Origin: Loxodes magnus
Lineage: Eukaryota > Ciliophora > Karyorelictea > Loxodida > Loxodidae
Assembly: GCA_946699065.1 (NCBI GenBank)
Contig: CAMPDV010000090.1
Span: 682,001-746,000 of the forward strand
Direction of reading: 5' to 3'
DNA: 64,000 bases
Below, one piece after another: positions 1 through 64,000 of this stretch. Both the position numbers and the translations under genes were made by a program. Every line of letters begins with the position of its first letter. Positions within the stretch are counted from its first letter, which is position 1. The notes under the pieces are model-generated. The model had not been told where the DNA came from. It did no database searches and worked only from the letters and a program-made list of their open reading frames with translations.

Positions 1-110
1 CAGTAACAAACATTCTTGTCAGTATGAAACATTTTTTTAAAGAGCTGCGCACCAGCGAGAGTGCTACGCGCTCTATAATCAAATTTATTTATTTATTATT
101 ATTTATTATT
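1..110 (+). repeat. 3' end of a dispersed repeat, cut by the window edge
   Basis: This stretch is nearly identical to 27,592-27,695. It holds the last two units of a TATCAGTA-type tandem repeat, then a GC-rich hairpin at about 41-76 (AGAGC pairs with GCTCT and GCG with CGC), then an AT tail. A third version of the hairpin lies reversed at about 5,623-5,658. The element body lies to the left of the window. What it encodes, if anything, is unknown. Confidence 0.6.
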
Positions 111-547
111 ATTATTGGGTAATTATTTATTTTAGTTTTATTATTAATATTCAAATATTATCATAAATTCAGCGCTTTTAATATATAAAAATATTATTAG
201 CCTACTTAAGATTTAATCTCATATTATTATTTTTCATACTATAATTTGTAAAAGCACACTGTTATAAAAAATAATATAAAAGGATAATATAATCTATTAT
301 GCGATAAAAAATAGTATATTATTGAAAGTTTTAAAAAGTTTAAATTAATATATATTTAATTTATAAAAATAAGTTTAATTAAAAATCTACCTCATAATGT
401 AAATTTTATTTATAACTTAAAAAAATTAAATTTAAATCGTAAATTTCTATTAATTAAAAAATTTTAATTTGATGAAATATTAATAGCTTAGTAGTTTTTT
501 CTTATGACAAATTTTAATATAAAAATTTTAATTTGAAGACAATTTTT
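111..547. other. AT-rich spacer
   Basis: Nothing recognisable. This is the 3' flank of the minus-strand kelch gene that ends at 548. Confidence 0.5.
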
Positions 548-1498
548 TCAAGTCTCATTTGAAGAAAATGCTTTAATCCACAATCCCTTTTTTATCTCAT
601 AAATAAAAAGATCGCAAATGGATTTAAACTGATATACAAAGCTTGATTTATAAAGAGGATTTGATATCAAACAATAATTATCTCCTTCAAAAGCATTTCC
701 GTGCTTATAGCATTTTTCTTTTACTATATCAAATATTTAAGTCTCCAAAAAATGTCTCCAGTTGTTATAAACTAAAATAGATTGTTAACTTGGCAAATCA
801 GATGACATAGTAGTAACATTTGCAGGTAAATTTTCGCTTATTTCTTCTCATTGGTTGTCTTTTATTTGAAATCTTCTTATTTTATTAAGATATCCATGCT
901 AAGTATGAAGTCCTCCAAAAACATAGACGTAAGGCATTTTTATATTTGCTCCAAATCCTCATACACTTTAATCATTTTGGAACATATCTTAAATTTATAT
1001 TGTATTTTATCATTATTTTAGGTTAAGCATTTCACACTTATTTGTATTAACTCCACTAAGAAAAAACATTTATACTTTGTTAAAAGCAACTCCATGCATT
1101 CCTCTTTAAAGCTTCATTTAACTTTCTTCACATCTTTATATCTTGTAAAAGGTCAGTCTATTTGATTACATTCCTCCAGAAATTATTAAATTATTTTCAT
1201 TTATTTATGAAACTCGTGTATGATTTGAACTAAGAGGTACTAATTGTTTTTCACTTTTATATACTCCTTATTGTTTTATGTCATATTCATATAAGACACA
1301 AGAATTATAAAAGAACGCTTTATAAACTTTGATATTATTGTAAACGAAATTTGGACAGATTTCGTACTTTATATTTCCTAATCCTATTTTTTAGAAGCTA
1401 TAATTTCAAATTTTATAGTTCTATCTAAGAATTTTCCTCATAAAAATGATCTTTACTACATTTAGCTGTTTATTGAATTTTAAAACCTCTTAATCCAT
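548..1498 (-). CDS. kelch-repeat protein, family A copy 1 (intact)
   Basis: Intact 316-residue protein when TAA/TAG are read as Gln and TGA as Trp; the length is an exact multiple of three. It opens MDQEVLKFNKQLN, followed by a family-specific N-terminal region (KIGLGNIKYEICPN, about residues 44-57). Kelch-type blades follow: NENNLIISGG near 120, and PYVYVFGG with a downstream IRRFQIKDNQWEE where the W is TGA. The C-terminal part has ILVYNNW and FDIVKEKCY. Termination is at TGA right after NET, a position shared by sister copies at 7,699, 48,050 and 60,843. Kelch domains form beta-propellers for protein binding; no catalytic domain, signal peptide or membrane segment is visible. The role is unknown, and it may be a scaffold or adaptor. 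No lesion was found, so this copy could be functional. Confidence 0.85.
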
Positions 1499-2689
1499 TT
1501 TTATAGATTAAGACAAGTATTAAAAAAGCAAAAAAAGTAATTGAATATCTGTAAACTTAATTAATTTGTAAATTTGTATACTTTCTTGCTTAAAATAAGA
1601 ATTATTATAAATATAACTATAAATATAAGTTTTAAACAAAACAAATTAAATATGAAATTATTATTTCATAAGTAAAAGAATACTATTTCTCTGAATGATA
1701 AATATTAAATTAATCAAATTTTTATCTTTATTTTAATTATTAATTCAATTATTATTTTATCGCTATATCTTAAATTTATTACTCTCTGTTATAAATTCAA
1801 TAATTAAACTATTCAATTAAATTTATCATTATAGAGAAACAGAATGGTTTAAGTTATAAAATACCTTTTAAATAAAAAATTTCCATTACATTATTTTATT
1901 TAATCTTAATATTTACTCTGCATTAAATAATAAAGATTAGTATGTACAAATTTATGTCATTAACATAAGAATGATATTTAAATTAGTAAACTTTATCTCT
2001 AAAGTTACAATTATAAGAAAATTTAATTATAATTTCAATAAAATCTTTTAAGAAATATTCATTTAAAAGATTAAAAAATAAAAATAGAGTATAGTATCGT
2101 ATAATTAATCAACGTTTTAAAAATTAAATATTATTATTATTTAATTCTTTAATTTAATCAAATTATATTCAAATATTTAATTTCATTTATAACCTTAATT
2201 ATTATATTTTAGATAGAAAAAGTATAAAGCTTTAATAGTATCTATATAAAATTTATTTTTATTAAAATAATACAAATATTAATTCTTTTATAATAAATTT
2301 TAGTATAGCTAAAGTAATTTTTATTGTCTATGTTCATCATTATTTAATCTTTATAAAATTATATAGTTATTTTAAAAATTATATCTTTATAAGTTTTATT
2401 ATAGTTTTTTATTAAATTAACTAATTCATAATAAAATATTTTGCTAAAAATGTTTTAATATAAATCTTCTACTTTAATTAAAATGCTTCATTTTATTTAA
2501 GTTTAAAACTTAATACTTCATTTCTCATTTTGTTTCATCTCTTCTTCTACACTATATCTTCGCTTATCAAATTTTTTTCTTCCTTTACCTCTAATTATTT
2601 TTATTTTATTATTTTAAGTTTTAATATATTGTTAGAAAGTTAGTACATTCTATTAAAAATAAAAAATATTAAGATTAAGATAAAATATT
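1499..2689. other. AT-rich spacer containing an inverted duplicated segment
   Basis: No gene was seen. About 1,850-2,500 matches the reverse complement of about 56,815-57,500, so this flank was copied along with a kelch locus. Confidence 0.6.
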
Positions 2690-3440
2690 TGGTTGGCTTA
2701 TGAGCTCAGTTTATGAATTTCAAAAATAATTTTATTTGCAATAGGTATCAAGATGCAACTCAAATCTATGCAGAATAATTACCAAATGATTATTAATCTT
2801 TTCCCCTGATATTATAATAGGAATTTAACTTAAATCCATTTTCTGCCAAACATTTGCTTAAAATTTTTGTTGGCTCTTCTTCAAGCATCTTCAGTACATT
2901 GTTATTTTCAATATCTTTTTATTAATATTTTTCCTTAAGGCGTAATAAATAAACTATTGAGTCATTATCATTATTTCATGCTTTCGACTTCTTGTTTTCG
3001 AAAGAATTTTCGATAGTTCTTTTCAAAATACTCAGACATATAACAAAACAAGCGTTATTGTATTATTTTTGGCTAAAATTTGATGATTGGTTCGATCTTT
3101 GGTTCAACATCCATAGAATCATTCTGAAACAAATTCTCAAAAACAGGCCTTCTGTTGATTCTATAAATTAGTATAAATTCTGCTCAGTTTGCTCTATTCG
3201 TATGTTTGTAGCTTGCATCTGAGGTCCATCGCTTATCTCTTTTTTAAATATTCATTTTCTTATTTGATTAAGGACATGCTAGAGATAAGATATGAAATTT
3301 ACCCTTAAAACTCTTATAGCTGTTCTGACAAATTTTGATTTCCTGTTGCATTATTTTAAGCTCCTTTAAATTAATTTCTAATAGCTTTTAGATTGAATGA
3401 TTTCCTTAAATTTTAGACTTTTTGTGATAGACTTTCCATT
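2690..3440 (-). pseudogene. decayed Gag-like zinc-knuckle element
   Basis: The minus strand shows the Gag-family layout: a coiled-coil-like stretch, then a linker with NDSMDVEPK (compare PMEIE in sister copies), then a ruined knuckle reading CYMSEYFEKNY. In that remnant only the first Cys of the C-x2-C-x4-H-x4-C pattern survives, and the His and the last Cys are Tyr. A frameshift separates the coiled coil from the linker. It sits just beyond the 3' end of the kelch copy starting at 4,777. Confidence 0.5.
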
Positions 3441-3689
3441 TTTCAATAAAATAATAATTTTTAATTTTAATTTTTAATTTTTAAATTTAATGTTAATTTT
3501 TTGAATCAAGTCTTTATATAAGAAAATATTTTGGACCATACTACTTTTTTGATCTAATAACTAAACAGATTACAAGTGTGATTAAACTGATAAGCAAAAC
3601 CTTAGTAACAAAGAGGATTTGCTACTAAACAACAGTCATTCCCTTCAAAAGCATTTCCATGCTGATAGCATTTTTCTTTTACTATATCA

Positions 3690-3706
3690 AATATTTAAGT
3701 TTCTAA
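3690..3706 (+). repeat. 17-bp target-site duplication, left copy
   Basis: AATATTTAAGTTTCTAA, repeated exactly at 4,012-4,028 on the other side of the SINE. The sequence belongs to the kelch gene, so it marks the insertion. Confidence 0.9.
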
Positions 3707-4011
3707 TAATTAAAAAGATGGTGGGAGCTGAGATTGACCTTCTGAATCATATTTTCTGGTTTTATGGCTAGGAACAAGTTCCTTTCCTGTCGCTGAGAAA
3801 GTCCCTGGTCATAATCAACCTTTGCAAGGGAACGCCTTCCTCTTGATTATCCACTCCTGATAGGGAGCTTGAAGCCTGGCTGCCCATAGCGATGGAGCTC
3901 CCTGGTAGCTGCTTTTCGAAAGTAACAGGATATCCCCGTTATCCCATGAAGGGAGTGTTGGGGTCGTTAAACTGCAAGAAGTTGCAGTCCAAAACTCTTT
4001 AAGTTGAAATT
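3707..4011 (+). mobile_element. SINE-like retroposon inserted in a kelch gene
   Basis: A 305-bp block near 50% GC in surroundings near 20% GC. A second copy lies on the minus strand at about 18,979-19,296, and the two share a long near-identical core (for example GGAACAAGTTCC and TCGCTGAGAAAGTCCC). The 5' end resembles a pol III A box (TGGTGGGAGCTGAG here, TGGCGAGAGCTGAG in the sister); no convincing B box was found. The right end, TCCAAAACTCTTTAAGTTG, resembles the 3' end of the LINE copies in this window. That suggests mobilisation in trans by that LINE. No coding capacity. Confidence 0.8.
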
Positions 4012-4028
4012 AATATTTAAGTTTCTAA
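4012..4028 (+). repeat. 17-bp target-site duplication, right copy
   Basis: Exact repeat of 3,690-3,706. Confidence 0.9.
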
Positions 4029-4937
4029 AAATTTATTCCAGTTATTATAAACTAGTATAGATTGTTTACTTGGTAAATTAGAAGTCATAGTAGTAGATTT
4101 AGCAGGTAAATATGCATTTATTTCTTCTCATTGGTTGTCTTTTATTTGAAATCTTCTTATTATATTAAGATATTTTTGCTAAGAGTGATTTCCTTCAAAA
4201 ACGAACACATAAGGTAGATTTATATTTACTCCAAAACCTCATAACTTTTGTTCATTTAGAAACATATCTTAAATTTAAACAGTCTTTTATCTTTGATTAA
4301 AATTAAGCATTTCACATGAATTTGAAAATAATCCACTAAGAAAAAATATTTATTCTTAGTTAAAAGCAACTCCATGTTATCCCCTTTCAAATTACATTTA
4401 ACTTTCTTTACATTTCTCTAAATTATAAAAGGTCAGTCTCTTCGATTAATCTCCACCAGAAATTATCAAATTGTTTTCATTTACCTGCAATACTCGTGTA
4501 TAATTTGAACTAAGAGCCTCTATTTGCTTTGGGGATTATTTTACTCTTTATTCTTTATATCATACTCATATAAGCAACTGGATGATCAGAGAAAAGTCTT
4601 ATAAACTTTGATATAATCATAAGTTAAATTTGGACAGATTTCATATTTAACATTTCCTAATCCTATCTTTTAGAAACTATAATTTCAGTTTTTATAGTTT
4701 TATCTAAGAGTTTTCCTAAGAAAAATGATTTTAACTACATTTAACTATTTACTGGATTTGAAAAGCTCTTGATTCATTTTTATAAATAATTATAAATATT
4801 AAGCAAACTAATGAAATATATTATTTTAATACTTCACTATTTATTTTATTTTTTACTAGCTTCTAATTTAAATACTTAGTTTATAATATATTAATAGTTT
4901 AATTACTTTATCTTTATCAATCTCTTTTTAATGGTAA

Positions 4938-5615
4938 CTTTTATGACTCAAAGTAATCCTAAACCTCTAGGAAGTGGTCAGGAAGCTCAGGAAGGAGAAC
5001 GAGAAGCTATCACAGCAGTTCCAGCATGGATTGCAAGATACTTTAGACCTCAGAATGGCTAACAAGGAAAGGGAGATTGATTCCCTATTGAAGTATCAGC
5101 AGGAGCAGTTTAACCAGACTAACTCTTAAGTGGAAAGGATACAAGATTAGAGTCAGTAGATAGAAAGCATCTTGTAAAGTCAGAGAAGCTAGCAGATCCC
5201 ATTAGAATAGGTAAATTCTGATAAGATGGAGATTGAGAAGAATCCTCAGCAAGAAAAAATAATTGAACCAAAACTCAAGATTTAGAAATTATGCTACTAC
5301 TGTAAAAGTAAATGACACCTTTGGAAGAATTGTAACGAATTTAGAAAGTCAGGGAGAAATCTAAGAAATAATTATAATAATAAATAAGGAAAAAGAAAAA
5401 TTAGATTTGGTGCAACGAAAAAGGTTCATTTTACAGATTTAAGAAGATCTTTGAACAAAAAGGACCAGAAGAATTAATTTGAATTAATAACGGAAGGAGA
5501 AAGAGAATTAGGAATACAAGACTCACGAGTGCTAGGGCTCGTAAAAAACTATATTTAAACTCCAAAACTTTTATTAAGTGGTTATCGGTTAGACACCACA
5601 GACACTTAAAAAAAA
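4938..5615 (+). pseudogene. 5'-truncated Gag-like protein with intact zinc knuckle
   Basis: In the frame of position 5,001 it encodes a coiled-coil region (KLRKENEKLSQQF, then a Gln-rich helix to about 5,200), a linker, and a zinc knuckle LCYYCKSKWHLWKNC. The ligand codons are Cys at 5,292 and 5,301, His at 5,316 and Cys at 5,331. The Trp before the His is TGA. A basic tail follows. No Met lies at the expected start and the left edge meets kelch upstream DNA at about 4,937, so the 5' end is missing. Nucleic-acid binding is inferred from the knuckle. Its right edge runs into a reversed copy of the terminal hairpin seen at positions 41-76. Confidence 0.65.
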
Positions 5616-5622
5616 CTAAGAT

Positions 5623-5658
5623 TATAGAGTGCGTAGCACTATGATAGCGCGCAGCTCT
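5623..5658 (-). repeat. terminal hairpin repeat, reversed copy
   Basis: Reverse-complement relative of the GC-rich hairpin at 41-76 and 27,636-27,671. Here it forms the junction between the Gag relic and a kelch B fragment. Confidence 0.5.
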
Positions 5659-5674
5659 TTTAATATTAATAATA

Positions 5675-5846
5675 ATAGTAGAAATAAGTGAGACATTTCT
5701 AGAATCTTTAAGATTAGAACAGAGTTCGTATTTAGTAACTCCTATTCCAAATTTACAAATATTTATTTTCCATTATATTTTTGAGCGTTTCTTAATAGTT
5801 ATCTTAGGAATAAAATCTTAATAAGTTAGTTATCTTACTAAGACAT
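5675..5846 (-). pseudogene. 5' fragment of a kelch family B gene
   Basis: The minus strand starts MSQQDNQLIKILFLRQLLRN and continues into FGIGVTKYELCSN in a second frame (one frameshift), then stops at the rearrangement junction near 5,675. Only about 57 codons remain. The conserved family B upstream box is present at about 5,880-5,917. It is the inverted partner of the gene starting at 51,085. Confidence 0.75.
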
Positions 5847-6029
5847 TTATTTTTATAAAATTATGGAAAATAATAAACATTTAAGTAAATTACACAAGCA
5901 ATTACACATATATAGATAGTTAAATTTAATAATAATTAATCTTATAAATAAATGCTTTAATTATTAGTAATTAAAAGTAATATACTTAATTCTTAAAAAT
6001 TAATATTATTAAAAATAGACAAAGGAATG

Positions 6030-7420
6030 ACGGTTGCAATATTTTGAATTTACTAAATATATCTGAAAATCTAAAAATGTTTCTAGCTGAAGTAAACATT
6101 TTTGAAGGTAACGCATTTGATGATTATCAGGAATAAATAGGCGAAGTTTATGATAATGGAATATGCTATAATTACTCATAATGATCCCTTTTTGCTTAAA
6201 CTAATAAGCAAAATTGATTATTATATTTATAATATTCCATTCATAGTAAGAAGTATGGCAAAAACTAAGTTGTTCTTAAAGACTGAAAATTAATAATTAT
6301 AATTTAAGCAAATATCAAACTAAATAAGATAATCAAAGTAAAAAAGTTTATATAATCACTTCATAATAAATCTTTGCAAGCTATTAAATGCATGCTTCAT
6401 TTATACTTGTTATATAAAAATGATAATATTTCTTATAAAGGAAAAGATAAAGATTCTTAAATATTAACTATTAAAAGAAATATAAAAATTAAAAAGATAA
6501 AATAAAGTTTAAGATATTTATATAATCTTTTTAGGACTAAGCTATACTTTAAAATAAATTAATCAAATCATTTAAAATAAAATAATAAATCCTTATTATA
6601 AGAATAGACTATTTCAAATACATAAATGAGGCTAAGGTTCTCTATAATTTTTTCTAATCAAATTATTTTATATTTGAGTAAGATATCTAAATTATAATAA
6701 ATATTTCAATTTGATATTTAAAAATATGCTGAAAATTAATAATTTAAATTAATATATTTTTAAAAGGTAAAATCTATTAGTTAAAATAGCATTTAATATA
6801 AAAATTAGAGAATTAGATAAATTTTAGGATTAATATTTTATTAAAGAATAAATTATCACAATCTAAAATTAATATTTTATTAAATTAATATCTTTTTTCT
6901 TATTCACGAATTTTAAAATATATCCTTTTTTTAACAAAAATTGATTTTTTTTAATTGTAAAAAATGTTTTTAAGCAGGATTCTCTTAAAGAAATCTCAAC
7001 TTCTACTTATTTAAATACTCAGTTAGATAAATTAAAACAATGAAAAAGTGGTTAGGAGAAGTAAATTTTTAAGTTTTTTATGCTGTAAATTCAGCTGAGA
7101 TCTACTGTTCGATTATTTGGTCACCTATTTGGCAAAAGATATCCAAGTAATGCAAGAGCAAAGCTTTGGAAATACTTTATAGGCTAACCTGAAAGGAAGT
7201 GTGGTAATAATAAAAAAGTAAATCCAAATTGCGATTAGAAGATTTATTTAACTGAAAAATAATTTCAAGATGACGTATATTTAGTTAAAGACAGAAGAAA
7301 ATAAATTGAGATTAAAAGAAAGATGGTTTGAGTATTTTTCTAAATAAAGAATTTTTTAAAAAGAAAATCTAAGATAAATAAATATATATTTGAAAAATTA
7401 ATATTTATTAAATCTTATTA
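6030..7420 (+). pseudogene. unknown protein, degraded copy
   Basis: Protein-like segments conserved with an inverted copy at about 49,400-50,930. One contains FEGNAFDDYQEQIGEVYDNG and then KLISKIDYYIYNIPF after a one-base shift. Another, at about 6,960-7,330, contains VRLFGHLFGKRYPSNARAKL and WKYFIGQPERK. The second segment reads open further upstream here than in the partner, which has a frameshift near 49,800. Both copies keep the same amino acids where nucleotides differ, which supports real coding. No family was recognised. The copy at 7.42 kb is the empty site for a Gag insertion present in the partner. Confidence 0.45.
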
Positions 7421-7715
7421 AAGAAGAAATAAAAATTTACAAGAACAATTGCTTAAAACTTTAAACTTGAATAGTATCCAGGTTTTTATTGACATTTTTT
7501 AAGTATGATAAAATCATGTTGATCCTTTATAAATAAGGACAGCGTTATTTTATTATTATTATAAAAGAGTTAAAAAGTATTTTTTTTTAAATAGAACATT
7601 AAAACTGAAATTATTATATTGATCATATTTATTTTAACTTAAAATAAGATTTAAAATAATATTTAAGGTTAATTTTAAATTTAATGTCAATTTTTCAATC
7701 AAGTTTCTTTTGAAG

Positions 7716-7732
7716 TAAATGCTAAGGACCAT
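7716..7732 (+). repeat. 17-bp target-site duplication, left copy
   Basis: TAAATGCTAAGGACCAT, repeated exactly at 8,693-8,709 around the Gag element. It is kelch coding sequence. Confidence 0.92.
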
Positions 7733-8692
7733 TAAATTAAATTAAAGTTATTCAGAGAAGGGATTGTTTTCTTAATAGTTTCCTACTCCCTATCCAACTG
7801 ATAGGTACTTGAACTCTTGGTGGTCTGTTCCTCCAGTCACTTTCAAGTCTTTGCAGTGGATTGCTCCGAATATTGCTTTTCTTCCTATAAATATTCCCAC
7901 TGCTAGTTGGGTAGAATTAGGTTAGTTCGTTTCAAATTTTCTTTTGTATCTCTTTTCTTTATCTGCATTTCCTTCAGAGATGGTTTATTCTTCCACAGAT
8001 AAAGCATTTTTTCTTAAAGTATCTTTCTTTAGTTAATTCAATTTGCTTAATCTAGACCTCTTCCAACTCCATTGGAACGGAGTGTGCTGTCTAGATCTTG
8101 ATATCATTCTTGATATTCTCCATTTTAAGGTTAATATTGTTTTCAATTTTCTCTAACTTGATGTGCATGTTCTCGTTCATATCATATAGCTATTCCAACT
8201 GCCTGTCGAATTCGTCAATTCGAATATTCATGGCAGCTTAGTTTTTGTTTCTAGGAGCATGGGTTTCCTCATCTTCTAAATGCTCTTGCTGTTCTTAAGC
8301 TAGTTCTTCAATCTGTTTTTCCAGGTCTTTATTTTTTCCTATTAATGCTAAGATAAGCTTAGCCATTTCCTCCTTCGTCATTCCTAAGATTTGTTCTTTA
8401 TTGAGATCTCCGAGGTCCATGTAGGGGTTGAATGTCCTAATCTAGGCCTGAAAGTTACTAATCTTTTGCTTCTTGGGAAGGTCCTCAGTCGATATTGTTG
8501 CATGCTAGTGTTTCTAGGGTTGTCTGGGGGGTGTTGTTTAGAGTTGCTCCTATATGGTTTAAGAAGAAGGTTTGGTTTTGGAAGATGACGTGTGGTGTTT
8601 AGAAATTTAGGTTTCCTGCTTCCTCTCTTCCTTTTTAGCTTAGAAAGAGGTGGTATAGAAGCCCTTTTTGAAACCTTCTACCATATTTTATA
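7733..8692 (-). mobile_element. Gag-only retroelement insertion, 960 bp
   Basis: Bounded by a perfect 17-bp target-site duplication and containing a single intact Gag-like ORF. The 5' end lies only 8 bp before the ATG. The 3' end is an AT-rich tail after the stop. There is no reverse transcriptase or endonuclease. It looks like a complete short retroposed unit mobilised by a LINE-type enzyme in trans. Confidence 0.85.
7752..8684 (-). CDS. intact Gag-like zinc-knuckle protein
   Basis: A 310-residue ORF, MVEGFKKGFYTTS at the start and TGA at 7,752-7,754. In order: a polar, low-complexity N-terminus (about 1-75); a conserved LPKKQKI motif and a helix FNPYMDLGDLNKEQILGM shared with other copies; a coiled coil (about 125-205); a PMELEE linker; a knuckle KCFICGRINHLWRKC (C-x2-C-x4-H-x4-C, all ligands present) near residue 230; and a basic tail with YPTSSGNIYRKK. 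The W in the knuckle is TGA, while the homologous codon is TGG in the copies at 48.6 and 5.3 kb. CCHC knuckles in retroelement Gag and ORF1 proteins bind RNA. No polymerase is encoded. It lies inside a kelch gene on the same strand. Confidence 0.85.
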
Positions 8693-8709
8693 TAAATGCT
8701 AAGGACCAT
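8693..8709 (+). repeat. 17-bp target-site duplication, right copy
   Basis: Exact repeat of 7,716-7,732. Confidence 0.92.
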
Positions 8710-9164
8710 ATTCCTTTTTTTTCGTATATAAAAAGATTACAAGAGTTATTAAACTGATAGACATAACTTTATTATTTATGAGAATTTGCTATTAGACAAT
8801 TTCCATTTCCTTGAAAACCATTTCCATGCAAATAACATTTTTCTTTTACTATATCAAAAATTTAAGTTTCTAAATTACTATTCCAGTTGTTATAAACTAA
8901 AAAAGATTGCTTACTTGGCATATCAGAAGACATTGTAGTATTCTTAGCAGGTAAAATTTCGCTTATTTCTTCTCATTATTTGATTTTTATTTGAAATCTT
9001 CTTATTTTATTCAGAAATAATTAAGATCTAAGTCCTCCAAAAACTCAGACATAAGGTAATTTTATTTCTGCTCCAAATCCTCATAATTTTTTGCCATCCT
9101 ATAATATATCTTGAATTTAGATTAAATTTTATCTTTATTTTAGATTTACCAGTTCACAAGAATT

Positions 9165-9720
9165 TTATAGTTTAATTTATTTATACGATGATAAAATTTA
9201 AATTTATATTTTTCAATCATTTTATATGAATTTCTTCTAAAGAAAAAAAATTACAAATTTAATTTATTATTTACAGAAATTTAGAAAAAAACATAATTTA
9301 TTTAAATTTAGATTTTAAAATGTAAATATAGATTAATATTGATTAAATTTATTATTAAATAAGAGCAGTTATAAAATTAAAAATTATATAATACATATTT
9401 TTATTTTTTAAAGATGTTTTACAAATTAAATCATTATTATTTATTTATTTAATGGTATTAAAAAATTTATTTTATTTATTAAAGAGAATAATTAATTTGA
9501 TGCTAATTATAAAAATTATTATATTAATAACTTTATCAGAAATATAATATAGGAAAGTGATTAAAAAACATAATATTAATCAAACAATGAAACAATACTA
9601 TTTAAATTAAAAGTTAATAAAGTATTTAATTTATTTATATGATAAATTATACAATAATATAATTAAAAAATTATAATGCTTTTTTGATATTTTGATTAAA
9701 AATAATTTTTATTAATAAAA
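9165..9720. other. AT-rich upstream flank of a kelch gene
   Basis: Matches about 59,340-59,894. No gene was seen. Confidence 0.6.
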
Positions 9721-10683
9721 ATGGATTAAGAGGTTTTCAAATCCAGTAAATAACTAAATGTAGTTAGGATCGTTTTTCTTAGAAAAATTCTTAGATAAAA
9801 CTAAAAAAATTGAAATTATAGTTTCTAAAAAATAGGATTAGGAAACATAAAATACGAAATCTGTCCAAACTTTGCCTACGATCATATCAAGGTTTATAAA
9901 ACTTTCCTTTATAATTCCTGTATCTTATATGAGTATGATATAAAGCAAAAATTAATAGATAAATCCTCAAAAGAAATATAATCTCTTAGTTATAATTTTA
10001 CACGAGTATCACAATTAAATGAAAATAACTTGATAATTTCTGGTGGAGAGTAATCATAAAGGCTGACCTTTTATAACTTATAGAATTGTGAAGAAAGTTA
10101 AATGAAATTTGAAAGGGGACTACATGGAGTTGCTTTTGACTAAAATTAAATGTTTTTCCTTAGTGGGTTAAGGACAAATTCTTGTGAAGTTCTTAATCTT
10201 AAATAACGATAAAGTGTAACTTAAATTAAAGATATGTTCCAGTGTGATAATTATTTATGAGGATTTGGAGCTAATATAAAACCGCCTTATGTCTATGTTT
10301 TTGGAGGAGTTAATTCTTAAGAAAAATATCAAAATAAAATAAGAAAATTACAAGTAAAAAACAATAAATGAGAAAAGGTGAGTGAATTTTTGCCTGCAAA
10401 TGCTACTACTATGACTTCTGATTTACCAAATAAGCAATCTATTTTAGTTTATAATAACTGGAATAAATTTTTAGAAACTTAAATTTTTGATATAGTAAAA
10501 GAAAAATGTTATAAGCATGGAAATATTTTTGAAGGAAATGATTATTGCTTAGTAGCAAATCCTTATTAGTAATAAAGTTTCGTATATCAGTTTAATCATA
10601 TTTGTAATCTTTTTATTTACGAAATAAAAAAAGGAGCGTGGTTCAAATATTCGCCTTAAATGGGGAATAAAAAAATTAATTGA
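9721..10683 (+). CDS. kelch-repeat protein, family A copy 4 (intact)
   Basis: Intact 320-residue protein starting MDQEVFKSSKQLN. The N-terminal KIGLGNIKYEICPN block is followed by kelch-type segments NENNLIISGG, PPYVYVFGGVN with KWEKVSE, and ILVYNNWNKFLETQIFD. Several Trp positions are TGA, including NYLWGFGA and NNKWEK; nearly all TAA/TAG fall where sister copies have CAA/CAG or also TAA/TAG. The C-terminus differs from sisters after KKGAW: it reads FKYSPQMGNKKIN before TGA at 10,681-10,683, so it is four residues longer than the copy at 59,895. Kelch propellers usually mediate protein binding. The function here is unknown. Confidence 0.85.
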
Positions 10684-12135
10684 ATTTAAATTGAATTTAA
10701 AATTCTTGCTATTAAATATTTATTTCAGCTTAAATTTTACCTTTAATTAAGAATTAATTTTTCTTATTATAATTGAACTAAATTTAAACACTCTTTAGAT
10801 TCAAAATTTTTACGTCAGAAGAAATTTGATTAAAAAATTTATAATAAATTGAAATTAAAAATAATAATTATTTCAGCCTTTAATGAATTCAAAGATAACG
10901 AATAATTTAATAATTTTAATATTTTACACTTTCTTTACTTTGCAATTTTTCAATTAAAAAATATAGATTGATTTGTTAATTTCACTAATTAAAATTTAAA
11001 GAATATGCTTTATAAACTTTTTAGTAGGTAGAAGTTAATTAAATGATTCATTTAATTAAGTTTCAAATTTTTAATATAAAAAGTAAGTTAATAATTGAAA
11101 ATTTTAAGAAAAGTATTTTATCATTTCTATTTTTAATTTATTATTGCGTCAGATTTTTTAAAATAGTTTTTTTATGTAATTTAATATTAATATTGATTTG
11201 TAAAAAATATATTTTCTATAAATTTTATCTTTTAACTAAATTATTCCTTAAATGAAATAAAATTTTAAAAGTATTTATTATAATCACGATTTTTATATTA
11301 ATAGTTTTTTATTATTGATTATGTTAACATATTATTTTTTAAAGATTTAAAATAAATATTTTATTTTTTCAAGCTTGCTTTATTATTCTACTTCTGTTTT
11401 ATGGAGTATTTATTCACCTTATATTAATTAATTATACCTTTATTTAAATTTTAAAATATAGAAATTTTTTAATTTATTAATCAAATTTTTTATTTATCTA
11501 GTCCATTTTCTTTATGAGAATCAATTATGTATATTGATTATTTTTTAAATATACCTAGCGAAGAATTGATATCACTAAACTAAAATTAAAAATTAACCTA
11601 TTATTCAACAACTTACATGTTAGAACCCTTAACGAATTTTTTTAATTACTTAATTTAAACTAATTTTAATCCCTCTTTTTTGAGTTATTATAATAGATAA
11701 AACAAATTCGATCTTTGTATAAATATGTATAAGTATGTAAAAATGATAATATATCTTAATGTTACTATCTCTTAACTATTTCTCACAACTAAAAAAATTG
11801 CTTCTGTTCATTCAAAAATAATATAAGTAATCATTTAGAACTTTTCATATATATAATTTCATGATTAAAACTATTTATAATTTAGTATTAATTAAGGTAA
11901 AAAATGTTTATCGAAAATTTTTACATTTAATGTTAAATAAAAATTTATAAATTAATTTTTATTGAAAGGTTTATTCAAATAATTAAAAATAGTTCTGACT
12001 AAATTAAAAATTTTAAAAATTTTAATTTTAAATTAGTTGTAATTAACCAATTAATAAAATATCAATAATTTTTAATTTTAATTTAATTTAATATTTATTA
12101 ATTATATTAATGTGTAACTTTATTATTTTATCTTC
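10684..12135. other. AT-rich spacer
   Basis: Matches about 60,850-62,240. No conserved coding stretch was seen; the hydrophobic frames here reflect base composition. Confidence 0.55.
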
Positions 12136-12139
12136 TTAC

Positions 12140-12219
12140 ATTTATTTATAACTAAACTAAATGAAAATAAACTTATTCATTTTTTGGGATTTTCAAGCCA
12201 ACCAGAGCAGCCGATTTTT
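12140..12219 (+). other. micro-inversion relative to the 62-kb copy
   Basis: These roughly 80 bp, including GGGATTTTCAAGCC, are the reverse complement of 62,243-62,324, while flanks on both sides align directly between the two duplicated blocks. Confidence 0.75.
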
Positions 12220-12950
12220 CTGCGTGATCAGGATCGATCAATTACAACATCGATCTTTTTAACAATTCTATTTCTGGATTATATAATCATTTTTTTATAT
12301 AATTTTCTATTCCGTACAAAATATCTTTATATATTATTGTAATTGCCTCTTTCTAATTCGTTTCTTTCTTCTCAGTCAGCCCTTTATCTTTTATAAATAG
12401 CTAATATTTTTGATAGAAATACTTTTCACTTCTACAGAAGTAGCACTTCATCTTTGTTGCCTTGCTAATTTTTTCAGATATTAAGGGTCAGTGATATTCT
12501 CTAATTCCATCTTGTTTTCTACTAATAATGAGTTATTTCTTTAATCTATTTGTTCAACTTTATGTTAAAATCTATATTATTTTTTCACTGATTCTTTTAT
12601 TTATCTAGTTCTTGATGCTTTCTTTATAGATCAAAGTTTAACTACTCTAATCTTTAGATATGCTTCAAAAGGTGTTTAATTCTCTTTTGAGACACGATTC
12701 TTGATTATATTTTTTCTTAGATGTTTAGGTTTTCCATTAGCGTTTTTTTTATCTTTTTTAGTCTTATAATATCTTCCTGGAGATTCAGCACCACTTTGAC
12801 TAGCTAATCTTAGTTTATCTGCTCTATGGTGAGGAATTCCGATAATTCTTGAAGTAATATATTTTTGCTTATTTCTAGTTTTTCTTCAGAAACAGGAGAT
12901 TCAATTGTATGAGCAACCATCTTGTCTGTTTTTTATCAAGTCTTAGACAT
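12190..12950 (-). pseudogene. Gag-like element (family C), copy 1
   Basis: The minus strand gives MSKTWQKTDKMVAHTIESP, then the family coiled coil KVVLNLQEDIIRLKK and LMENLNIQEKI. After a one-base deletion relative to the sister at 62.3-63.1 kb comes a knuckle, KCYFCRSEKYFYQKY. The two Cys of the first pair are present, but the His and the final Cys are Tyr (both TAT). The sister copy keeps all four ligands. So this copy has lost both frame and metal site. Confidence 0.65.
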
Positions 12951-13299
12951 TCTAGAATATTGCTTACTCCTACTTTTTGGGAGCAAAAAGTCCTTTCAAT
13001 TTTCAACTAATTTTTCCTCTTTTCAATATTTTTAATTAAATTAAGAAAAATGAGATTAAATAAAAATATTTAATTATAACCTGTCTATTTTATATTAAAA
13101 TAAAGTATATTTTCATTTCTAAGCAGTTTATACTTAATTCTATAAATATTAAGAAGAAAAAATACTTAAATTATGATTTATATGTGATCAGGCTTTCTTG
13201 CAAATAAAATATCTAGTATACCTTTATTGAATATTAATAATTCTATATAAAAAAGGAAATCATAAATTAAAAATTAATATAACTAATATTTTATATTAA

Positions 13300-13492
13300 T
13301 TTAAGCTTTATTTCTGCCTATGTCTGTATGAGAGTTGTTTAAGTCTAAGATTAGGGTTAAGTTTTTGCTAGTTAGAAGGTTGTCTTATTTAAGTTAAGAA
13401 GTGAGTATCAAAGAAGTGGTTTCTTGCTTACTCTCTTCTTTTGTCTTAGGAAGAGGTGGTAAAGAAGCCCTATCGAACGTCTATTATGTTAT
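13300..13492 (-). pseudogene. N-terminal Gag fragment
   Basis: The minus strand reads VRQGFFTTSSQDKRREQ, matching the conserved start (GFKKGFFTTSSEQERK) of the Gag elements. The start codon is lost and only about 60 codons remain. Confidence 0.5.
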
Positions 13493-13499
13493 TTTTTTG

Positions 13500-13829
13500 T
13501 AATAATTTATTATTAAATTTAAAATTTATTAATTATTCGAAGCTTTTACATATTTTTATCCCTATTTAGTAATCAAATAAATTATATTATATTATCCTAT
13601 TGAATTGCTGTATATCATTTCTTTACTTAAAATAAGTTAGAAATTAGGATATTCGCCAATTTAGTGAAGACAATTTGTTTCATAATTTATTAGTTATTCG
13701 AAATCATAAAAAGCATTCTCTTAAAATACTGCAATTTATTAAAAATACAAATTTAATCTAACTTTTATACGCGTAAATTTTGAATCATTTGAGACTAAGG
13801 TTAAAGAATATTTTCTAATAATTCTTCTT
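13500..13829. other. AT-rich spacer
   Basis: Nothing recognisable. Confidence 0.5.
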
Positions 13830-14800
13830 TTTTGTATAAATTTTCATGAATATCTTTCTCATAGCTCCTGCATATCTTCCATTACTATATTCACTTTCTT
13901 TTGCTTAAGCAAATCCATTTCCTTTAACTCCTACAGTAAATTTGGAAGATATTTTCTTTTGATCATTTCAATAACTTACAAGAAAGCAAGCAAAGGTTCT
14001 TAATTAATTCATGTATTTATAGCAAAACAATTTCTAGTTTTCTCTATCTTAAATTAGTTTATTTCATTCTTCATAATAGCAAACTAATTTAATTTTATTC
14101 TCAATCTTAAAAAAAACTTTAAAAACTTTTAAATTATTATTCTTTACTTTAAATATAAATGATTTAGATCACCAAAAGATTGTTTATCAACTATATTATT
14201 GAGGACTTTATATTGTAGATTTTTTTTCTCTCATATTATGGATTGTATTAGTTGCTTGATTAAAACTTAAATTGCTGATTTATTTTCTTCTTTTTGAAAA
14301 TTTAAGTTATCCATTTAGGAATTGGTGTTTTCAATAGTTGGCACAACCTTTTTTTATTTAATTTATTATTTCTATAAGCTGCTTTATAAAATCTTTATAT
14401 AGCTAACAGATTTATCCTTTCAACTGGAATTTATAGCCAGAATTCCTATATTATTTACTTATAGTTTTGAGGATAATCCACAATCCTCTAGAATTTTCTC
14501 TGTCTATTCTTAGCTCATCGTCTTTTGTGAACTAATCCTCTATTTCTTGGAATGATACTTATCAAGCTGCCACTGCCAAAATAAAACACTTAAAGCAAAT
14601 ATGTCAGATTATTTGCATTATTTTGGTCTTTAACTCTATATTCAGGAGCCATTCAAATGATATGTAAAATTATTTCTTTGATTCTATATTCTTGAATTCA
14701 GTTCTTATTCTCGATAACAAAATCAGTAATCTTAGATCTCAATCTAAATATTAATAAAATATAGCTACTCTTCAAATCTCTATGGATGAATTTTTCTCAT
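13830..14800 (-). pseudogene. protein-kinase-domain pseudogene
   Basis: The minus strand carries kinase landmarks in order: FIHRDLKSSYILL (catalytic loop, with the metal-binding Asn position read as Tyr), KITDFVIEN (the DFG motif is DFV), WMAPEYRVK (the APE motif is intact), then after a frameshift SFQEIEDQFTKDDEL and further C-lobe-like sequence to about 13,830. HRDLKS with WMAPE resembles tyrosine-kinase-like (TKL) families. Loss of the catalytic-loop Asn, loss of DFG glycine and at least one frameshift argue against activity. A sister copy runs off the window at 63,490-64,000. Confidence 0.65.
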
Positions 14801-15001
14801 GTATATAATATAAACCTAATACTATTTACAAATTTATTTAAAAAGAAAATTCCCAAGATATTTATTTTGTAATATGTAATAAATGCTGTAAAATTTAAGA
14901 TAATAAGTTAATTACAAACTTTAGTGGATTTTAGCAAAATAACTATAAATAAATGTTAAAAATTAATAAAATATAATTATATTCAAAAATTTAAATTATG
15001 C

Positions 15002-15012
15002 TACTCTTTTAT
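15002..15012 (+). repeat. 11-bp target-site duplication, left copy
   Basis: TACTCTTTTAT, repeated at 16,061-16,071 around a Gag element. Confidence 0.7.
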
Positions 15013-15020
15013 TATATCAA

Positions 15021-16050
15021 ATGGCTGCTTATTTCAGGAAGGTCTTTTTGCCACTTCTTCAAAGCAGGAGAGAAGATCAGAAACGTCTTTCTCCTCCATG
15101 TCTCAGCTTCAACTAACCCAGTCTTTTTAATAGCAACAAATAGCCAGTAGGGAGAAAACTTATAAAACCAAGAAACAACATCCTCAATAAAAACATGTAA
15201 AGCTAATTTTCTTTTTTCAATGAACAGATAGGAGCTGAATAAAAATTCCGAACAGAGAAGTTACATAGTTCTCAATGCCTCTACTAAAAAATGAAAAAAG
15301 AGATCACTCAAATTAATCTCTGTAATTAATAAATAAAAAATAAATAAAGAAGGCAAAGTACGATAATTAAATATAGATCCTGATATTTTTGATTTAGATA
15401 ATATTAAAATAGAACAAAATAGTTTTTAATAGATTATATAGTTAATATATCAACTTATAAAAATAATTAAAAAAATCGAAGAGGATTTAAACTCATAGAA
15501 GGAAGATATATTTAAAATAAATCAGAACTTCAATGAGCACTCAGATGATGAAGTTCATATGGTAGACCTAAGAGCCAAAGCCAGAGTCTATGATCGAATG
15601 ACAGAGTTAGATAATGATATTTTAATATTGAGAATGTAAGACGATAAAAATTGAGTATAATGAAATTCAAAACTAAAATTAATAGAAGAAAATATCCAGA
15701 AGCCTTTATAAGGAACTCTTATGGAAATAGAGAAAAAAGAAAATACATTTCCTAAAGCGAGAAAAAGATGGCATATTTATAAGAGCACTTTACATTTGTT
15801 ACGGAAATGTCCAAGATAGAAAAGAATAAGAAGTAACATCTGGCAAAACATTAACTTCTAGGAATTGAAAGAAAAGGCGACGGAACTCTTTTCATCGGAA
15901 AATAGGATAATTTGAAAAAAAAATTAATTCTTAACTTTTAATATAAAAAGGAGAAAAGTAAAGGAAAAAATGAAAGTAAAGAAAGAACATATAGGAACGA
16001 AGATTTCGTATATTTAAAGTTGAAGAGTGAAAAGATATCTTAATGATTAA
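15021..16050 (+). pseudogene. Gag-like retroelement, degraded
   Basis: Close relative of the element at 48.3-49.4 kb. After frame corrections it begins like FQEGLFATSSKQERRSE, continues through QELNKNSEQRSY, KINKEGKVRQLNIDP and DDEVHMVDLRAKARVY, and reaches a ruined knuckle KRWHIYKSTLHLLRKC in which the first two Cys are Trp and Tyr. At least two frameshifts occur in the first 250 bp; from about 15,200 to the 3' end one frame holds. An 11-bp direct repeat flanks the insertion and the 5' end lies 8 bp before the ATG, as in the other full-length copies. Confidence 0.7.
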
Positions 16051-16060
16051 TGATTATTAT

Positions 16061-16071
16061 TACTCTTTTAT
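16061..16071 (+). repeat. 11-bp target-site duplication, right copy
   Basis: Repeat of 15,002-15,012. Confidence 0.7.
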
Positions 16072-16199
16072 ATAAAAAAAATACATCTACATTTAATTTT
16101 TCTAAATATAACAATTTATAAACTTTTAATAATAAATGTAACTTTTTAAATTTATAATGAAAAATATTAAAAAAAGTAAAAAATAAGTTTCTTTCTAAA

Positions 16200-16260
16200 T
16201 ATTTTTAAAAAAATTACAAAAAAATTACAAAAAAATTACAAAAAAATTACAAAAAAATTG
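16200..16260 (+). repeat. short tandem repeat
   Basis: About five copies of a 12-bp unit, AAAAAAATTACA with slight variation, between the Gag element and kelch B copy 1. Confidence 0.8.
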
Positions 16261-16573
16261 CTATTAACGTTCTTATTTCTTTCTTGGAGCTTTTAAAGTC
16301 CTTTTCATATATTCTCTACTTATTTAAAATATAAATTTATTTATTTTAAATTTATTCCTTTAAATATAGATTCAAATTTAAATCCTTTAGTAAAACTAAA
16401 ATTTTATTAAAAATAGCAAAGAATTTTACCTTTTTATAATTTATTAAGTATAAAGTTAAAATATTAAAATAGACATAAAGATATTATGTTATTTAATTAA
16501 TGAAATTATCATTACTTACATATTTTTTAATATACATTTATTTAACTTAAATATTTATATAAATTTTACTTTA

Positions 16574-17509
16574 TCAAACTTCAACTTTTCTCCATCCTTT
16601 TTTGTTCAAATCATAGTTAAATAAGTCACCTTTTCTATCAAATTGAAAGACAGTATTTCTACTTAAAACTGGTCGACAAGAATTAAGGTTTTATACTGGA
16701 AATTATTCATTAAAATTAACGATCTTTTTAAAATCAAATAATTATGTATCAAGTCTGTAGCATCCATTATTATAGATTAGAAATTACATCATTTTAGGAA
16801 TATAAATAGCTGAAGCAGTGGCTTTCTTATCTAATTATACTAAAATTTTTTCTCAAGTATTTTTATTTTTGTCATATATCTAAATTGTATTAAACGCTTA
16901 AGAGAGCTAAAATCCACCAAATACATAAATTTAAGAAGTATTTTAATCACATCCAAATAAGCAAACAGGTATTTCTATATAATTTATTTACTTAAAATTA
17001 TTATTTCTCAAATTAAAAATTTCACATTCTTACAAATTTATTCGCTGGTTGTTTTTAAATTGTTATCCTGAAATTATAAAAATGAAATTCTACTTATCAA
17101 AATTATTTCTATGAAATTATCTTCCTTCTTACATTTAAAATTCTAAAGTTTTATTATTTAAATTATGAATAATAAATCTTCTTTCATCTTCTTTATTACC
17201 ACCTGAAATTAGTAGAGTATTATTATAAATTTATTCTATATATGAAGATAAGTTATCAGTAGAAACACTTATAGTTTCATTTTAGAAATTATTATACCTA
17301 GTTTAGTAAGTAATTTTATTGTTTGAATTCTATTTTATAGTAGAAATAAGTGTGAAGTTTCTGGAATCTTTAAAATTAGAGCAGAGTTCATATTTGGTTA
17401 TTCCTATTCCGAATTTACCAAATTATTAGTTTCCATTAAATTTTTGAGCTTTCCTTAAAAGTTATCTTAGAAATAAAATCTTAATAAGTTATTTTTCTTA
17501 CTAAGACAT
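16574..17509 (-). CDS. kelch-repeat protein, family B copy 1 (intact)
   Basis: Intact 311-residue protein, MSQQEKQLIKILFLRQLLRK at the start and TGA at 16,574-16,576. Family B shares with family A the N-terminal pattern FLR-x-LLR followed by KFGIG-x-TKYELCSN. Kelch-type blades: TLLISGGNKEDERRF near 110-125; IYVFGGFQLSQAFNTIQIYD with a downstream TWEK; FLIYNNGCYRLDTQLFDF; and a last strand NTVFQFDRKGDLFNYDLNKK before GWRKVEV. All internal TAA/TAG read as Gln. Odd feature: the usual upstream box is not next to this gene, because a Gag element (about 17,521-18,400) lies between the ATG and the displaced promoter-like region at about 18,405-18,470. Expression may therefore be lost although the ORF is intact. 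Confidence 0.85.
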
Positions 17510-17623
17510 TTATTTTTATAATTAAGATTATAAATATAAAATAGCTTCTAAGAAATAACAGAACTTTGAACAAAACATTTAAACAGGAAAATTCTCTAAA
17601 AAATAAAAAAGTGAAATAATTAC

Positions 17624-18278
17624 AATGAGTGAAAGTGAGAAATATGATTGATATGACGAACATTAACCACTTGGAAATCCAGAATTAAAAAAACTTCCGA
17701 CACAAACTCAAATAGAAATATTATCTAAGTCATTAAAAGAGTTTATGTTTAAAAATAGATATCTCACTGATAAAGTAGAAAAATTAGAAAAACTAATAAC
17801 TTCTTTACTTGAGAAACAATATTAATAATCATAAGAAATAGAAAACAAACTGGAACAAAGAATTCTTTAAATTTAATAATAAATTCAGGTAACGCCATTT
17901 TCGTTTTAACAGAATTAATCAGATCCTATGGAAATAGAAAATGAAGCCTCAAATTAAAATAAGCAGTAAAAGTTTATTTAAAATAAGTAGTAAATTTAAA
18001 TTAAATAAGTATTACAGGAATAATAGTTTAAAAGAAGAATAAAATGCTACGTGTGCAATAAATAACACCAATGAAAATACTGCTACTAACTAAGCGAAAT
18101 TTAAAGAAAGAATAAATAAGATATTTTTAGAAAACTATTTAGGATATATCCAACATAAAGCGGAAAAATTTATGGAAAAAAATTCTTTAATTCAAATCTT
18201 AATCCTTGGATAGATAATTAAAAACGCTACGTGCAAGACCAAAACTATTCCAAATATTAAAGGATGGTGCACTAATGA
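17624..18278 (+). CDS. Gag-like zinc-knuckle protein (family D), probable start frameshift
   Basis: A near-intact Gag-type ORF of about 218 codons. MSESEK begins at 17,624; the rest continues in the next frame from an A4 run near 17,640 (YDWYDEHQPLGNPELKKLP). A coiled coil follows (YLTDKVEKLEKLITSLLEK), then a Gln-rich region, a DPMEIENEA linker, and a knuckle KCYVCNKQHQWKYC. The knuckle spacing is C-x2-C-x3-H-x4-C, one residue shorter than in the other copies. The tail has YPTQSGKIYGKK, parallel to YPTSSGNIYRKK in the 8.6-kb element. Likely stop TGA at 18,276. It sits in the 5' flank of kelch B copy 1, on the opposite strand. Whether the A-run shift is real needs resequencing. Confidence 0.65.
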
Positions 18279-18289
18279 AGTGCTACACC

Positions 18290-18978
18290 ACCTAACTAAG
18301 CCTAGTAGTAATTCAAGACAAACTAATAGAGACAAGCTGATAGAATAGGTCAGATGGTTGACTACTAAGACTTTAACAAAGCTTTTTAACTTTTTTTTAA
18401 AGGAAAATTATTGGTATTTAAATAAATTAAAATAATTTGCATGTATTTAAATAGTTTAGATTTAATTATAATATAATTTGCAAATAAGAATTATAGATTA
18501 ATGTAATCAAAATAAATGTTTTTAACTGTTATATTATATTTCTTCTTATTTAAGAGATGGAAGATTATATTTAAAAACGAGTAATATAAAACACTTAAAA
18601 GATAATTTAAGCGATAATACAATCTCAGTATTCATTTTAACTATAATTTTTAAGATAACAAACTATAACTGTGTATATATTTTACCTTTTAATTCATAGT
18701 TAATTTTATTATTAAAAAATAAAATACCATGAAAAAGAGATATGAAATTTAGTGAAAATGAATATAACAATATCAAAGACTAATAATTTGTTGATTCAAT
18801 CACAAAGGTAGTCGCGAATAACAGGTTATTAGTGAGTAAATTTAATTTAAACAGAGTAAAATCTCCTCTTAGGGAACATTTACAAAAAAATGTGCACATA
18901 AGTCACAAAATATAATTTACTATGATTGTGAATTCTCTTAGTAATAAATGATAAAAATAATAAAAATGATATTTCTTT
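18290..18978. other. Displaced kelch B upstream region and AT-rich spacer
   Basis: About 18,405-18,470 matches the upstream region of other kelch B genes. A perfect short hairpin AATAACAGGTTATT lies near 18,820. No gene was recognised. Confidence 0.45.
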
Positions 18979-19296
18979 AATTAATTAATTTCAACTAAAA
19001 AGTTTTTGGACCGGAAACTCCTTTCTGATTGCACGATCCGACGCTCTCTTTTTATGGAATAACGGGGATATCCTGTTGTGTTCCAGGTACAGCTGCTAGG
19101 GAGCTCCATCGCTATGAGCAGCCAGGCTTCAAGCCCCTACCAAGAGCGGATAATCTCAAAGACAGTGTTCCCTTCAGAAAATGACTCTGACCAGGGACTT
19201 TCTCAGCGACAGGAAAGGAACTTGTTCCTAGCCATAAAACCAGAAAGTGTTGTCACGAAGGTCATTCTCAGCTCTCGCCATCTTTTCAATTATAAG
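18979..19296 (-). mobile_element. SINE-like retroposon, second copy
   Basis: Minus-strand relative of the SINE at 3,707-4,011, again GC-rich in an AT-rich setting. Its 3' end (left edge) reads CCAAAAACTTTTTAGTTG on the minus strand. The LINE copy 0.8 kb away ends CTAAAAACTTTTTAG, so the tails are nearly the same. Flanks show only an imperfect repeat (AAAGAAAATC against AAAGAAATATC), so the target duplication is uncertain. Confidence 0.75.
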
Positions 19297-19774
19297 GATT
19301 TTCTTTCTACTATGAATAATGTTATTTTTATTTTATTAGTCAGATTTATTTAAAATAAATGTAAATTTCGTTTTTTTTAATTTCCATATTGAAAAAAATA
19401 AGTTAGATTATAAATTTGGTTATAATATTTATTTTCAGTAATTAAGTAAATTAAAAAAGAACTTATGCTTTATTTTTTGATTAAAAGTTCTATCATTATT
19501 TGATTTACTATAACAGCACTTCTTATTCTTAGTAAGAAAAATTTTAAAGCACTTGTATCTACTGATTGAAAATGTACTAAAAAGGTTTATTTATATATAG
19601 GTAAAGTTAAGACTTAAATTTAGTTTATTAAATTGAAATAATTTTGAAATATATTTAAGATATAAAGTACTCAGATTTATAAGATATTACTTAATCTTTA
19701 ACTAAAAATTAAACTAAAATTCCTTTTCATTAAATAATTTTGAATCTTGCTAAAATAATATTAATTAATTAATT
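19297..19774. other. AT-rich spacer
   Basis: No gene or repeat was recognised. Confidence 0.5.
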
Positions 19775-20300
19775 TTTAACTAAAAAGTTTTTAGACGTCT
19801 TTAATTGAAAGATTGCTTTCTTCAATTATTGAAGATAGTAAATGTTTTTTAAATTGTTTTTTAATATTTTCTTGATCTCCTCATTTTTCAATTACATTTT
19901 ATTTCTTCTTATCTTTAATTCCTTCATTTTTATTAACTCCATTTCTAATAACTCAAATCTTCTTCGATACTAGCTTCTTGTTAAATATTTTTATTTATAA
20001 TTCAAATACTCCAATTAAGACCTTGAAATGTGTTTATATAACCTTGATCATATAGTATAAGATATTAAAAGTTATAATTCACGTTTTTTAATAATAGTCA
20101 ATTCCTTATACTTGAATATTATATACATTTAAAAATGTACTAAAATATCTTATATTTTCTATATATACAATAGGAATTACCAATAGGCTGATGACTTTCT
20201 TAAAGATTCTTTTGAAGAATATTGGATTGAGTTCTAAGTTTATATATACTGATTATTTCTCGTTTGTACATAAGCAAAAATATCTACGCTAGAACTTTGC
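19775..20300 (-). pseudogene. 5'-truncated LINE, ORF2 C-terminus and 3' end
   Basis: The minus strand parallels the last ~170 codons of the LINE ORF2 at 37-40.5 kb: YKREIISIYKLRTQSN, then LILYDQGYINTFQGLNWSIW, then the 3' untranslated tail. The C-terminal zinc motif is degraded (C-x-Y in place of C-x-C, and Tyr in place of His). The element ends CTAAAAACTTTTTAG followed by TTAA-type repeats. 5' truncation of this kind is typical of LINE insertions. Confidence 0.75.
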
Positions 20301-21839
20301 TTTTAATAGATACTTTTTCTATTGTTTTTTTGAAATATAGATTAATTAATTACTTAATGGATTTTTAAATTTTATAATTTTATATTTAAAATAATTTTCT
20401 TCATTTATTTTTTACTAAAACTATGATAAATTAGATTTTATAAACATTTTAATTAATTAGATGTCACTATACTAAAAAATACTTTTTATTTTCCTTTTCA
20501 AAGAAATTTATAAGCAAATCTAAGTTTTTTAAATAATAATAAGAAAAAATGTTATAAAATTTGATCTTTAAGGCAATTATACTTTCTTATATATGAATTT
20601 ATAGTATTTTCATTTCTTTGATTTTATAATATAATTAAAAAAAAGAATAATAAATTAAAATAAAAGCAATTAACGATTTATTTCATTTAAATTTTAATAT
20701 CAAATGATTCTAGCAACAAAATATAAAATATATTTGTAAATTATTTTAATTATATAAAACTTAGTTTTAATATATTTTATGAGATGTAACTTATATATAT
20801 TAATATTTAATACTTTTTTAGTAGTATTTTATTAAGTTGTAAAAACAAACTATTTGGAAAAAACAAACATTGTTGTTTAAAAATTAATTTTAAAGCTTGA
20901 TAAACATATTCACTTAAGTTTAATCATTTATGATTGTAGTTTTTGTCTACAAAATTTTAAAAGATTAATACCCATCCATATAAATTTGAAGTGTAATATT
21001 TATATGTTTAACAATTATTTTTTCTTAATATTAAAATTTTTTTGTTTTAATCAAAATTTTATTTTACAATTTTTCTAATAACTATAAATTTAAAATTGAT
21101 TTTGTAATAAATAATAAGTTTTGCTCTTTATTCACTATATTTTATGATAATAGATTAAACTAAAAGTGAAAACATTATTAATAATTAATTATTTTTATAA
21201 CTTCTAATTATAAGATTAATAAAAAAGCGTATTATAAAGAATTATGTTTTTATTTTATTTTATTATTTAATTAACTTTAAAATTATAATTAAATTAACTC
21301 TAATACTAAGTAAACCTTCTCTAGTTATATCATTAATTTTTATTAATCAAAAAATTAATTTAACTTATTTTAAATTTTATTTATAATTTTTAAGCTTTTA
21401 ATATTTTTCATTTCTATCTTATTCTTATTTTTTATTTTAATATTTTCCTTTATATAGGAATAATATATATAAGGCTTTTGGGTGTGCTTGGAAGTATTTA
21501 AATTCCTTTCTAAATGATCTCCAATTTTATTTAAAATTTTAAGTTTCTTTAATTCATTTTAATTACCGTTTATTTGTCTAATTTATAAATCTTTTTTATC
21601 ATTATTTCTCATCCTTTTGCAATAGAATCCTAAGTAATTGCATTAAAATTTCTCAAGATTAATTATTTAATATTTTCAATATTTATTCTTAATTTTAATT
21701 TTATCTTCTATCCTTTTTTAATTTTAATTTTTATATAAAAATGTTGCATCTTTTATTTAAATACTTTTTGATTGATATAGATATCAATCAAAATAATCGT
21801 TTGTCTTTCGATTTTAGCTTCCTATTTGTTTGGACGCAT
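20301..21839. other. AT-rich spacer
   Basis: No gene or repeat was recognised over 1.5 kb. Confidence 0.5.
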
Positions 21840-22740
21840 CTTTAACTTCTTCAGGCTTCGTTTTTCAAAGTTTTCTCGAACATTTCATAAATTTTTAACT
21901 TCTTTTTATAGATATTGCCGTTCGATGCTTGATAAATGAAGGTAATCTCCCTTCAGATTTTATCTTTTAATTTCTTCTTTAATCTTTCTCTTTTCCATCA
22001 TTATCCCCAATAGTGTCCAATCTTTTTGCGAATTTTACATTTCGTAATTTTTTTTGATTTTTTATTTGTTTAAGTATTGATTATTGACTTTCATTTTCCT
22101 TTGCTATAGCTCTGCTTAGAGATATCTTATTTATTATGCATTTCTATTCGGCTCCTTAGATTTTTCCTCTAATTTTTTAAATTAATAATTTAATTTTCAT
22201 ATTTAACAAAATTCTTCTCTAATTGGGCTTCGAGTATCATTAAATCAGCAAAAATCAATCTAGTTATAGTAGTATTCCTACTTTTACTTATCTATCCATC
22301 ATGTGGATTTTGTTGTCATCATCGCTCTGTATAGATTTTGTTTTATTTAGTTATTTACTCATGATCTTAATCAAGATAATCAATTTATTTTTCCAGATCT
22401 TAAATCTTGTTGATAAGGGTTAATATCACATTAGTCATTTCTTCTTAAATAATTTCAAGTATTCGCATCTTGTTTAGGCCTCCAAGATCCATATAAGACT
22501 AAATGTATTGATTTAGGTCTTGGATTCACTTATTTTTTGCTTCTTTGGTAATTCCTCAGCCGAGGTTGTTGCATATTAATGTTTAATAGATGTTTTGGAG
22601 GAGTATTTAATGTTTAATTCTGTGTGCTTCAAAATGAAGATCATGTTATTAAATAAGAATTATGCAAGAGTATTGACGCTTCTATCTTTCTCCCCTATAA
22701 AGGAGGTGATTAAAGAACTTTCATTGAAGATATTTTCCAT
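21840..22740 (-). pseudogene. Gag-like element with ruined zinc knuckle
   Basis: The minus strand starts MENIFNESSLITSF and keeps ATTSAEELPKKQKI, the counterpart of ATISTEDLPKKQKI at 8.5 kb. After a frameshift it continues LYMDLGGLNKMRILEIIQEE. The knuckle position reads KCKIRKKIGHYWGQW: the second Cys is Arg and the last is Trp (TGA), leaving two of four ligands. The tail has SNGNIYKKK. The reverse-strand hydrophobic frame at 22,595-22,957 is an antisense artefact. Confidence 0.65.
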
Positions 22741-22744
22741 TTTT

Positions 22745-23228
22745 AAATATATAAAATCTTCTGTAAATTGCAAAAATATAATATTTTCTCTCTTTTTTAT
22801 ATTTTCAATCAATATTTACCTTGCTTTTGTTCAGTTTTTCTTTAAATTAGCAATTTATTTAGTTTTGCAGTTCTTTTTATTTTTATTAATTTCTATTTTT
22901 TACTTATTATTTATGTTTCTGAGTATAATTGATAGATTATATAATTTTTTTGATTAAACAGTTCAAAAATCCTTTAAATATACTCTTACAAATATAATTC
23001 TTGAGTAAATTATTCTTTTTTGTTGAGGTTTTTCATTAATTATTCGATTTCCTTTTTAACTCAATTGCTTAACTCTTGCTATTTCAATATATTTTTCTTT
23101 TTAGGTTGAAGAACAAATTAGGGAGTTACTTTCCTACTTTTTATTCTAAATTTCATAAAATTTTAGAATGTCACTCGTTCCTTTTTCTTTAATGAAATTT
23201 TCAAATTATTTTCTTTACTTTCTAACAT
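22745..23228 (-). pseudogene. N-terminal Gag fragment (family C-like)
   Basis: The minus strand contains KKEIEQLMKNLNKKEQFTQE, matching the RLMENLNKQEEIESR coiled coil of family C elements. It appears to be interrupted by the Gag element that starts at 22,740, giving nested insertions. Confidence 0.4.
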
Positions 23229-23477
23229 AAATATAAAATTTCTTATTATTTTCAAATTTAAGCTTTTTAAGTATTTAATAAAATTTAAATATTTAAGAAA
23301 TACTAAAACTATTTAAAAATGGGCATGGATATTACTTTTCCCTTAGTTATTCTTAATTAAATTAAAATATTCAAATAAATACAAAATTATTATTTTATTT
23401 ATTTAATTAAATTATTATTTTTACTTTTTTTACTATAATTTTTATTATAGCTTAAGTGCTTAATAAATTTTTCTTCA
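23229..23477. other. AT-rich 3' flank of a kelch B copy
   Basis: Similar to the 3' flanks near 16.4, 43.7 and 52.1 kb. No gene. Confidence 0.5.
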
Positions 23478-24412
23478 TCAAGCTTCAACTTGTTTCCATC
23501 CTTTACTGTTCAGATTGTAGCTAAACAAATTACTTTTAATATCAAATCGAAATACAGTATTTCTACTTAAAATTGGTTTAGTAAAATTAAGATTTTTTAA
23601 TGGAAATTATTAATTTAATTTAACGATCTCTTTAAAATCAAGCAATTATGTATCAAGGCTGTAGTATCCATTATTATAGATTAGAAATGTTCTTATTTTT
23701 GATATATAAACAGCTGAAGTTGTAGCTTTCTATCTAATTAAACTCGCTTTTTCCTCAAGTATTTTAAGTTTTGTCATATATTTAAATTATATTAAATGCT
23801 TAAGAGAGTAAAGATTAAAATCCTCCAAAGGCACAAAGATTAGAAGCAATTTAGTCACATCTAAATCATTAAGGAGGTTCTTCTATAGAATTTATATACT
23901 TGAAATCATTATTTCTCAAATTAAAAACTTCACATTCCTACAAATTTTTACACTTACTGTTTTTAATTTATTATCCTGAAATTATAAAAATAAGGTCATA
24001 TCTATCAAAATTTGTTCTATGAAGCTTTCTTTATTCTTGCATTTAAAGTTCTAAGGTTTTTTTATTTAGATTATGAATCACAAATCTTTTTTAATCTTCT
24101 TTATTACCGCCTGAAATTAGTAGAGTTTCATTATAAATTTGTTCAACATATGAAGACAGACTATCAGTAGAAACATTTATAATTTCATTTTTGAATTCAT
24201 TATTCCTAATTAAAAGTTATTATTTAAGAATTCTTTTAAATGGTGGAAATAATTAAGAAATTTCTGGAGTCTTTAAAATTAGAACAGAGTTCATATTTAG
24301 TCACTCCTATTCCAAATTCGCTGAAAACATAGATTCCATCTTATTTTTGAGGTTTTCTTAATAGTTTTCTTAGGAATAAAATCTTAATAAGTTAGTTTTC
24401 TTACTGAGACGT
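23478..24412 (-). pseudogene. kelch family B copy 2, start codon lost
   Basis: Family B kelch sequence ending GWKQVEA with tandem TGA TGA. The start codon is ACG where all sisters have ATG, followed by the usual TSQQENQLIKILFLRK. Two frameshifts were seen, one after about codon 75 and one near the third blade (before the ATTSAVYIS segment). The upstream box is preserved at 24,440-24,477. An intact sister is at 28,476. Confidence 0.75.
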
Positions 24413-24439
24413 TTATTTTTATTAAATATGAAAAATATC

Positions 24440-24477
24440 AAGTATTTAAATAAAATACAAGCATTTACACGTATTTA
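24440..24477 (-). promoter_or_regulatory. conserved upstream box of kelch family B
   Basis: Minus-strand TAAATACGTGTAAATG followed by a TTTATTTAAATACTT-like stretch. The same box sits a short way upstream of the other family B loci. Function as a promoter is inferred from position only. Confidence 0.45.
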
Positions 24478-25500
24478 ATTAGTTTAGATTTATAATTTAA
24501 TTTATAAATAAATATTATAAATTATTGGTAATTAAAAAAAGTATTTTATCATATTATATCTTTCTTATTTTAAAAGCTAAAAGATTTAATTAATAAATAA
24601 GATTAGAAAATATATTAATATATTGAAAAATTAAATAATAAGAAGTACTTAATAACTAATCTAAGTTATAATATATCTCAGTAATTAGTATATTTTATTA
24701 ATTTAGACAAGAAAGAATTATTTATATAGTCTACCTTTTAAAATAACATTATCTTTATTATGATAGTTTATTTACTTTATTCTTCTAGGATTTACTTTAT
24801 TTTTACATTCACAATAAATTTTATTTAAATTAAATGTAAAATTAAATCTTTTAATATTATGACAGAAATTAATTTTAATACTTTAGTTATCTTATTTTAA
24901 AATATATAATTAAGATTAAATTTAAGAGCTTAAAAAATAATTTGAATGTAAGAATGAAATAATATAAACATTTTCTAACTCTAAAGATTACCTTTTAATA
25001 TCCAACTAATTATTTCTAAAATATCTTCACTTTTATATGTTCTTCCTAAAATATTTTGAGAATTTAAGATTCAAATTATTTATTCCAGATATTTTAAATT
25101 AACAGTATTGCTTTATTTATATATCTAAATGTATAATTTTAGACTAGAATGTATAAATCATATAAATTCTCTCTATAATGTTTATATTAAAATTCTTTTA
25201 ATTTATGATAAATTTCTCTTTAAATGAAAAAACTCAAAAATTGATATGAAACAGCTAGTATATCATAAGATAGTTTATATAATTTTCTCTAACTTAAACT
25301 CTTATTTTATTATTTATGTTATATTATTAAATTAATTATAAGCAAGAATAATCATTTTAAATATTAGCAATAAAATGCTTTCTCTCTTTCTGAAGAAGGT
25401 TGAGAGAGATATATAACAAATATTTTAAATATCACATTCTTATATTACTTTAATATATTTTGCAAATTATTTTTTATTTATTGAAAAATCATTTAAATAA
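24478..25500. other. AT-rich upstream region with a repeated segment
   Basis: About 24,880-25,230 matches about 55,260-55,615 in direct orientation; a related sequence occurs in the inverted-repeat arms near 41.3 and 45.3 kb. No gene. Confidence 0.5.
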
Positions 25501-26031
25501 ATGATTTGATTGAAGTTAGTTATTTAAAATCTTGAAACTAATTCTTACACGCCTCTGCTTTAATATCTAGAGCTTTCTGATTAAGCTATAAAACGAATAG
25601 AAAAAAATTTTGATAATATATTTGAAAAGAAGAAATTTGAAAAGGGAGAAAGATCTTCAAATATAATCGAATATTTAATTGCTAGAATGAAAAAATATAT
25701 GTATCTATGTAGTTTAAACTTGTAGAATATTTCCCAAAAAGATATATACAATATAAAAATAGTATATAAAATTTATTTAAAATAGATTAAAAAGAAATAT
25801 CATTATAATAATAATAAGTGCATAAAGCTGCCAAAATTAAGGTATCAATATTAGAATTCCTTAAGATTATTAAAATCTAGGAGAGAAAATTATTGTTGTT
25901 TTTTATCTAACAATTAGTTAAAATTGTAAAGAATTTTAGAATTGAAAGAGATAAAATCCTAAGAATTTAGAACAATTTTCACAAGATTTCATATCAAAAT
26001 GTATTTTGCATTGAAGATGTTTGAACTGTGA
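25501..26031 (+). CDS. unknown protein, tentative
   Basis: In one frame from ATG 25,501 to TGA 26,029-26,031 (177 codons) the sequence is protein-like: a region NLETNSYTPLLQYLELSDQA, then a charged helix KRIEKNFDNIFEKKKF, SSNIIEYLIARMKKYMYL, and a basic C-terminal half. The other frames look less like protein. No family was recognised and there is no second copy in the window to confirm it. Because all frames are open in this code, confidence is low. Confidence 0.3.
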
Positions 26032-27179
26032 TACACATTGTAAAATAAAGATAAAAGTATTTATAAATTAAATTTAAATTAATAAATGAAATTAAAGTAT
26101 CTTCAAATATACCTTGACTTTTATATATTATTTTATTTTTAAATCAGTAATAATTTAAAGTTTGCCTTATTTAATGTTTATTGCTTTTTTGATAGAGTTA
26201 ATTCTAAATATACTACTAATATTTCTTCGAGCTAATCTAACTTTGATTCTTCAACTTTAAAAATGAGAAATCTTTTTAATTTAAAAATTAAAAAAAATTA
26301 AATTTTAATATTCTAATTATTTCCAAAAATGTTAATAAAAAATTTATAATAATGGAAGTTTTTTAGTAAGAGACTAGAACTTATAAAAAAAAATTATAAT
26401 TAAGAAGTTTTGTTTAACTTTTAAATTATACAATTAATAATTCTATCATGCTCTTAAATTTAGACTTAAACATTCTTCAAAATAAATTTAATTTAAAGAT
26501 TTAATTTATTTAAATATAAAGATTAAGAATAATACTTTTACTTTTTTATAATATAAATAATAGTAAAAATCTTGAAATATAAAGTTGTTAATTAAAAGGT
26601 AAAATATATTTAAAACTTAAAAGAAATTTATAGCTTCAAAAGTTGGTCTTTACAAATATAATCTTGAGAATGTCTCCTCTTGAACTAAAGATCGGATAAA
26701 GACTTCATTAATCCCATTCTTTTTTATATTTTGCACTTTGCAAAACTTGCTACTTCTAAATGCTTTTCTTAAAATTTATAAATTTGCAATAACAAAATTT
26801 TTTCCTATATTAAGCCTGTTAGAGTTGAAAATATTAAAAATGATTATGAACAAATTTAATATATATCAAAAATTTTATTGAAACATATAACTTAAAAATA
26901 AAGATTTATGAGCAAATTTAATATTCTAATAATTTCTCATTTCACATCCTTTGATTATACTAAATGATTACTTAATATAATTATAATAATATATATCTTA
27001 CTACTGAATTTTCTATTATAATCAATTATTAAAGCACTATTTATTTTTTAGATATGTTTTCTTTATAATTTAAAGATAAAAGTCATTTATAGATTATCAT
27101 AGAAATAATTTAGTAAGTTAATATTTGCAACTATAATTAAAAGCGTAAAGCAAAAGTAATTTTATTATCTATATTTTTT
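26032..27179. other. AT-rich spacer
   Basis: A minus-strand stretch at about 26,640-26,830 looks weakly protein-like, but it has no copy or motif to support it. Nothing else was seen. Confidence 0.4.
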
Positions 27180-27435
27180 AAAACCGCCATAGTTGTTCGA
27201 AGGTGAACAACAAGGTCATCTTAATCAGAGGTTGGGGAAGTTAAGTACCCATAATCGACTTTATGTCTTCCTCTGCTTTGGTTTAGCCTCGAGAAATAAG
27301 ATTTTTAGACCTTCGACTCTGGCTTGGTTTGTCTTAATTTGTTTTTAATTCTGGAACGAAAAAGAAATAATATTGCGAGTTTCATCAGAGGTGGGGAATT
27401 TAAGTACCCATAATTGACACATGTCGTCCTCTGCT
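27180..27435 (+). ncRNA. duplicated structured-RNA candidate
   Basis: Two related GC-rich units at 27,226-27,275 and 27,386-27,433. Both can fold into a three-way junction: outer stem CAGAGG/CCTCTG, an inner GGG/CCC hairpin with loop AAGTTAAGTA-like, and a GAC/GTC hairpin. The loop sequences differ between units while the stems are kept. The first unit is preceded by GCCATA and contains GGAAGTTAAG, motifs found in 5S rRNA, but the rest does not fit 5S. It may be a 5S-derived retroposon or an unrelated RNA. Confidence 0.4.
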
Positions 27436-27514
27436 TTGGTGATGCAATGAACACAATCCTACCATGTTCTTGGACCTCCAACAAGTAGAAAAGATAACGA
27501 GTATTCTAAAATTA

Positions 27515-27633
27515 TATCAGTATTGAACATTTTTATCAGTACTGAATAATTATACCAGTATTGAACAAGGTTTATCAGTATCTGATAATTTTATCAGTAA
27601 TAAACATTCTTGTCAGTATGAAACATTTTTTTT
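27515..27633 (+). repeat. tandem repeat of TATCAGTA units
   Basis: About six imperfect units of 19-24 bp built on TATCAGTATTGAACATTTT. The last two also open the window at positions 1-40. Confidence 0.8.
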
Positions 27634-27635
27634 AA

Positions 27636-27671
27636 AGAGCTGCGCACCAACGAGAGTGCTATGCGCTCTAT
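27636..27671 (+). repeat. terminal GC-rich hairpin
   Basis: AGAGC-TGCGC paired with GCG-CTCT type ends; same hairpin as 41-76 and, reversed, 5,623-5,658. It follows the tandem repeat in both forward copies, so it probably marks the 3' end of one element. Confidence 0.6.
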
Positions 27672-27689
27672 AATAAAATTTATTTATTT

Positions 27690-28410
27690 ATCTATCTAAA
27701 AATTTCTCTAATAAAGTTAAACAAAATGTAAAACTATGCTTTAATTATAAATGGAAGAATAGCTAAATTTTTATTATTTAATTTTAAATAGAAATATCTA
27801 ATGTTTCAAATCTTGAAAGATGCTTAGAAATAAATATATTAATATAAATAAAAGTGATTAATGTAAATAAACAAATTAAAACTTTAAAAATATAATCAAA
27901 TTGTAGTATATATTATATTTAGCTGAAACTAATAGAAATATAAAAAGAAAAAATAATTAAATTTTACTTTCCTTTAAGTCTTTATTAATTTGACAGCTGG
28001 AAATTTCTGTAAAGGATAAAATTTTTAGATTGAAATCAAATAAGAATCAGATTCAATAAAGCAAGTAAGAAAATTAAGTTATAACATCAAAAAATTAATT
28101 ATTTTTGTTCTAATATGTAATAAAAAACAAGAGTATGAGATTAAAATATTATTATATATTAATAATGAAATGCTAAAGTAATTCTAGTCAATAAATTAAT
28201 AAATTTTAAATAATTAAAAGTAAATCCACTTATAAATAATATTTAAGCATGTGCTAGTTTTTAAATAAAAAGAGTGAAATAATAATTTTAATATCTAAAT
28301 AAATATATTTTAATAACTAATAATTTAATTATTTATTAGAAAAATGATAATTAATTCTAAACAATTTAATTATGTTTATTTCATATGTTGTTATTAAATT
28401 GTAAATTATT
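27690..28410. other. AT-rich spacer
   Basis: Nothing recognised before the kelch B upstream box. Confidence 0.5.
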
Positions 28411-28445
28411 TAAATACGTGTAATTGCGTGTATTTTACTTAAATG
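28411..28445 (+). promoter_or_regulatory. conserved upstream box of kelch family B
   Basis: TAAATACGTGTAATTGCGTG then TATTTTACTTAAATG, ending 30 bp before ATG 28,476. Equivalent boxes precede six other family B loci. Confidence 0.5.
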
Positions 28446-28475
28446 CCAAATATTTTTCATATTTAATAAAAATAA

Positions 28476-29414
28476 ATGTCTCAGTAAGAAAACTAACTTA
28501 TTAAGATTTTATTCCTAAGAAAACTTTTAAGAAAATCTCAAAAATAAGATGGAATCCATATATTCAGCAAATTTGGAATAGGAGTGACTAAGTATGAACT
28601 CTGTTCTAATCTTAAAAATTCTAGAAGTTTCTCACTTATCTCTACTTTAAATTAAGCCCCAAGAAAATTTACTTATTAAGTTCATAAAAATAAATTTATA
28701 AGTGAATATACAAATATTATTATTGATAATCTGAACTCATGTGTCGAATAAATTTACAATGAAACTCTGCTTATTTCAGGTGGTAATAAAAAAGACGAAA
28801 GAAAATTTATGATTCATAATTTAAATAATAAAACTCTTAAATTTAAAATGCACGAAGGCAGGAGATATCATAGAACGAATTTTGATAAAAAAAGCTTAAT
28901 TTTTATAATTTCAGGATAAAAAGATAAAAACGATCGGTAAATAAATTTTTCTGGATGTGAAATTTTCGATTTGAGAACTAATAACTTTAAGTAAATAAAT
29001 TCTATAGAAATACCTGTTTTCTGATTTGGATGTGATTAAACTGCTTCTTAGCTTCATGTGTTTGGAGGTTTTTAACTTGATCCCTCTTAAGCATTTAATA
29101 CAATTTAGATATATGATGAAACTTTGAATATATGATAAAAAAGCGAAGTTTAATTAGATAAGATAGCCACTACTTCAGCTATATATATATCTAAAATGAA
29201 ATCATTTCTTATCTATAATAATGGATATTACAATCTTGATACCCAATTATTTGATTTTAAAAAGATCGTTAAATAAAATGAAAAATTTGAAGTGGACAAC
29301 ATTAATTCTAATCAACCAGTTTTAAGTAGAAATATTGTCTTTCAATTTGATAGGAATAGTGATTTATTTAGTTATGATTTGAACAAAAAAGGATGGAGAA
29401 AAGTTGAAGCTTGA
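28476..29414 (+). CDS. kelch-repeat protein, family B copy 3 (intact)
   Basis: Intact 312-residue protein. It starts MSQQENQLIKILFLRKLLRK and ends GWRKVEA with tandem TGA TGA at 29,412-29,417. N-terminal KFGIGVTKYELCSN. Kelch segments: TLLISGGNKKDERKF; LHVFGGFQLDPSQAF with IYDETLNIWQK (W is TGA); FLIYNNGYYNLDTQLFDFKK; NIVFQFDRNSDLFSYDLNKK. The double TGA recurs at the end of the copies at 23,478, 52,021 and 52,276, supporting TGA as the real terminator. The gene keeps its upstream box and has no lesion, so it is among the best candidates for an expressed member. Confidence 0.87.
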
Positions 29415-31494
29415 TGAAGTAAAAACTTATATTAATATTTAAACTTAAAAATAATGATAATTATAAAAGAATATTTGCAAATAGTAATAAACATAAATTA
29501 ATAATAAAAATAAATATTTAAAACATAATAAAATATATATATTTAGGTTAAAGAAATCTAAACTTATTTTATTTAAATTATAAGATAATATCAAAATATT
29601 TAATTATCAAAAATAAATTATCATATTTACTGACTAACATGATTAAGTATATAAAATTTAGTTAATATATTTTTAAGCTATGTAAAACTTAAATCATGAA
29701 AGTTATAAGCAAATTTATAAAAAATTATAATTAAATTAATTTAATTTTAAATATTTTAATTTCGATAAATGGAATTATTGCCAATAACAATTAATTTTAA
29801 TTAAAATATTAAAAGAAAATATTTAGATAAGAGAAAATAGAATTATAAACTTTATCTAATATATTTTCTATTTAAATATTTTAAGCTAAATAATTAAAAT
29901 ATAATATTAAAGTAAATATTATTTAATAAATAAAAAATAATATTTTAATTAGAATAAATGTATACTATTATTAGAAATTAAATGCTTTTACAATAAAGCT
30001 ATTATTTAAAATAATAAAGACAGGAAAATAAGTAATATAAATCTATTTATTTCCCCCTTTTGATTAATTTTAAAAAATTTTATTATTCCTTTTTAAATTA
30101 TTTAAATTTATATTTTATTTAAAAAGATTTAAATCAAAAAAATTGTATTTGAGAGATTAATTAAAAGATAGAAATATAAAAAAACTTAAATCTTAAAAAA
30201 TAAATTTTTTTTTAATTTTTAAACTAAATGAAAATTAAATATATTTAAAATAATAAATAGATAAATTTTTCATTTATTAGATAATTTATTGAATAAAAAA
30301 TAAAAATTATGAGAATAGAAATAATATAAAAAGAATAAAATAAATAATAAATATCTTATCTAAGATAAATTTTAGAACTTATTTTACTTCATTTATTATT
30401 TTATAAAGTCATGTTTATTGAAACTTAAAAAGAGTGTTATGTAAATTAAAATTTTAAACCTTAAAATAAATTTTTTTTAATTTAAAATATATTTTGTTCA
30501 TTTTTTTAAATATTATAATTTTATAACTTTTTGAAAGATTACAAAATAAAATAAATATATATAAAATAAATATTTAATCATTTTTAAGAATACAAATATA
30601 TTATAAGATGCTTAAATATTATTTTATGTTGATTCTTTATCTAGTTTATTAGACTTAAGTAATGCTAAATTAAAAAATTAAAATTATAAATTATAAAGTT
30701 TACATTAAGATTCTCAAGCATAAATGATATATTATCTCTAATTAAAATTCAAAATTATAGCAGAAAAATTTTAATTTAAATAATATTTTATAAGAAAAAA
30801 TTCAATAGTAAAAATATAATTTAACTTTTCAATTATGTTTAAAAAATATATTTTTAGGTTTCCTTTTTTAATTTTTAAATATGTTTTAATTTAATTTTAT
30901 CCGAATATATTAACTTTAAAACTTTTCAAATTAATTATAATTTAGCGATTGCAAACTATAAAGTTATTTAAATTTTAATTAAAAGACATTGATTAATTAT
31001 AAAATTCAAATGTAAATTTATATTCTTTTTTAGTCTTTACATACAAAATTATTTTATAATTATTTACCCTAATATTAAATTTTTTTTTAATGAACTCTAG
31101 AGTATCTAATTATTAAATTTCTCTTTAATTTTTTTAATTTAAATAAAAGAAATAATTTAAATTTATTTTTTGTAATTTTCATAAACAATTTTTTTTGGTT
31201 CAGCTTTTATGTTTTATTTTTTTAAATTTCTTTTATTAAAAAATAATTTTATTTTTATTTTAAACAGTAATCTAAAAACTTAAAAGATAAGAGAAAATAA
31301 ATTAAATCAAATTAAAAAATTAATATTTTAAAATTAATATATTTTTCTTTATTTAAAAATAAAAATATACATTATTAATTAATTAAAATATAATAGTTTC
31401 AATATTTAAGAATATTGAGACATAGTTGCAATAAATATAGCTTAGACTATAAATATTACAAATATGTTGAAAGATAAAAATTTGTAAATGTTAA
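29415..31494. other. AT-rich spacer
   Basis: Two kilobases with no recognisable gene or repeat. Confidence 0.5.
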
Positions 31495-32640
31495 TCAAGC
31501 TTCTTGTTGTTCTTTCTCTATCATATATTTTTATTTATTGTCTTAATTAAATTTTTTTTCTTCTAGAAACTCTTCTAAAATCTCCTTTTGTAGTTTAAAA
31601 ATTTCAATACGCTTTTTTAGTAATTTAGAATGAAAATTTTTGATTAATTTGCCTATTTAAGGAATTTGATTCTTTGAAAAATGTTTATTTATATAGTTTT
31701 AGTCATAAAGAATTAATTTCTTCTTTTCTTTTTCTTTAAAAGCTTTATGACTTTCGAGTTCCTCAATAATATCTGCATAGTATTAGCAATCAAAAATATG
31801 ATCAGTTTCCTCAAAGTCTTAAGCACTTAAGCAAATAATGCTATATCTAAAGTTAATGTGGCGATTACTAAGTTCTTATTGAAAATTATAAGAAAAAGTC
31901 CTCAGTTTATAGATAGAAATAGTCTCTCTAATATAGTGTTTATTATATTTAGTGTAAGTAATTTCAGGAAATACACTTTAATTATTTTCTATTTAGTCTA
32001 TAATTTTTTTTGCTGTTGGCATGAGTGTATTCCTAGAGAGAATTCCATTAACAATTTATGCTTTATGTTTTATTCTGTGAGTTTATAAAAATCCATCTTA
32101 CTCTAAACATGTAACATGTCTCAAAATTATACAAATCGATATATTTTTTGTTATATGTTTCTAGTATGGTAAATTAAATTTAGTGCATTTTTCTAATAAA
32201 AAAGCTGTGTCTGAGTTAGGATTTTCTTTACTGTATTATATTACTTTTTAATAAAAGTGCATTAACTTTTGAGTTACCTTATGTGTAAAAGGAAGCCAGT
32301 TTAGGCCAATAAAGCATGAATCATTGAATGAGAATTCTTAAGATCTAAACGCCTATCTTGGGATAAGTCTTTACGATGTTGATATCTTGTTTTTTTCCCC
32401 TTTAATTCCAGAAATAGTAGCTCACGGAGTAATATCACTTCCATATTCAACTTTGGGCAAAATAAAAGTTCTACAAAGAGTTTTGAAGCTGAGAAGGATA
32501 CTAATCCTTATTTAGAAAGTATTGCAGTAGCTTTTTAAATAGCTACTCTGTATTTTATAGCTACTGCTGTTCAAATATACATTATTTAAATTCATATAAA
32601 TAATACAGCAGAAGTATTATAATATTTTTATTTTTCGAAA
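31495..32640 (-). pseudogene. LINE ORF2 C-terminal fragment, second LINE family
   Basis: Minus-strand ORF homologous to ORF2 of the 37-40.5 kb LINE but clearly diverged. It has AIKYRVAIQKATAILSK, then after one frameshift SFKTLCRTFILPKVEYGSD and NDSCFIGLNWLPFTHK, then EITYTKYNKHYIRETISIYK. The C-terminal zinc motif reads CLSAQDFEETDHIFDC (second Cys of C-x-C replaced by Ser). A lysine- and glutamate-rich tail ends EKEQQEA with TGA at 31,495-31,497. About 370 codons stay in frame after the shift. The catalytic part of the RT is missing. Confidence 0.75.
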
Positions 32641-32834
32641 ATTGGATAAGATTTATACTTTATATTTTTAATATTATTTTATCAGGTTGCTCATAAAATT
32701 ATTTCACTCTTTCTTAGAATTTAAATTTTTATTTTTATTTACTTTATTTGCTTATTTTTTAAAACTTTTAATAATAAAATAATTATTATTTATGTTTCTT
32801 TAAAAAGTGAATTTTTTATTAGTTTTTTATTTTA

Positions 32835-33075
32835 AATAGAATATATAAGCTACTATACAATTGCATGGAAAATTTCAATCTAAGATCTTGAAGATAATGA
32901 GTCTTAAAAATTATCCTGATTTGAAAGAACTTGAAATCTATTAGGATTTTACGCTTTTTTCTCATAAGAGCTTTGCTTGCAGAAACCTATCAGCAGAATA
33001 TCTCCGTTATATTCTAAATTTTACTTAGAAAAAGTATTAAGGTAAAATTTTTGCTTTCATTAAATATTCAAATTT
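32835..33075 (+). pseudogene. short protein-like segment of unknown origin
   Basis: One plus-strand frame reads MSLKNYPDLKELEIYQDFTL and continues SHKSFACRNLSAEYLRYIL. It looks like real protein rather than random AT-rich translation, but there is no second copy and no known family. It may be a gene fragment. Confidence 0.25.
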
Positions 33076-33408
33076 AATCCTTAATCACTAACTTTTTAAT
33101 TTACTTATTTTTTTATTTTTGGTACTTCTGACTTATATTAATTATTAAAGAATATTATTTTAAAAAGTTAGAATTTAAAATAAAATAATTTTAGCAAAAA
33201 TGATATATTACAATTTAACAATATTTAAGGATACTTTAAACAATATTACTTTTATAAAAATTAATATATTTTAATATTTATTATTATCTTATACATTCAA
33301 TTATTTTATATTTTTTGTTTAATGTCAAATTTTGTTTCAATGGATAGGAGAAATATATATCAATATTGAAAAATAATATTTTATATTGGATTTAATTAAA
33401 TTTAAATA

Positions 33409-33660
33409 GGTTCGCCTTTTGGCTTTATCGAACCAACATAAAGGTTCAAATTTCTGTTTTTCTCTATAATACCACTTATAAATACTTTATTTTCCTCAGG
33501 GAAGGCTTGAAAGGGCGAGACTAAAATGGAATTATTTAACTCTCAAAGCGGAAAGCTTCTAAACAGTATTGGCGTTCAGTATTAACTGTGCTCTTTTACT
33601 TGCTCAAATGCGAACTACCAGAGTCAACAGTCAATTTCCAGCTGGCCTCCATTTTTTAAT
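33409..33660. other. GC-rich island, possible structured RNA or retroposon
   Basis: About 250 bp at roughly 45% GC in DNA near 15-20% GC. The left end forms a hairpin: GGTTCG pairs with CGAACC, with CC-TTTT-GG inside. It has no relation to the SINE or to the 27.2-kb units. The loop CGCCTTTT recalls U5 snRNA, but the rest does not match U5. Confidence 0.45.
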
Positions 33661-33985
33661 TTAAATTAAAGAATATTAGATTATATTTAATCTTTAAATG
33701 AATTAAATACTCTAATTTATTTTTAAAATAATTAAAAATGTCTAAATTAAAAACTTTAATACAAGAATTAATGCTAATTTGTTTCAAGATATAAAAAGAA
33801 CAAAAGTTATTAACAACAATTGATTAAAAATTTAAGAATTATAAAATTTACCATTAAAAAAATAATATAAATAAAAATAATAGTTAAGCTTATTATAAAT
33901 TATGCATTATAACTAGAAAGTTATAAAAATAAAAACAATAAATCAACATTTTAACTGAAAATTTCAGCTTAATTTTATTATAAAA

Positions 33986-34934
33986 ATGGATCAAGAAATT
34001 TAAAAATCCAGTAAATAGCATAATATAGTAAAAATCATTTTTCTTAGGAAAATTCTTAGAGAAAATTATAAAAATTGAAATTATAGCTTCTAAAAAATAG
34101 GTTTAGTAAATGTAAAATACGAAATATGCCCTAATTATGTTTATGATAACGATAAAGTTTATAAGACTTTTCTTATAATTCTTGCATCCTATTTGAGTAT
34201 AGTATAAAATAATAAAGAGTAGATAAATCCTAAAAGGAAATAGAATCTTTTAGTTCAAATTAGAAACGAGCTTTACAATTAAATGAAAACAATTTGATTC
34301 TTTCTGGTGGAGATTTCTTAAAAAGACTAACCTTTTACAAATTAGATAAATGTGATAAAGTGAAATTAAATTTTAAAGGGGAATGCATGGAGTTGCTTTT
34401 AACAAAGAATAAATGTTTTTTCTTAGTGGATTCTATTCTAATTCATGTAAATTGCTTAATCTAAAATAAGGATAAAATATAATCTAAATTTAAGATATGG
34501 CCTAAAATAATGAAAGATTATGAGGATTTGGAGTAAATATAAAATTACCTTATATTTATATTTTTGGAGGTGATCACTCTTAGTAAAATTACCTTAATAA
34601 AATAAGAAGATTTCAAATAAAAAGTAACCAATGAAAAGAAATAAACGATTGTTTACATGTTAAAAATACTACTATATCTTCTGGTTTACCTAGTAGACAA
34701 TTTATATTAGTTTATAACAACTGTAATAAAATTTTGAAAACTTAAATATTTGATTTATATAAAGAAAAATGTTATTAACATGGTAATGCTTTTATAGGAA
34801 ATGATTTATGTTTAGTAGCAAATCCTCTAAATTAATAAAATGTTGTATATCAGTTTAATCATACTTGTGATCTTTTTATTTACGAAGTTATAAAAGAAAT
34901 GTAGTCGAAAGAATTTATTTCATTAGAAAAATGA
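33986..34934 (+). pseudogene. kelch family A copy 5
   Basis: Starts MDQEIQKSSKQHN and carries the family A landmarks (KIGLVNVKYEICPN, NENNLILSGG, LPYIYIFGGDH) with TGA at 34,932-34,934. Two one-base deletions break the frame, one near codon 65 (TFLYNSC region) and one near the KCDKVK region. The LINE begins immediately downstream. Confidence 0.75.
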
Positions 34935-37153
34935 TAAAATTTTATATTAAATTTAAATAAAAAACTAAATCCTTATATACATCTTTAAATTATCTAAATA
35001 ATAACTTATACTATATTATCTTAGATAGTTAGAATTCAAAAGATATACCTTCAAATCCTAATTAAAATTCAAATAAAAATACCCTTTTATGGTAGTCAAA
35101 AATAACATAAACTTAAGATTCATTTTTGAATAATACTAATTAACAATTCTATTAAATTTCAAATAACGAAATTAGTCAGAAATAAAATAATATTACTAAT
35201 CCTGATAATTCAAATAATCATTATTTACCTAATCTTCAGAGCAAACAACCTTAAAATTAAACTGCTGATTTAAGAAATGTAATATAAAATCAAATAATTA
35301 ATTAGTCTAATGAGAACTTATTTACCTTAGAAATAAAAGAACTTAAACATAATATATAAAGACTAATAGATAAGAACCAATAATTAAATGAAATGCTAAT
35401 TAATATAAAAGCAAAATATGATTGAGATATTGAAACATTAATAAGTAACTAAGAAATATACAAAATATATTATAAAACTTATATAAATAAAATTTATTAG
35501 AAATATAAACAATTATAGAGCAATTTTTAGTCAATCAAATCTGATATATAGCAATATCACAAAAAAATGCTATCAAAATAACTAGTTCATAAAATTACTT
35601 AAACAAACTTCTCCACTTATTACAGTAACTAAATAGTTTAAACAGATGAAATAATTAGTATAGTTCAAGAAATTTAGATATAATAGAAAAACTATGAGAA
35701 TTAAGTCAATTCAAAAGATGAAATATAATCTAATTAAGAGATTCAAATTGAAGCCAATGCTAATTAAAGCTTTACTTAAGCTTAAATGATAGGAGCAAAT
35801 AATTCACTATGCCAAAACTTTAATAAAATTAGAAATTTTACTTAGATTGAAATAGATAACTTTCTAAATAAAATTTAGCTAGGATATCAATAGACTATAT
35901 TAGAATAGAACTAATATTTACTTCAACAAATTACCTAATAAAAAATAATAACCGAAATTTAACTCCAAGAGTTATATTCTTAATATTAAAAATTATAAAA
36001 CTAAAATAAGTAATTTATAGATTAAGAATAGAAAGCTTAAATGGAAATTTTAACTTTTAAAATCGAATTAGATAAGTAAAGATAATAAAACTATGAAATA
36101 AATATAGCTTTTCAAAATTAAATTCTATTAAAAAATAAGGAAATTCAAATGTATAAAGAATTATTTTAGAAGAAGTAATTTGTAGATGCATAAACTTAGA
36201 CATTATATGGAAATATTTAAACAAAGGATAGTATTATCTAAACAGATAATATAAATAAATAATAAACAGCTTTTTTGTGTCAAAAATTTACTCAAACAAA
36301 TATAATCAAGCAAGACAAGTTAATGTAAACTTAAAATAATTAATAGGAAGCATAAACTAATACTATTATAACATAACATAATAACTAATACTGTCAAATA
36401 AAATTGCCAGATGAAGATTTTGTTTTACTATAGCATTAATATCACTAACTCAACTTAAAATTCATTTAAAGTACCCAAAATATGTAGACACTAGAGATAA
36501 AAATAGAAGAGTTTTAAAAACTTAATTAAAATTTGAAAACAGATATATTTAATTATTCTACTAAAAGATGAAAAAAAGATTAATAAAACTAAACAGATTC
36601 GATCGATGCTATTTATCAGAATTAAACCTTATCTTCCAATATTAATCTTAATATTCTTAAAAGGAAACATGAAGAAGAAGATAAAACAATTCCGCCAGCA
36701 AAACGTATGAGTAAACATAATAATAAAAAAGAGTGCGATTAAATAATATGTTATTTCAATCTGACTAGTCTATAACTTTAAAAGTTTATTAAATCCGAAA
36801 CTTGGAGACGTCCATAGTACGAAATGTAAAATATATAAGGTAGATATGTCACAGTTACTTAAGATTTAGAATAAGGTACATGTGATAGTGTGAAAAGTAA
36901 AATTGACATAGATAGAAAGCTACTTAAAAAATATACGACGTAAGTAATATATATTTTGATACAATATTTTCATTAACATCCTTAGTATGGAAAAAGATTA
37001 GTACATATTTAGATTAACCAATAAGGATAGAAAAGCATTTGCATTTACGAAAGTGGTCTACCTGCAGGTTCGGAAAAAATTAGAAAGGACTAATAAATTT
37101 AAAAATAAAGATGGGACATATAAATATTAATGGAATAGCGAGCAAGTGCTTGA
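34931..37153 (+). CDS. LINE ORF1 protein
   Basis: One frame reads through from about 34,931 to TGA at 37,151-37,153 (up to about 740 codons; the true start is not defined). The product is Gln/Asn-rich with long predicted coiled-coil stretches, for example LEIKELKHNIQRLIDKNQQL, and repeated QTD or QTN motifs. A basic patch LKRKHEEEDK with PPAKRMSKHNNKK could be a nuclear signal. The C-terminal 110 residues look globular (SETWRRPQYEMQ, IQYFHQHPQYGKRLVHIQ, IYESGLPAGSEKIRKDQQ). No zinc knuckle is present, unlike the Gag-only elements. It overlaps ORF2 by 43 bp in a different frame. LINE ORF1 proteins usually bind the element RNA; that role is inferred. Confidence 0.65.
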
Positions 37154-40100
37154 ATATTGAAGAATTTATCAGAGATAACAGTATAGATATTTTATCAATA
37201 AACGAAACCTGATAAAAAGATGACTTTCCTCCAATATTGATAAATGGATTTAAAACATATTTTAAGAACTCAGGAAAAGGAGGAGGTGTATGCTTAATTG
37301 TAGGAGAAGAATTTAATAGCACAGAAATACATATATAAGTTGAAAAAGAAATAAATAGATTCATAACAATTAAACTGGATAATATTTTAATCATGTCCTG
37401 TTACATGCCTGATAATGGAAAAAGTTAAGATTTTAAAGATTTAGCTTATGAACAACTAAATACATTGCTGAATTTATATAATGATAATCCACATATACTA
37501 ATGGGAGATTTCAATGCTCTTTTATAAGATTTCGGTGATAATCCTGAAAATGCTTATGATAATAACATTAGGCTATAAGAATTCTTACTATAAAACGATC
37601 TTGAGATAGTGAATGATAGCAACATTAATACATGTATTCACAAAGGAACAGGAAAAACGTATTGTAATGATTATATCATTATAAACAACCATTTGAACGT
37701 TAATTAGTTTGCAAATTTCACTGCTCATAATAATAGTTTATTTTCTGATCATATTCCAATCACTGTCTACTTTATCAATAATTCTATAGTATATTGGGAA
37801 AAGATAACTCAGAGACAATATAAAATAAATAGATTATAAGATGCAATAGATAGATAAAAATATTAAGAATCTTTCCTACAAACTTATCTAGAATTCTTTT
37901 AAATAGATTAAGATAATCTTGAAGATTAATATGAATGCATCAAAAGGAATATTTAAGACAATCCTGATCAAACATTAGGTTCGTTTATTCCAGACTCAAA
38001 TTATAACAAACTTCCTCGAGCTCTCACAAAGAAATATATAGAGGCAAAAAGAGCTAACTCAGAATATAAGGAAGCTCACGTAAAATTTGGAAGAATAAAC
38101 TAGCAAGTAACTAATCTTCATGAGGAAGCAAAACGACTTTGGAAAGACTTCAAGTATAATCTATGAAAATTTAAAAAGAACAAAGCAAAAAAGAAATTTC
38201 TACTTCTTAATGGAAATTCTAAGGAAATTTTTTCACAAGCTAAGAAAATTCTAAATCCTTTGAAGAGAAATACTATGAACTTTAATTAAGAAATCAAAAA
38301 TAAATTAATTGAATCATGGGAAAATTGTGTTTTTAACAAGCATTCTAATCTAACTCAAGAATAGATAAATCTTAGTAATTAAAAAATAGATAAAATATAC
38401 GATAATATTTAAGAAATTAAAGATTATCCACTCTCGTATTTGTAAGGATTTGATCTTTTTACCATAAAAGAAATATAAGAAATTATAAAAGAAATTCCGA
38501 ATGGAAAAGCAGCTGGTCCAGATGGAATAAAAGGCGAACTTCTGAAATATGGTAGATAATATTTATTAATAATTCTTCATTCTTTTCTGAATAATATGCT
38601 AAGACTTGGAAGAATCCCTTAGGAATTAAATATATCGGTGATAATTCCAATATTTAAAAAAGGAAATAAAGATGATTGGAAAAACTGACTACCTATTTCT
38701 CTTATTAATACTATTCTAAAACTATATGATAAAGCTTTAACAAAAAGAATATACAATCTGATTTATTAGAGAAATTTGATTCACCCTTCATAAATGGGAT
38801 TTATGAAAAACAGATAAACAACTTAATAAATTTGAATAATATAACAAATAATTGATAACTATCGGAAATGTGCTAAAGGTAAGACTAAATTGATAGCAAC
38901 GCTGATAGACGTTGAAAAAATGTTTGGCTCAATAGAAAGAAGACTCTTGTTTGATTAACTTAAGAGAGTTAAACTACCACTTGGAATAATAATAGCCTTA
39001 GAATCGTTTTATAAAAACCTAAATTCTTCATTTATCATAGATGGTAAGAGCACCAGAACTTTATAATTCAACAATGGAGTTATGTAAGGAAGTTCTCATG
39101 GACCAGTTTTAGCATTATTGTATTATGACATAGTAATTAGATATCTGGAAAGTAAAAGTAACTAATTGGGATTTAAATGCCAGGATTCAAGTATTAGCTT
39201 CGCTTGTAGAGGATGGGCAGATGATCTTATTTTTTATTCCAAATCTGCAAAGTAGATGTAGAATTTAATAAATGAATCAAATAAAGTTTTTGCATGAACA
39301 CATTTAAAGATTAATGTTACCAAATCCGAATGCATCTAATTTCTAAAGAAGAATCAGAAATAATAAATTTTAAATTTATAATTAGGAAATTAACCAATTA
39401 CTTAAAAAGAACAAGTAACATATTTAGGAGTTATTCTACATTAGAAGAAGAACTTAAATCCCCATTGCAAAGAAGTTGAATTTAAATATATAGCTGCAAT
39501 GAAGAAAGCTGTTTTTTAACTGATGAGATATAAGAATGTAACTCCTTGACATTTTAAAGCTTTATGTAGACTTTTTACATTACCTAAAGCAGAATATGGA
39601 GGAGACTTAGTACCATGAAGTATTCTAAAAGGAGTAACTGGAGTTCTGAACAGAATAGAATCAAGCATGAGATTAATTTCAAGAAAAGCTTTTTAAGTAG
39701 CAATTTCAACATTTAATGAATCATGTTATATAGACCTGAATTGATTACCCTTTAAGCACATTATGGCTATAAAATTCTTCAGATTCTACCATAAAATTAA
39801 ATAAGAAAGTACTGATTTTCCAAGACCAGCAATAGGCTCTCTTTTCATTAATATAAGGAAAAAAGGATTTCAATACTACGATTAAGTGTAGCAATTATCA
39901 GACCTTTATAATATCGATCTGCAGAATTAATAGAATAATACCAATCTTAAAACTTTTACTAAACATGTAAGAGAAAAAATACAACAATATTTCTACAAAG
40001 TAGCTACTAAAAAATTTATGAGGATGAAAACAGCTAAAGTATATACTGAATAATTTGGTAATCTTTAACAATTTCCACAAATTACTTATACGAAATTAAA

Positions 40101-40700
40101 CAAATAGTACAGACGAGAAATTATCAGTATATATAAACTTAGAACCTAAACTTATAATTTCCGTAAGTATCTTTAAGATCGTCATTACCCCATTGATAAT
40201 CCCTTTTGTATGTGTGGAGAGTATGAAACTTTCGAGCATATCTTTAAATGTGTGTACTATTCTAATATAATGAATTGATTATCGGAAAAGATCGGAAATT
40301 ATGACTTAAGGCGCCTTATACTATACGATCAAGAATACTAAACTCATTTTCAAGGTCTAAATTGGAGTATTTAGACTTATAGATCAAAATATTTCATAAG
40401 AAGCTAATGACAAGGATACTTGAGATTCTAGAAATGGAGAAAGCAAAAAAGGAAGAAGGTAAAGATGAATAGAAAGAAGAACTAATTAAAGAAAAATGAT
40501 GAGATGTAAACAAGATTAACAAACAATTTAAAAACATTTACTAACGTCTATAATTGAAAGAAGCAATTCTTGCAATTAAAGACATCAAAAAACTCTTTTA
40601 GTTTAAATTTAAATTTAAAGATAATTTTTTAAAGTATATAAACTGAAAATAATTGAAAAATTTTATAAATAAAATAAATTAATTAATTAATTAAATTATC
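34935..40700 (+). mobile_element. full-length LINE retrotransposon
   Basis: Contains overlapping ORF1 and ORF2, a short 3' untranslated region with AAAAAACTCTTTTAG, and a terminal TTAA-type repeat ending near 40,698. The exact 5' edge and target duplication could not be fixed; the left flank is the end of a kelch pseudogene. The last ~80 bp also occur in the right inverted-repeat arm near 45,900-45,975. Confidence 0.8.
37111..40557 (+). CDS. LINE ORF2: AP-endonuclease and reverse transcriptase
   Basis: Intact 1,148-residue polyprotein starting MGHININGIASK. The N-terminal AP-type endonuclease has NETW (W34 is TGA), MGDFNAL (131-137) and SDHIPI (Asp213, His214). The reverse transcriptase has AAGPDGIKGELL (Asp471), IIPIFKKGN, a WLPISLINTILKLYDK block, QMGFMKNRQTT, the catalytic DVEKMFGS (Asp600), GVMQGSSHGPVLALL, and WADDLIF (Asp704, Asp705), where most LINEs have YADD or FADD. 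LKINVTKSE and TYLGVILHQKK follow. The C-terminus has a zinc motif CMCGEYETFEHIFKC (Cys1033, Cys1035, His1043, Cys1047). All ligands and catalytic Asp are present, so activity is possible. TAA and TAG codons throughout act as Gln; terminal TGA is at 40,555. The layout suits the APE-type non-LTR retrotransposons. Confidence 0.9.
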
Positions 40701-41921
40701 GTGGTACCACTTTTATTTGGATCACCACGGAAGTTAAAGAAACCAAATTTATATGTTAATAATAGTCTAGAAATGATTCTAGCTTCATCTGGTCTCTTTG
40801 AATTTCTTGTGCTTCATCAAGTTCCTCTTCTAGCATATCTAATACCTACTAATTTGAGAGTTCAGGATCAATTTCTTCTAAAAGATCTCTTTAGAGTAAT
40901 TGAGCATCAATTATTATTTATTAAATTTTTATCTTTTTCGCTTGTTTATTTAATTACATTTCATCTGTATGTCTCTTTTTTGTATTTTTTAAGTTTTATT
41001 CTATCTATTTGTCAAATAAATTTCATTTTCTTTTTTCTACTTATAAAAATTTTATAAAATTAGCATAAAAAATACTAAAGAAATAAAATATATAGAATAG
41101 AAACATTAATATGTATAAAATAAGGATTATACAATTCATTATCTTTAGTCAACGTTTATGCTTTTATTCAAAAAGAAATCTCTAATTTTAAAAGAAATTG
41201 CCAATATAATCTAAAAATATATATTCGGGTATTTAAATATAGTAATCCTTTAAGATTTAATATCTAGAATAAAGAATTAGAAATTTTATCGCTTGAAATA
41301 TATTAAGAAAAAAATGATAATCATAGAGATATTTTAGAAGAATAATTTAAACTAAAAAAATATTTTTAAATATAGGAAATGTCGTTTATCATTTCATTCA
41401 TGCATTAAATTTTATATATGTGCTAAAACGTCGAAGTAACTATAATTTTTAAAATAAATTAACTAGAAAATTTAAATTTTCTTTAGTATAAAAGTAAATA
41501 ACTTTGATTTTTCTGATGATTTATTTAAAACTATTAGGGAATTAATAAACTATTTTTTTAGAGAAAAACATAAAAAAATTAATTAAATGCTAAAAGTTAA
41601 ACTTTTGATTAAATTTTTCTAGTCTAGATTAAAAAATAAAATATAAATTGTTACAGACTTTGTATAATAATTTATAATAATGATTTAGTTATTCTTATTA
41701 CTCATCATATTAAATATTTTATTACTTGTCTTATAATATATTTAGAGAAATTATCTTCTATATCTTGAAAAGAGCAGAGATATAACTCTTGTAAACTAAT
41801 TTATTTCTTTAATAACAAATAATTTATAGTATTTTATTTAAAATAAAATGGTATCTGAAATTAGACGATTTAAATACGTGTAAATGTGTGTATTTTATTT
41901 AAATACTTAAAATTTTTAATT
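40617..41921 (+). repeat. large inverted repeat, left arm
   Basis: Reverse complement of 44,780-45,975. It begins with the LINE 3' end and ends with a kelch B upstream box (41,870-41,908). It carries about 109 extra bases near 41,470-41,578 that are absent from the right arm. It then joins a kelch A fragment. Confidence 0.85.
40690..41060 (-). other. coiled-coil-like frame in the left arm
   Basis: The minus strand reads an acidic, Gln-rich frame (RDLLEEIDPELSNQQ, EEELDEAQEIQRDQMKLE) shared with 45,534-45,910. The hydrophobic plus-strand frame beginning MVPLLFGSPRK is its antisense. The arms differ by several amino-acid changes and show no clear constraint, so whether it is translated is unclear. 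Confidence 0.3.
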
Positions 41922-41924
41922 CGA

Positions 41925-42226
41925 TGAGAAGAATTAAAAGAATCTTTACTTATTGAAGATTCTACTATTTATCTGATTTACCAAGTAAATAATCTATTCT
42001 AATTTATAATAATTTAAATTGAGATTTGTAAACTTAAATATTTGATATAGTAAAAGAAAAACGTTATTAGCATGAAAACATTTTTGAAGGAAATAGTTTT
42101 TGTTTAACAGCAAATCCTTTATAGTAATAAAATTTTGTATATCAATTTAATGAAATTTGTGATCTTTTTATTTACGAAATAAAAAAAGGAGAGTGGTTCA
42201 AAACTTTTCTTTCGAGAGAAATTTGA
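41925..42226 (+). pseudogene. 3' fragment of kelch family A
   Basis: Only the C-terminal ~95 codons remain (FDIVKEKRY, FVYQFNEICDLFIYEIKKGE) with TGA at 42,224, plus an early frameshift. The 5' side is cut at the inverted-repeat junction. Confidence 0.75.
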
Positions 42227-42659
42227 TTTAAAATAAAAAATTAAAATTATTATCTTATAATATATTTAATCTTATTTTTATCTTTTAAACAATCAATAAT
42301 TTCAATTTCTTGTAATTTCAATTCTTCAAAATTTGATCTTTTTGCATTCTATTTGAATGTTTCATTTAATTTTGCTAATAGATTTCGAAGATTTTTTATA
42401 TTTAGGATATAAAAAATAAATAGTAGCAATTATTTTTTAAGAAACATTTTATAAAATTCGTTTTTTTAATGAATGCAAAATTTTACCTATATTTGCAGTG
42501 TTATAAACAAGTTATTTATCTTAAAATACAAATTTATTTTTATTTTCTAAAATCAGATACTTTTTAAATTTAATATTCATTTAATCATAATACTTAAAAA
42601 AATTTAAATTCTTGCTTGAAAAGATCTTTAATTAGAAATAATAAAGCTTTTATTATGAC
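42227..42659. other. AT-rich spacer
   Basis: A minus-strand stretch at 42,270-42,460 reads NLRNLLAKLNETFKQN and could be a small coiled-coil ORF, but nothing supports it. Confidence 0.35.
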
Positions 42660-43330
42660 TTAGGTACAAAGTAAAGAATGTTATTATTAGCTAATTAAAA
42701 TTATGATGAACCTCCAAGAAGAGACAAAAAACTAAGAAAGAAAATAAGAAATTAATGAAAAAGTTTAAAATTGCAGAGGAAGTAGAATTGAGACTTATGA
42801 TCTAAGAAAGTGACTTTAAAGCCTTCTGAAATATTTCAAAACTATAGCAGTTAATCTTAGATCTCGGAATAGAAGCAGAAAGAACTGAGCAGCAAGATAG
42901 AAAAAATAGAAGAAAATTAACAAAAATTGTATCGTTAAATGGAACTAAGAGAATAAGCGAATGGTACAATGATAATCAAAGAAGAATAAAAACAAAAATT
43001 CAGATTTAAAAAAGAAAAAAATTATTATTGCAACTTTCTAGCAATTCCATGGAAAAAGATGCTAGAAATATCAAAAATTCTAATAAGAGTACTGAAACTA
43101 CTAGAAGAAGTTGGGGAATAAAAAAAAGAAGCAACAATATAAAGACCAAAAAAGAAAGAAAATATTTTATTTCAGCAAATTTGAAAAAATAACGAGATGC
43201 AAGCAAGCACTTTTTAGGCAAAAAAATACCTCAAGGATCATATTTATAGCAAGGAGAAGAGTTTTAAAGATTTTGAAACAATTATATTAAGCCTCTAGAA
43301 TAATCTAAATACTGGTGGGAAAGAGGTTGA
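42660..43330 (+). pseudogene. Gag-like element (family C), degraded
   Basis: Contains MMNLQEETKNQERK, EEVELRLMIQESDFKAFWNI and LSSKIEKIEENQQKLYRQME, matching the element at 54.4-55.1 kb through at least two frameshifts. The knuckle position reads KNYYCNFLAIPWKKM, keeping one of four ligands. Confidence 0.65.
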
Positions 43331-43828
43331 AATACCTCCAAAAACGCCAAATATTTTTATTTCATTCTTATTGCGAATCCAATAACAGTTTAATTAGTGA
43401 CTTAAATTTTTTTTACTTTAAATTCATGGACACTTTTGTTAATAATGATTTAATTTATTTTCTTACAAGATATGACTTAAAATTTAGTGTGTTATCTGTC
43501 TATTGTTTTAATTTCATATATTTTAAGGATGTTGTATCTTTCTGCTTTTTTCTTTGGAATTTTTAATCTTTTTTATATAATTTTAAGATTATTTATTTTC
43601 AAATTTACTCATTTAAAAAAAGAACAAAAATTAAAATTATAGTATCATTAAAATTATATAAATATAATTTAAGCATAGATATTACTACTCTCTTAGTTTT
43701 TCTAAATCAAATTAAAATTTTAAAATAAATAAAATTATTATTTTACTTTATTTATTGAATTATCATTATAAAATACTCTTATTGATATTTTTTTTAATTA
43801 TAATTTAAATAATATAAGTTCAACTTTA

Positions 43829-44764
43829 TCAAATTCCAATTTTTCTCCACCCTTTGCTATTTAAATCGTAGCTGAATAAATTACTATTTGTATCGAATTG
43901 AAACACAGTGCTTCTACTTAAAACTGGCTTATAGGAATTAAGATCTTATACTGGAAATTATTCATTTAAATGCACGATTTTTTTTTAATCAAAAAATAAA
44001 GAGTCAAGATTGTAGTATCCATTACTAAATATAAAAAATGCTCTTTTATAAGGTATATAAATAGCTGAAGCAGTGGCAACCTTATCTAATTAAACTTCAC
44101 TTTTTTCTCATATATTTTAAGCTTTGTCATATATCTAAATTGTATTAAATGCTTAATAGTTTGAAAAACCACCAAACGTGCAAAGATAAGAAGCAGTTTA
44201 ATCACATCCAAAGTAACATATAGGTATTTCTATGGAATTAATTTTCTTGAAATTATTATTTTTCAAATTAAAAACTTCACATTCTAGCAAATATATTCAC
44301 TAGTTGTTTTAAAAATTTTGTCCTGAAATAATAAAAGCAAAGCAAGATTTGTCAAAATTAGTTCTATGAGTTCTTCTTCCTACTTACATTTAATATTCTA
44401 AATTTTTATTATTTAAATTATTAATTATAAATCTTCTTTCTTCTTCTTTTAAGCCACCTGAAACTAGCAGAGTATCATTATAAATTTGCTCTACACACTA
44501 AGTCAGCCCATCAGTAAAAGCATTTATAGTTTCATTTTAGACTTTATTATTACGAATTTAGTAAGTAAATTTATTGTTTGAATTCATTTTTATAGTAGAA
44601 ATAAAGTAGAAGTTTCTAGATTCTTTAAGATTAGAACAGAGTTCATATTTAGTAACTCCTATTCCGAATTTGCTGAATATAAAGATTCCATTATATTTTT
44701 GAGCTTTTCTTAAAAGTTTTCTTAGGAATAAAATCTTAATAATTTAGTTTTCTTACTAATACAT
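43829..44764 (-). CDS. kelch-repeat protein, family B copy 4 (intact)
   Basis: Intact 311-residue protein beginning MYQQENQIIKILFLRKLLRK, with KFGIGVTKYELCSN at about 45-58. Kelch segments: TLLVSGGLKEEERRF; LCTFGGFSNYQAFNTIQIYD with NIWEK; FFIFSNGYYNLDSLFFD; STVFQFDTNSNLFSYDLNSK. It ends GWRKIGI then TGA at 43,829-43,831. It differs from sisters in the first blade (GG followed by LKEE) and the last residues. It lies in the loop of the large inverted repeat, with its upstream box in the right arm at 44,793-44,830. No lesion was seen. Confidence 0.85.
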
Positions 44765-44779
44765 TTATTTTTATAAAGT

Positions 44780-45975
44780 AATTAAAAATTTTAAGTATTT
44801 AAATAAAATACACACAATTACACGTATTTAAATCGTCTAATCTCAGATACCATTTTATTTTAAATAAAATACTATAAATTATTTGTTATTAAAGAAATAA
44901 ATTAGTTTACTAGAGTTATATCTCTGCTCTTTTCAAGATATAGAAGATAATTTCTCTAAATATATTATAAGACAAGTAATAAAATATTTAATATGATGAG
45001 TAATAGAATAACTAAATCATTATTATAAATGATTATACAAAGTCTGTAACAATTTATATTTTATTTTTTAATCTAGATAAGAAAGATTTATTCAAAATTT
45101 AACTTTTAGCATTTAATTAATTTTCTAGTTAATTTATTTTAAAAATTATAGTTACTTCGACGTTTTAGCACATATATAAAATTTAATGCATGAATGAAAT
45201 GATAAACGACATTTCCTATCTTTAAAAATATTTTTTTAGTTTAAATTATTCTTCTAAAATATCTCTATTATTATCATTTTTTTCTTAATATATTTCAAGC
45301 GATAAAATTTCTAATTCTTTATTCTAGATATTAAAACTTAAAGGATTACTATATTTAAATACCAGAATAAATATTTTTAGATTATATTGGCAATTTCTTT
45401 TAAATTTAGAGATTTCTTTTTGAATAAAAGCATAAACGTTGACTAAAGATAATGAATTGTATAATCCTTATTTTATACATATTAATGTTTCTATTCTATA
45501 TATTTTATTTCTTTAGTATTTTTTATGCTAATTTTATAAAATTTTTATAAGTAGAAAAAAGAAAATGAAATTTATTTGACAAATAGATAGAATAAAACTT
45601 AAAAAATACAAAAAAGAGACATACAGATGAAATGTAATTAAATAAACAAGCGAAAAAGATAAACATTTAATAAATAATAATTGATACTCAATTACTCTAA
45701 AGAGATCTTTTAGAAGAAATTGATCCTGAACTGTCAAATTAGTAGGTATTAGATACGCTAGAAGAGGAACTTGATGAAGCACAAGAAATTCAAAGAGACC
45801 AGATGAAGCTAGAATTATTTCTAGCCAATTATTAACATATAAATTTGGTTTCTTTAACTTCCGTGGTGATCCAAATAAAGGTGGTACCACGATAATTTTA
45901 TTAATTTATTAATTTATAAAATTTAAAAATTTTTCAATTATTTTCAGTTTATATACTTTAAAAAATTATCTTTAC
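44780..45975 (-). repeat. large inverted repeat, right arm
   Basis: Reverse complement of 40,617-41,921, leaving a loop of about 2.86 kb. It includes the LINE 3' end at its outer edge and kelch B upstream DNA at its inner edge. Confidence 0.85.
44793..44830 (-). promoter_or_regulatory. conserved upstream box of kelch family B
   Basis: Minus-strand TAAATACGTGTAATTGTGTG plus TATTTTATTTAAATACTT, about 30 bp before the ATG at 44,764. Confidence 0.5.
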
Positions 45976-45989
45976 TAGAGCTTTTTATA

Positions 45990-46482
45990 CTAGCTATTTT
46001 ATTGCCTTATAAAATTACTCTATTTACGTTTTTCTCCAAGTTGTTTAACTTCAATTTCTTGCTTGATTAATCTTTCTTCAATGTTTTAATTTTTTTCTAG
46101 CAATTATTGTTTTTCTAATTTTAGTATTTTAACTTTTTCTTATAGTTTAAATATAGATTTCATATGTTTTTCTATTGCTAGTTATTCATCATCTTTCTAT
46201 TTTTACATAGATTTTTAATTTCTCACTTTTCATATAGTTGTTTGCTCATGGTTTAGTAGGTAAAAAGTATTTTTTGTTTAAACCAGTTTCTGTTGATATA
46301 ATTTCTTATTCAATCTAATATTATCTTTAGTTTTTTTAATTTGGGAGATATAGAGACTAATAAAATCATTATGCTTTTGAAGATGAAGCGATATAATAAG
46401 AATTAGAAATCTGTGGTTTTCTCTCCTTTATCTATGGAGTACGAAAAAACTCTTCTTGAGACCTTCTGTCACTTTTTCTCCC
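45990..46482 (-). pseudogene. N-terminal half of a Gag-like element
   Basis: The minus strand opens VTEGLKKSFFVLHR, the counterpart of MVEGFKKGFYTTS, with the start codon changed to GTG. In another frame a coiled coil follows (FKLQEKVKILKLEKQQLLEK, then NIEERLIKQEIEVKQL). The knuckle half is missing at the inverted-repeat edge. Confidence 0.55.
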
Positions 46483-47108
46483 TTTAATTCATAATATATT
46501 TAGATTTAATTAAAACATAATTTGCAATTACTTTTATTAGATATTTAGTTATAATTTAATTACATAATATGCTAAATTTAAGCTCAAATAAATATGCTAA
46601 AGGAAAAATATAAAACATAATTCTAATGTTTTAAAAATAATTATTAAATTTATAGAAACAAAAGGGATTAAATCTTAGAAAGTATTATGCAATTAAAATT
46701 AAATTGTTTAAGCAATCAAAATTTTTAATTTATTTACTTTCTTATTTAAAAATCCAAGTAAAAAAGCATAAATTCTTTGAATCATAGTAAGAGTGGATAG
46801 TAAAAATTTTATAGGATTTTAAGAACTGAAAAATATTTATATTAGATAAAATTTAATCTCTTGAAGCATGCTAACTTACTTTGACACTTAATATAGATAA
46901 AAAAAATTTAATATGAGATTGATGAAAATTTAAGATTCATGAAAGTTCCTATTAAAAAATATTGATTAAAAATATTATAATTATTCTATTATTTTCCTTA
47001 AATTTGTGTATAATAAATAACCAGTTATTAAAATAAGATGAAACAATCAAATATTAAATAATAAACTTTATTTTGTTAATTAAAAAAAAATAGTTTCTAT
47101 TTATAAAA
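46483..47108. other. AT-rich spacer upstream of a kelch A copy
   Basis: No gene was recognised. Confidence 0.5.
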
Positions 47109-48052
47109 ATGGATCAAGAAATTTTCAAATCCAGTAAATAACTCAGTATAATTAAGATAATTTTTCTAAGAAAAAAACTTAGAGAAAACTAAAAAAATTT
47201 AAATTATAGTTTTTAAAAAATAGGATTAAGAAAGTTAATTACGAAATCTGTCCAAATTTTGCTTATAATTAAATCAAAACTTATAGAATTTTTATTAAAA
47301 ATTCTTGTGTTCCATATGGTATGACATTAAATAATAACAAGTAGAAAAATCCTTAAAGAAGTGGAAACTATTAGTTCAATTTATACGCGAGTATCAAAGA
47401 TAAATGAAAATGATTTAATAATTTCTGGAGAAAGAAAATCGAATAGATTAGCCTTTTACAATCTCAAGAAATATGAAAATAAGTAAAGGAAATTTTAAAG
47501 AGGAATGCACGGAGTCGCCTTTAATAAAGATTAAATTTTTTTTCTTAGTGGATGGAGATCAAATTCTTGTGAACTGGTAAATCTAAACTAAAGATAATAT
47601 TTAATCTAAATTCAAGATATATTATAGGATGGCAAAAAATTATGAGGATTTGGAGCAGAAATAAAATTACCTTATGTCTGAGTTTTTGGAGGACTTAACT
47701 CTTAATTATTTCTGAATAAAATAAGAAGATTTCAAATAAAAAACAACTAATGAGAAGTAATAAGCGAAATTTTGCCTGTTAAGAATACTACAATGTCTTC
47801 TGATATGCCAAGTAAGCAATCTCTTTTAGTTTATAACAACTGAAATAGTAATTTAGAAACTTAAATTTTTGATATAGTAAAGGAAAAATATTATTTGCAT
47901 GGAAATGCTTTTCAAGGAAATGGAAATTGTTTAATAGCAAATTCTCATAAATAATAAAGTTAGGTCTATCAGTTTAATAACTCTTGTAATCTTTTTATTT
48001 ACGAAATAAAAAAGGAGTGTGGTCCATAGCATTTACTTCAAAAGAAACTTGA
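47109..48052 (+). pseudogene. kelch family A copy 6
   Basis: Starts MDQEIFKSSKQLS and ends SIAFTSKET with TGA at 48,050-48,052. A one-base deletion in the KIGLGN-x-KYEICPN block shifts the frame, and the following 40 codons are scrambled. The C-terminal two-thirds are readable (KLWGFGAEIKLPYVWVFGGL) and nearly match the inverted copy at 7.7-9.2 kb. Confidence 0.75.
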
Positions 48053-48237
48053 TTGAAAAATTGACATTAAATTTAAAATTAACCTTAAATATTATTTTAA
48101 ATCTTATTTTAAGCTAAAATAACTATGATCATTATAATAATATCAGTTTTATTATTTTATTAAAATAAAAATCTTTTTAACTCTTTATAATAATAAAATA
48201 ACGCCATCATTATTTATAAAGCATCAACACGATTTTA

Positions 48238-49384
48238 TCATTATTTAAAAAATGTAATAAAAACTTGGATAATATTCAAGTTTAAAGTTTTAAGCAATTG
48301 TTCTTGCAAATTTTTATTTTTTCTTTTATAAGATTTAAACTTTAAATTATTAAAATAACTGTTCGCCTTCCGACTTAATTGAAATTTTAAATGTATAAAA
48401 TCTCCTTTCCTGCATTTCCGTTCCTTGACCTCTTTTTCCTGGACTTCTCTCTTTTTAATACTCTGAGTTAAAAAAAAAAATTTCCAGATTTTCCCATTTC
48501 CCGATGGGAAGAATTCCGTCACTCGCCATTTCAGTTGTTAATAGTTAATATTACTCCAAATATTCATTCTTATTCTTTTCTATTGGGGACATTTTCGCCA
48601 TAGATGTCAAGTGCTGTTGCAAATGTAACATCTTTTCCTTGATCTAGGAAATATCTTTTCTTGTTTCTCTATTTCCATTGGAATTCCTTAAGAGGGCTTC
48701 TACAGGTTTTCTTCTATTAATTTAAGTCTGGAATCTAATTTTACTCAGTTTTTCTCGTCTTGCTCTTGCATTACTCAAATATCATTCTCTAAATTTTAAA
48801 TTGACTCATAGACTCCGACTTTAGATCTTCGGTCTACCATATGGACTTCGTCATCATCTTCATGGTTTATCAGATCCTGACTTATTGTAAACATCTCTTC
48901 CTTCTGGGAGCTTAATTCCTCTTCGAATTTTTTTATGTTTCTAATAAGTAGATGAATCAGCTGTTTCATCTTTTCAGAGTTCATTTGTTCTATTTCAATG
49001 TTGTCTAAATCAAAGGTAATAGGATCTATATTAAATTATCGTACTTTACCTTCTTCGTTTATTTTTTATTTCTTCTTATTATTTTTATCGATTCAGTTGA
49101 GTGGTCTCTTTTTTCAGTTTTCAATGGAGGCGTTGAGAGATGTGTCAACTTTTTTGTTCTGAATTTTGCCTCAATTCCTGCTTGTCCTTTGATGGAAGAA
49201 GTCCGCTTTATTTTAATTTGTAGGATTTAGCATTTTTTATTAGTTCTTCTAATTTATTTTGTTGTTCTGGTTAATTTTATTAAGAAGAGCGTTAAGTTGA
49301 AGAAGACGTGGTGAGAATATTTGCTTCTGGTTTTCTCTCCTGTTCTGAGGAGGTGGTAAAAAAACCCTTCTTGAAGCCAGCCAT
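48238..49384 (-). pseudogene. Gag-like protein, near-intact with one frameshift
   Basis: Starts MAGFKKGFFTTSSEQERKPE. One frameshift occurs at an A6 run near 49,125 (after QNSEQKS). Then come DTSLNASIENWKKRPLNW, KVRQFNIDPITFDLDNIE, a coiled coil with IRNIKKFEEELSSQKEEMF, DDDEVHMVDRRSK, and a complete knuckle KRCYICNSTWHLWRKC with all four ligands. The W before the His is TGA, and the second W is TGG. A long basic tail (KREVQEKEVKERKCRKGD) reads out of the element into flanking DNA to TGA at 48,238. The insertion spans 48,339-49,393. The A-run shift could be a real lesion or an assembly error. Confidence 0.75.
48326..48338 (+). repeat. 13-bp target-site duplication, left copy
   Basis: TTATAAGATTTAA, repeated at 49,394-49,406. 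The uninterrupted site is visible near 7,415-7,427. Confidence 0.85.
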
Positions 49385-49393
49385 TTTATATTA

Positions 49394-49406
49394 TTATAAG
49401 ATTTAA
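49394..49406 (+). repeat. 13-bp target-site duplication, right copy
   Basis: Exact repeat of 48,326-48,338. Confidence 0.85.
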
Positions 49407-49409
49407 TAA

Positions 49410-50930
49410 ATATTAATTCTCAAATATATATTTATTTATCTTATTCTTAATTTTTTTTTTTTACTTAGTACAATACTCAAACCACTTTTCTTTTTACCTC
49501 AATTTATTTTCTTGAGTCTTTAACTAAATTTACTTCATCTTGACATCATTTTCAGTTAAAGAAATCTTTTAATAGCGATTTGATTAGATTTTTTTAATAT
49601 TGCAACACTTCCTTTCAGGTTGGCCTATGAAGCATTTCCAAAGTTTCACTCTTGCATTACTTGGATATCTTTTGCCAAATAGGTATCCAAATACTCGAAC
49701 AATATATTTTAACTGAATTTACAACATAAAAAGTTTAAAAATTGACTTCTCCTAACCATTTCTTCATTTTTTTAATTTATCTAACTGAGTTGATCGACCT
49801 AAGCAAAAGATGAGATCTCTTTAAGAGAATCTTGCTTGAAAATATAATTTTTATACTTAAAAAAATATTTATTTTTGTTTTAAATTAAGAGAGTATATTT
49901 TAAAGTTTGTGAATAAGCAAAAAGAGCTGATTTTAATAGCACTTTCCTAAAATTATTAAAAAAATGAAAGCTAAATTATGTAAATTTTAAGCTATTATAA
50001 TTTATTGTTTACTAAGATAATAATCCTAATATTTATATAATTCTCTAATTTTTATATTAAATGCTATTATAATTAAAAGAAATTTTACCTTTGAAAAGCA
50101 TATTAATTTTTAGCATATTTTTAAATATTAAATTGAAATATTTATTATATTTTAGATATTTTACCCAAAACACTGTTATAAAATAATTTGACTAAAAGAA
50201 TTATAGAGCGCCTTAGCCTCATTTATACATTTGAAATAGTCTATTCTTATAATTAGAATTTGCTATTTTATTTTAAATGATTTGATTAATTTATTTATAG
50301 CAAGAAACCTTTGCTGAACGGAAGACATAGTTAGAGACAACAAGAACAGGTGGGTGGGAGAGGAGTAGAGACTTATAAACCTTTTTTTAATTTCACCGAC
50401 ATGAAGAGGTGAAAATCCTCGAAAATTGGCAAACTTAACTATTTTAATAATAATAATATATTTCTTTTAATAGTTAATATTTAAGAATCTTTATTTTTCC
50501 TTTATAAGAAATATTATCTATTTTTATAAAAAGTATAAATGAAGCATGTATTTAATCATTTACAAAGATTGATTATGAAGTGATTATATAAACTTTTTTA
50601 CTTTTATTATCTTATTTAGTTTAATATATGCTTAAATGATAATTATTAATTTTCAGTCTTTAAGAAAAACTTAGTTTTTGCCATACTTCTTACTCTGAAT
50701 GGAATATTATAAATATAATAATCAATTTTGCTTATTAGTTTAAGCAAAAAGAGATCATATGAGTAATAATAGAATATTCCATTATCATAAACTTCATCTA
50801 CTTATTTCTGATAATCATCAAATGCGTTATCTTCAAAAATTTTACTTCAGCTAGAAATATCTTCAAACTTAAAGGTATATTTAGTCAATTAGAAATATTG
50901 CAACCTTCATTTCTTAGTCTTTTTTTAATA
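49410..50930 (-). pseudogene. unknown protein, second degraded copy
   Basis: Inverted partner of 6,030-7,420. It shows YIVRVFGYLFGKRYPSNARV and KLWKCFIGQPERKCCN near 49,560-49,720, and GIFYYYSYDLFLLKLISKID near 50,730. A frameshift near 49,800 breaks a segment that is open in the partner. A Gag 3' fragment interrupts it at about 50,300-50,440. No family was recognised. Confidence 0.4.
50300..50440 (+). mobile_element. 3'-end fragment of a Gag-type element
   Basis: About 140 bp closely matching the reverse complement of 54,340-54,490, the 3' end of the element at 54.3-55.2 kb, and lacking all 5' sequence. It keeps the terminal GAGGTGAAAATCCTC hairpin. The other duplicated block (6.5 kb) has unrelated host sequence here. 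Confidence 0.7.
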
Positions 50931-51022
50931 ATATGAATTTTTAAATTAGTATATTTCTTTTGCTTACTAATAACTATACCATTTATTTATAAATTTAATT
51001 ATTATTAAATTTTAATATCTAT

Positions 51023-51055
51023 ATATGTGTAATTGAGTGTAATTTACTTAAATGC
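51023..51055 (+). promoter_or_regulatory. conserved upstream box of kelch family B
   Basis: ATATGTGTAATTGAGTGTAA then TTTACTTAAATGC, 30 bp before ATG 51,085. Confidence 0.45.
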
Positions 51056-51084
51056 TTATTATTTTCATAATTTTATTAAAATAC

Positions 51085-52023
51085 ATGTATTGGTAAGATA
51101 ACTAACTTATTAAGATTTTATTCCTAAGATAATTACTAAGAAAAGCTTAAAAATATAATGGAAATTAAACATTTGGTAAGTTTGGAAAAGGAGTTACTAA
51201 ATATGAGCTCTGTTCTAATTTTAAAGATTCTAGAAACTTCTCTCTAATTTCTACAATAAAAAAGAGATTAAGCAATAAAGTTACTTACTAAGTTCATAAT
51301 AATAAAGTCTAAAATGAAACTAAAAATGTTTCTACTCATGGTCTACCTTCACACATAGAACAATTTATAATGAAACTCTGCTAATTTCAGGTAGTAATAA
51401 TGAAGATGAAAGAAGATTTGTTATTCATAATTTAAATAATAAAACTTTGGAATTTTAAATGCAAGAAGGAAGATAATTTCATAGAACAAGATTCGATAAA
51501 TCAAGCTTAATTTTTATAATTTAAGGATAGCAATTTAAAAACTATTAATGAGTAAATTTTACTGGATGCTAAGTTTTTAATTTGAAAAATAATAATTTCA
51601 AGTATATAAATTCTATAAAATAACCTTTTATCTATTTTGGATGTGATTAAACAGCTTCTAAACTTTATGTCTTTGGAGGATTTTAATTTTCACCCTCTTA
51701 AGCCTTGAATAAAATTTAGATATAGGATAAAACTAAAAATTTAGGATAAAAAAGTGAAATTAATTAGATAAAAAGTTACTGCTTCAGCTATTTATATATC
51801 TGATAAAAGATAATTTTTTATATATAATAATGGTTACTACACACTTGGCACTTTAATGTTTGATTTTAAGAAAATTGTAAATTTAATTGAAAAATTTAAA
51901 GTAGAAAATATAAATTACACTTAACCAATTTTAAGCTTATATATTGTCTTTCAATTTGATAGAAATAGTGATTTATTTAGTTATGATTTAAGCAGCAAAG
52001 GATGGAGACAAGTTGAAGCTTGA
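51085..52023 (+). pseudogene. kelch family B copy 5
   Basis: Starts MYWQDNQLIKILFLRQLLRK and ends GWRQVEA with TGA TGA at 52,021-52,026. A one-base deletion after SHIEQ (near codon 100) and a second shift near the third blade (GQKSEI region) break the frame. The remaining sequence is typical family B. Confidence 0.75.
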
Positions 52024-52275
52024 TGAAGTAAAACTTATATTAATATTTTAATTCTCATTTAGACCTTTAAATATAGATTAAAATTTAAATCCTTTAGTAA
52101 AAATAAAATTTAATCAAAACTAGCTATGGATTTAACTTTTTCCTAATAGATTATAACTTAAATTAAGATCTTAAAATAAATATAAAATTATTATTTTATT
52201 TAATTAATGAAATTATCATTATTTACATATTTTTTTATTTGATTTAATTTAAATATTTATATTCATTTGTTTTCA

Positions 52276-53217
52276 TCAAACTTTAACTTGTCTCCATCCT
52301 TTGCTGTTCAGATCATAACTAAATAAATCACTATTTCTATAAAATTAAAAGACAATATTTCTACTTAAAACTGGTTGATTAGAATTAATGTTATCCACTT
52401 CAAATTTTTCATTTTATTTAACAACCTTTTTAAAATCAAATAATTAGGTATCAAGATTGTAATATCCATTGTTATAGATAAGAAATTAATTCGTTTTAGG
52501 AATATAAATAGCTGAAGTAGTAGCAATTTTATCTAATTAAATTTAACTTTTTTATCATATATCTTAATTTTTGTTATATATCTAAATGTAATTAAATGCT
52601 TAAGAAAGAGTAAATTAAAACCCTCCAAACACACAAAGCTAAGAAGCAGTTTAATCGCATCCAAAATAGCAAACGGGAATTTCTATAGAATTAATTTAAT
52701 TGAAGTTCTTAGTTCTCAAATTAAAAACTTCACATTCAGACAAATTTATTTACTGATTGCTTTTAAATTACTATCCTGATATTAGAAAAATTAAACCTGA
52801 TTTATCAAAATTAGTTCTATGAAATCTTCTTCCTACTTACATTTAAAATTCTAAATTTTTATTATTTAAGTTATGAATCACAAATCTTCTTTGATCTTCT
52901 ATATGGCCACCTGAAATTAGTAAAGTATTATTATAAATTTGTTCAATATACTATGTCAGGCCATCAGTAAAAACATTTATAGTTTCATTTTAGAATTTCT
53001 TATAACGAGTTTAGTAAGTAAATTTAGTGTTTAGATTCTATTTTATAGTTGAAATAAATTAGAAGTTTCTAGAATCTTTAAGATTAGAACAGAGTTCATA
53101 TTTAGTCACTCCTATTCCAAACTTTCCAAATATTTAGTTTCCATTATATTTGTGAGACTTTCTTAAAAGTTTTCTTAGGAATAAAATCTTAATAATTTAG
53201 TTATCTTACTAAGACAT
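52276..53217 (-). CDS. kelch-repeat protein, family B copy 6 (intact)
   Basis: Intact 313-residue protein, MSQQDNQIIKILFLRKLLRK to GWRQVKV, with tandem TGA TGA (first at 52,276-52,278). KFGIGVTKYELCSN is near residue 45. Kelch segments: TLLISGGHIEDQRRF; LCVFGGFQFTLSQAF with IYNKNQDIWQK; FLIYNNGYYNLDTQLFDFKK; NIVFQFYRNSDLFSYDLNSK. It lies tail-to-tail with copy 5, 252 bp apart. The 3' flank (52,060-52,275) matches that of copy 1 at 16.34-16.57 kb, and the upstream box is at 53,246-53,283. No lesion was found. Confidence 0.86.
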
Positions 53218-53245
53218 TTATTTTTATAAAATTATTTAATTCGTT

Positions 53246-53283
53246 AAGTATTTAAGTAAAATGCACACATTTACACGTATTTA
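53246..53283 (-). promoter_or_regulatory. conserved upstream box of kelch family B
   Basis: Minus-strand ACGTGTAAATGTGTGCATTT then TACTTAAATACTT, about 30 bp before the ATG at 53,217. Confidence 0.45.
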
Positions 53284-53689
53284 ATACGTTTAAATCTAAT
53301 TATAATTTTATTTATAAATAAATAATATAAATTATTAATAATTAATAGAAATGTATTTAATCGATAAAACATATCATTTCTCATTTAAGTGATAGAAGAT
53401 TATATTAAAAAACTTTATTAGAAAAAAATTGTAAATAGGAAATAAGAGTTACTGAATAATTAATCTAAATGATGATTCAATCTCTATAATCATTTATATT
53501 AATTTTTTAATTAGACAGGAAAGAATTATTCATATAATTTTCCTTTTTATAAATAAAATTTATTATAATAATAATAATATTTAATCAGAGCCTCAATATT
53601 TGAAATATTGAAACATAATTTCATAATTATTGATAAATAATCATGCAAATTATTTTAAATTATAAGAATCTACATTTTCAACTATGGTT

Positions 53690-54235
53690 CTTTTTCACCC
53701 TCATCTTGATAAGGACACGCTTTGCTCATTAAATCTATTTATGGGTTTCTTTTTAAAGGATCTATTTTTTTCTTTCTAGTCTTTAAGAATCTTTAATCTT
53801 TTTTAAAATAATTATTAATAAAATATTTTATGTACTTTTCTACTTTAATCATCTTATTTGTTTAATTATTGATTAATATAGTTTTAGTCATATAAAACTA
53901 GTATTCTACAATCTTTTCCAGCATTTATTTTGTGTTTATTAAAATTCTTAAAAACATCAATATAAAGATTAATCTGGAAAATGTGTTCAAATGTATCAAA
54001 TTCCTATCTACATAAACAAAGCTTGTTTAATTAAGTTTTGATATATCGCTAATTCAGTTTTTATTACAAATTATAATTATAAGTCCATAGTTTATAGATT
54101 TAAATAGCTTCCTGAATTATATATCTATTGTATTTAATGTATTTTATTAAAAGAAAAATTTTAATTACTTTCTATTTAATCAACAAATCTTTTTGCTGTT
54201 GAATTACGGTATTTCTTTTAAGACATTCTTAGAAA
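53690..54235 (-). pseudogene. LINE ORF2 C-terminal fragment
   Basis: The minus strand reads KYIKYNRYIIQEAIQIYKLW, TYNYN, then the zinc-motif remnant CLCRQEFDTFEHIFQIN (last Cys lost), then ILVLYDQNYINQQLNK. The second part is closer to the fragment at 31.5-32.6 kb than to the intact LINE. The upstream portion (STAKRFVDQIESN) is in another frame. Confidence 0.6.
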
Positions 54236-54298
54236 AAAAATGTATAGATTTAAATAATAAGATGCTTATTAAAACTCTTTGAAATCATAAATATCTTT

Positions 54299-54313
54299 AT
54301 TATTATGTTTTAT
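54299..54313 (+). repeat. 15-bp target-site duplication, left copy
   Basis: ATTATTATGTTTTAT, repeated exactly at 55,153-55,167. Confidence 0.88.
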
Positions 54314-54363
54314 ATTAATATTAAAATAATTAAGTTTGGCAATTTTCGAGGATTTTCACCTCT

Positions 54364-55152
54364 TCATGCCGATCCCAGATTGCTCCGGGATTAAAAAAAA
54401 GGTTTATAGGTCTCTACTCCTCTCCCACCCATTTGTTCTTGTTGTCTCTAACTATGTCTTCAGCTCAGCAAAGGTTTCTTCCTATAAATATTTCCAAGCT
54501 AGTTCATGAATTGTCTCTCTCTAATTTTCCTTTGTTATAGTTGTCTCGTTTTCTTTTGCTACACTTGCTGCTTTCTCTATTTTCTCCAAAACTGGTTCTT
54601 AAAGTTTAGGAATTATTCACATCTTCTTCATAGATGTTTCTCTGAATTACAGTAGTAGCACTTTTTAACTACTTTGATTGACTTATCCTTCTTCTTCTTG
54701 TCAATTACCTCTATCAGCATTGGATCGCCTCTTTGCTCATTAAGTTTCATTTGCTGTTGCAGCTTCTCTTCTATTTCTCCAAGCTTGTTACCCAGCTCCG
54801 TCTGTTTCTATTGCTAATTTTAGGATTAGCAGTTCTGACTCTGTGATATGTTCCAAAATGCACTTAATTCCCTTTCTTAGGACATAAGTCTTGACTCGAT
54901 TTCCTCTTGCTTGTTCAGATTCTCCATTAGCCTGTCGTTGTCCTTCTTTAGTCTCTTAACCTCTTCCTGGAGGTTTAGTACAACTTGGATGAGCTGTTCC
55001 ATGCTCATCTGGCCAGAAGGATTAAATTCCGACACCTCCTGGTGTAAAGCAGATTTTGCCTGCTTTCTAGGCTTCTCTAGTGAAGTCGGTGTTTCCTTAT
55101 GCTTGCTTTTCTGAGTCTTCTTCTGTTCTTCTTGTTAAATTCCAGGTTTTTA
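54364..55152 (-). CDS. Gag-like zinc-knuckle protein, 5'-truncated insertion
   Basis: Open reading frame of about 262 codons in an 839-bp insertion (54,314-55,152) bounded by a perfect 15-bp duplication. It lacks a start Met: the first readable residues are KPGIQQEEQKKTQ, close to the N-terminal end of family C, so the 5' end was lost at insertion. Then ETPTSLEKPRKQAKS, a coiled coil (IQVVLNLQEEVKRLKKDND, RLMENLNKQEEIESRLMS), a second helix with GNKLGEIEEKLQQQMK, a lysine patch DKKKKDKSIK, and a full knuckle KCYYCNSEKHLWRRC (W is TGA). The basic Gln/Arg-rich tail has LGNIYRKK. Likely stop TGA is at 54,364-54,366. Without a promoter or Met it is probably silent. Confidence 0.75.
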
Positions 55153-55167
55153 ATTATTATGTTTTAT
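55153..55167 (+). repeat. 15-bp target-site duplication, right copy
   Basis: Exact repeat of 54,299-54,313. Confidence 0.88.
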
Positions 55168-56708
55168 TTATTTATTTTTCTATAATAGTTTTGGCTTTAA
55201 ATTTGTTAATCAAAATATTTTAAATTAAATGCAAATTATAGCTTTAAATTTTATGGCAGAAATTTAATTTTTCTATTTATCTTATTTTATAAAATATAAT
55301 TAAGATAAACATTATAATGCATAATCAAACAAATTTAATTTATGATTGAAATGATAAACAAAATTTCCTAACTCTAAAGTTTCACTTTAATATTCCAATT
55401 AATTTTTTAAAAATATCTCCATTTTATATTTTTTTCCTTAAAATACTTCAATAAATTAAGTTTCAAAGTCTTTATTTCAGATATAATAATCTAAAAAAGA
55501 TAAATTTATTTATGTATCTAAATTTATAATTTTAAACTGTATGTATATTACATATAACTCCTTTTGATTATTTTATATAAAATTCTTTTAATTTATGATA
55601 AATTACTCTTAAAATGAAAAAAATAAAGCATTTATGAGTAAATACTTAATATAATAATTAATTTTCTATTTATGTATTTTTGATTCTAAATATTATATTT
55701 CCTTATTATTTTAAATTTGTTTAATATATTATGGTTGGTTAATTATTACAATTTGTGTTGTAATATTTCATCATTATAATGGATTCTTTCTTTTATGTTT
55801 TAATTTTACTTTTTTTCTTAATTCTGGATAACTAACTAAATTTTAAACATATTTTCAATATTTCATATATTTATTCTTCTTTTCCTTTCAATAAAATATT
55901 AAGTATTGACATTATCTTACAATCATTTAATTATATTTTTTCATACTTGCTTTTTATAATTTTGATTCTTAATAAATTTAGTTTTCTTAATAATCTTGAA
56001 TTTAAAGTATATTAATCAACAATTTCAACTTAACTTAGTAAATTTAATTGGAGAAAAGCTCATTTAATTGGACTGTTTTATAGACTAAAAAATAAAGGTA
56101 TATGTAATTGCTTAATGATAATCTATAACTTAGTGTTATTTTTGCTTAAATATATAGAAAACTAATATATTATTAAAATGCTCTTACTTTATTAGCTTTT
56201 ATTTAATCTATAACTAAAATAAATTATCCTTAATACTCAATAAGAAATATTCTTTAGATTGCTAAATTGGAATTTAATCTTCAAGTTTAAAGAAGAAATG
56301 CTAAATTAAATTGTATTTAAGTAATATCTAATTTTACTTAGTTGTTTTTTATTAAAAATTTAAGGGATTGTAGTATAAATCTTTCAAAATTAATCATATG
56401 AACAAGTAGTTAAAATGTAATAGAACTCTAAAATAATTAAAATTACTATCCAATATAAAATTTAATTACTAGAAATAATGCTAATTTATTGCAAAAATTA
56501 AGAAAGTTTTTAATTTTTTCTATATAATAGATAAAAACTTAAGGGTTATAAATATTACCATTAAAAAGATGATTGATAAAGATAAAGCAATTAAATTATT
56601 AATATATTATAAACTTAGTATTTAAATTAGAAGCTATTTAATTAATAAATTAAGTATTAAAATAATATATTTTATTAGTTTGTTTAATATTTATAATTAT
56701 TTATAAAA
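55168..56708. other. AT-rich spacer with repeated segments
   Basis: About 55,260-55,615 matches 24,880-25,230. About 56,550-56,708 is the reverse complement of 4,778-4,937 and is the upstream flank of a kelch A relic. No gene otherwise. Confidence 0.55.
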
Positions 56709-56803
56709 ATGGATCAAGAGGTTTTCAAATCCAGCAAATAGCTAAATATTTTTAAGATCATTTTTCTTAGGAAAATTCTTAGAGAAAACTATAAAAACTG
56801 GAA
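56709..56803 (+). pseudogene. 5' fragment of kelch family A
   Basis: MDQEVFKSSKQLN and about 32 codons in all, ending abruptly where the sequence becomes the reverse complement of the 1.85-2.5 kb spacer. Confidence 0.75.
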
Positions 56804-57505
56804 ATATTAAATTTTTAAACTTAAATAAAATGAAATATTTTAATTAAAGTTGAAGATTTATACTAAAACATTTTTAGCAGGTGACTTATTATGAATCAAT
56901 AAATTTAATACAAAACTTTAATAAAACTTATAAAGATATTATTTTTAAAATAAATATATAATTTTATTAAGATTAAATAATGATGAACATAAGCAATAAA
57001 AATTACTTTAGCTATACTAAAATTTATTATAAAATAATTAATAATTTGTATTATCTTAATAAAAATAAATCTTATAAAAATACTATTAAAGCTTCTTACC
57101 TTTTTCTATCTAAAATATTATAAATAAACCCATAAAATGAAATTAAGTATTTGAATAAAATTTGTACTAAATTAAAGAATTAAATAATAATAGTAATAAT
57201 ATTTTATTGTTAAAACGTTGTTAGTTATACGATACTATACTCTAAATTATTATTATTTTAATCTTCTTAAATTAATATTTCTTAAGAGAGTTTATTTAAA
57301 TTATAACTTAATTTTCTTATATTCATAACTACAGAGATAAGTTTACATATTTAATATAAATTTTATGGTAAAGGCATAAATTTGTACATATTAAACTATA
57401 TTACTAAATGTAGAATAGAAATTAAGATTAAGTAAAATAATGAAATTTATATTTTTATTTTAAAAGTTATTTTATAACTTAAATCATTCTTTTTCTAAAT
57501 TTATT
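56804..57505. other. inverted duplicate of the 1.85-2.5 kb spacer
   Basis: Non-coding AT-rich DNA matching the other copy in reverse orientation. Confidence 0.6.
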
Positions 57506-57509
57506 TTAA

Positions 57510-57960
57510 AGGTTTAGTTAAATAATAATCTAAAAATATTATAAGAAGTTTTCAAAGACTTAATTGATAAATTTCAGAAATCTATATAGATTCTTTTGTA
57601 TGCCAAAATTGGAATATTGTTTAGAAGTAATACTTTATAGTGTATTATAAGGTGTATGTCAAACAATTATTAAAATTCATGTAATGTAGAAATAAATGCT
57701 AAGGAAATTTATAAAAATAGCTTAATGTTAATGTAACGAACTATTACAGATAGATTTGAATTGATCATAATTTGGATAGATGATAGCCCTCAAATATTTC
57801 AACTTCTACTATAAAAAATAGAAGCAATACAAGATTTAAAGCAACCTTGAAAATTAAAAATAAGATATATATTTTAAGAAACTATATGAACTTAGTAAAA
57901 AGAAAAACTGTCAATTTAGGAAATTTTTAATGAAAATTTTAAAATATTATTAAATATAAA
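57510..57960 (+). pseudogene. LINE ORF2 fragment
   Basis: Plus-strand relic of the post-RT region: EVFKDLIDKFQKS, then after a frameshift LYRFFCMPKLEYCLEVILYS and LLQIDLNWSQFGQMIALKYF. These match LCRLFTLPKAEYGGDLVPWS and CYIDLNWLPFKHIMAIKFF in the intact LINE. The divergence suggests an old insertion. Confidence 0.65.
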
Positions 57961-59894
57961 TCAACTAAACTGATGAAAATAGAAATTAAAACAAATCACA
58001 GTATATTTTTATAAAAATTTGTATTTAAAGTAATATTTTAAAAGAAAATAAAATTAATTATAGAAATAGAAATTAAATTTTTATAAAATATATCTTTGCA
58101 TTTTCATATAAGTTTAAATAAAATTTAGATAGAGCTATATTAACTAATTTTTAAATAGATTTAAATTAGATTTAATCAAATATATCTACCCTTTAAATTT
58201 TTCTACTTTACTTTTTAACAATTTTAAACTATTGATTATTTAAATTCTAGTTAAAATGCATTTGAGTATAAATAACTTGAATGTAAATTTATATCATATT
58301 TTATTCTCTATGCAAAAAACAAATTCAAATTAAAAACCTTAAAAGGAATACAAAACGAAATTTTATGAATTTTTATATAATTTAAGATAATATATATACA
58401 AAATATTGTTTATTCTAAATTTATCAAACAATATCAATTTTTAAATCGAAAGATTTTTGGTTAATATTCTGTTTAAAATAAAATGTTTTATTAAATGAGT
58501 TATTTTTAGTAGATATCAATATATCTTATACTTTATTTTTTGATTCTTAGTTAAAGGAACTAAATCTTAAAATTTTATTTTTTCTTGTAATTTTAATAGT
58601 AAAAATAAAATTTATTATATAATTTATTTTAAATAGTAAATTTAAAAGTTAAAAGATCTGACAAAATAACATCTTATTTAAAAATAAAAAATTACAATTA
58701 TTAAAATTTCTTTTTATTAAAATTAAAAGAAAAAATTATTTAAATTGATATAGATGATTTAATATGAACAACATCAATATTTATATTATTTTAAGCCATA
58801 TTTGGATAAATTTCATTCGTATATTTCCTAAACCTAGCTTTTATAAGCTGTAAATTTAATTATTTTACTTTAATCTAAGAATATTTAAAATAAAAAATAA
58901 TTAAAATCGCAATTTTTTGTTTACTTTAATTGTATATTTTAATCTTATTATACTTAAAAACAATATATTTATATCTCTATAAAAAGAATATATTAATTAT
59001 TTTATATAAAATAGAATATATAAAATGTTATTTAATTATATTAGAACTTAATTAAAAAGTGATATAAATTAATTTATTAAGTTGATAATATAGAAGTTTT
59101 AAAATTTAAATAATAATTAATAATTTAATACTTTACACTAAATTTAATTTAATTTATTATAAATAAAATTACCATTTTTCTTATCTTAATCAATACTAAA
59201 ATTACTCAAATAATTATTAAAATATAATACATTTTCAAGTTGAAAATTTATTAGTTTTGCTTATAAAAAGTAACAAGATTTTAATTTAAAAAATAATTTC
59301 TTTTTTAATATTTAACCAAAAATTTAGTAATTATCTTTTGAATTTTATAGCTTAATTTATTTCTACGATTATATAATTTAAATTTAAATCCTTTTAAATA
59401 AATGTCTTTTTACAGAAAAAAACTAAATTATAAATTTAATTTATCATATTCAGAAATTCAGATAAAAAATTACTTACTTAAATTAAAATAAAAAAATAGA
59501 TTTATATTGATTAAATCGATTATTAAATAAGAGCAGTTATAAAAATAAACAAATCATATGATACATATTTTTATTTTAAAAGACGTTTTACAAATTAAAT
59601 AATTCTTGTTTATTAGATCATTTAATGGTATTAAAAATTCTTTCATTTATTTGTTAAAAAATAAAATAAATTTAAACCAAGGATAAAATGATTATTTTTA
59701 TTAATAAATTTATGATATTAATAATATATAAAAGTGATTAAAAATATAATATTAATAAATAATGAAACAATATTCTTTAAATTAAAAGCTAATAAAGTAT
59801 TTAATTTCTTTAAGTAATAAAATATAAAATAATATAATTAAAAATTACAATGTTTTTTTGATGTTTTGTGTAAACTTGATTTTTATTAATAAAA
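57961..59894. other. AT-rich spacer
   Basis: From about 59,345 it matches 9,165-9,720, the kelch A upstream flank. No gene was seen. Confidence 0.5.
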
Positions 59895-60845
59895 ATGGAT
59901 CAAGAGGTTTTCAAATCCAGTAAACAACTAAATATAGTTAAGATCGTTTTTCTTAGAAAAGTTCTTAGATAAAGCTAAAAAAATGGAAATTATAGTTTCT
60001 AAAAAATAGGATTAGGAAACATAAAGTACGAAATCTGTCCAAACTTTGCTTATGATTATATCAAAGTTTATAAAACTTTCCTTTATAATTCCTGTATCTT
60101 ATATGAGTATGATATAAAGCAAAAAGTAATAGATAAATCCTCAAAATAAATATAATCTCTTAGTTCAAATTATACTCGAGTATCACAATTAAATGAAAAT
60201 AATTTGATAATTTCAGGTGGATGTTCATTAAACAGATTAAGTTTTTACAACTTAAATAAATGTGAAGAAAGTTAAATGAAATTTTAAAGGGGATTACATG
60301 GAATTGCTTTTAACCAAAATTTTATGTTTTTTCTTAGTGGGTGAAGGACGAATTCTTGTGAAATGCTTAATCTTAAATAATGATAAAGTACAACTTAAAT
60401 TCAAGATATGTTCTAGTGCGATAATTATTTATGAGGATTTGGAGCTAATATAAAACTGCCATATGTCTATGCTTTTGGAGGAGTTAATTCTTAGTAAGAA
60501 TATCAAAATAAAATAAGAAGATTACAAGTAAAAAACAATCAATGAGAAGAGGTGAGTGAATGTTTGCCAGCAAAGGTTACTACTATGTCTTCTGAATTAC
60601 CGAGTAAATAATCTATTTTAGTTTATAATAACTGGAATCAATTTTTGAAAACTTAAATTTTTGATATAGTAAAAGAAAAATGCTATTAACATGGAAAAAT
60701 TTTTGAAGGAAATGATAGTTGCTTAGTAGCAAATCCTTATTAATAATAAAGTTTCGTATACCAGTTTAATCATATTTGTAATCTTTTTATTTACGAAATA
60801 AAAAAAGGAGTGTGGTCCATAGCATTTACTTCAAAAGAAACTTGA
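59895..60845 (+). CDS. kelch-repeat protein, family A copy 9 (intact)
   Basis: Intact 316-residue protein, MDQEVFKSSKQLN to SIAFTSKET, TGA at 60,843-60,845. The N-terminal KIGLGNIKYEICPN is followed by kelch-type segments NENNLIISGG, LPYVYAFGGVN with NNQWEEVSE (W is TGA), and ILVYNNWNQFLETQ-like sequence. Duplicate of the gene at 9,721; the two differ mainly at the C-terminus, where this copy keeps the common GVWSIAFTSKET end. No lesion was seen. Confidence 0.87.
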
Positions 60846-62240
60846 TTGAAAATTTAATTTAATTTAAAACTAATTTAAAATTCTTACTATTAAATATTTA
60901 TTTCAGCTTAAATTTGATCTCTAGTTAAGTATTAATTTCTTTTATTAGAATTGCATTTAATTAAAAAAACACTCTTAAGGTCTATAAATTTTACATTAAA
61001 GGAAATATGATAAAAAAATTAAAAATAAATTGAAATTAAAAATAAAAGTATTTATCCTAGCCTTAAATGAATTTAAAGATAACAAATAATATAATTTTTT
61101 TTAATTTAACACTTTCTTTTCTTTGCAATTTTTTAATTAAAAAATATAGATTGATTTGTTAATTTCACCATTAAAAATTTAAATAATATATTTTATATAA
61201 TTTTCAGTAGGAAAAAGTGAATTAAATGATTCTTTTAATTAATTTTCTTATTTTTTAAAATAAAAGAAAAATAATAATTGAAAATTTGAAGGGAATATTT
61301 TATCATATTTATTTAATAATCTTTTACGTAATTTAGAATTAATATTGCTTTTTAATAAAATCTATTTTCTATATATTTTATTTTGTAACTAAATTAACTT
61401 TTAAATAAAATAAAAATTTAAATTATTGATTATAATCACAATTTTTGTATTAATAGTTTTTTATATTATGTTAGCATATTATTCTATTAAAAGAATTTAG
61501 ATGCATAGTTTATTTTTTCGAGCTTGGCTTATTACTCTAATTCTGTTTGATGAAATATTTATTATCTTATATAAATTAATTATATCTTTATTTAAATTTT
61601 AAATGTATAAATTATTAAATTTATTAATCAAATTTGTTAAATTTTTGTCCATTTTCTCTATAAGAATCAATTATCTATATTGAATATATTTTTAAATGCA
61701 CCAAACAAGGAATTTACCCCATTAAACTAAAATTAAATTATCTTTATTTAATCAATTACGTGTTATAACCCTTAAGTTATTTTTATTGCTAAACTTATAC
61801 TAATTTTCATCCCTCTTTTTTTGTGTTATTGTAATAGATCAAACAAATAAAAATTTTGTATAAATATGTAAAAATGATAATATATCTTAATGCAACTATT
61901 TTCTTACAGTAAACAATTTACTTCTGTTCATTCATATAATAATAGAAATAAGCTTTTTCGCTTTTTATAATATACAGATTAATGATTAAAAATATTTATA
62001 ATTTAGTATTAATTAAGGTAAACATTTTTTCAACAAATTTTATATTTAAAGTTAAATAAAACTTTGTAAATTAATTTTTATTGAAAGATTTGTTAGATAA
62101 ATAAAAATAGTTCTTACTAAATTAAAATTTTTAAACATTTTTAATTTTTTAATTATTTGCAATTAGTAAATTAATAAAATGTCAATAATTTTAAATTTTA
62201 ATTAATTTTCTTTATGGGTAACTTATTATTTTATCTTCTC
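60846..62240. other. AT-rich spacer
   Basis: Matches 10,684-12,135. No gene. Confidence 0.55.
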
Positions 62241-62242
62241 AC

Positions 62243-62324
62243 TGAAAATCGGCTGCTCTGATTGGGTTGAAAATCCCAGAAAATGAATAAGCTTATTTTG
62301 CATTTATTTTAGTTATATAATAAA
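62243..62324 (+). other. micro-inversion relative to the 12-kb copy
   Basis: Reverse complement of 12,140-12,219 within otherwise collinear duplicates; contains ATCGGCTGCTCTG. Confidence 0.75.
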
Positions 62325-62329
62325 TATAA

Positions 62330-63075
62330 TCAGGATCACTCAACTATCCATATAAAACTTTCTTTTTTTACAATTTATTTCTGGATTATTTGTTCTTTTT
62401 TTAGATAATTCCCTATTTGGCGCAAAGCATCTTTCTATATTAATGTAATTGCTTCTTTTCTAATCAATTTCTTTCTTCTCAGTAAACCCTTTATTTTTTA
62501 TAAATAACTAACATTTTTGATAGAAATGCTTTTCACTTATACAGAAGTAGCATTTCATCTTTGTTGCCTTGCGAATTTTTTTCAGATACTAAAGAATCTT
62601 GAATATTCTCTAATTTCATCTTGTTTTCTACTAATATTGAATTACTTCTTTAATCTATTTATTCAATTATGCTAAAATCTTTATTATTTTCCACTATTCT
62701 TTATTCTAGTCTAGTTCCTGATACTTTCTTTTATTAGATTTAAGTTTAACTACTTTAATCTTTGGATATTCTTTTAAAGGCGTTTAATTCTCTTCTGAAA
62801 CACGATTCTTGATTATATGCTTTTTTAGATGCTTAGGTTTTCCATTAGCGTTTTTTAATTCTATTTCAGCCTTTTAATTTCCTCCTGGAGGTTCCGCATC
62901 ATTTTGTCTAGCTATTCTCAGCTTATCTGCACTATCGTGGTGAATTCCGATAATTCTTGCTTTAATATAATTTGCCTATTTTCTAGGTTTTTCTTCAAAA
63001 GTAGGAGTTTCAATTGTATGAACAACCTTCTTGTCTGTTTTTTTCAAGTCTTAGATATTCCAGAATACCACTTAC
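62330..63075 (-). pseudogene. Gag-like element (family C), copy 2
   Basis: The minus strand contains SKTWKKTDKKVVHTIETP and FEEKPRKQAN, then in a second frame KMMRNLQEEIKRLKQNQK and LMENLSI. After an extra A in an A7 run comes a knuckle KCYFCISEKHFYQKC with all four ligands. So the metal site is intact while the frame is broken twice, the reverse of its partner at 12.2-12.9 kb. Confidence 0.65.
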
Positions 63076-63079
63076 TCCT

Positions 63080-63489
63080 ACTTTTTGGGAGCAAGAAATA
63101 CTTTTCGTATTCCTTTTATTTTTTAACTTATTTTTCTCTTTTTGATATTTTTTATTAAATAAATGAAAAATTAGATTAATAAAATATATTTAATTAATAA
63201 ATTGTCTATTTTGTATTAAAATAAAGTATATATTCCATTTCTATGAAGTTTATATTTAATTTAAACTTTTTAAAAATTAAGAAGGTTAAATATTTAAAAA
63301 CTAGGAATCGATCTATCAGAAACTCTCAGAAAAAAGAGTTAAAAATTCTTAGGACGTATGATAAACAAGATCCAAACCAATATGAAGTCTCTTTTATTTA
63401 ACATTAAACTTTCAATTTTTGATTAACCAAATAAAGGTGAAATCACGTAAATTAATTCATTCATTCCTTCATTTTTTTTAATTTTTTTA
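63080..63489. other. AT-rich spacer
   Basis: This part is not collinear with copy 1 of the duplication. Nothing recognised. Confidence 0.45.
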
Positions 63490-64000
63490 TTATTATATTT
63501 TGTATTATATTTGTTGCTTGGTTTAAACTTAAATTGCTGTTTCTTTTCTTCTTTTTGAGATTTAAGTTATCCATTTAGGGATTGGTACTTTCAATAGTTG
63601 GTGCAACCTTCTTTTATTAAATTTACTATTTCTATAGGCTGCTTTATAAAATCTTTATATAGTTTACATATTATTTGTTAACTGGAATTTATAAACATAA
63701 TTATATATTATTTATAGTTTTGAGGATAAGCCACAATCCTCAAGGATTTCCTCTCTATATTCTTAATACATCGTCTTTTTTGAACTACTTCTCTACTTCT
63801 TGAAATGACACTAATCAAGTTTCTAACTCCCAAAATAAAAACTTAATGAAAATAAGTATGATTATTTGCATTATTTTGATTTTTAGCTTATTATTCAAGA
63901 GCCATTCAAAGGATATTAAAAATTATCTCTTTGATTCTATGGTTTTGGATTAAAGTTCTTATTATCGATAACTCAAAATCAGTAATCTTAGTTCTCGAAT
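63490..64000 (-). pseudogene. protein-kinase-domain pseudogene, cut by window end
   Basis: Sister of 13,830-14,800. The minus strand reads KITDFELSIIRT (DFG has become DFE) and WMALEQQAK (APE has become ALE), then degraded C-lobe. The two copies have different lesions, so decay continued after duplication or each lost constraint separately. Confidence 0.55.

Follow-up and report, generated by a model that had tools for sequence, protein, structure and literature searches.

The window, i.e., the whole stretch of 64,000 nucleotides analyzed here, has a GC content of 15–26% per 4 kb block and, when read with the standard code, contains no stop-to-stop ORF of at least 150 codons, the longest reaching 125 codons. 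The predicted carriers of a different code, part intact and part decayed, are several Gag/ORF1-like pieces, one LINE ORF2 and kelch genes of two families dispersed over the window. Pfam six-frame scans of the stretches at 11.0–16.0, 18.0–23.0, 29.4–34.0 and 54.9–59.8 kb recovered nothing above the curated cut-offs, and beyond these four stretches Pfam coverage extended to chosen frames in parts of the window. Across the window, there are no Rfam matches and no tRNA genes recognized by ARAGORN in its bacterial setting.

The kelch copies constitute two homologous families, A and B, with A1 being 31% identical to the B copies. Among the 12 aligned copies are six intact ORFs of 311–316 codons without a frameshift, namely A1 (16574..17509, minus strand; 311 codons and a TGA at 16574–16576), A2 (52276..53217, minus strand; 313 codons and TGA TGA), A4 (28476..29414, plus strand; 312 codons and TGA TGA), A5 (43829..44764, minus strand; 311 codons and TGA TAA), B1 (59895..60845, plus strand; 316 codons and TGA) and B3 (548..1498, minus strand; 316 codons and TGA). 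The other six are frame-shifted, truncated or end-gapped, so some copies are not genes: A3 (23406..24410, minus strand), A6 (51085..52048, plus strand), B4 (47094..48120, plus strand) and B5 (33973..34957, plus strand) have frameshifting gaps, B2 (9721..10775, plus strand) is open up to codon 308 with a one-base gap close to the end and B6 (4012..4807, minus strand) is truncated at its 3′ end. The six intact ORFs (1879 codons) feature 141 in-frame stops, comprising 106 TAA, 21 TAG and 14 TGA, with 28 in-frame TAA/TAG/TGA in A1.

Under NCBI table 27 (TAA/TAG as Gln; TGA as Trp and stop), A1 matches Kelch_4 at 5.9e-10 and passes the curated Pfam cut-offs for Kelch_1, Kelch_2, Kelch_4 and Kelch_6 (e.g., 39.4 bits vs a cut-off of 21.6 for Kelch_4), which likens it to the kelch-repeat beta-propellers. 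An AlphaFold model is mostly beta-strand; it is of poor quality, and hence its fold matches carry little weight. A difference from known kelch proteins is that the Pfam scan of five translated copies listed no BTB domain. No protein relative of the family was recovered at E ≤ 0.001 among 597 and 2420 candidates scored from 5.8 billion proteins, nor did scans of contig collections yield one, the latter being a weak test as four of the six peptide patterns hold Gln or Trp and are blind to TAA and TGA spellings, and as records of this kind may be missing from what was scanned. A literature search pairing Loxodes with kelch returned no report of this family, the one paper listed being on Tetrahymena radial spokes.

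We compared ten readings of TGA in each of A1 and B1, with Trp emerging as the best in both: in A1, where one TGA is at stake, it yields the above Kelch_4 score, with the runner-up at 35.2 bits, and in B1 it yields 24.8 bits for Kelch_1, with the runner-up at 21.5. A counter-signal in B1 comes from one WD40 profile, far under its cut-off, that scores lowest with TGA as Trp. The canonical kelch Trp, lying 93–100 codons before the end, is TGA wherever Trp is kept, i.e., in 11 of the 12 copies, which are related and thus do not furnish independent counts. Codon swapping at conserved Gln positions, which the preliminary description had reported along with these Trp sites, is borne out by alignment column 100, where 11 copies display CAA (six), TAA (three), CAG (one) and AAG (one). 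The dN/dS in the coding frame is 0.31–0.51 (family medians of 0.44 and 0.37) as against medians of 0.58–1.19 in the five other frames, with ranges that do not overlap within a family, and mismatches between kelch copies are lowest at the second codon position in both families. Within-family substitution scoring ranked Gly ahead of Trp for TGA; since this procedure also misassigned its own masked controls, TGG included, it was dropped for TGA.

A second set of swaps is found in the Gag/ORF1-like zinc knuckles. Translation of the window in six frames reveals five exact instances of the pattern CX2CX4HX4C, whereas 60 resamples from a first-order Markov model averaged 0.02. The Trp of the HLW motif is TGG in the copies at 5292 (plus strand; 5292..5333) and 48630 (minus strand; 48589..48630) and TGA in those at 8006 (minus strand; 7965..8006) and 54660 (minus strand; 54619..54660), just as had been proposed, whereas the fifth knuckle (62511..62552, minus strand) has a Tyr (TAT) at this position. 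None of the five copies rises above the Pfam zf-CCHC cut-off of 20.8 bits and only that at 8.0 kb is detected at all (14.1 bits); hence, "Gag" is a motif call. The Trp reading of TGA, as predicted from sequence comparisons, draws on these TGA/TGG swaps in the Gag-like copies and on the kelch profile scores.

The LINE ORF2 (37111..40276, plus strand; 1055 codons) combines an endonuclease (Exo_endo_phos_2) and a reverse transcriptase (RVT_1, 7e-26 in Pfam) in a single ORF with 43 TAA, 11 TAG and 8 TGA in frame; past 40.3 kb, two frames are plausible for its end. This order of domains and the best PDB sequence match, L1 ORF2p (7.8e-24), ally it with the LINE-1-like non-LTR retrotransposons, from which it differs in being written in a reassigned code. 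The RVT_1 score is highest with TAA and TAG (TAR) read as Gln (91.6 bits vs 75.3–83.8 for Glu, Lys, Tyr, Leu and Ser), while the endonuclease profiles slightly prefer other readings, namely Glu in Exo_endo_phos_2 (46.1 vs 43.9 bits for Gln) and Tyr in Exo_endo_phos (35.8 vs 35.0 bits for Gln). In a comparison with 23 reverse transcriptase homologs, which were retrieved by a Gln/Trp-read query yet scored with the stops masked, TAA is read as Gln with 14.2 bits, the next reading being at −0.1 and Glu lying outside the four best. For TAG (six sites), the same comparison narrowly places Gln (4.4 bits) above Lys (3.7), and for TGA (seven sites) it gives Tyr 2.6, Gln −0.3 and Trp −0.4 bits, i.e., no decision; in RVT_1, TGA as Arg falls only 1.0 bit under TGA as Trp. 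The proposal that conserved Trp positions of the LINE are TGA thus survives in a reduced form: TGA is found at a single position whose profile column is led by Trp (37210), which puts the LINE evidence on weaker ground than had been put forward.

Turning to termination, a common terminal TGA is found at the sequence level in all 10 scorable copies (among the 12 aligned) of the two related kelch families. Across it, the GC content falls from 22–26% before to 8–13% after, and conservation is lost. The codon right after it is TGA in four copies (all of family A), TAA in three, TTG in two and AAA in one; the doubled TGA TGA that had been described as frequent is accordingly a property of family A (four of six copies) and not of family B (none of four). 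Over the last 25 codons of the intact kelch ORFs, 150 codons in all, a single in-frame stop is present where 12.2 would be expected. Close to the end, Trp (6–10 codons before the terminal TGA) is TGG and Gln is CAA or CAG, each in 10 of 11 copies. The kelch paralogs constitute a natural experiment, in which families as divergent as noted above keep TGG for the near-stop Trp and have TGA at the distant kelch Trp; with this contrast, the proposition that TGA terminates solely in the vicinity of the end can be tested on each gene individually.

Both halves of the initial claim, that all three standard stops are sense codons and that TGA is also the terminator, are thus backed by several tests: the former by Pfam scores under alternative readings, the masked HMM comparison, dN/dS by frame and paralog swaps, and the latter by the common end column, the drop in GC, the loss of conservation and the paucity of in-frame stops near the end. 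We consider it very likely that the code in use is table 27, the karyorelict-type logic first suggested for this DNA, and likely, with somewhat less assurance, that the window comes from the nuclear genome of a karyorelict ciliate. The LINE type and the extreme A+T content may point to ciliates by way of resemblance.

The nearest competitor is table 28, the Condylostoma-type code of a heterotrich-like ciliate host, in which TAA and TAG may terminate as well; it has the same sense readings as table 27 and differs only in the permitted end codons. Condylostoma magnum similarly uses all three stops as sense codons, with termination set by position near the 3′ end, and the TAA immediately after the TGA in A1, A5 and B5 could be accommodated by such a code. 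However, C. magnum ends genes at UAA/UAG too, whereas TAA or TAG is found at none of the 10 scorable kelch ends, a small sample that nonetheless favors table 27. UGA is the stop in karyorelicts according to the accessible portions of PMC6935857 and PMC4967479, and LINE-rich DNA fits Loxodes as far as the available excerpts on that genus go; we regard table 28 as unlikely. Still less probable is an origin in another eukaryote in which every stop has been reassigned; a Blastocrithidia-like lineage and Amoebophrya ex Karlodinium veneficum are cases in point. Amoebophrya shares most of the code reading, with contextual reading of all three stops described in the accessible part of PMC12005148, and it is by the resemblance noted above alone that ciliates are preferred to it. 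In Blastocrithidia, TAR is read as Glu, going by the excerpts available; the 2.2-bit gain of Exo_endo_phos_2 with this reading speaks for it, and the larger loss in RVT_1 (83.5 vs 91.6 bits for Gln, i.e., −8.1) speaks against it.

It could alternatively be posited that these are pseudogene copies using the standard code, in which A+T-biased C-to-T decay or a RIP-like process converted CAA, CAG and TGG to TAA, TAG and TGA. The low GC content of the window, the damage to half of the aligned kelch copies and, among the matches listed, the many repeat pairs with 1–2 base gaps and whole-repeat mismatches spread evenly over the three phases would be in keeping with such decay. Depletion of CpA/TpG is the trace left by RIP, and it is absent here ((CpA + TpG)/(ApC + GpT) of 1.17); the other RIP index (TpA/ApT of 0.99) is non-deciding. 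Decay also sits poorly with a kelch Trp that is spelled TGA in two families this distant, the low second-position mismatches and the Pfam and masked HMM fits that pick Gln for TAA. The six intact frames, the constraint confined to the coding frame and the near-end stop pattern rule it out for the coding core, and overall we hold it to be extremely improbable.

Under the favored table 27 reading, TAA and TAG would be decoded as Gln by dedicated tRNAs, as suggested by published work on relatives, with TGA deep inside the message probably read as Trp and TGA close to the 3′ end causing termination. Near the 3′ end, eRF1 would beat the tRNA due to the proximity of the poly(A) tail, a role for poly(A)/PABP that is likewise modeled on relatives. 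What these loci themselves show is that the stops are read as sense and that codon use changes with position toward the ends of genes. Table 27 itself is already known from karyorelict ciliates, and what is new here are the loci and the paralog-level view of stop-proximal codon choice; codes in which no codon is reserved for stopping call into question the notion of one codon having one meaning.

As in the karyorelicts Parduczia sp. and Loxodes magnus, TAA/TAG stand for Gln while TGA serves both as Trp and as stop, the codons just ahead of the stop tend not to be TGA or TAA and the sequence past it is very A+T-rich. Unlike in L. magnus, where the published coding GC is 33.5% in the part of the source available, the six intact kelch ORFs and the LINE ORF have a lower GC content of 22–27%. 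In these same ORFs, TGA accounts for 22 of the 35 Trp codons, or ~0.75% of codons, about six-fold the 0.12% given for Parduczia in the accessible text of PMC4967479. We tentatively raise the possibility, which we would not yet favor, that the ambiguous TGA is the usual Trp codon in this table-27 organism, with TGG kept by selection only within ~10 codons of the stop. Were this the case, the boundary between sense and stop could be read straight from paralogs. In any event, the kelch Trp sites offer concrete places to measure the width of the termination zone.

We found TAA, TAG and TGA internally in conserved frames of the window, at Gln- and Trp-like positions, and the ends of the kelch genes are marked by TGA. 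Under the standard code, no stop-to-stop frame of at least 150 codons exists in the window (longest, 125), which has 21% GC over its 64 kb and abounds in diverged repeats. With Gln assigned to TAA/TAG and Trp to TGA, two kelch families emerge, A and B, with 12 of 19 matched places counted as copies (A1–A6 and B1–B6) and seven shorter fragments excluded from every count. A1, A2, A4, A5, B1 and B3 are intact over 311–316 codons and together hold 106 TAA, 21 TAG and 14 TGA in frame (n = 1879 codons); A3, A6, B4, B5 and B6 are frame-shifted by gaps or truncated, and in B2 a single-base gap falls at codon 309. A1 matches Pfam Kelch_4 (5.9e-10) and shares 31% identity with the B copies.

Decay of the repeats was considered first, because whole-repeat comparisons contain many 1–2 base gaps and, among the matches listed, mismatches spread evenly over the three phases. 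We rejected it for the coding core of the kelch copies, where mismatches at codon positions 1/2/3 amount to 0.194/0.157/0.244 in family A and 0.217/0.150/0.276 in family B, with the minimum at position 2 in both. Pairwise dN/dS in the coding frame (NCBI table 27, the karyorelict code) is 0.34–0.51 in A and 0.31–0.44 in B, against medians of 0.58–1.19 in the five other frames, whose ranges start at 0.53 (A) and 0.46 (B) and do not overlap the coding frame; since this sample takes in broken copies, the figures describe the history of the families rather than the current state of each copy.

The Trp meaning of TGA, proposed in the preliminary description for both kelch and LINE genes, is borne out in the former. 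Eleven of the 12 copies write the canonical kelch Trp (alignment column 233) as TGA, and one has GGA. When ten readings of TGA are compared, Trp scores highest with the leading kelch profile both in A1, with its single TGA (Kelch_4 39.4, next 35.2), and in B1, with four (Kelch_1 24.8, next 21.5); one WD40 profile, far below cut-off, scores lowest in B1 when TGA is Trp. The swaps between CAA/CAG and TAA at Gln positions likewise hold in kelch: column 100, a Gln of both families, reads CAA in six, TAA in three, CAG in one and AAG in one of 11 copies. Five CCHC zinc-knuckle motifs mark Gag-like pieces (mean of 0.02 in resampled sequence), with Pfam recovering a zinc knuckle at only one of these five sites, under cut-off. 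The claimed TGG/TGA exchange at the Trp of their His-Leu-Trp trio stands in four pieces, two with each codon, and the fifth has TAT. Their mutual identity of 22–40% (matches of at least 65 residues) makes them old relatives, not recent copies.

The LINE ORF2 (37111–40276, forward strand, 1055 codons; endonuclease and reverse transcriptase) was aligned, with X in place of all three stops, to a profile built from 23 homologues, themselves retrieved using the Gln/Trp reading as query. Gln is best for TAA (14.2 bits over 24 sites, followed by Lys at −0.1) and, narrowly, for TAG (4.4 vs 3.7 bits; six sites); this profile alone gives no clear choice for TGA (Tyr 2.6, Gln −0.3, Trp −0.4 bits; seven sites), and none of the five TGG codons falls at a Trp-leading column. 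Among sense codons with at least four sites, the method called 33 of 39 correctly under the stricter of two alignment thresholds and 31 of 44 under the looser. The reverse transcriptase profile RVT_1 favors TAA/TAG as Gln (91.6 bits) over Ser (83.8), Glu (83.5), Lys (79.6), Tyr (76.6) and Leu (75.3), and gives 90.6, 87.1 and 85.7 bits when TGA is changed to Arg, Gly or Cys; contrary to Gln, Exo_endo_phos_2 prefers Glu by 2.2 bits and Exo_endo_phos Tyr by 0.8. Past about 40.28 kb (40200–40500), two frames are plausible, one of which reaches a doubled TGA TGA. Fragments of other ORF2 copies (31693–32487, 19813–20268, 53878–54279 and 57570–57815) are 34–44% identical to the intact ORF at the protein level.

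The shared TGA end noted earlier is present in every scorable kelch copy (6/6 A, 4/4 B; B2 and B6 are not scorable there), and its doubling, described as frequent, is confined to four of these ten, all in A; the next codon is otherwise TAA (three), TTG (two) or AAA (one). GC in the six intact ORFs is 22–26% overall, 27–30% in the last 60 bases and 8–13% in the 60 bases past TGA. Amino-acid identity in family A is 0.65 over the ten codons leading up to the stop, 0.52 over the ten that begin with it, then 0.21 and 0.35; in family B it runs 0.75 (codons 298–307), 0.48 (308–317), 0.39 and 0.33, and, the stop being codon 317, this drop starts ahead of it.

In the six intact ORFs, a single in-frame TAA/TAG/TGA falls within the final 25 codons (150 codons in all; expected, 12.2). 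At column 323, a conserved Trp 6–10 codons ahead of the stop, ten of 11 copies carry TGG and the other TAG; it alone always ends in G among the 18 Lys/Glu/Gln/Trp columns that both families conserve (G-ending codons overall, 146/886); within single families, all-G columns number 2/21 in A, column 323 among them, and 1/30 in B. Ten of the 11 copies with Gln at column 306, a conserved position 23–27 codons ahead of the stop, use CAA/CAG there, and the far Gln columns 132, 182, 217 and 270 are TAA in 36 of 38, unlike far column 100, with TAA in just 3 of 10. As the copies share descent, these counts are patterns, not independent events. UGA and UAA are reported as depleted near stops in Loxodes magnus (PMC11441545), and UGA as over-represented directly past stops in ciliates with UAR as Gln (PMC6879139).

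The code itself is already known, published since 2016 (PMC4967479); these loci and the paralogue-level view of codon choice near the stop are new. By the model proposed there for Condylostoma and Parduczia, tRNAs would decode TAA, TAG and TGA by default, and eRF1 would win at TGA only close to the poly(A) tail. Trp is written TGA at 14/22 positions in the six intact kelch ORFs and 8/13 in the LINE ORF, which puts TGA at about 0.75% of codons in these seven ORFs only, as against 0.12% given for Parduczia (PMC4967479).

The matched kelch places, fragments included (7 for A, 12 for B), are dispersed over 548–60845 in both orientations, interspersed with LINE and Gag-like pieces. Four A copies retain homology to A2 outside the coding sequence (~10–350 bases upstream, 120–240 downstream). 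Four B fragments keep the 3′ end without the 5′ part (8693–9164, 41921–42234, 3463–3711 and 7573–7731), like retrocopies, in which such loss is frequent; that at 8.7–9.2 kb matches a section of B4 at 96% identity. An 816-base inverted repeat beside kelch copies (40657–41472/45119–45934; 97% complementary, 3.6 kb apart) is a recent duplication, and A6 and A2 form an imperfect tail-to-tail palindrome of 3 kb and 74% identity at 50614–53675.
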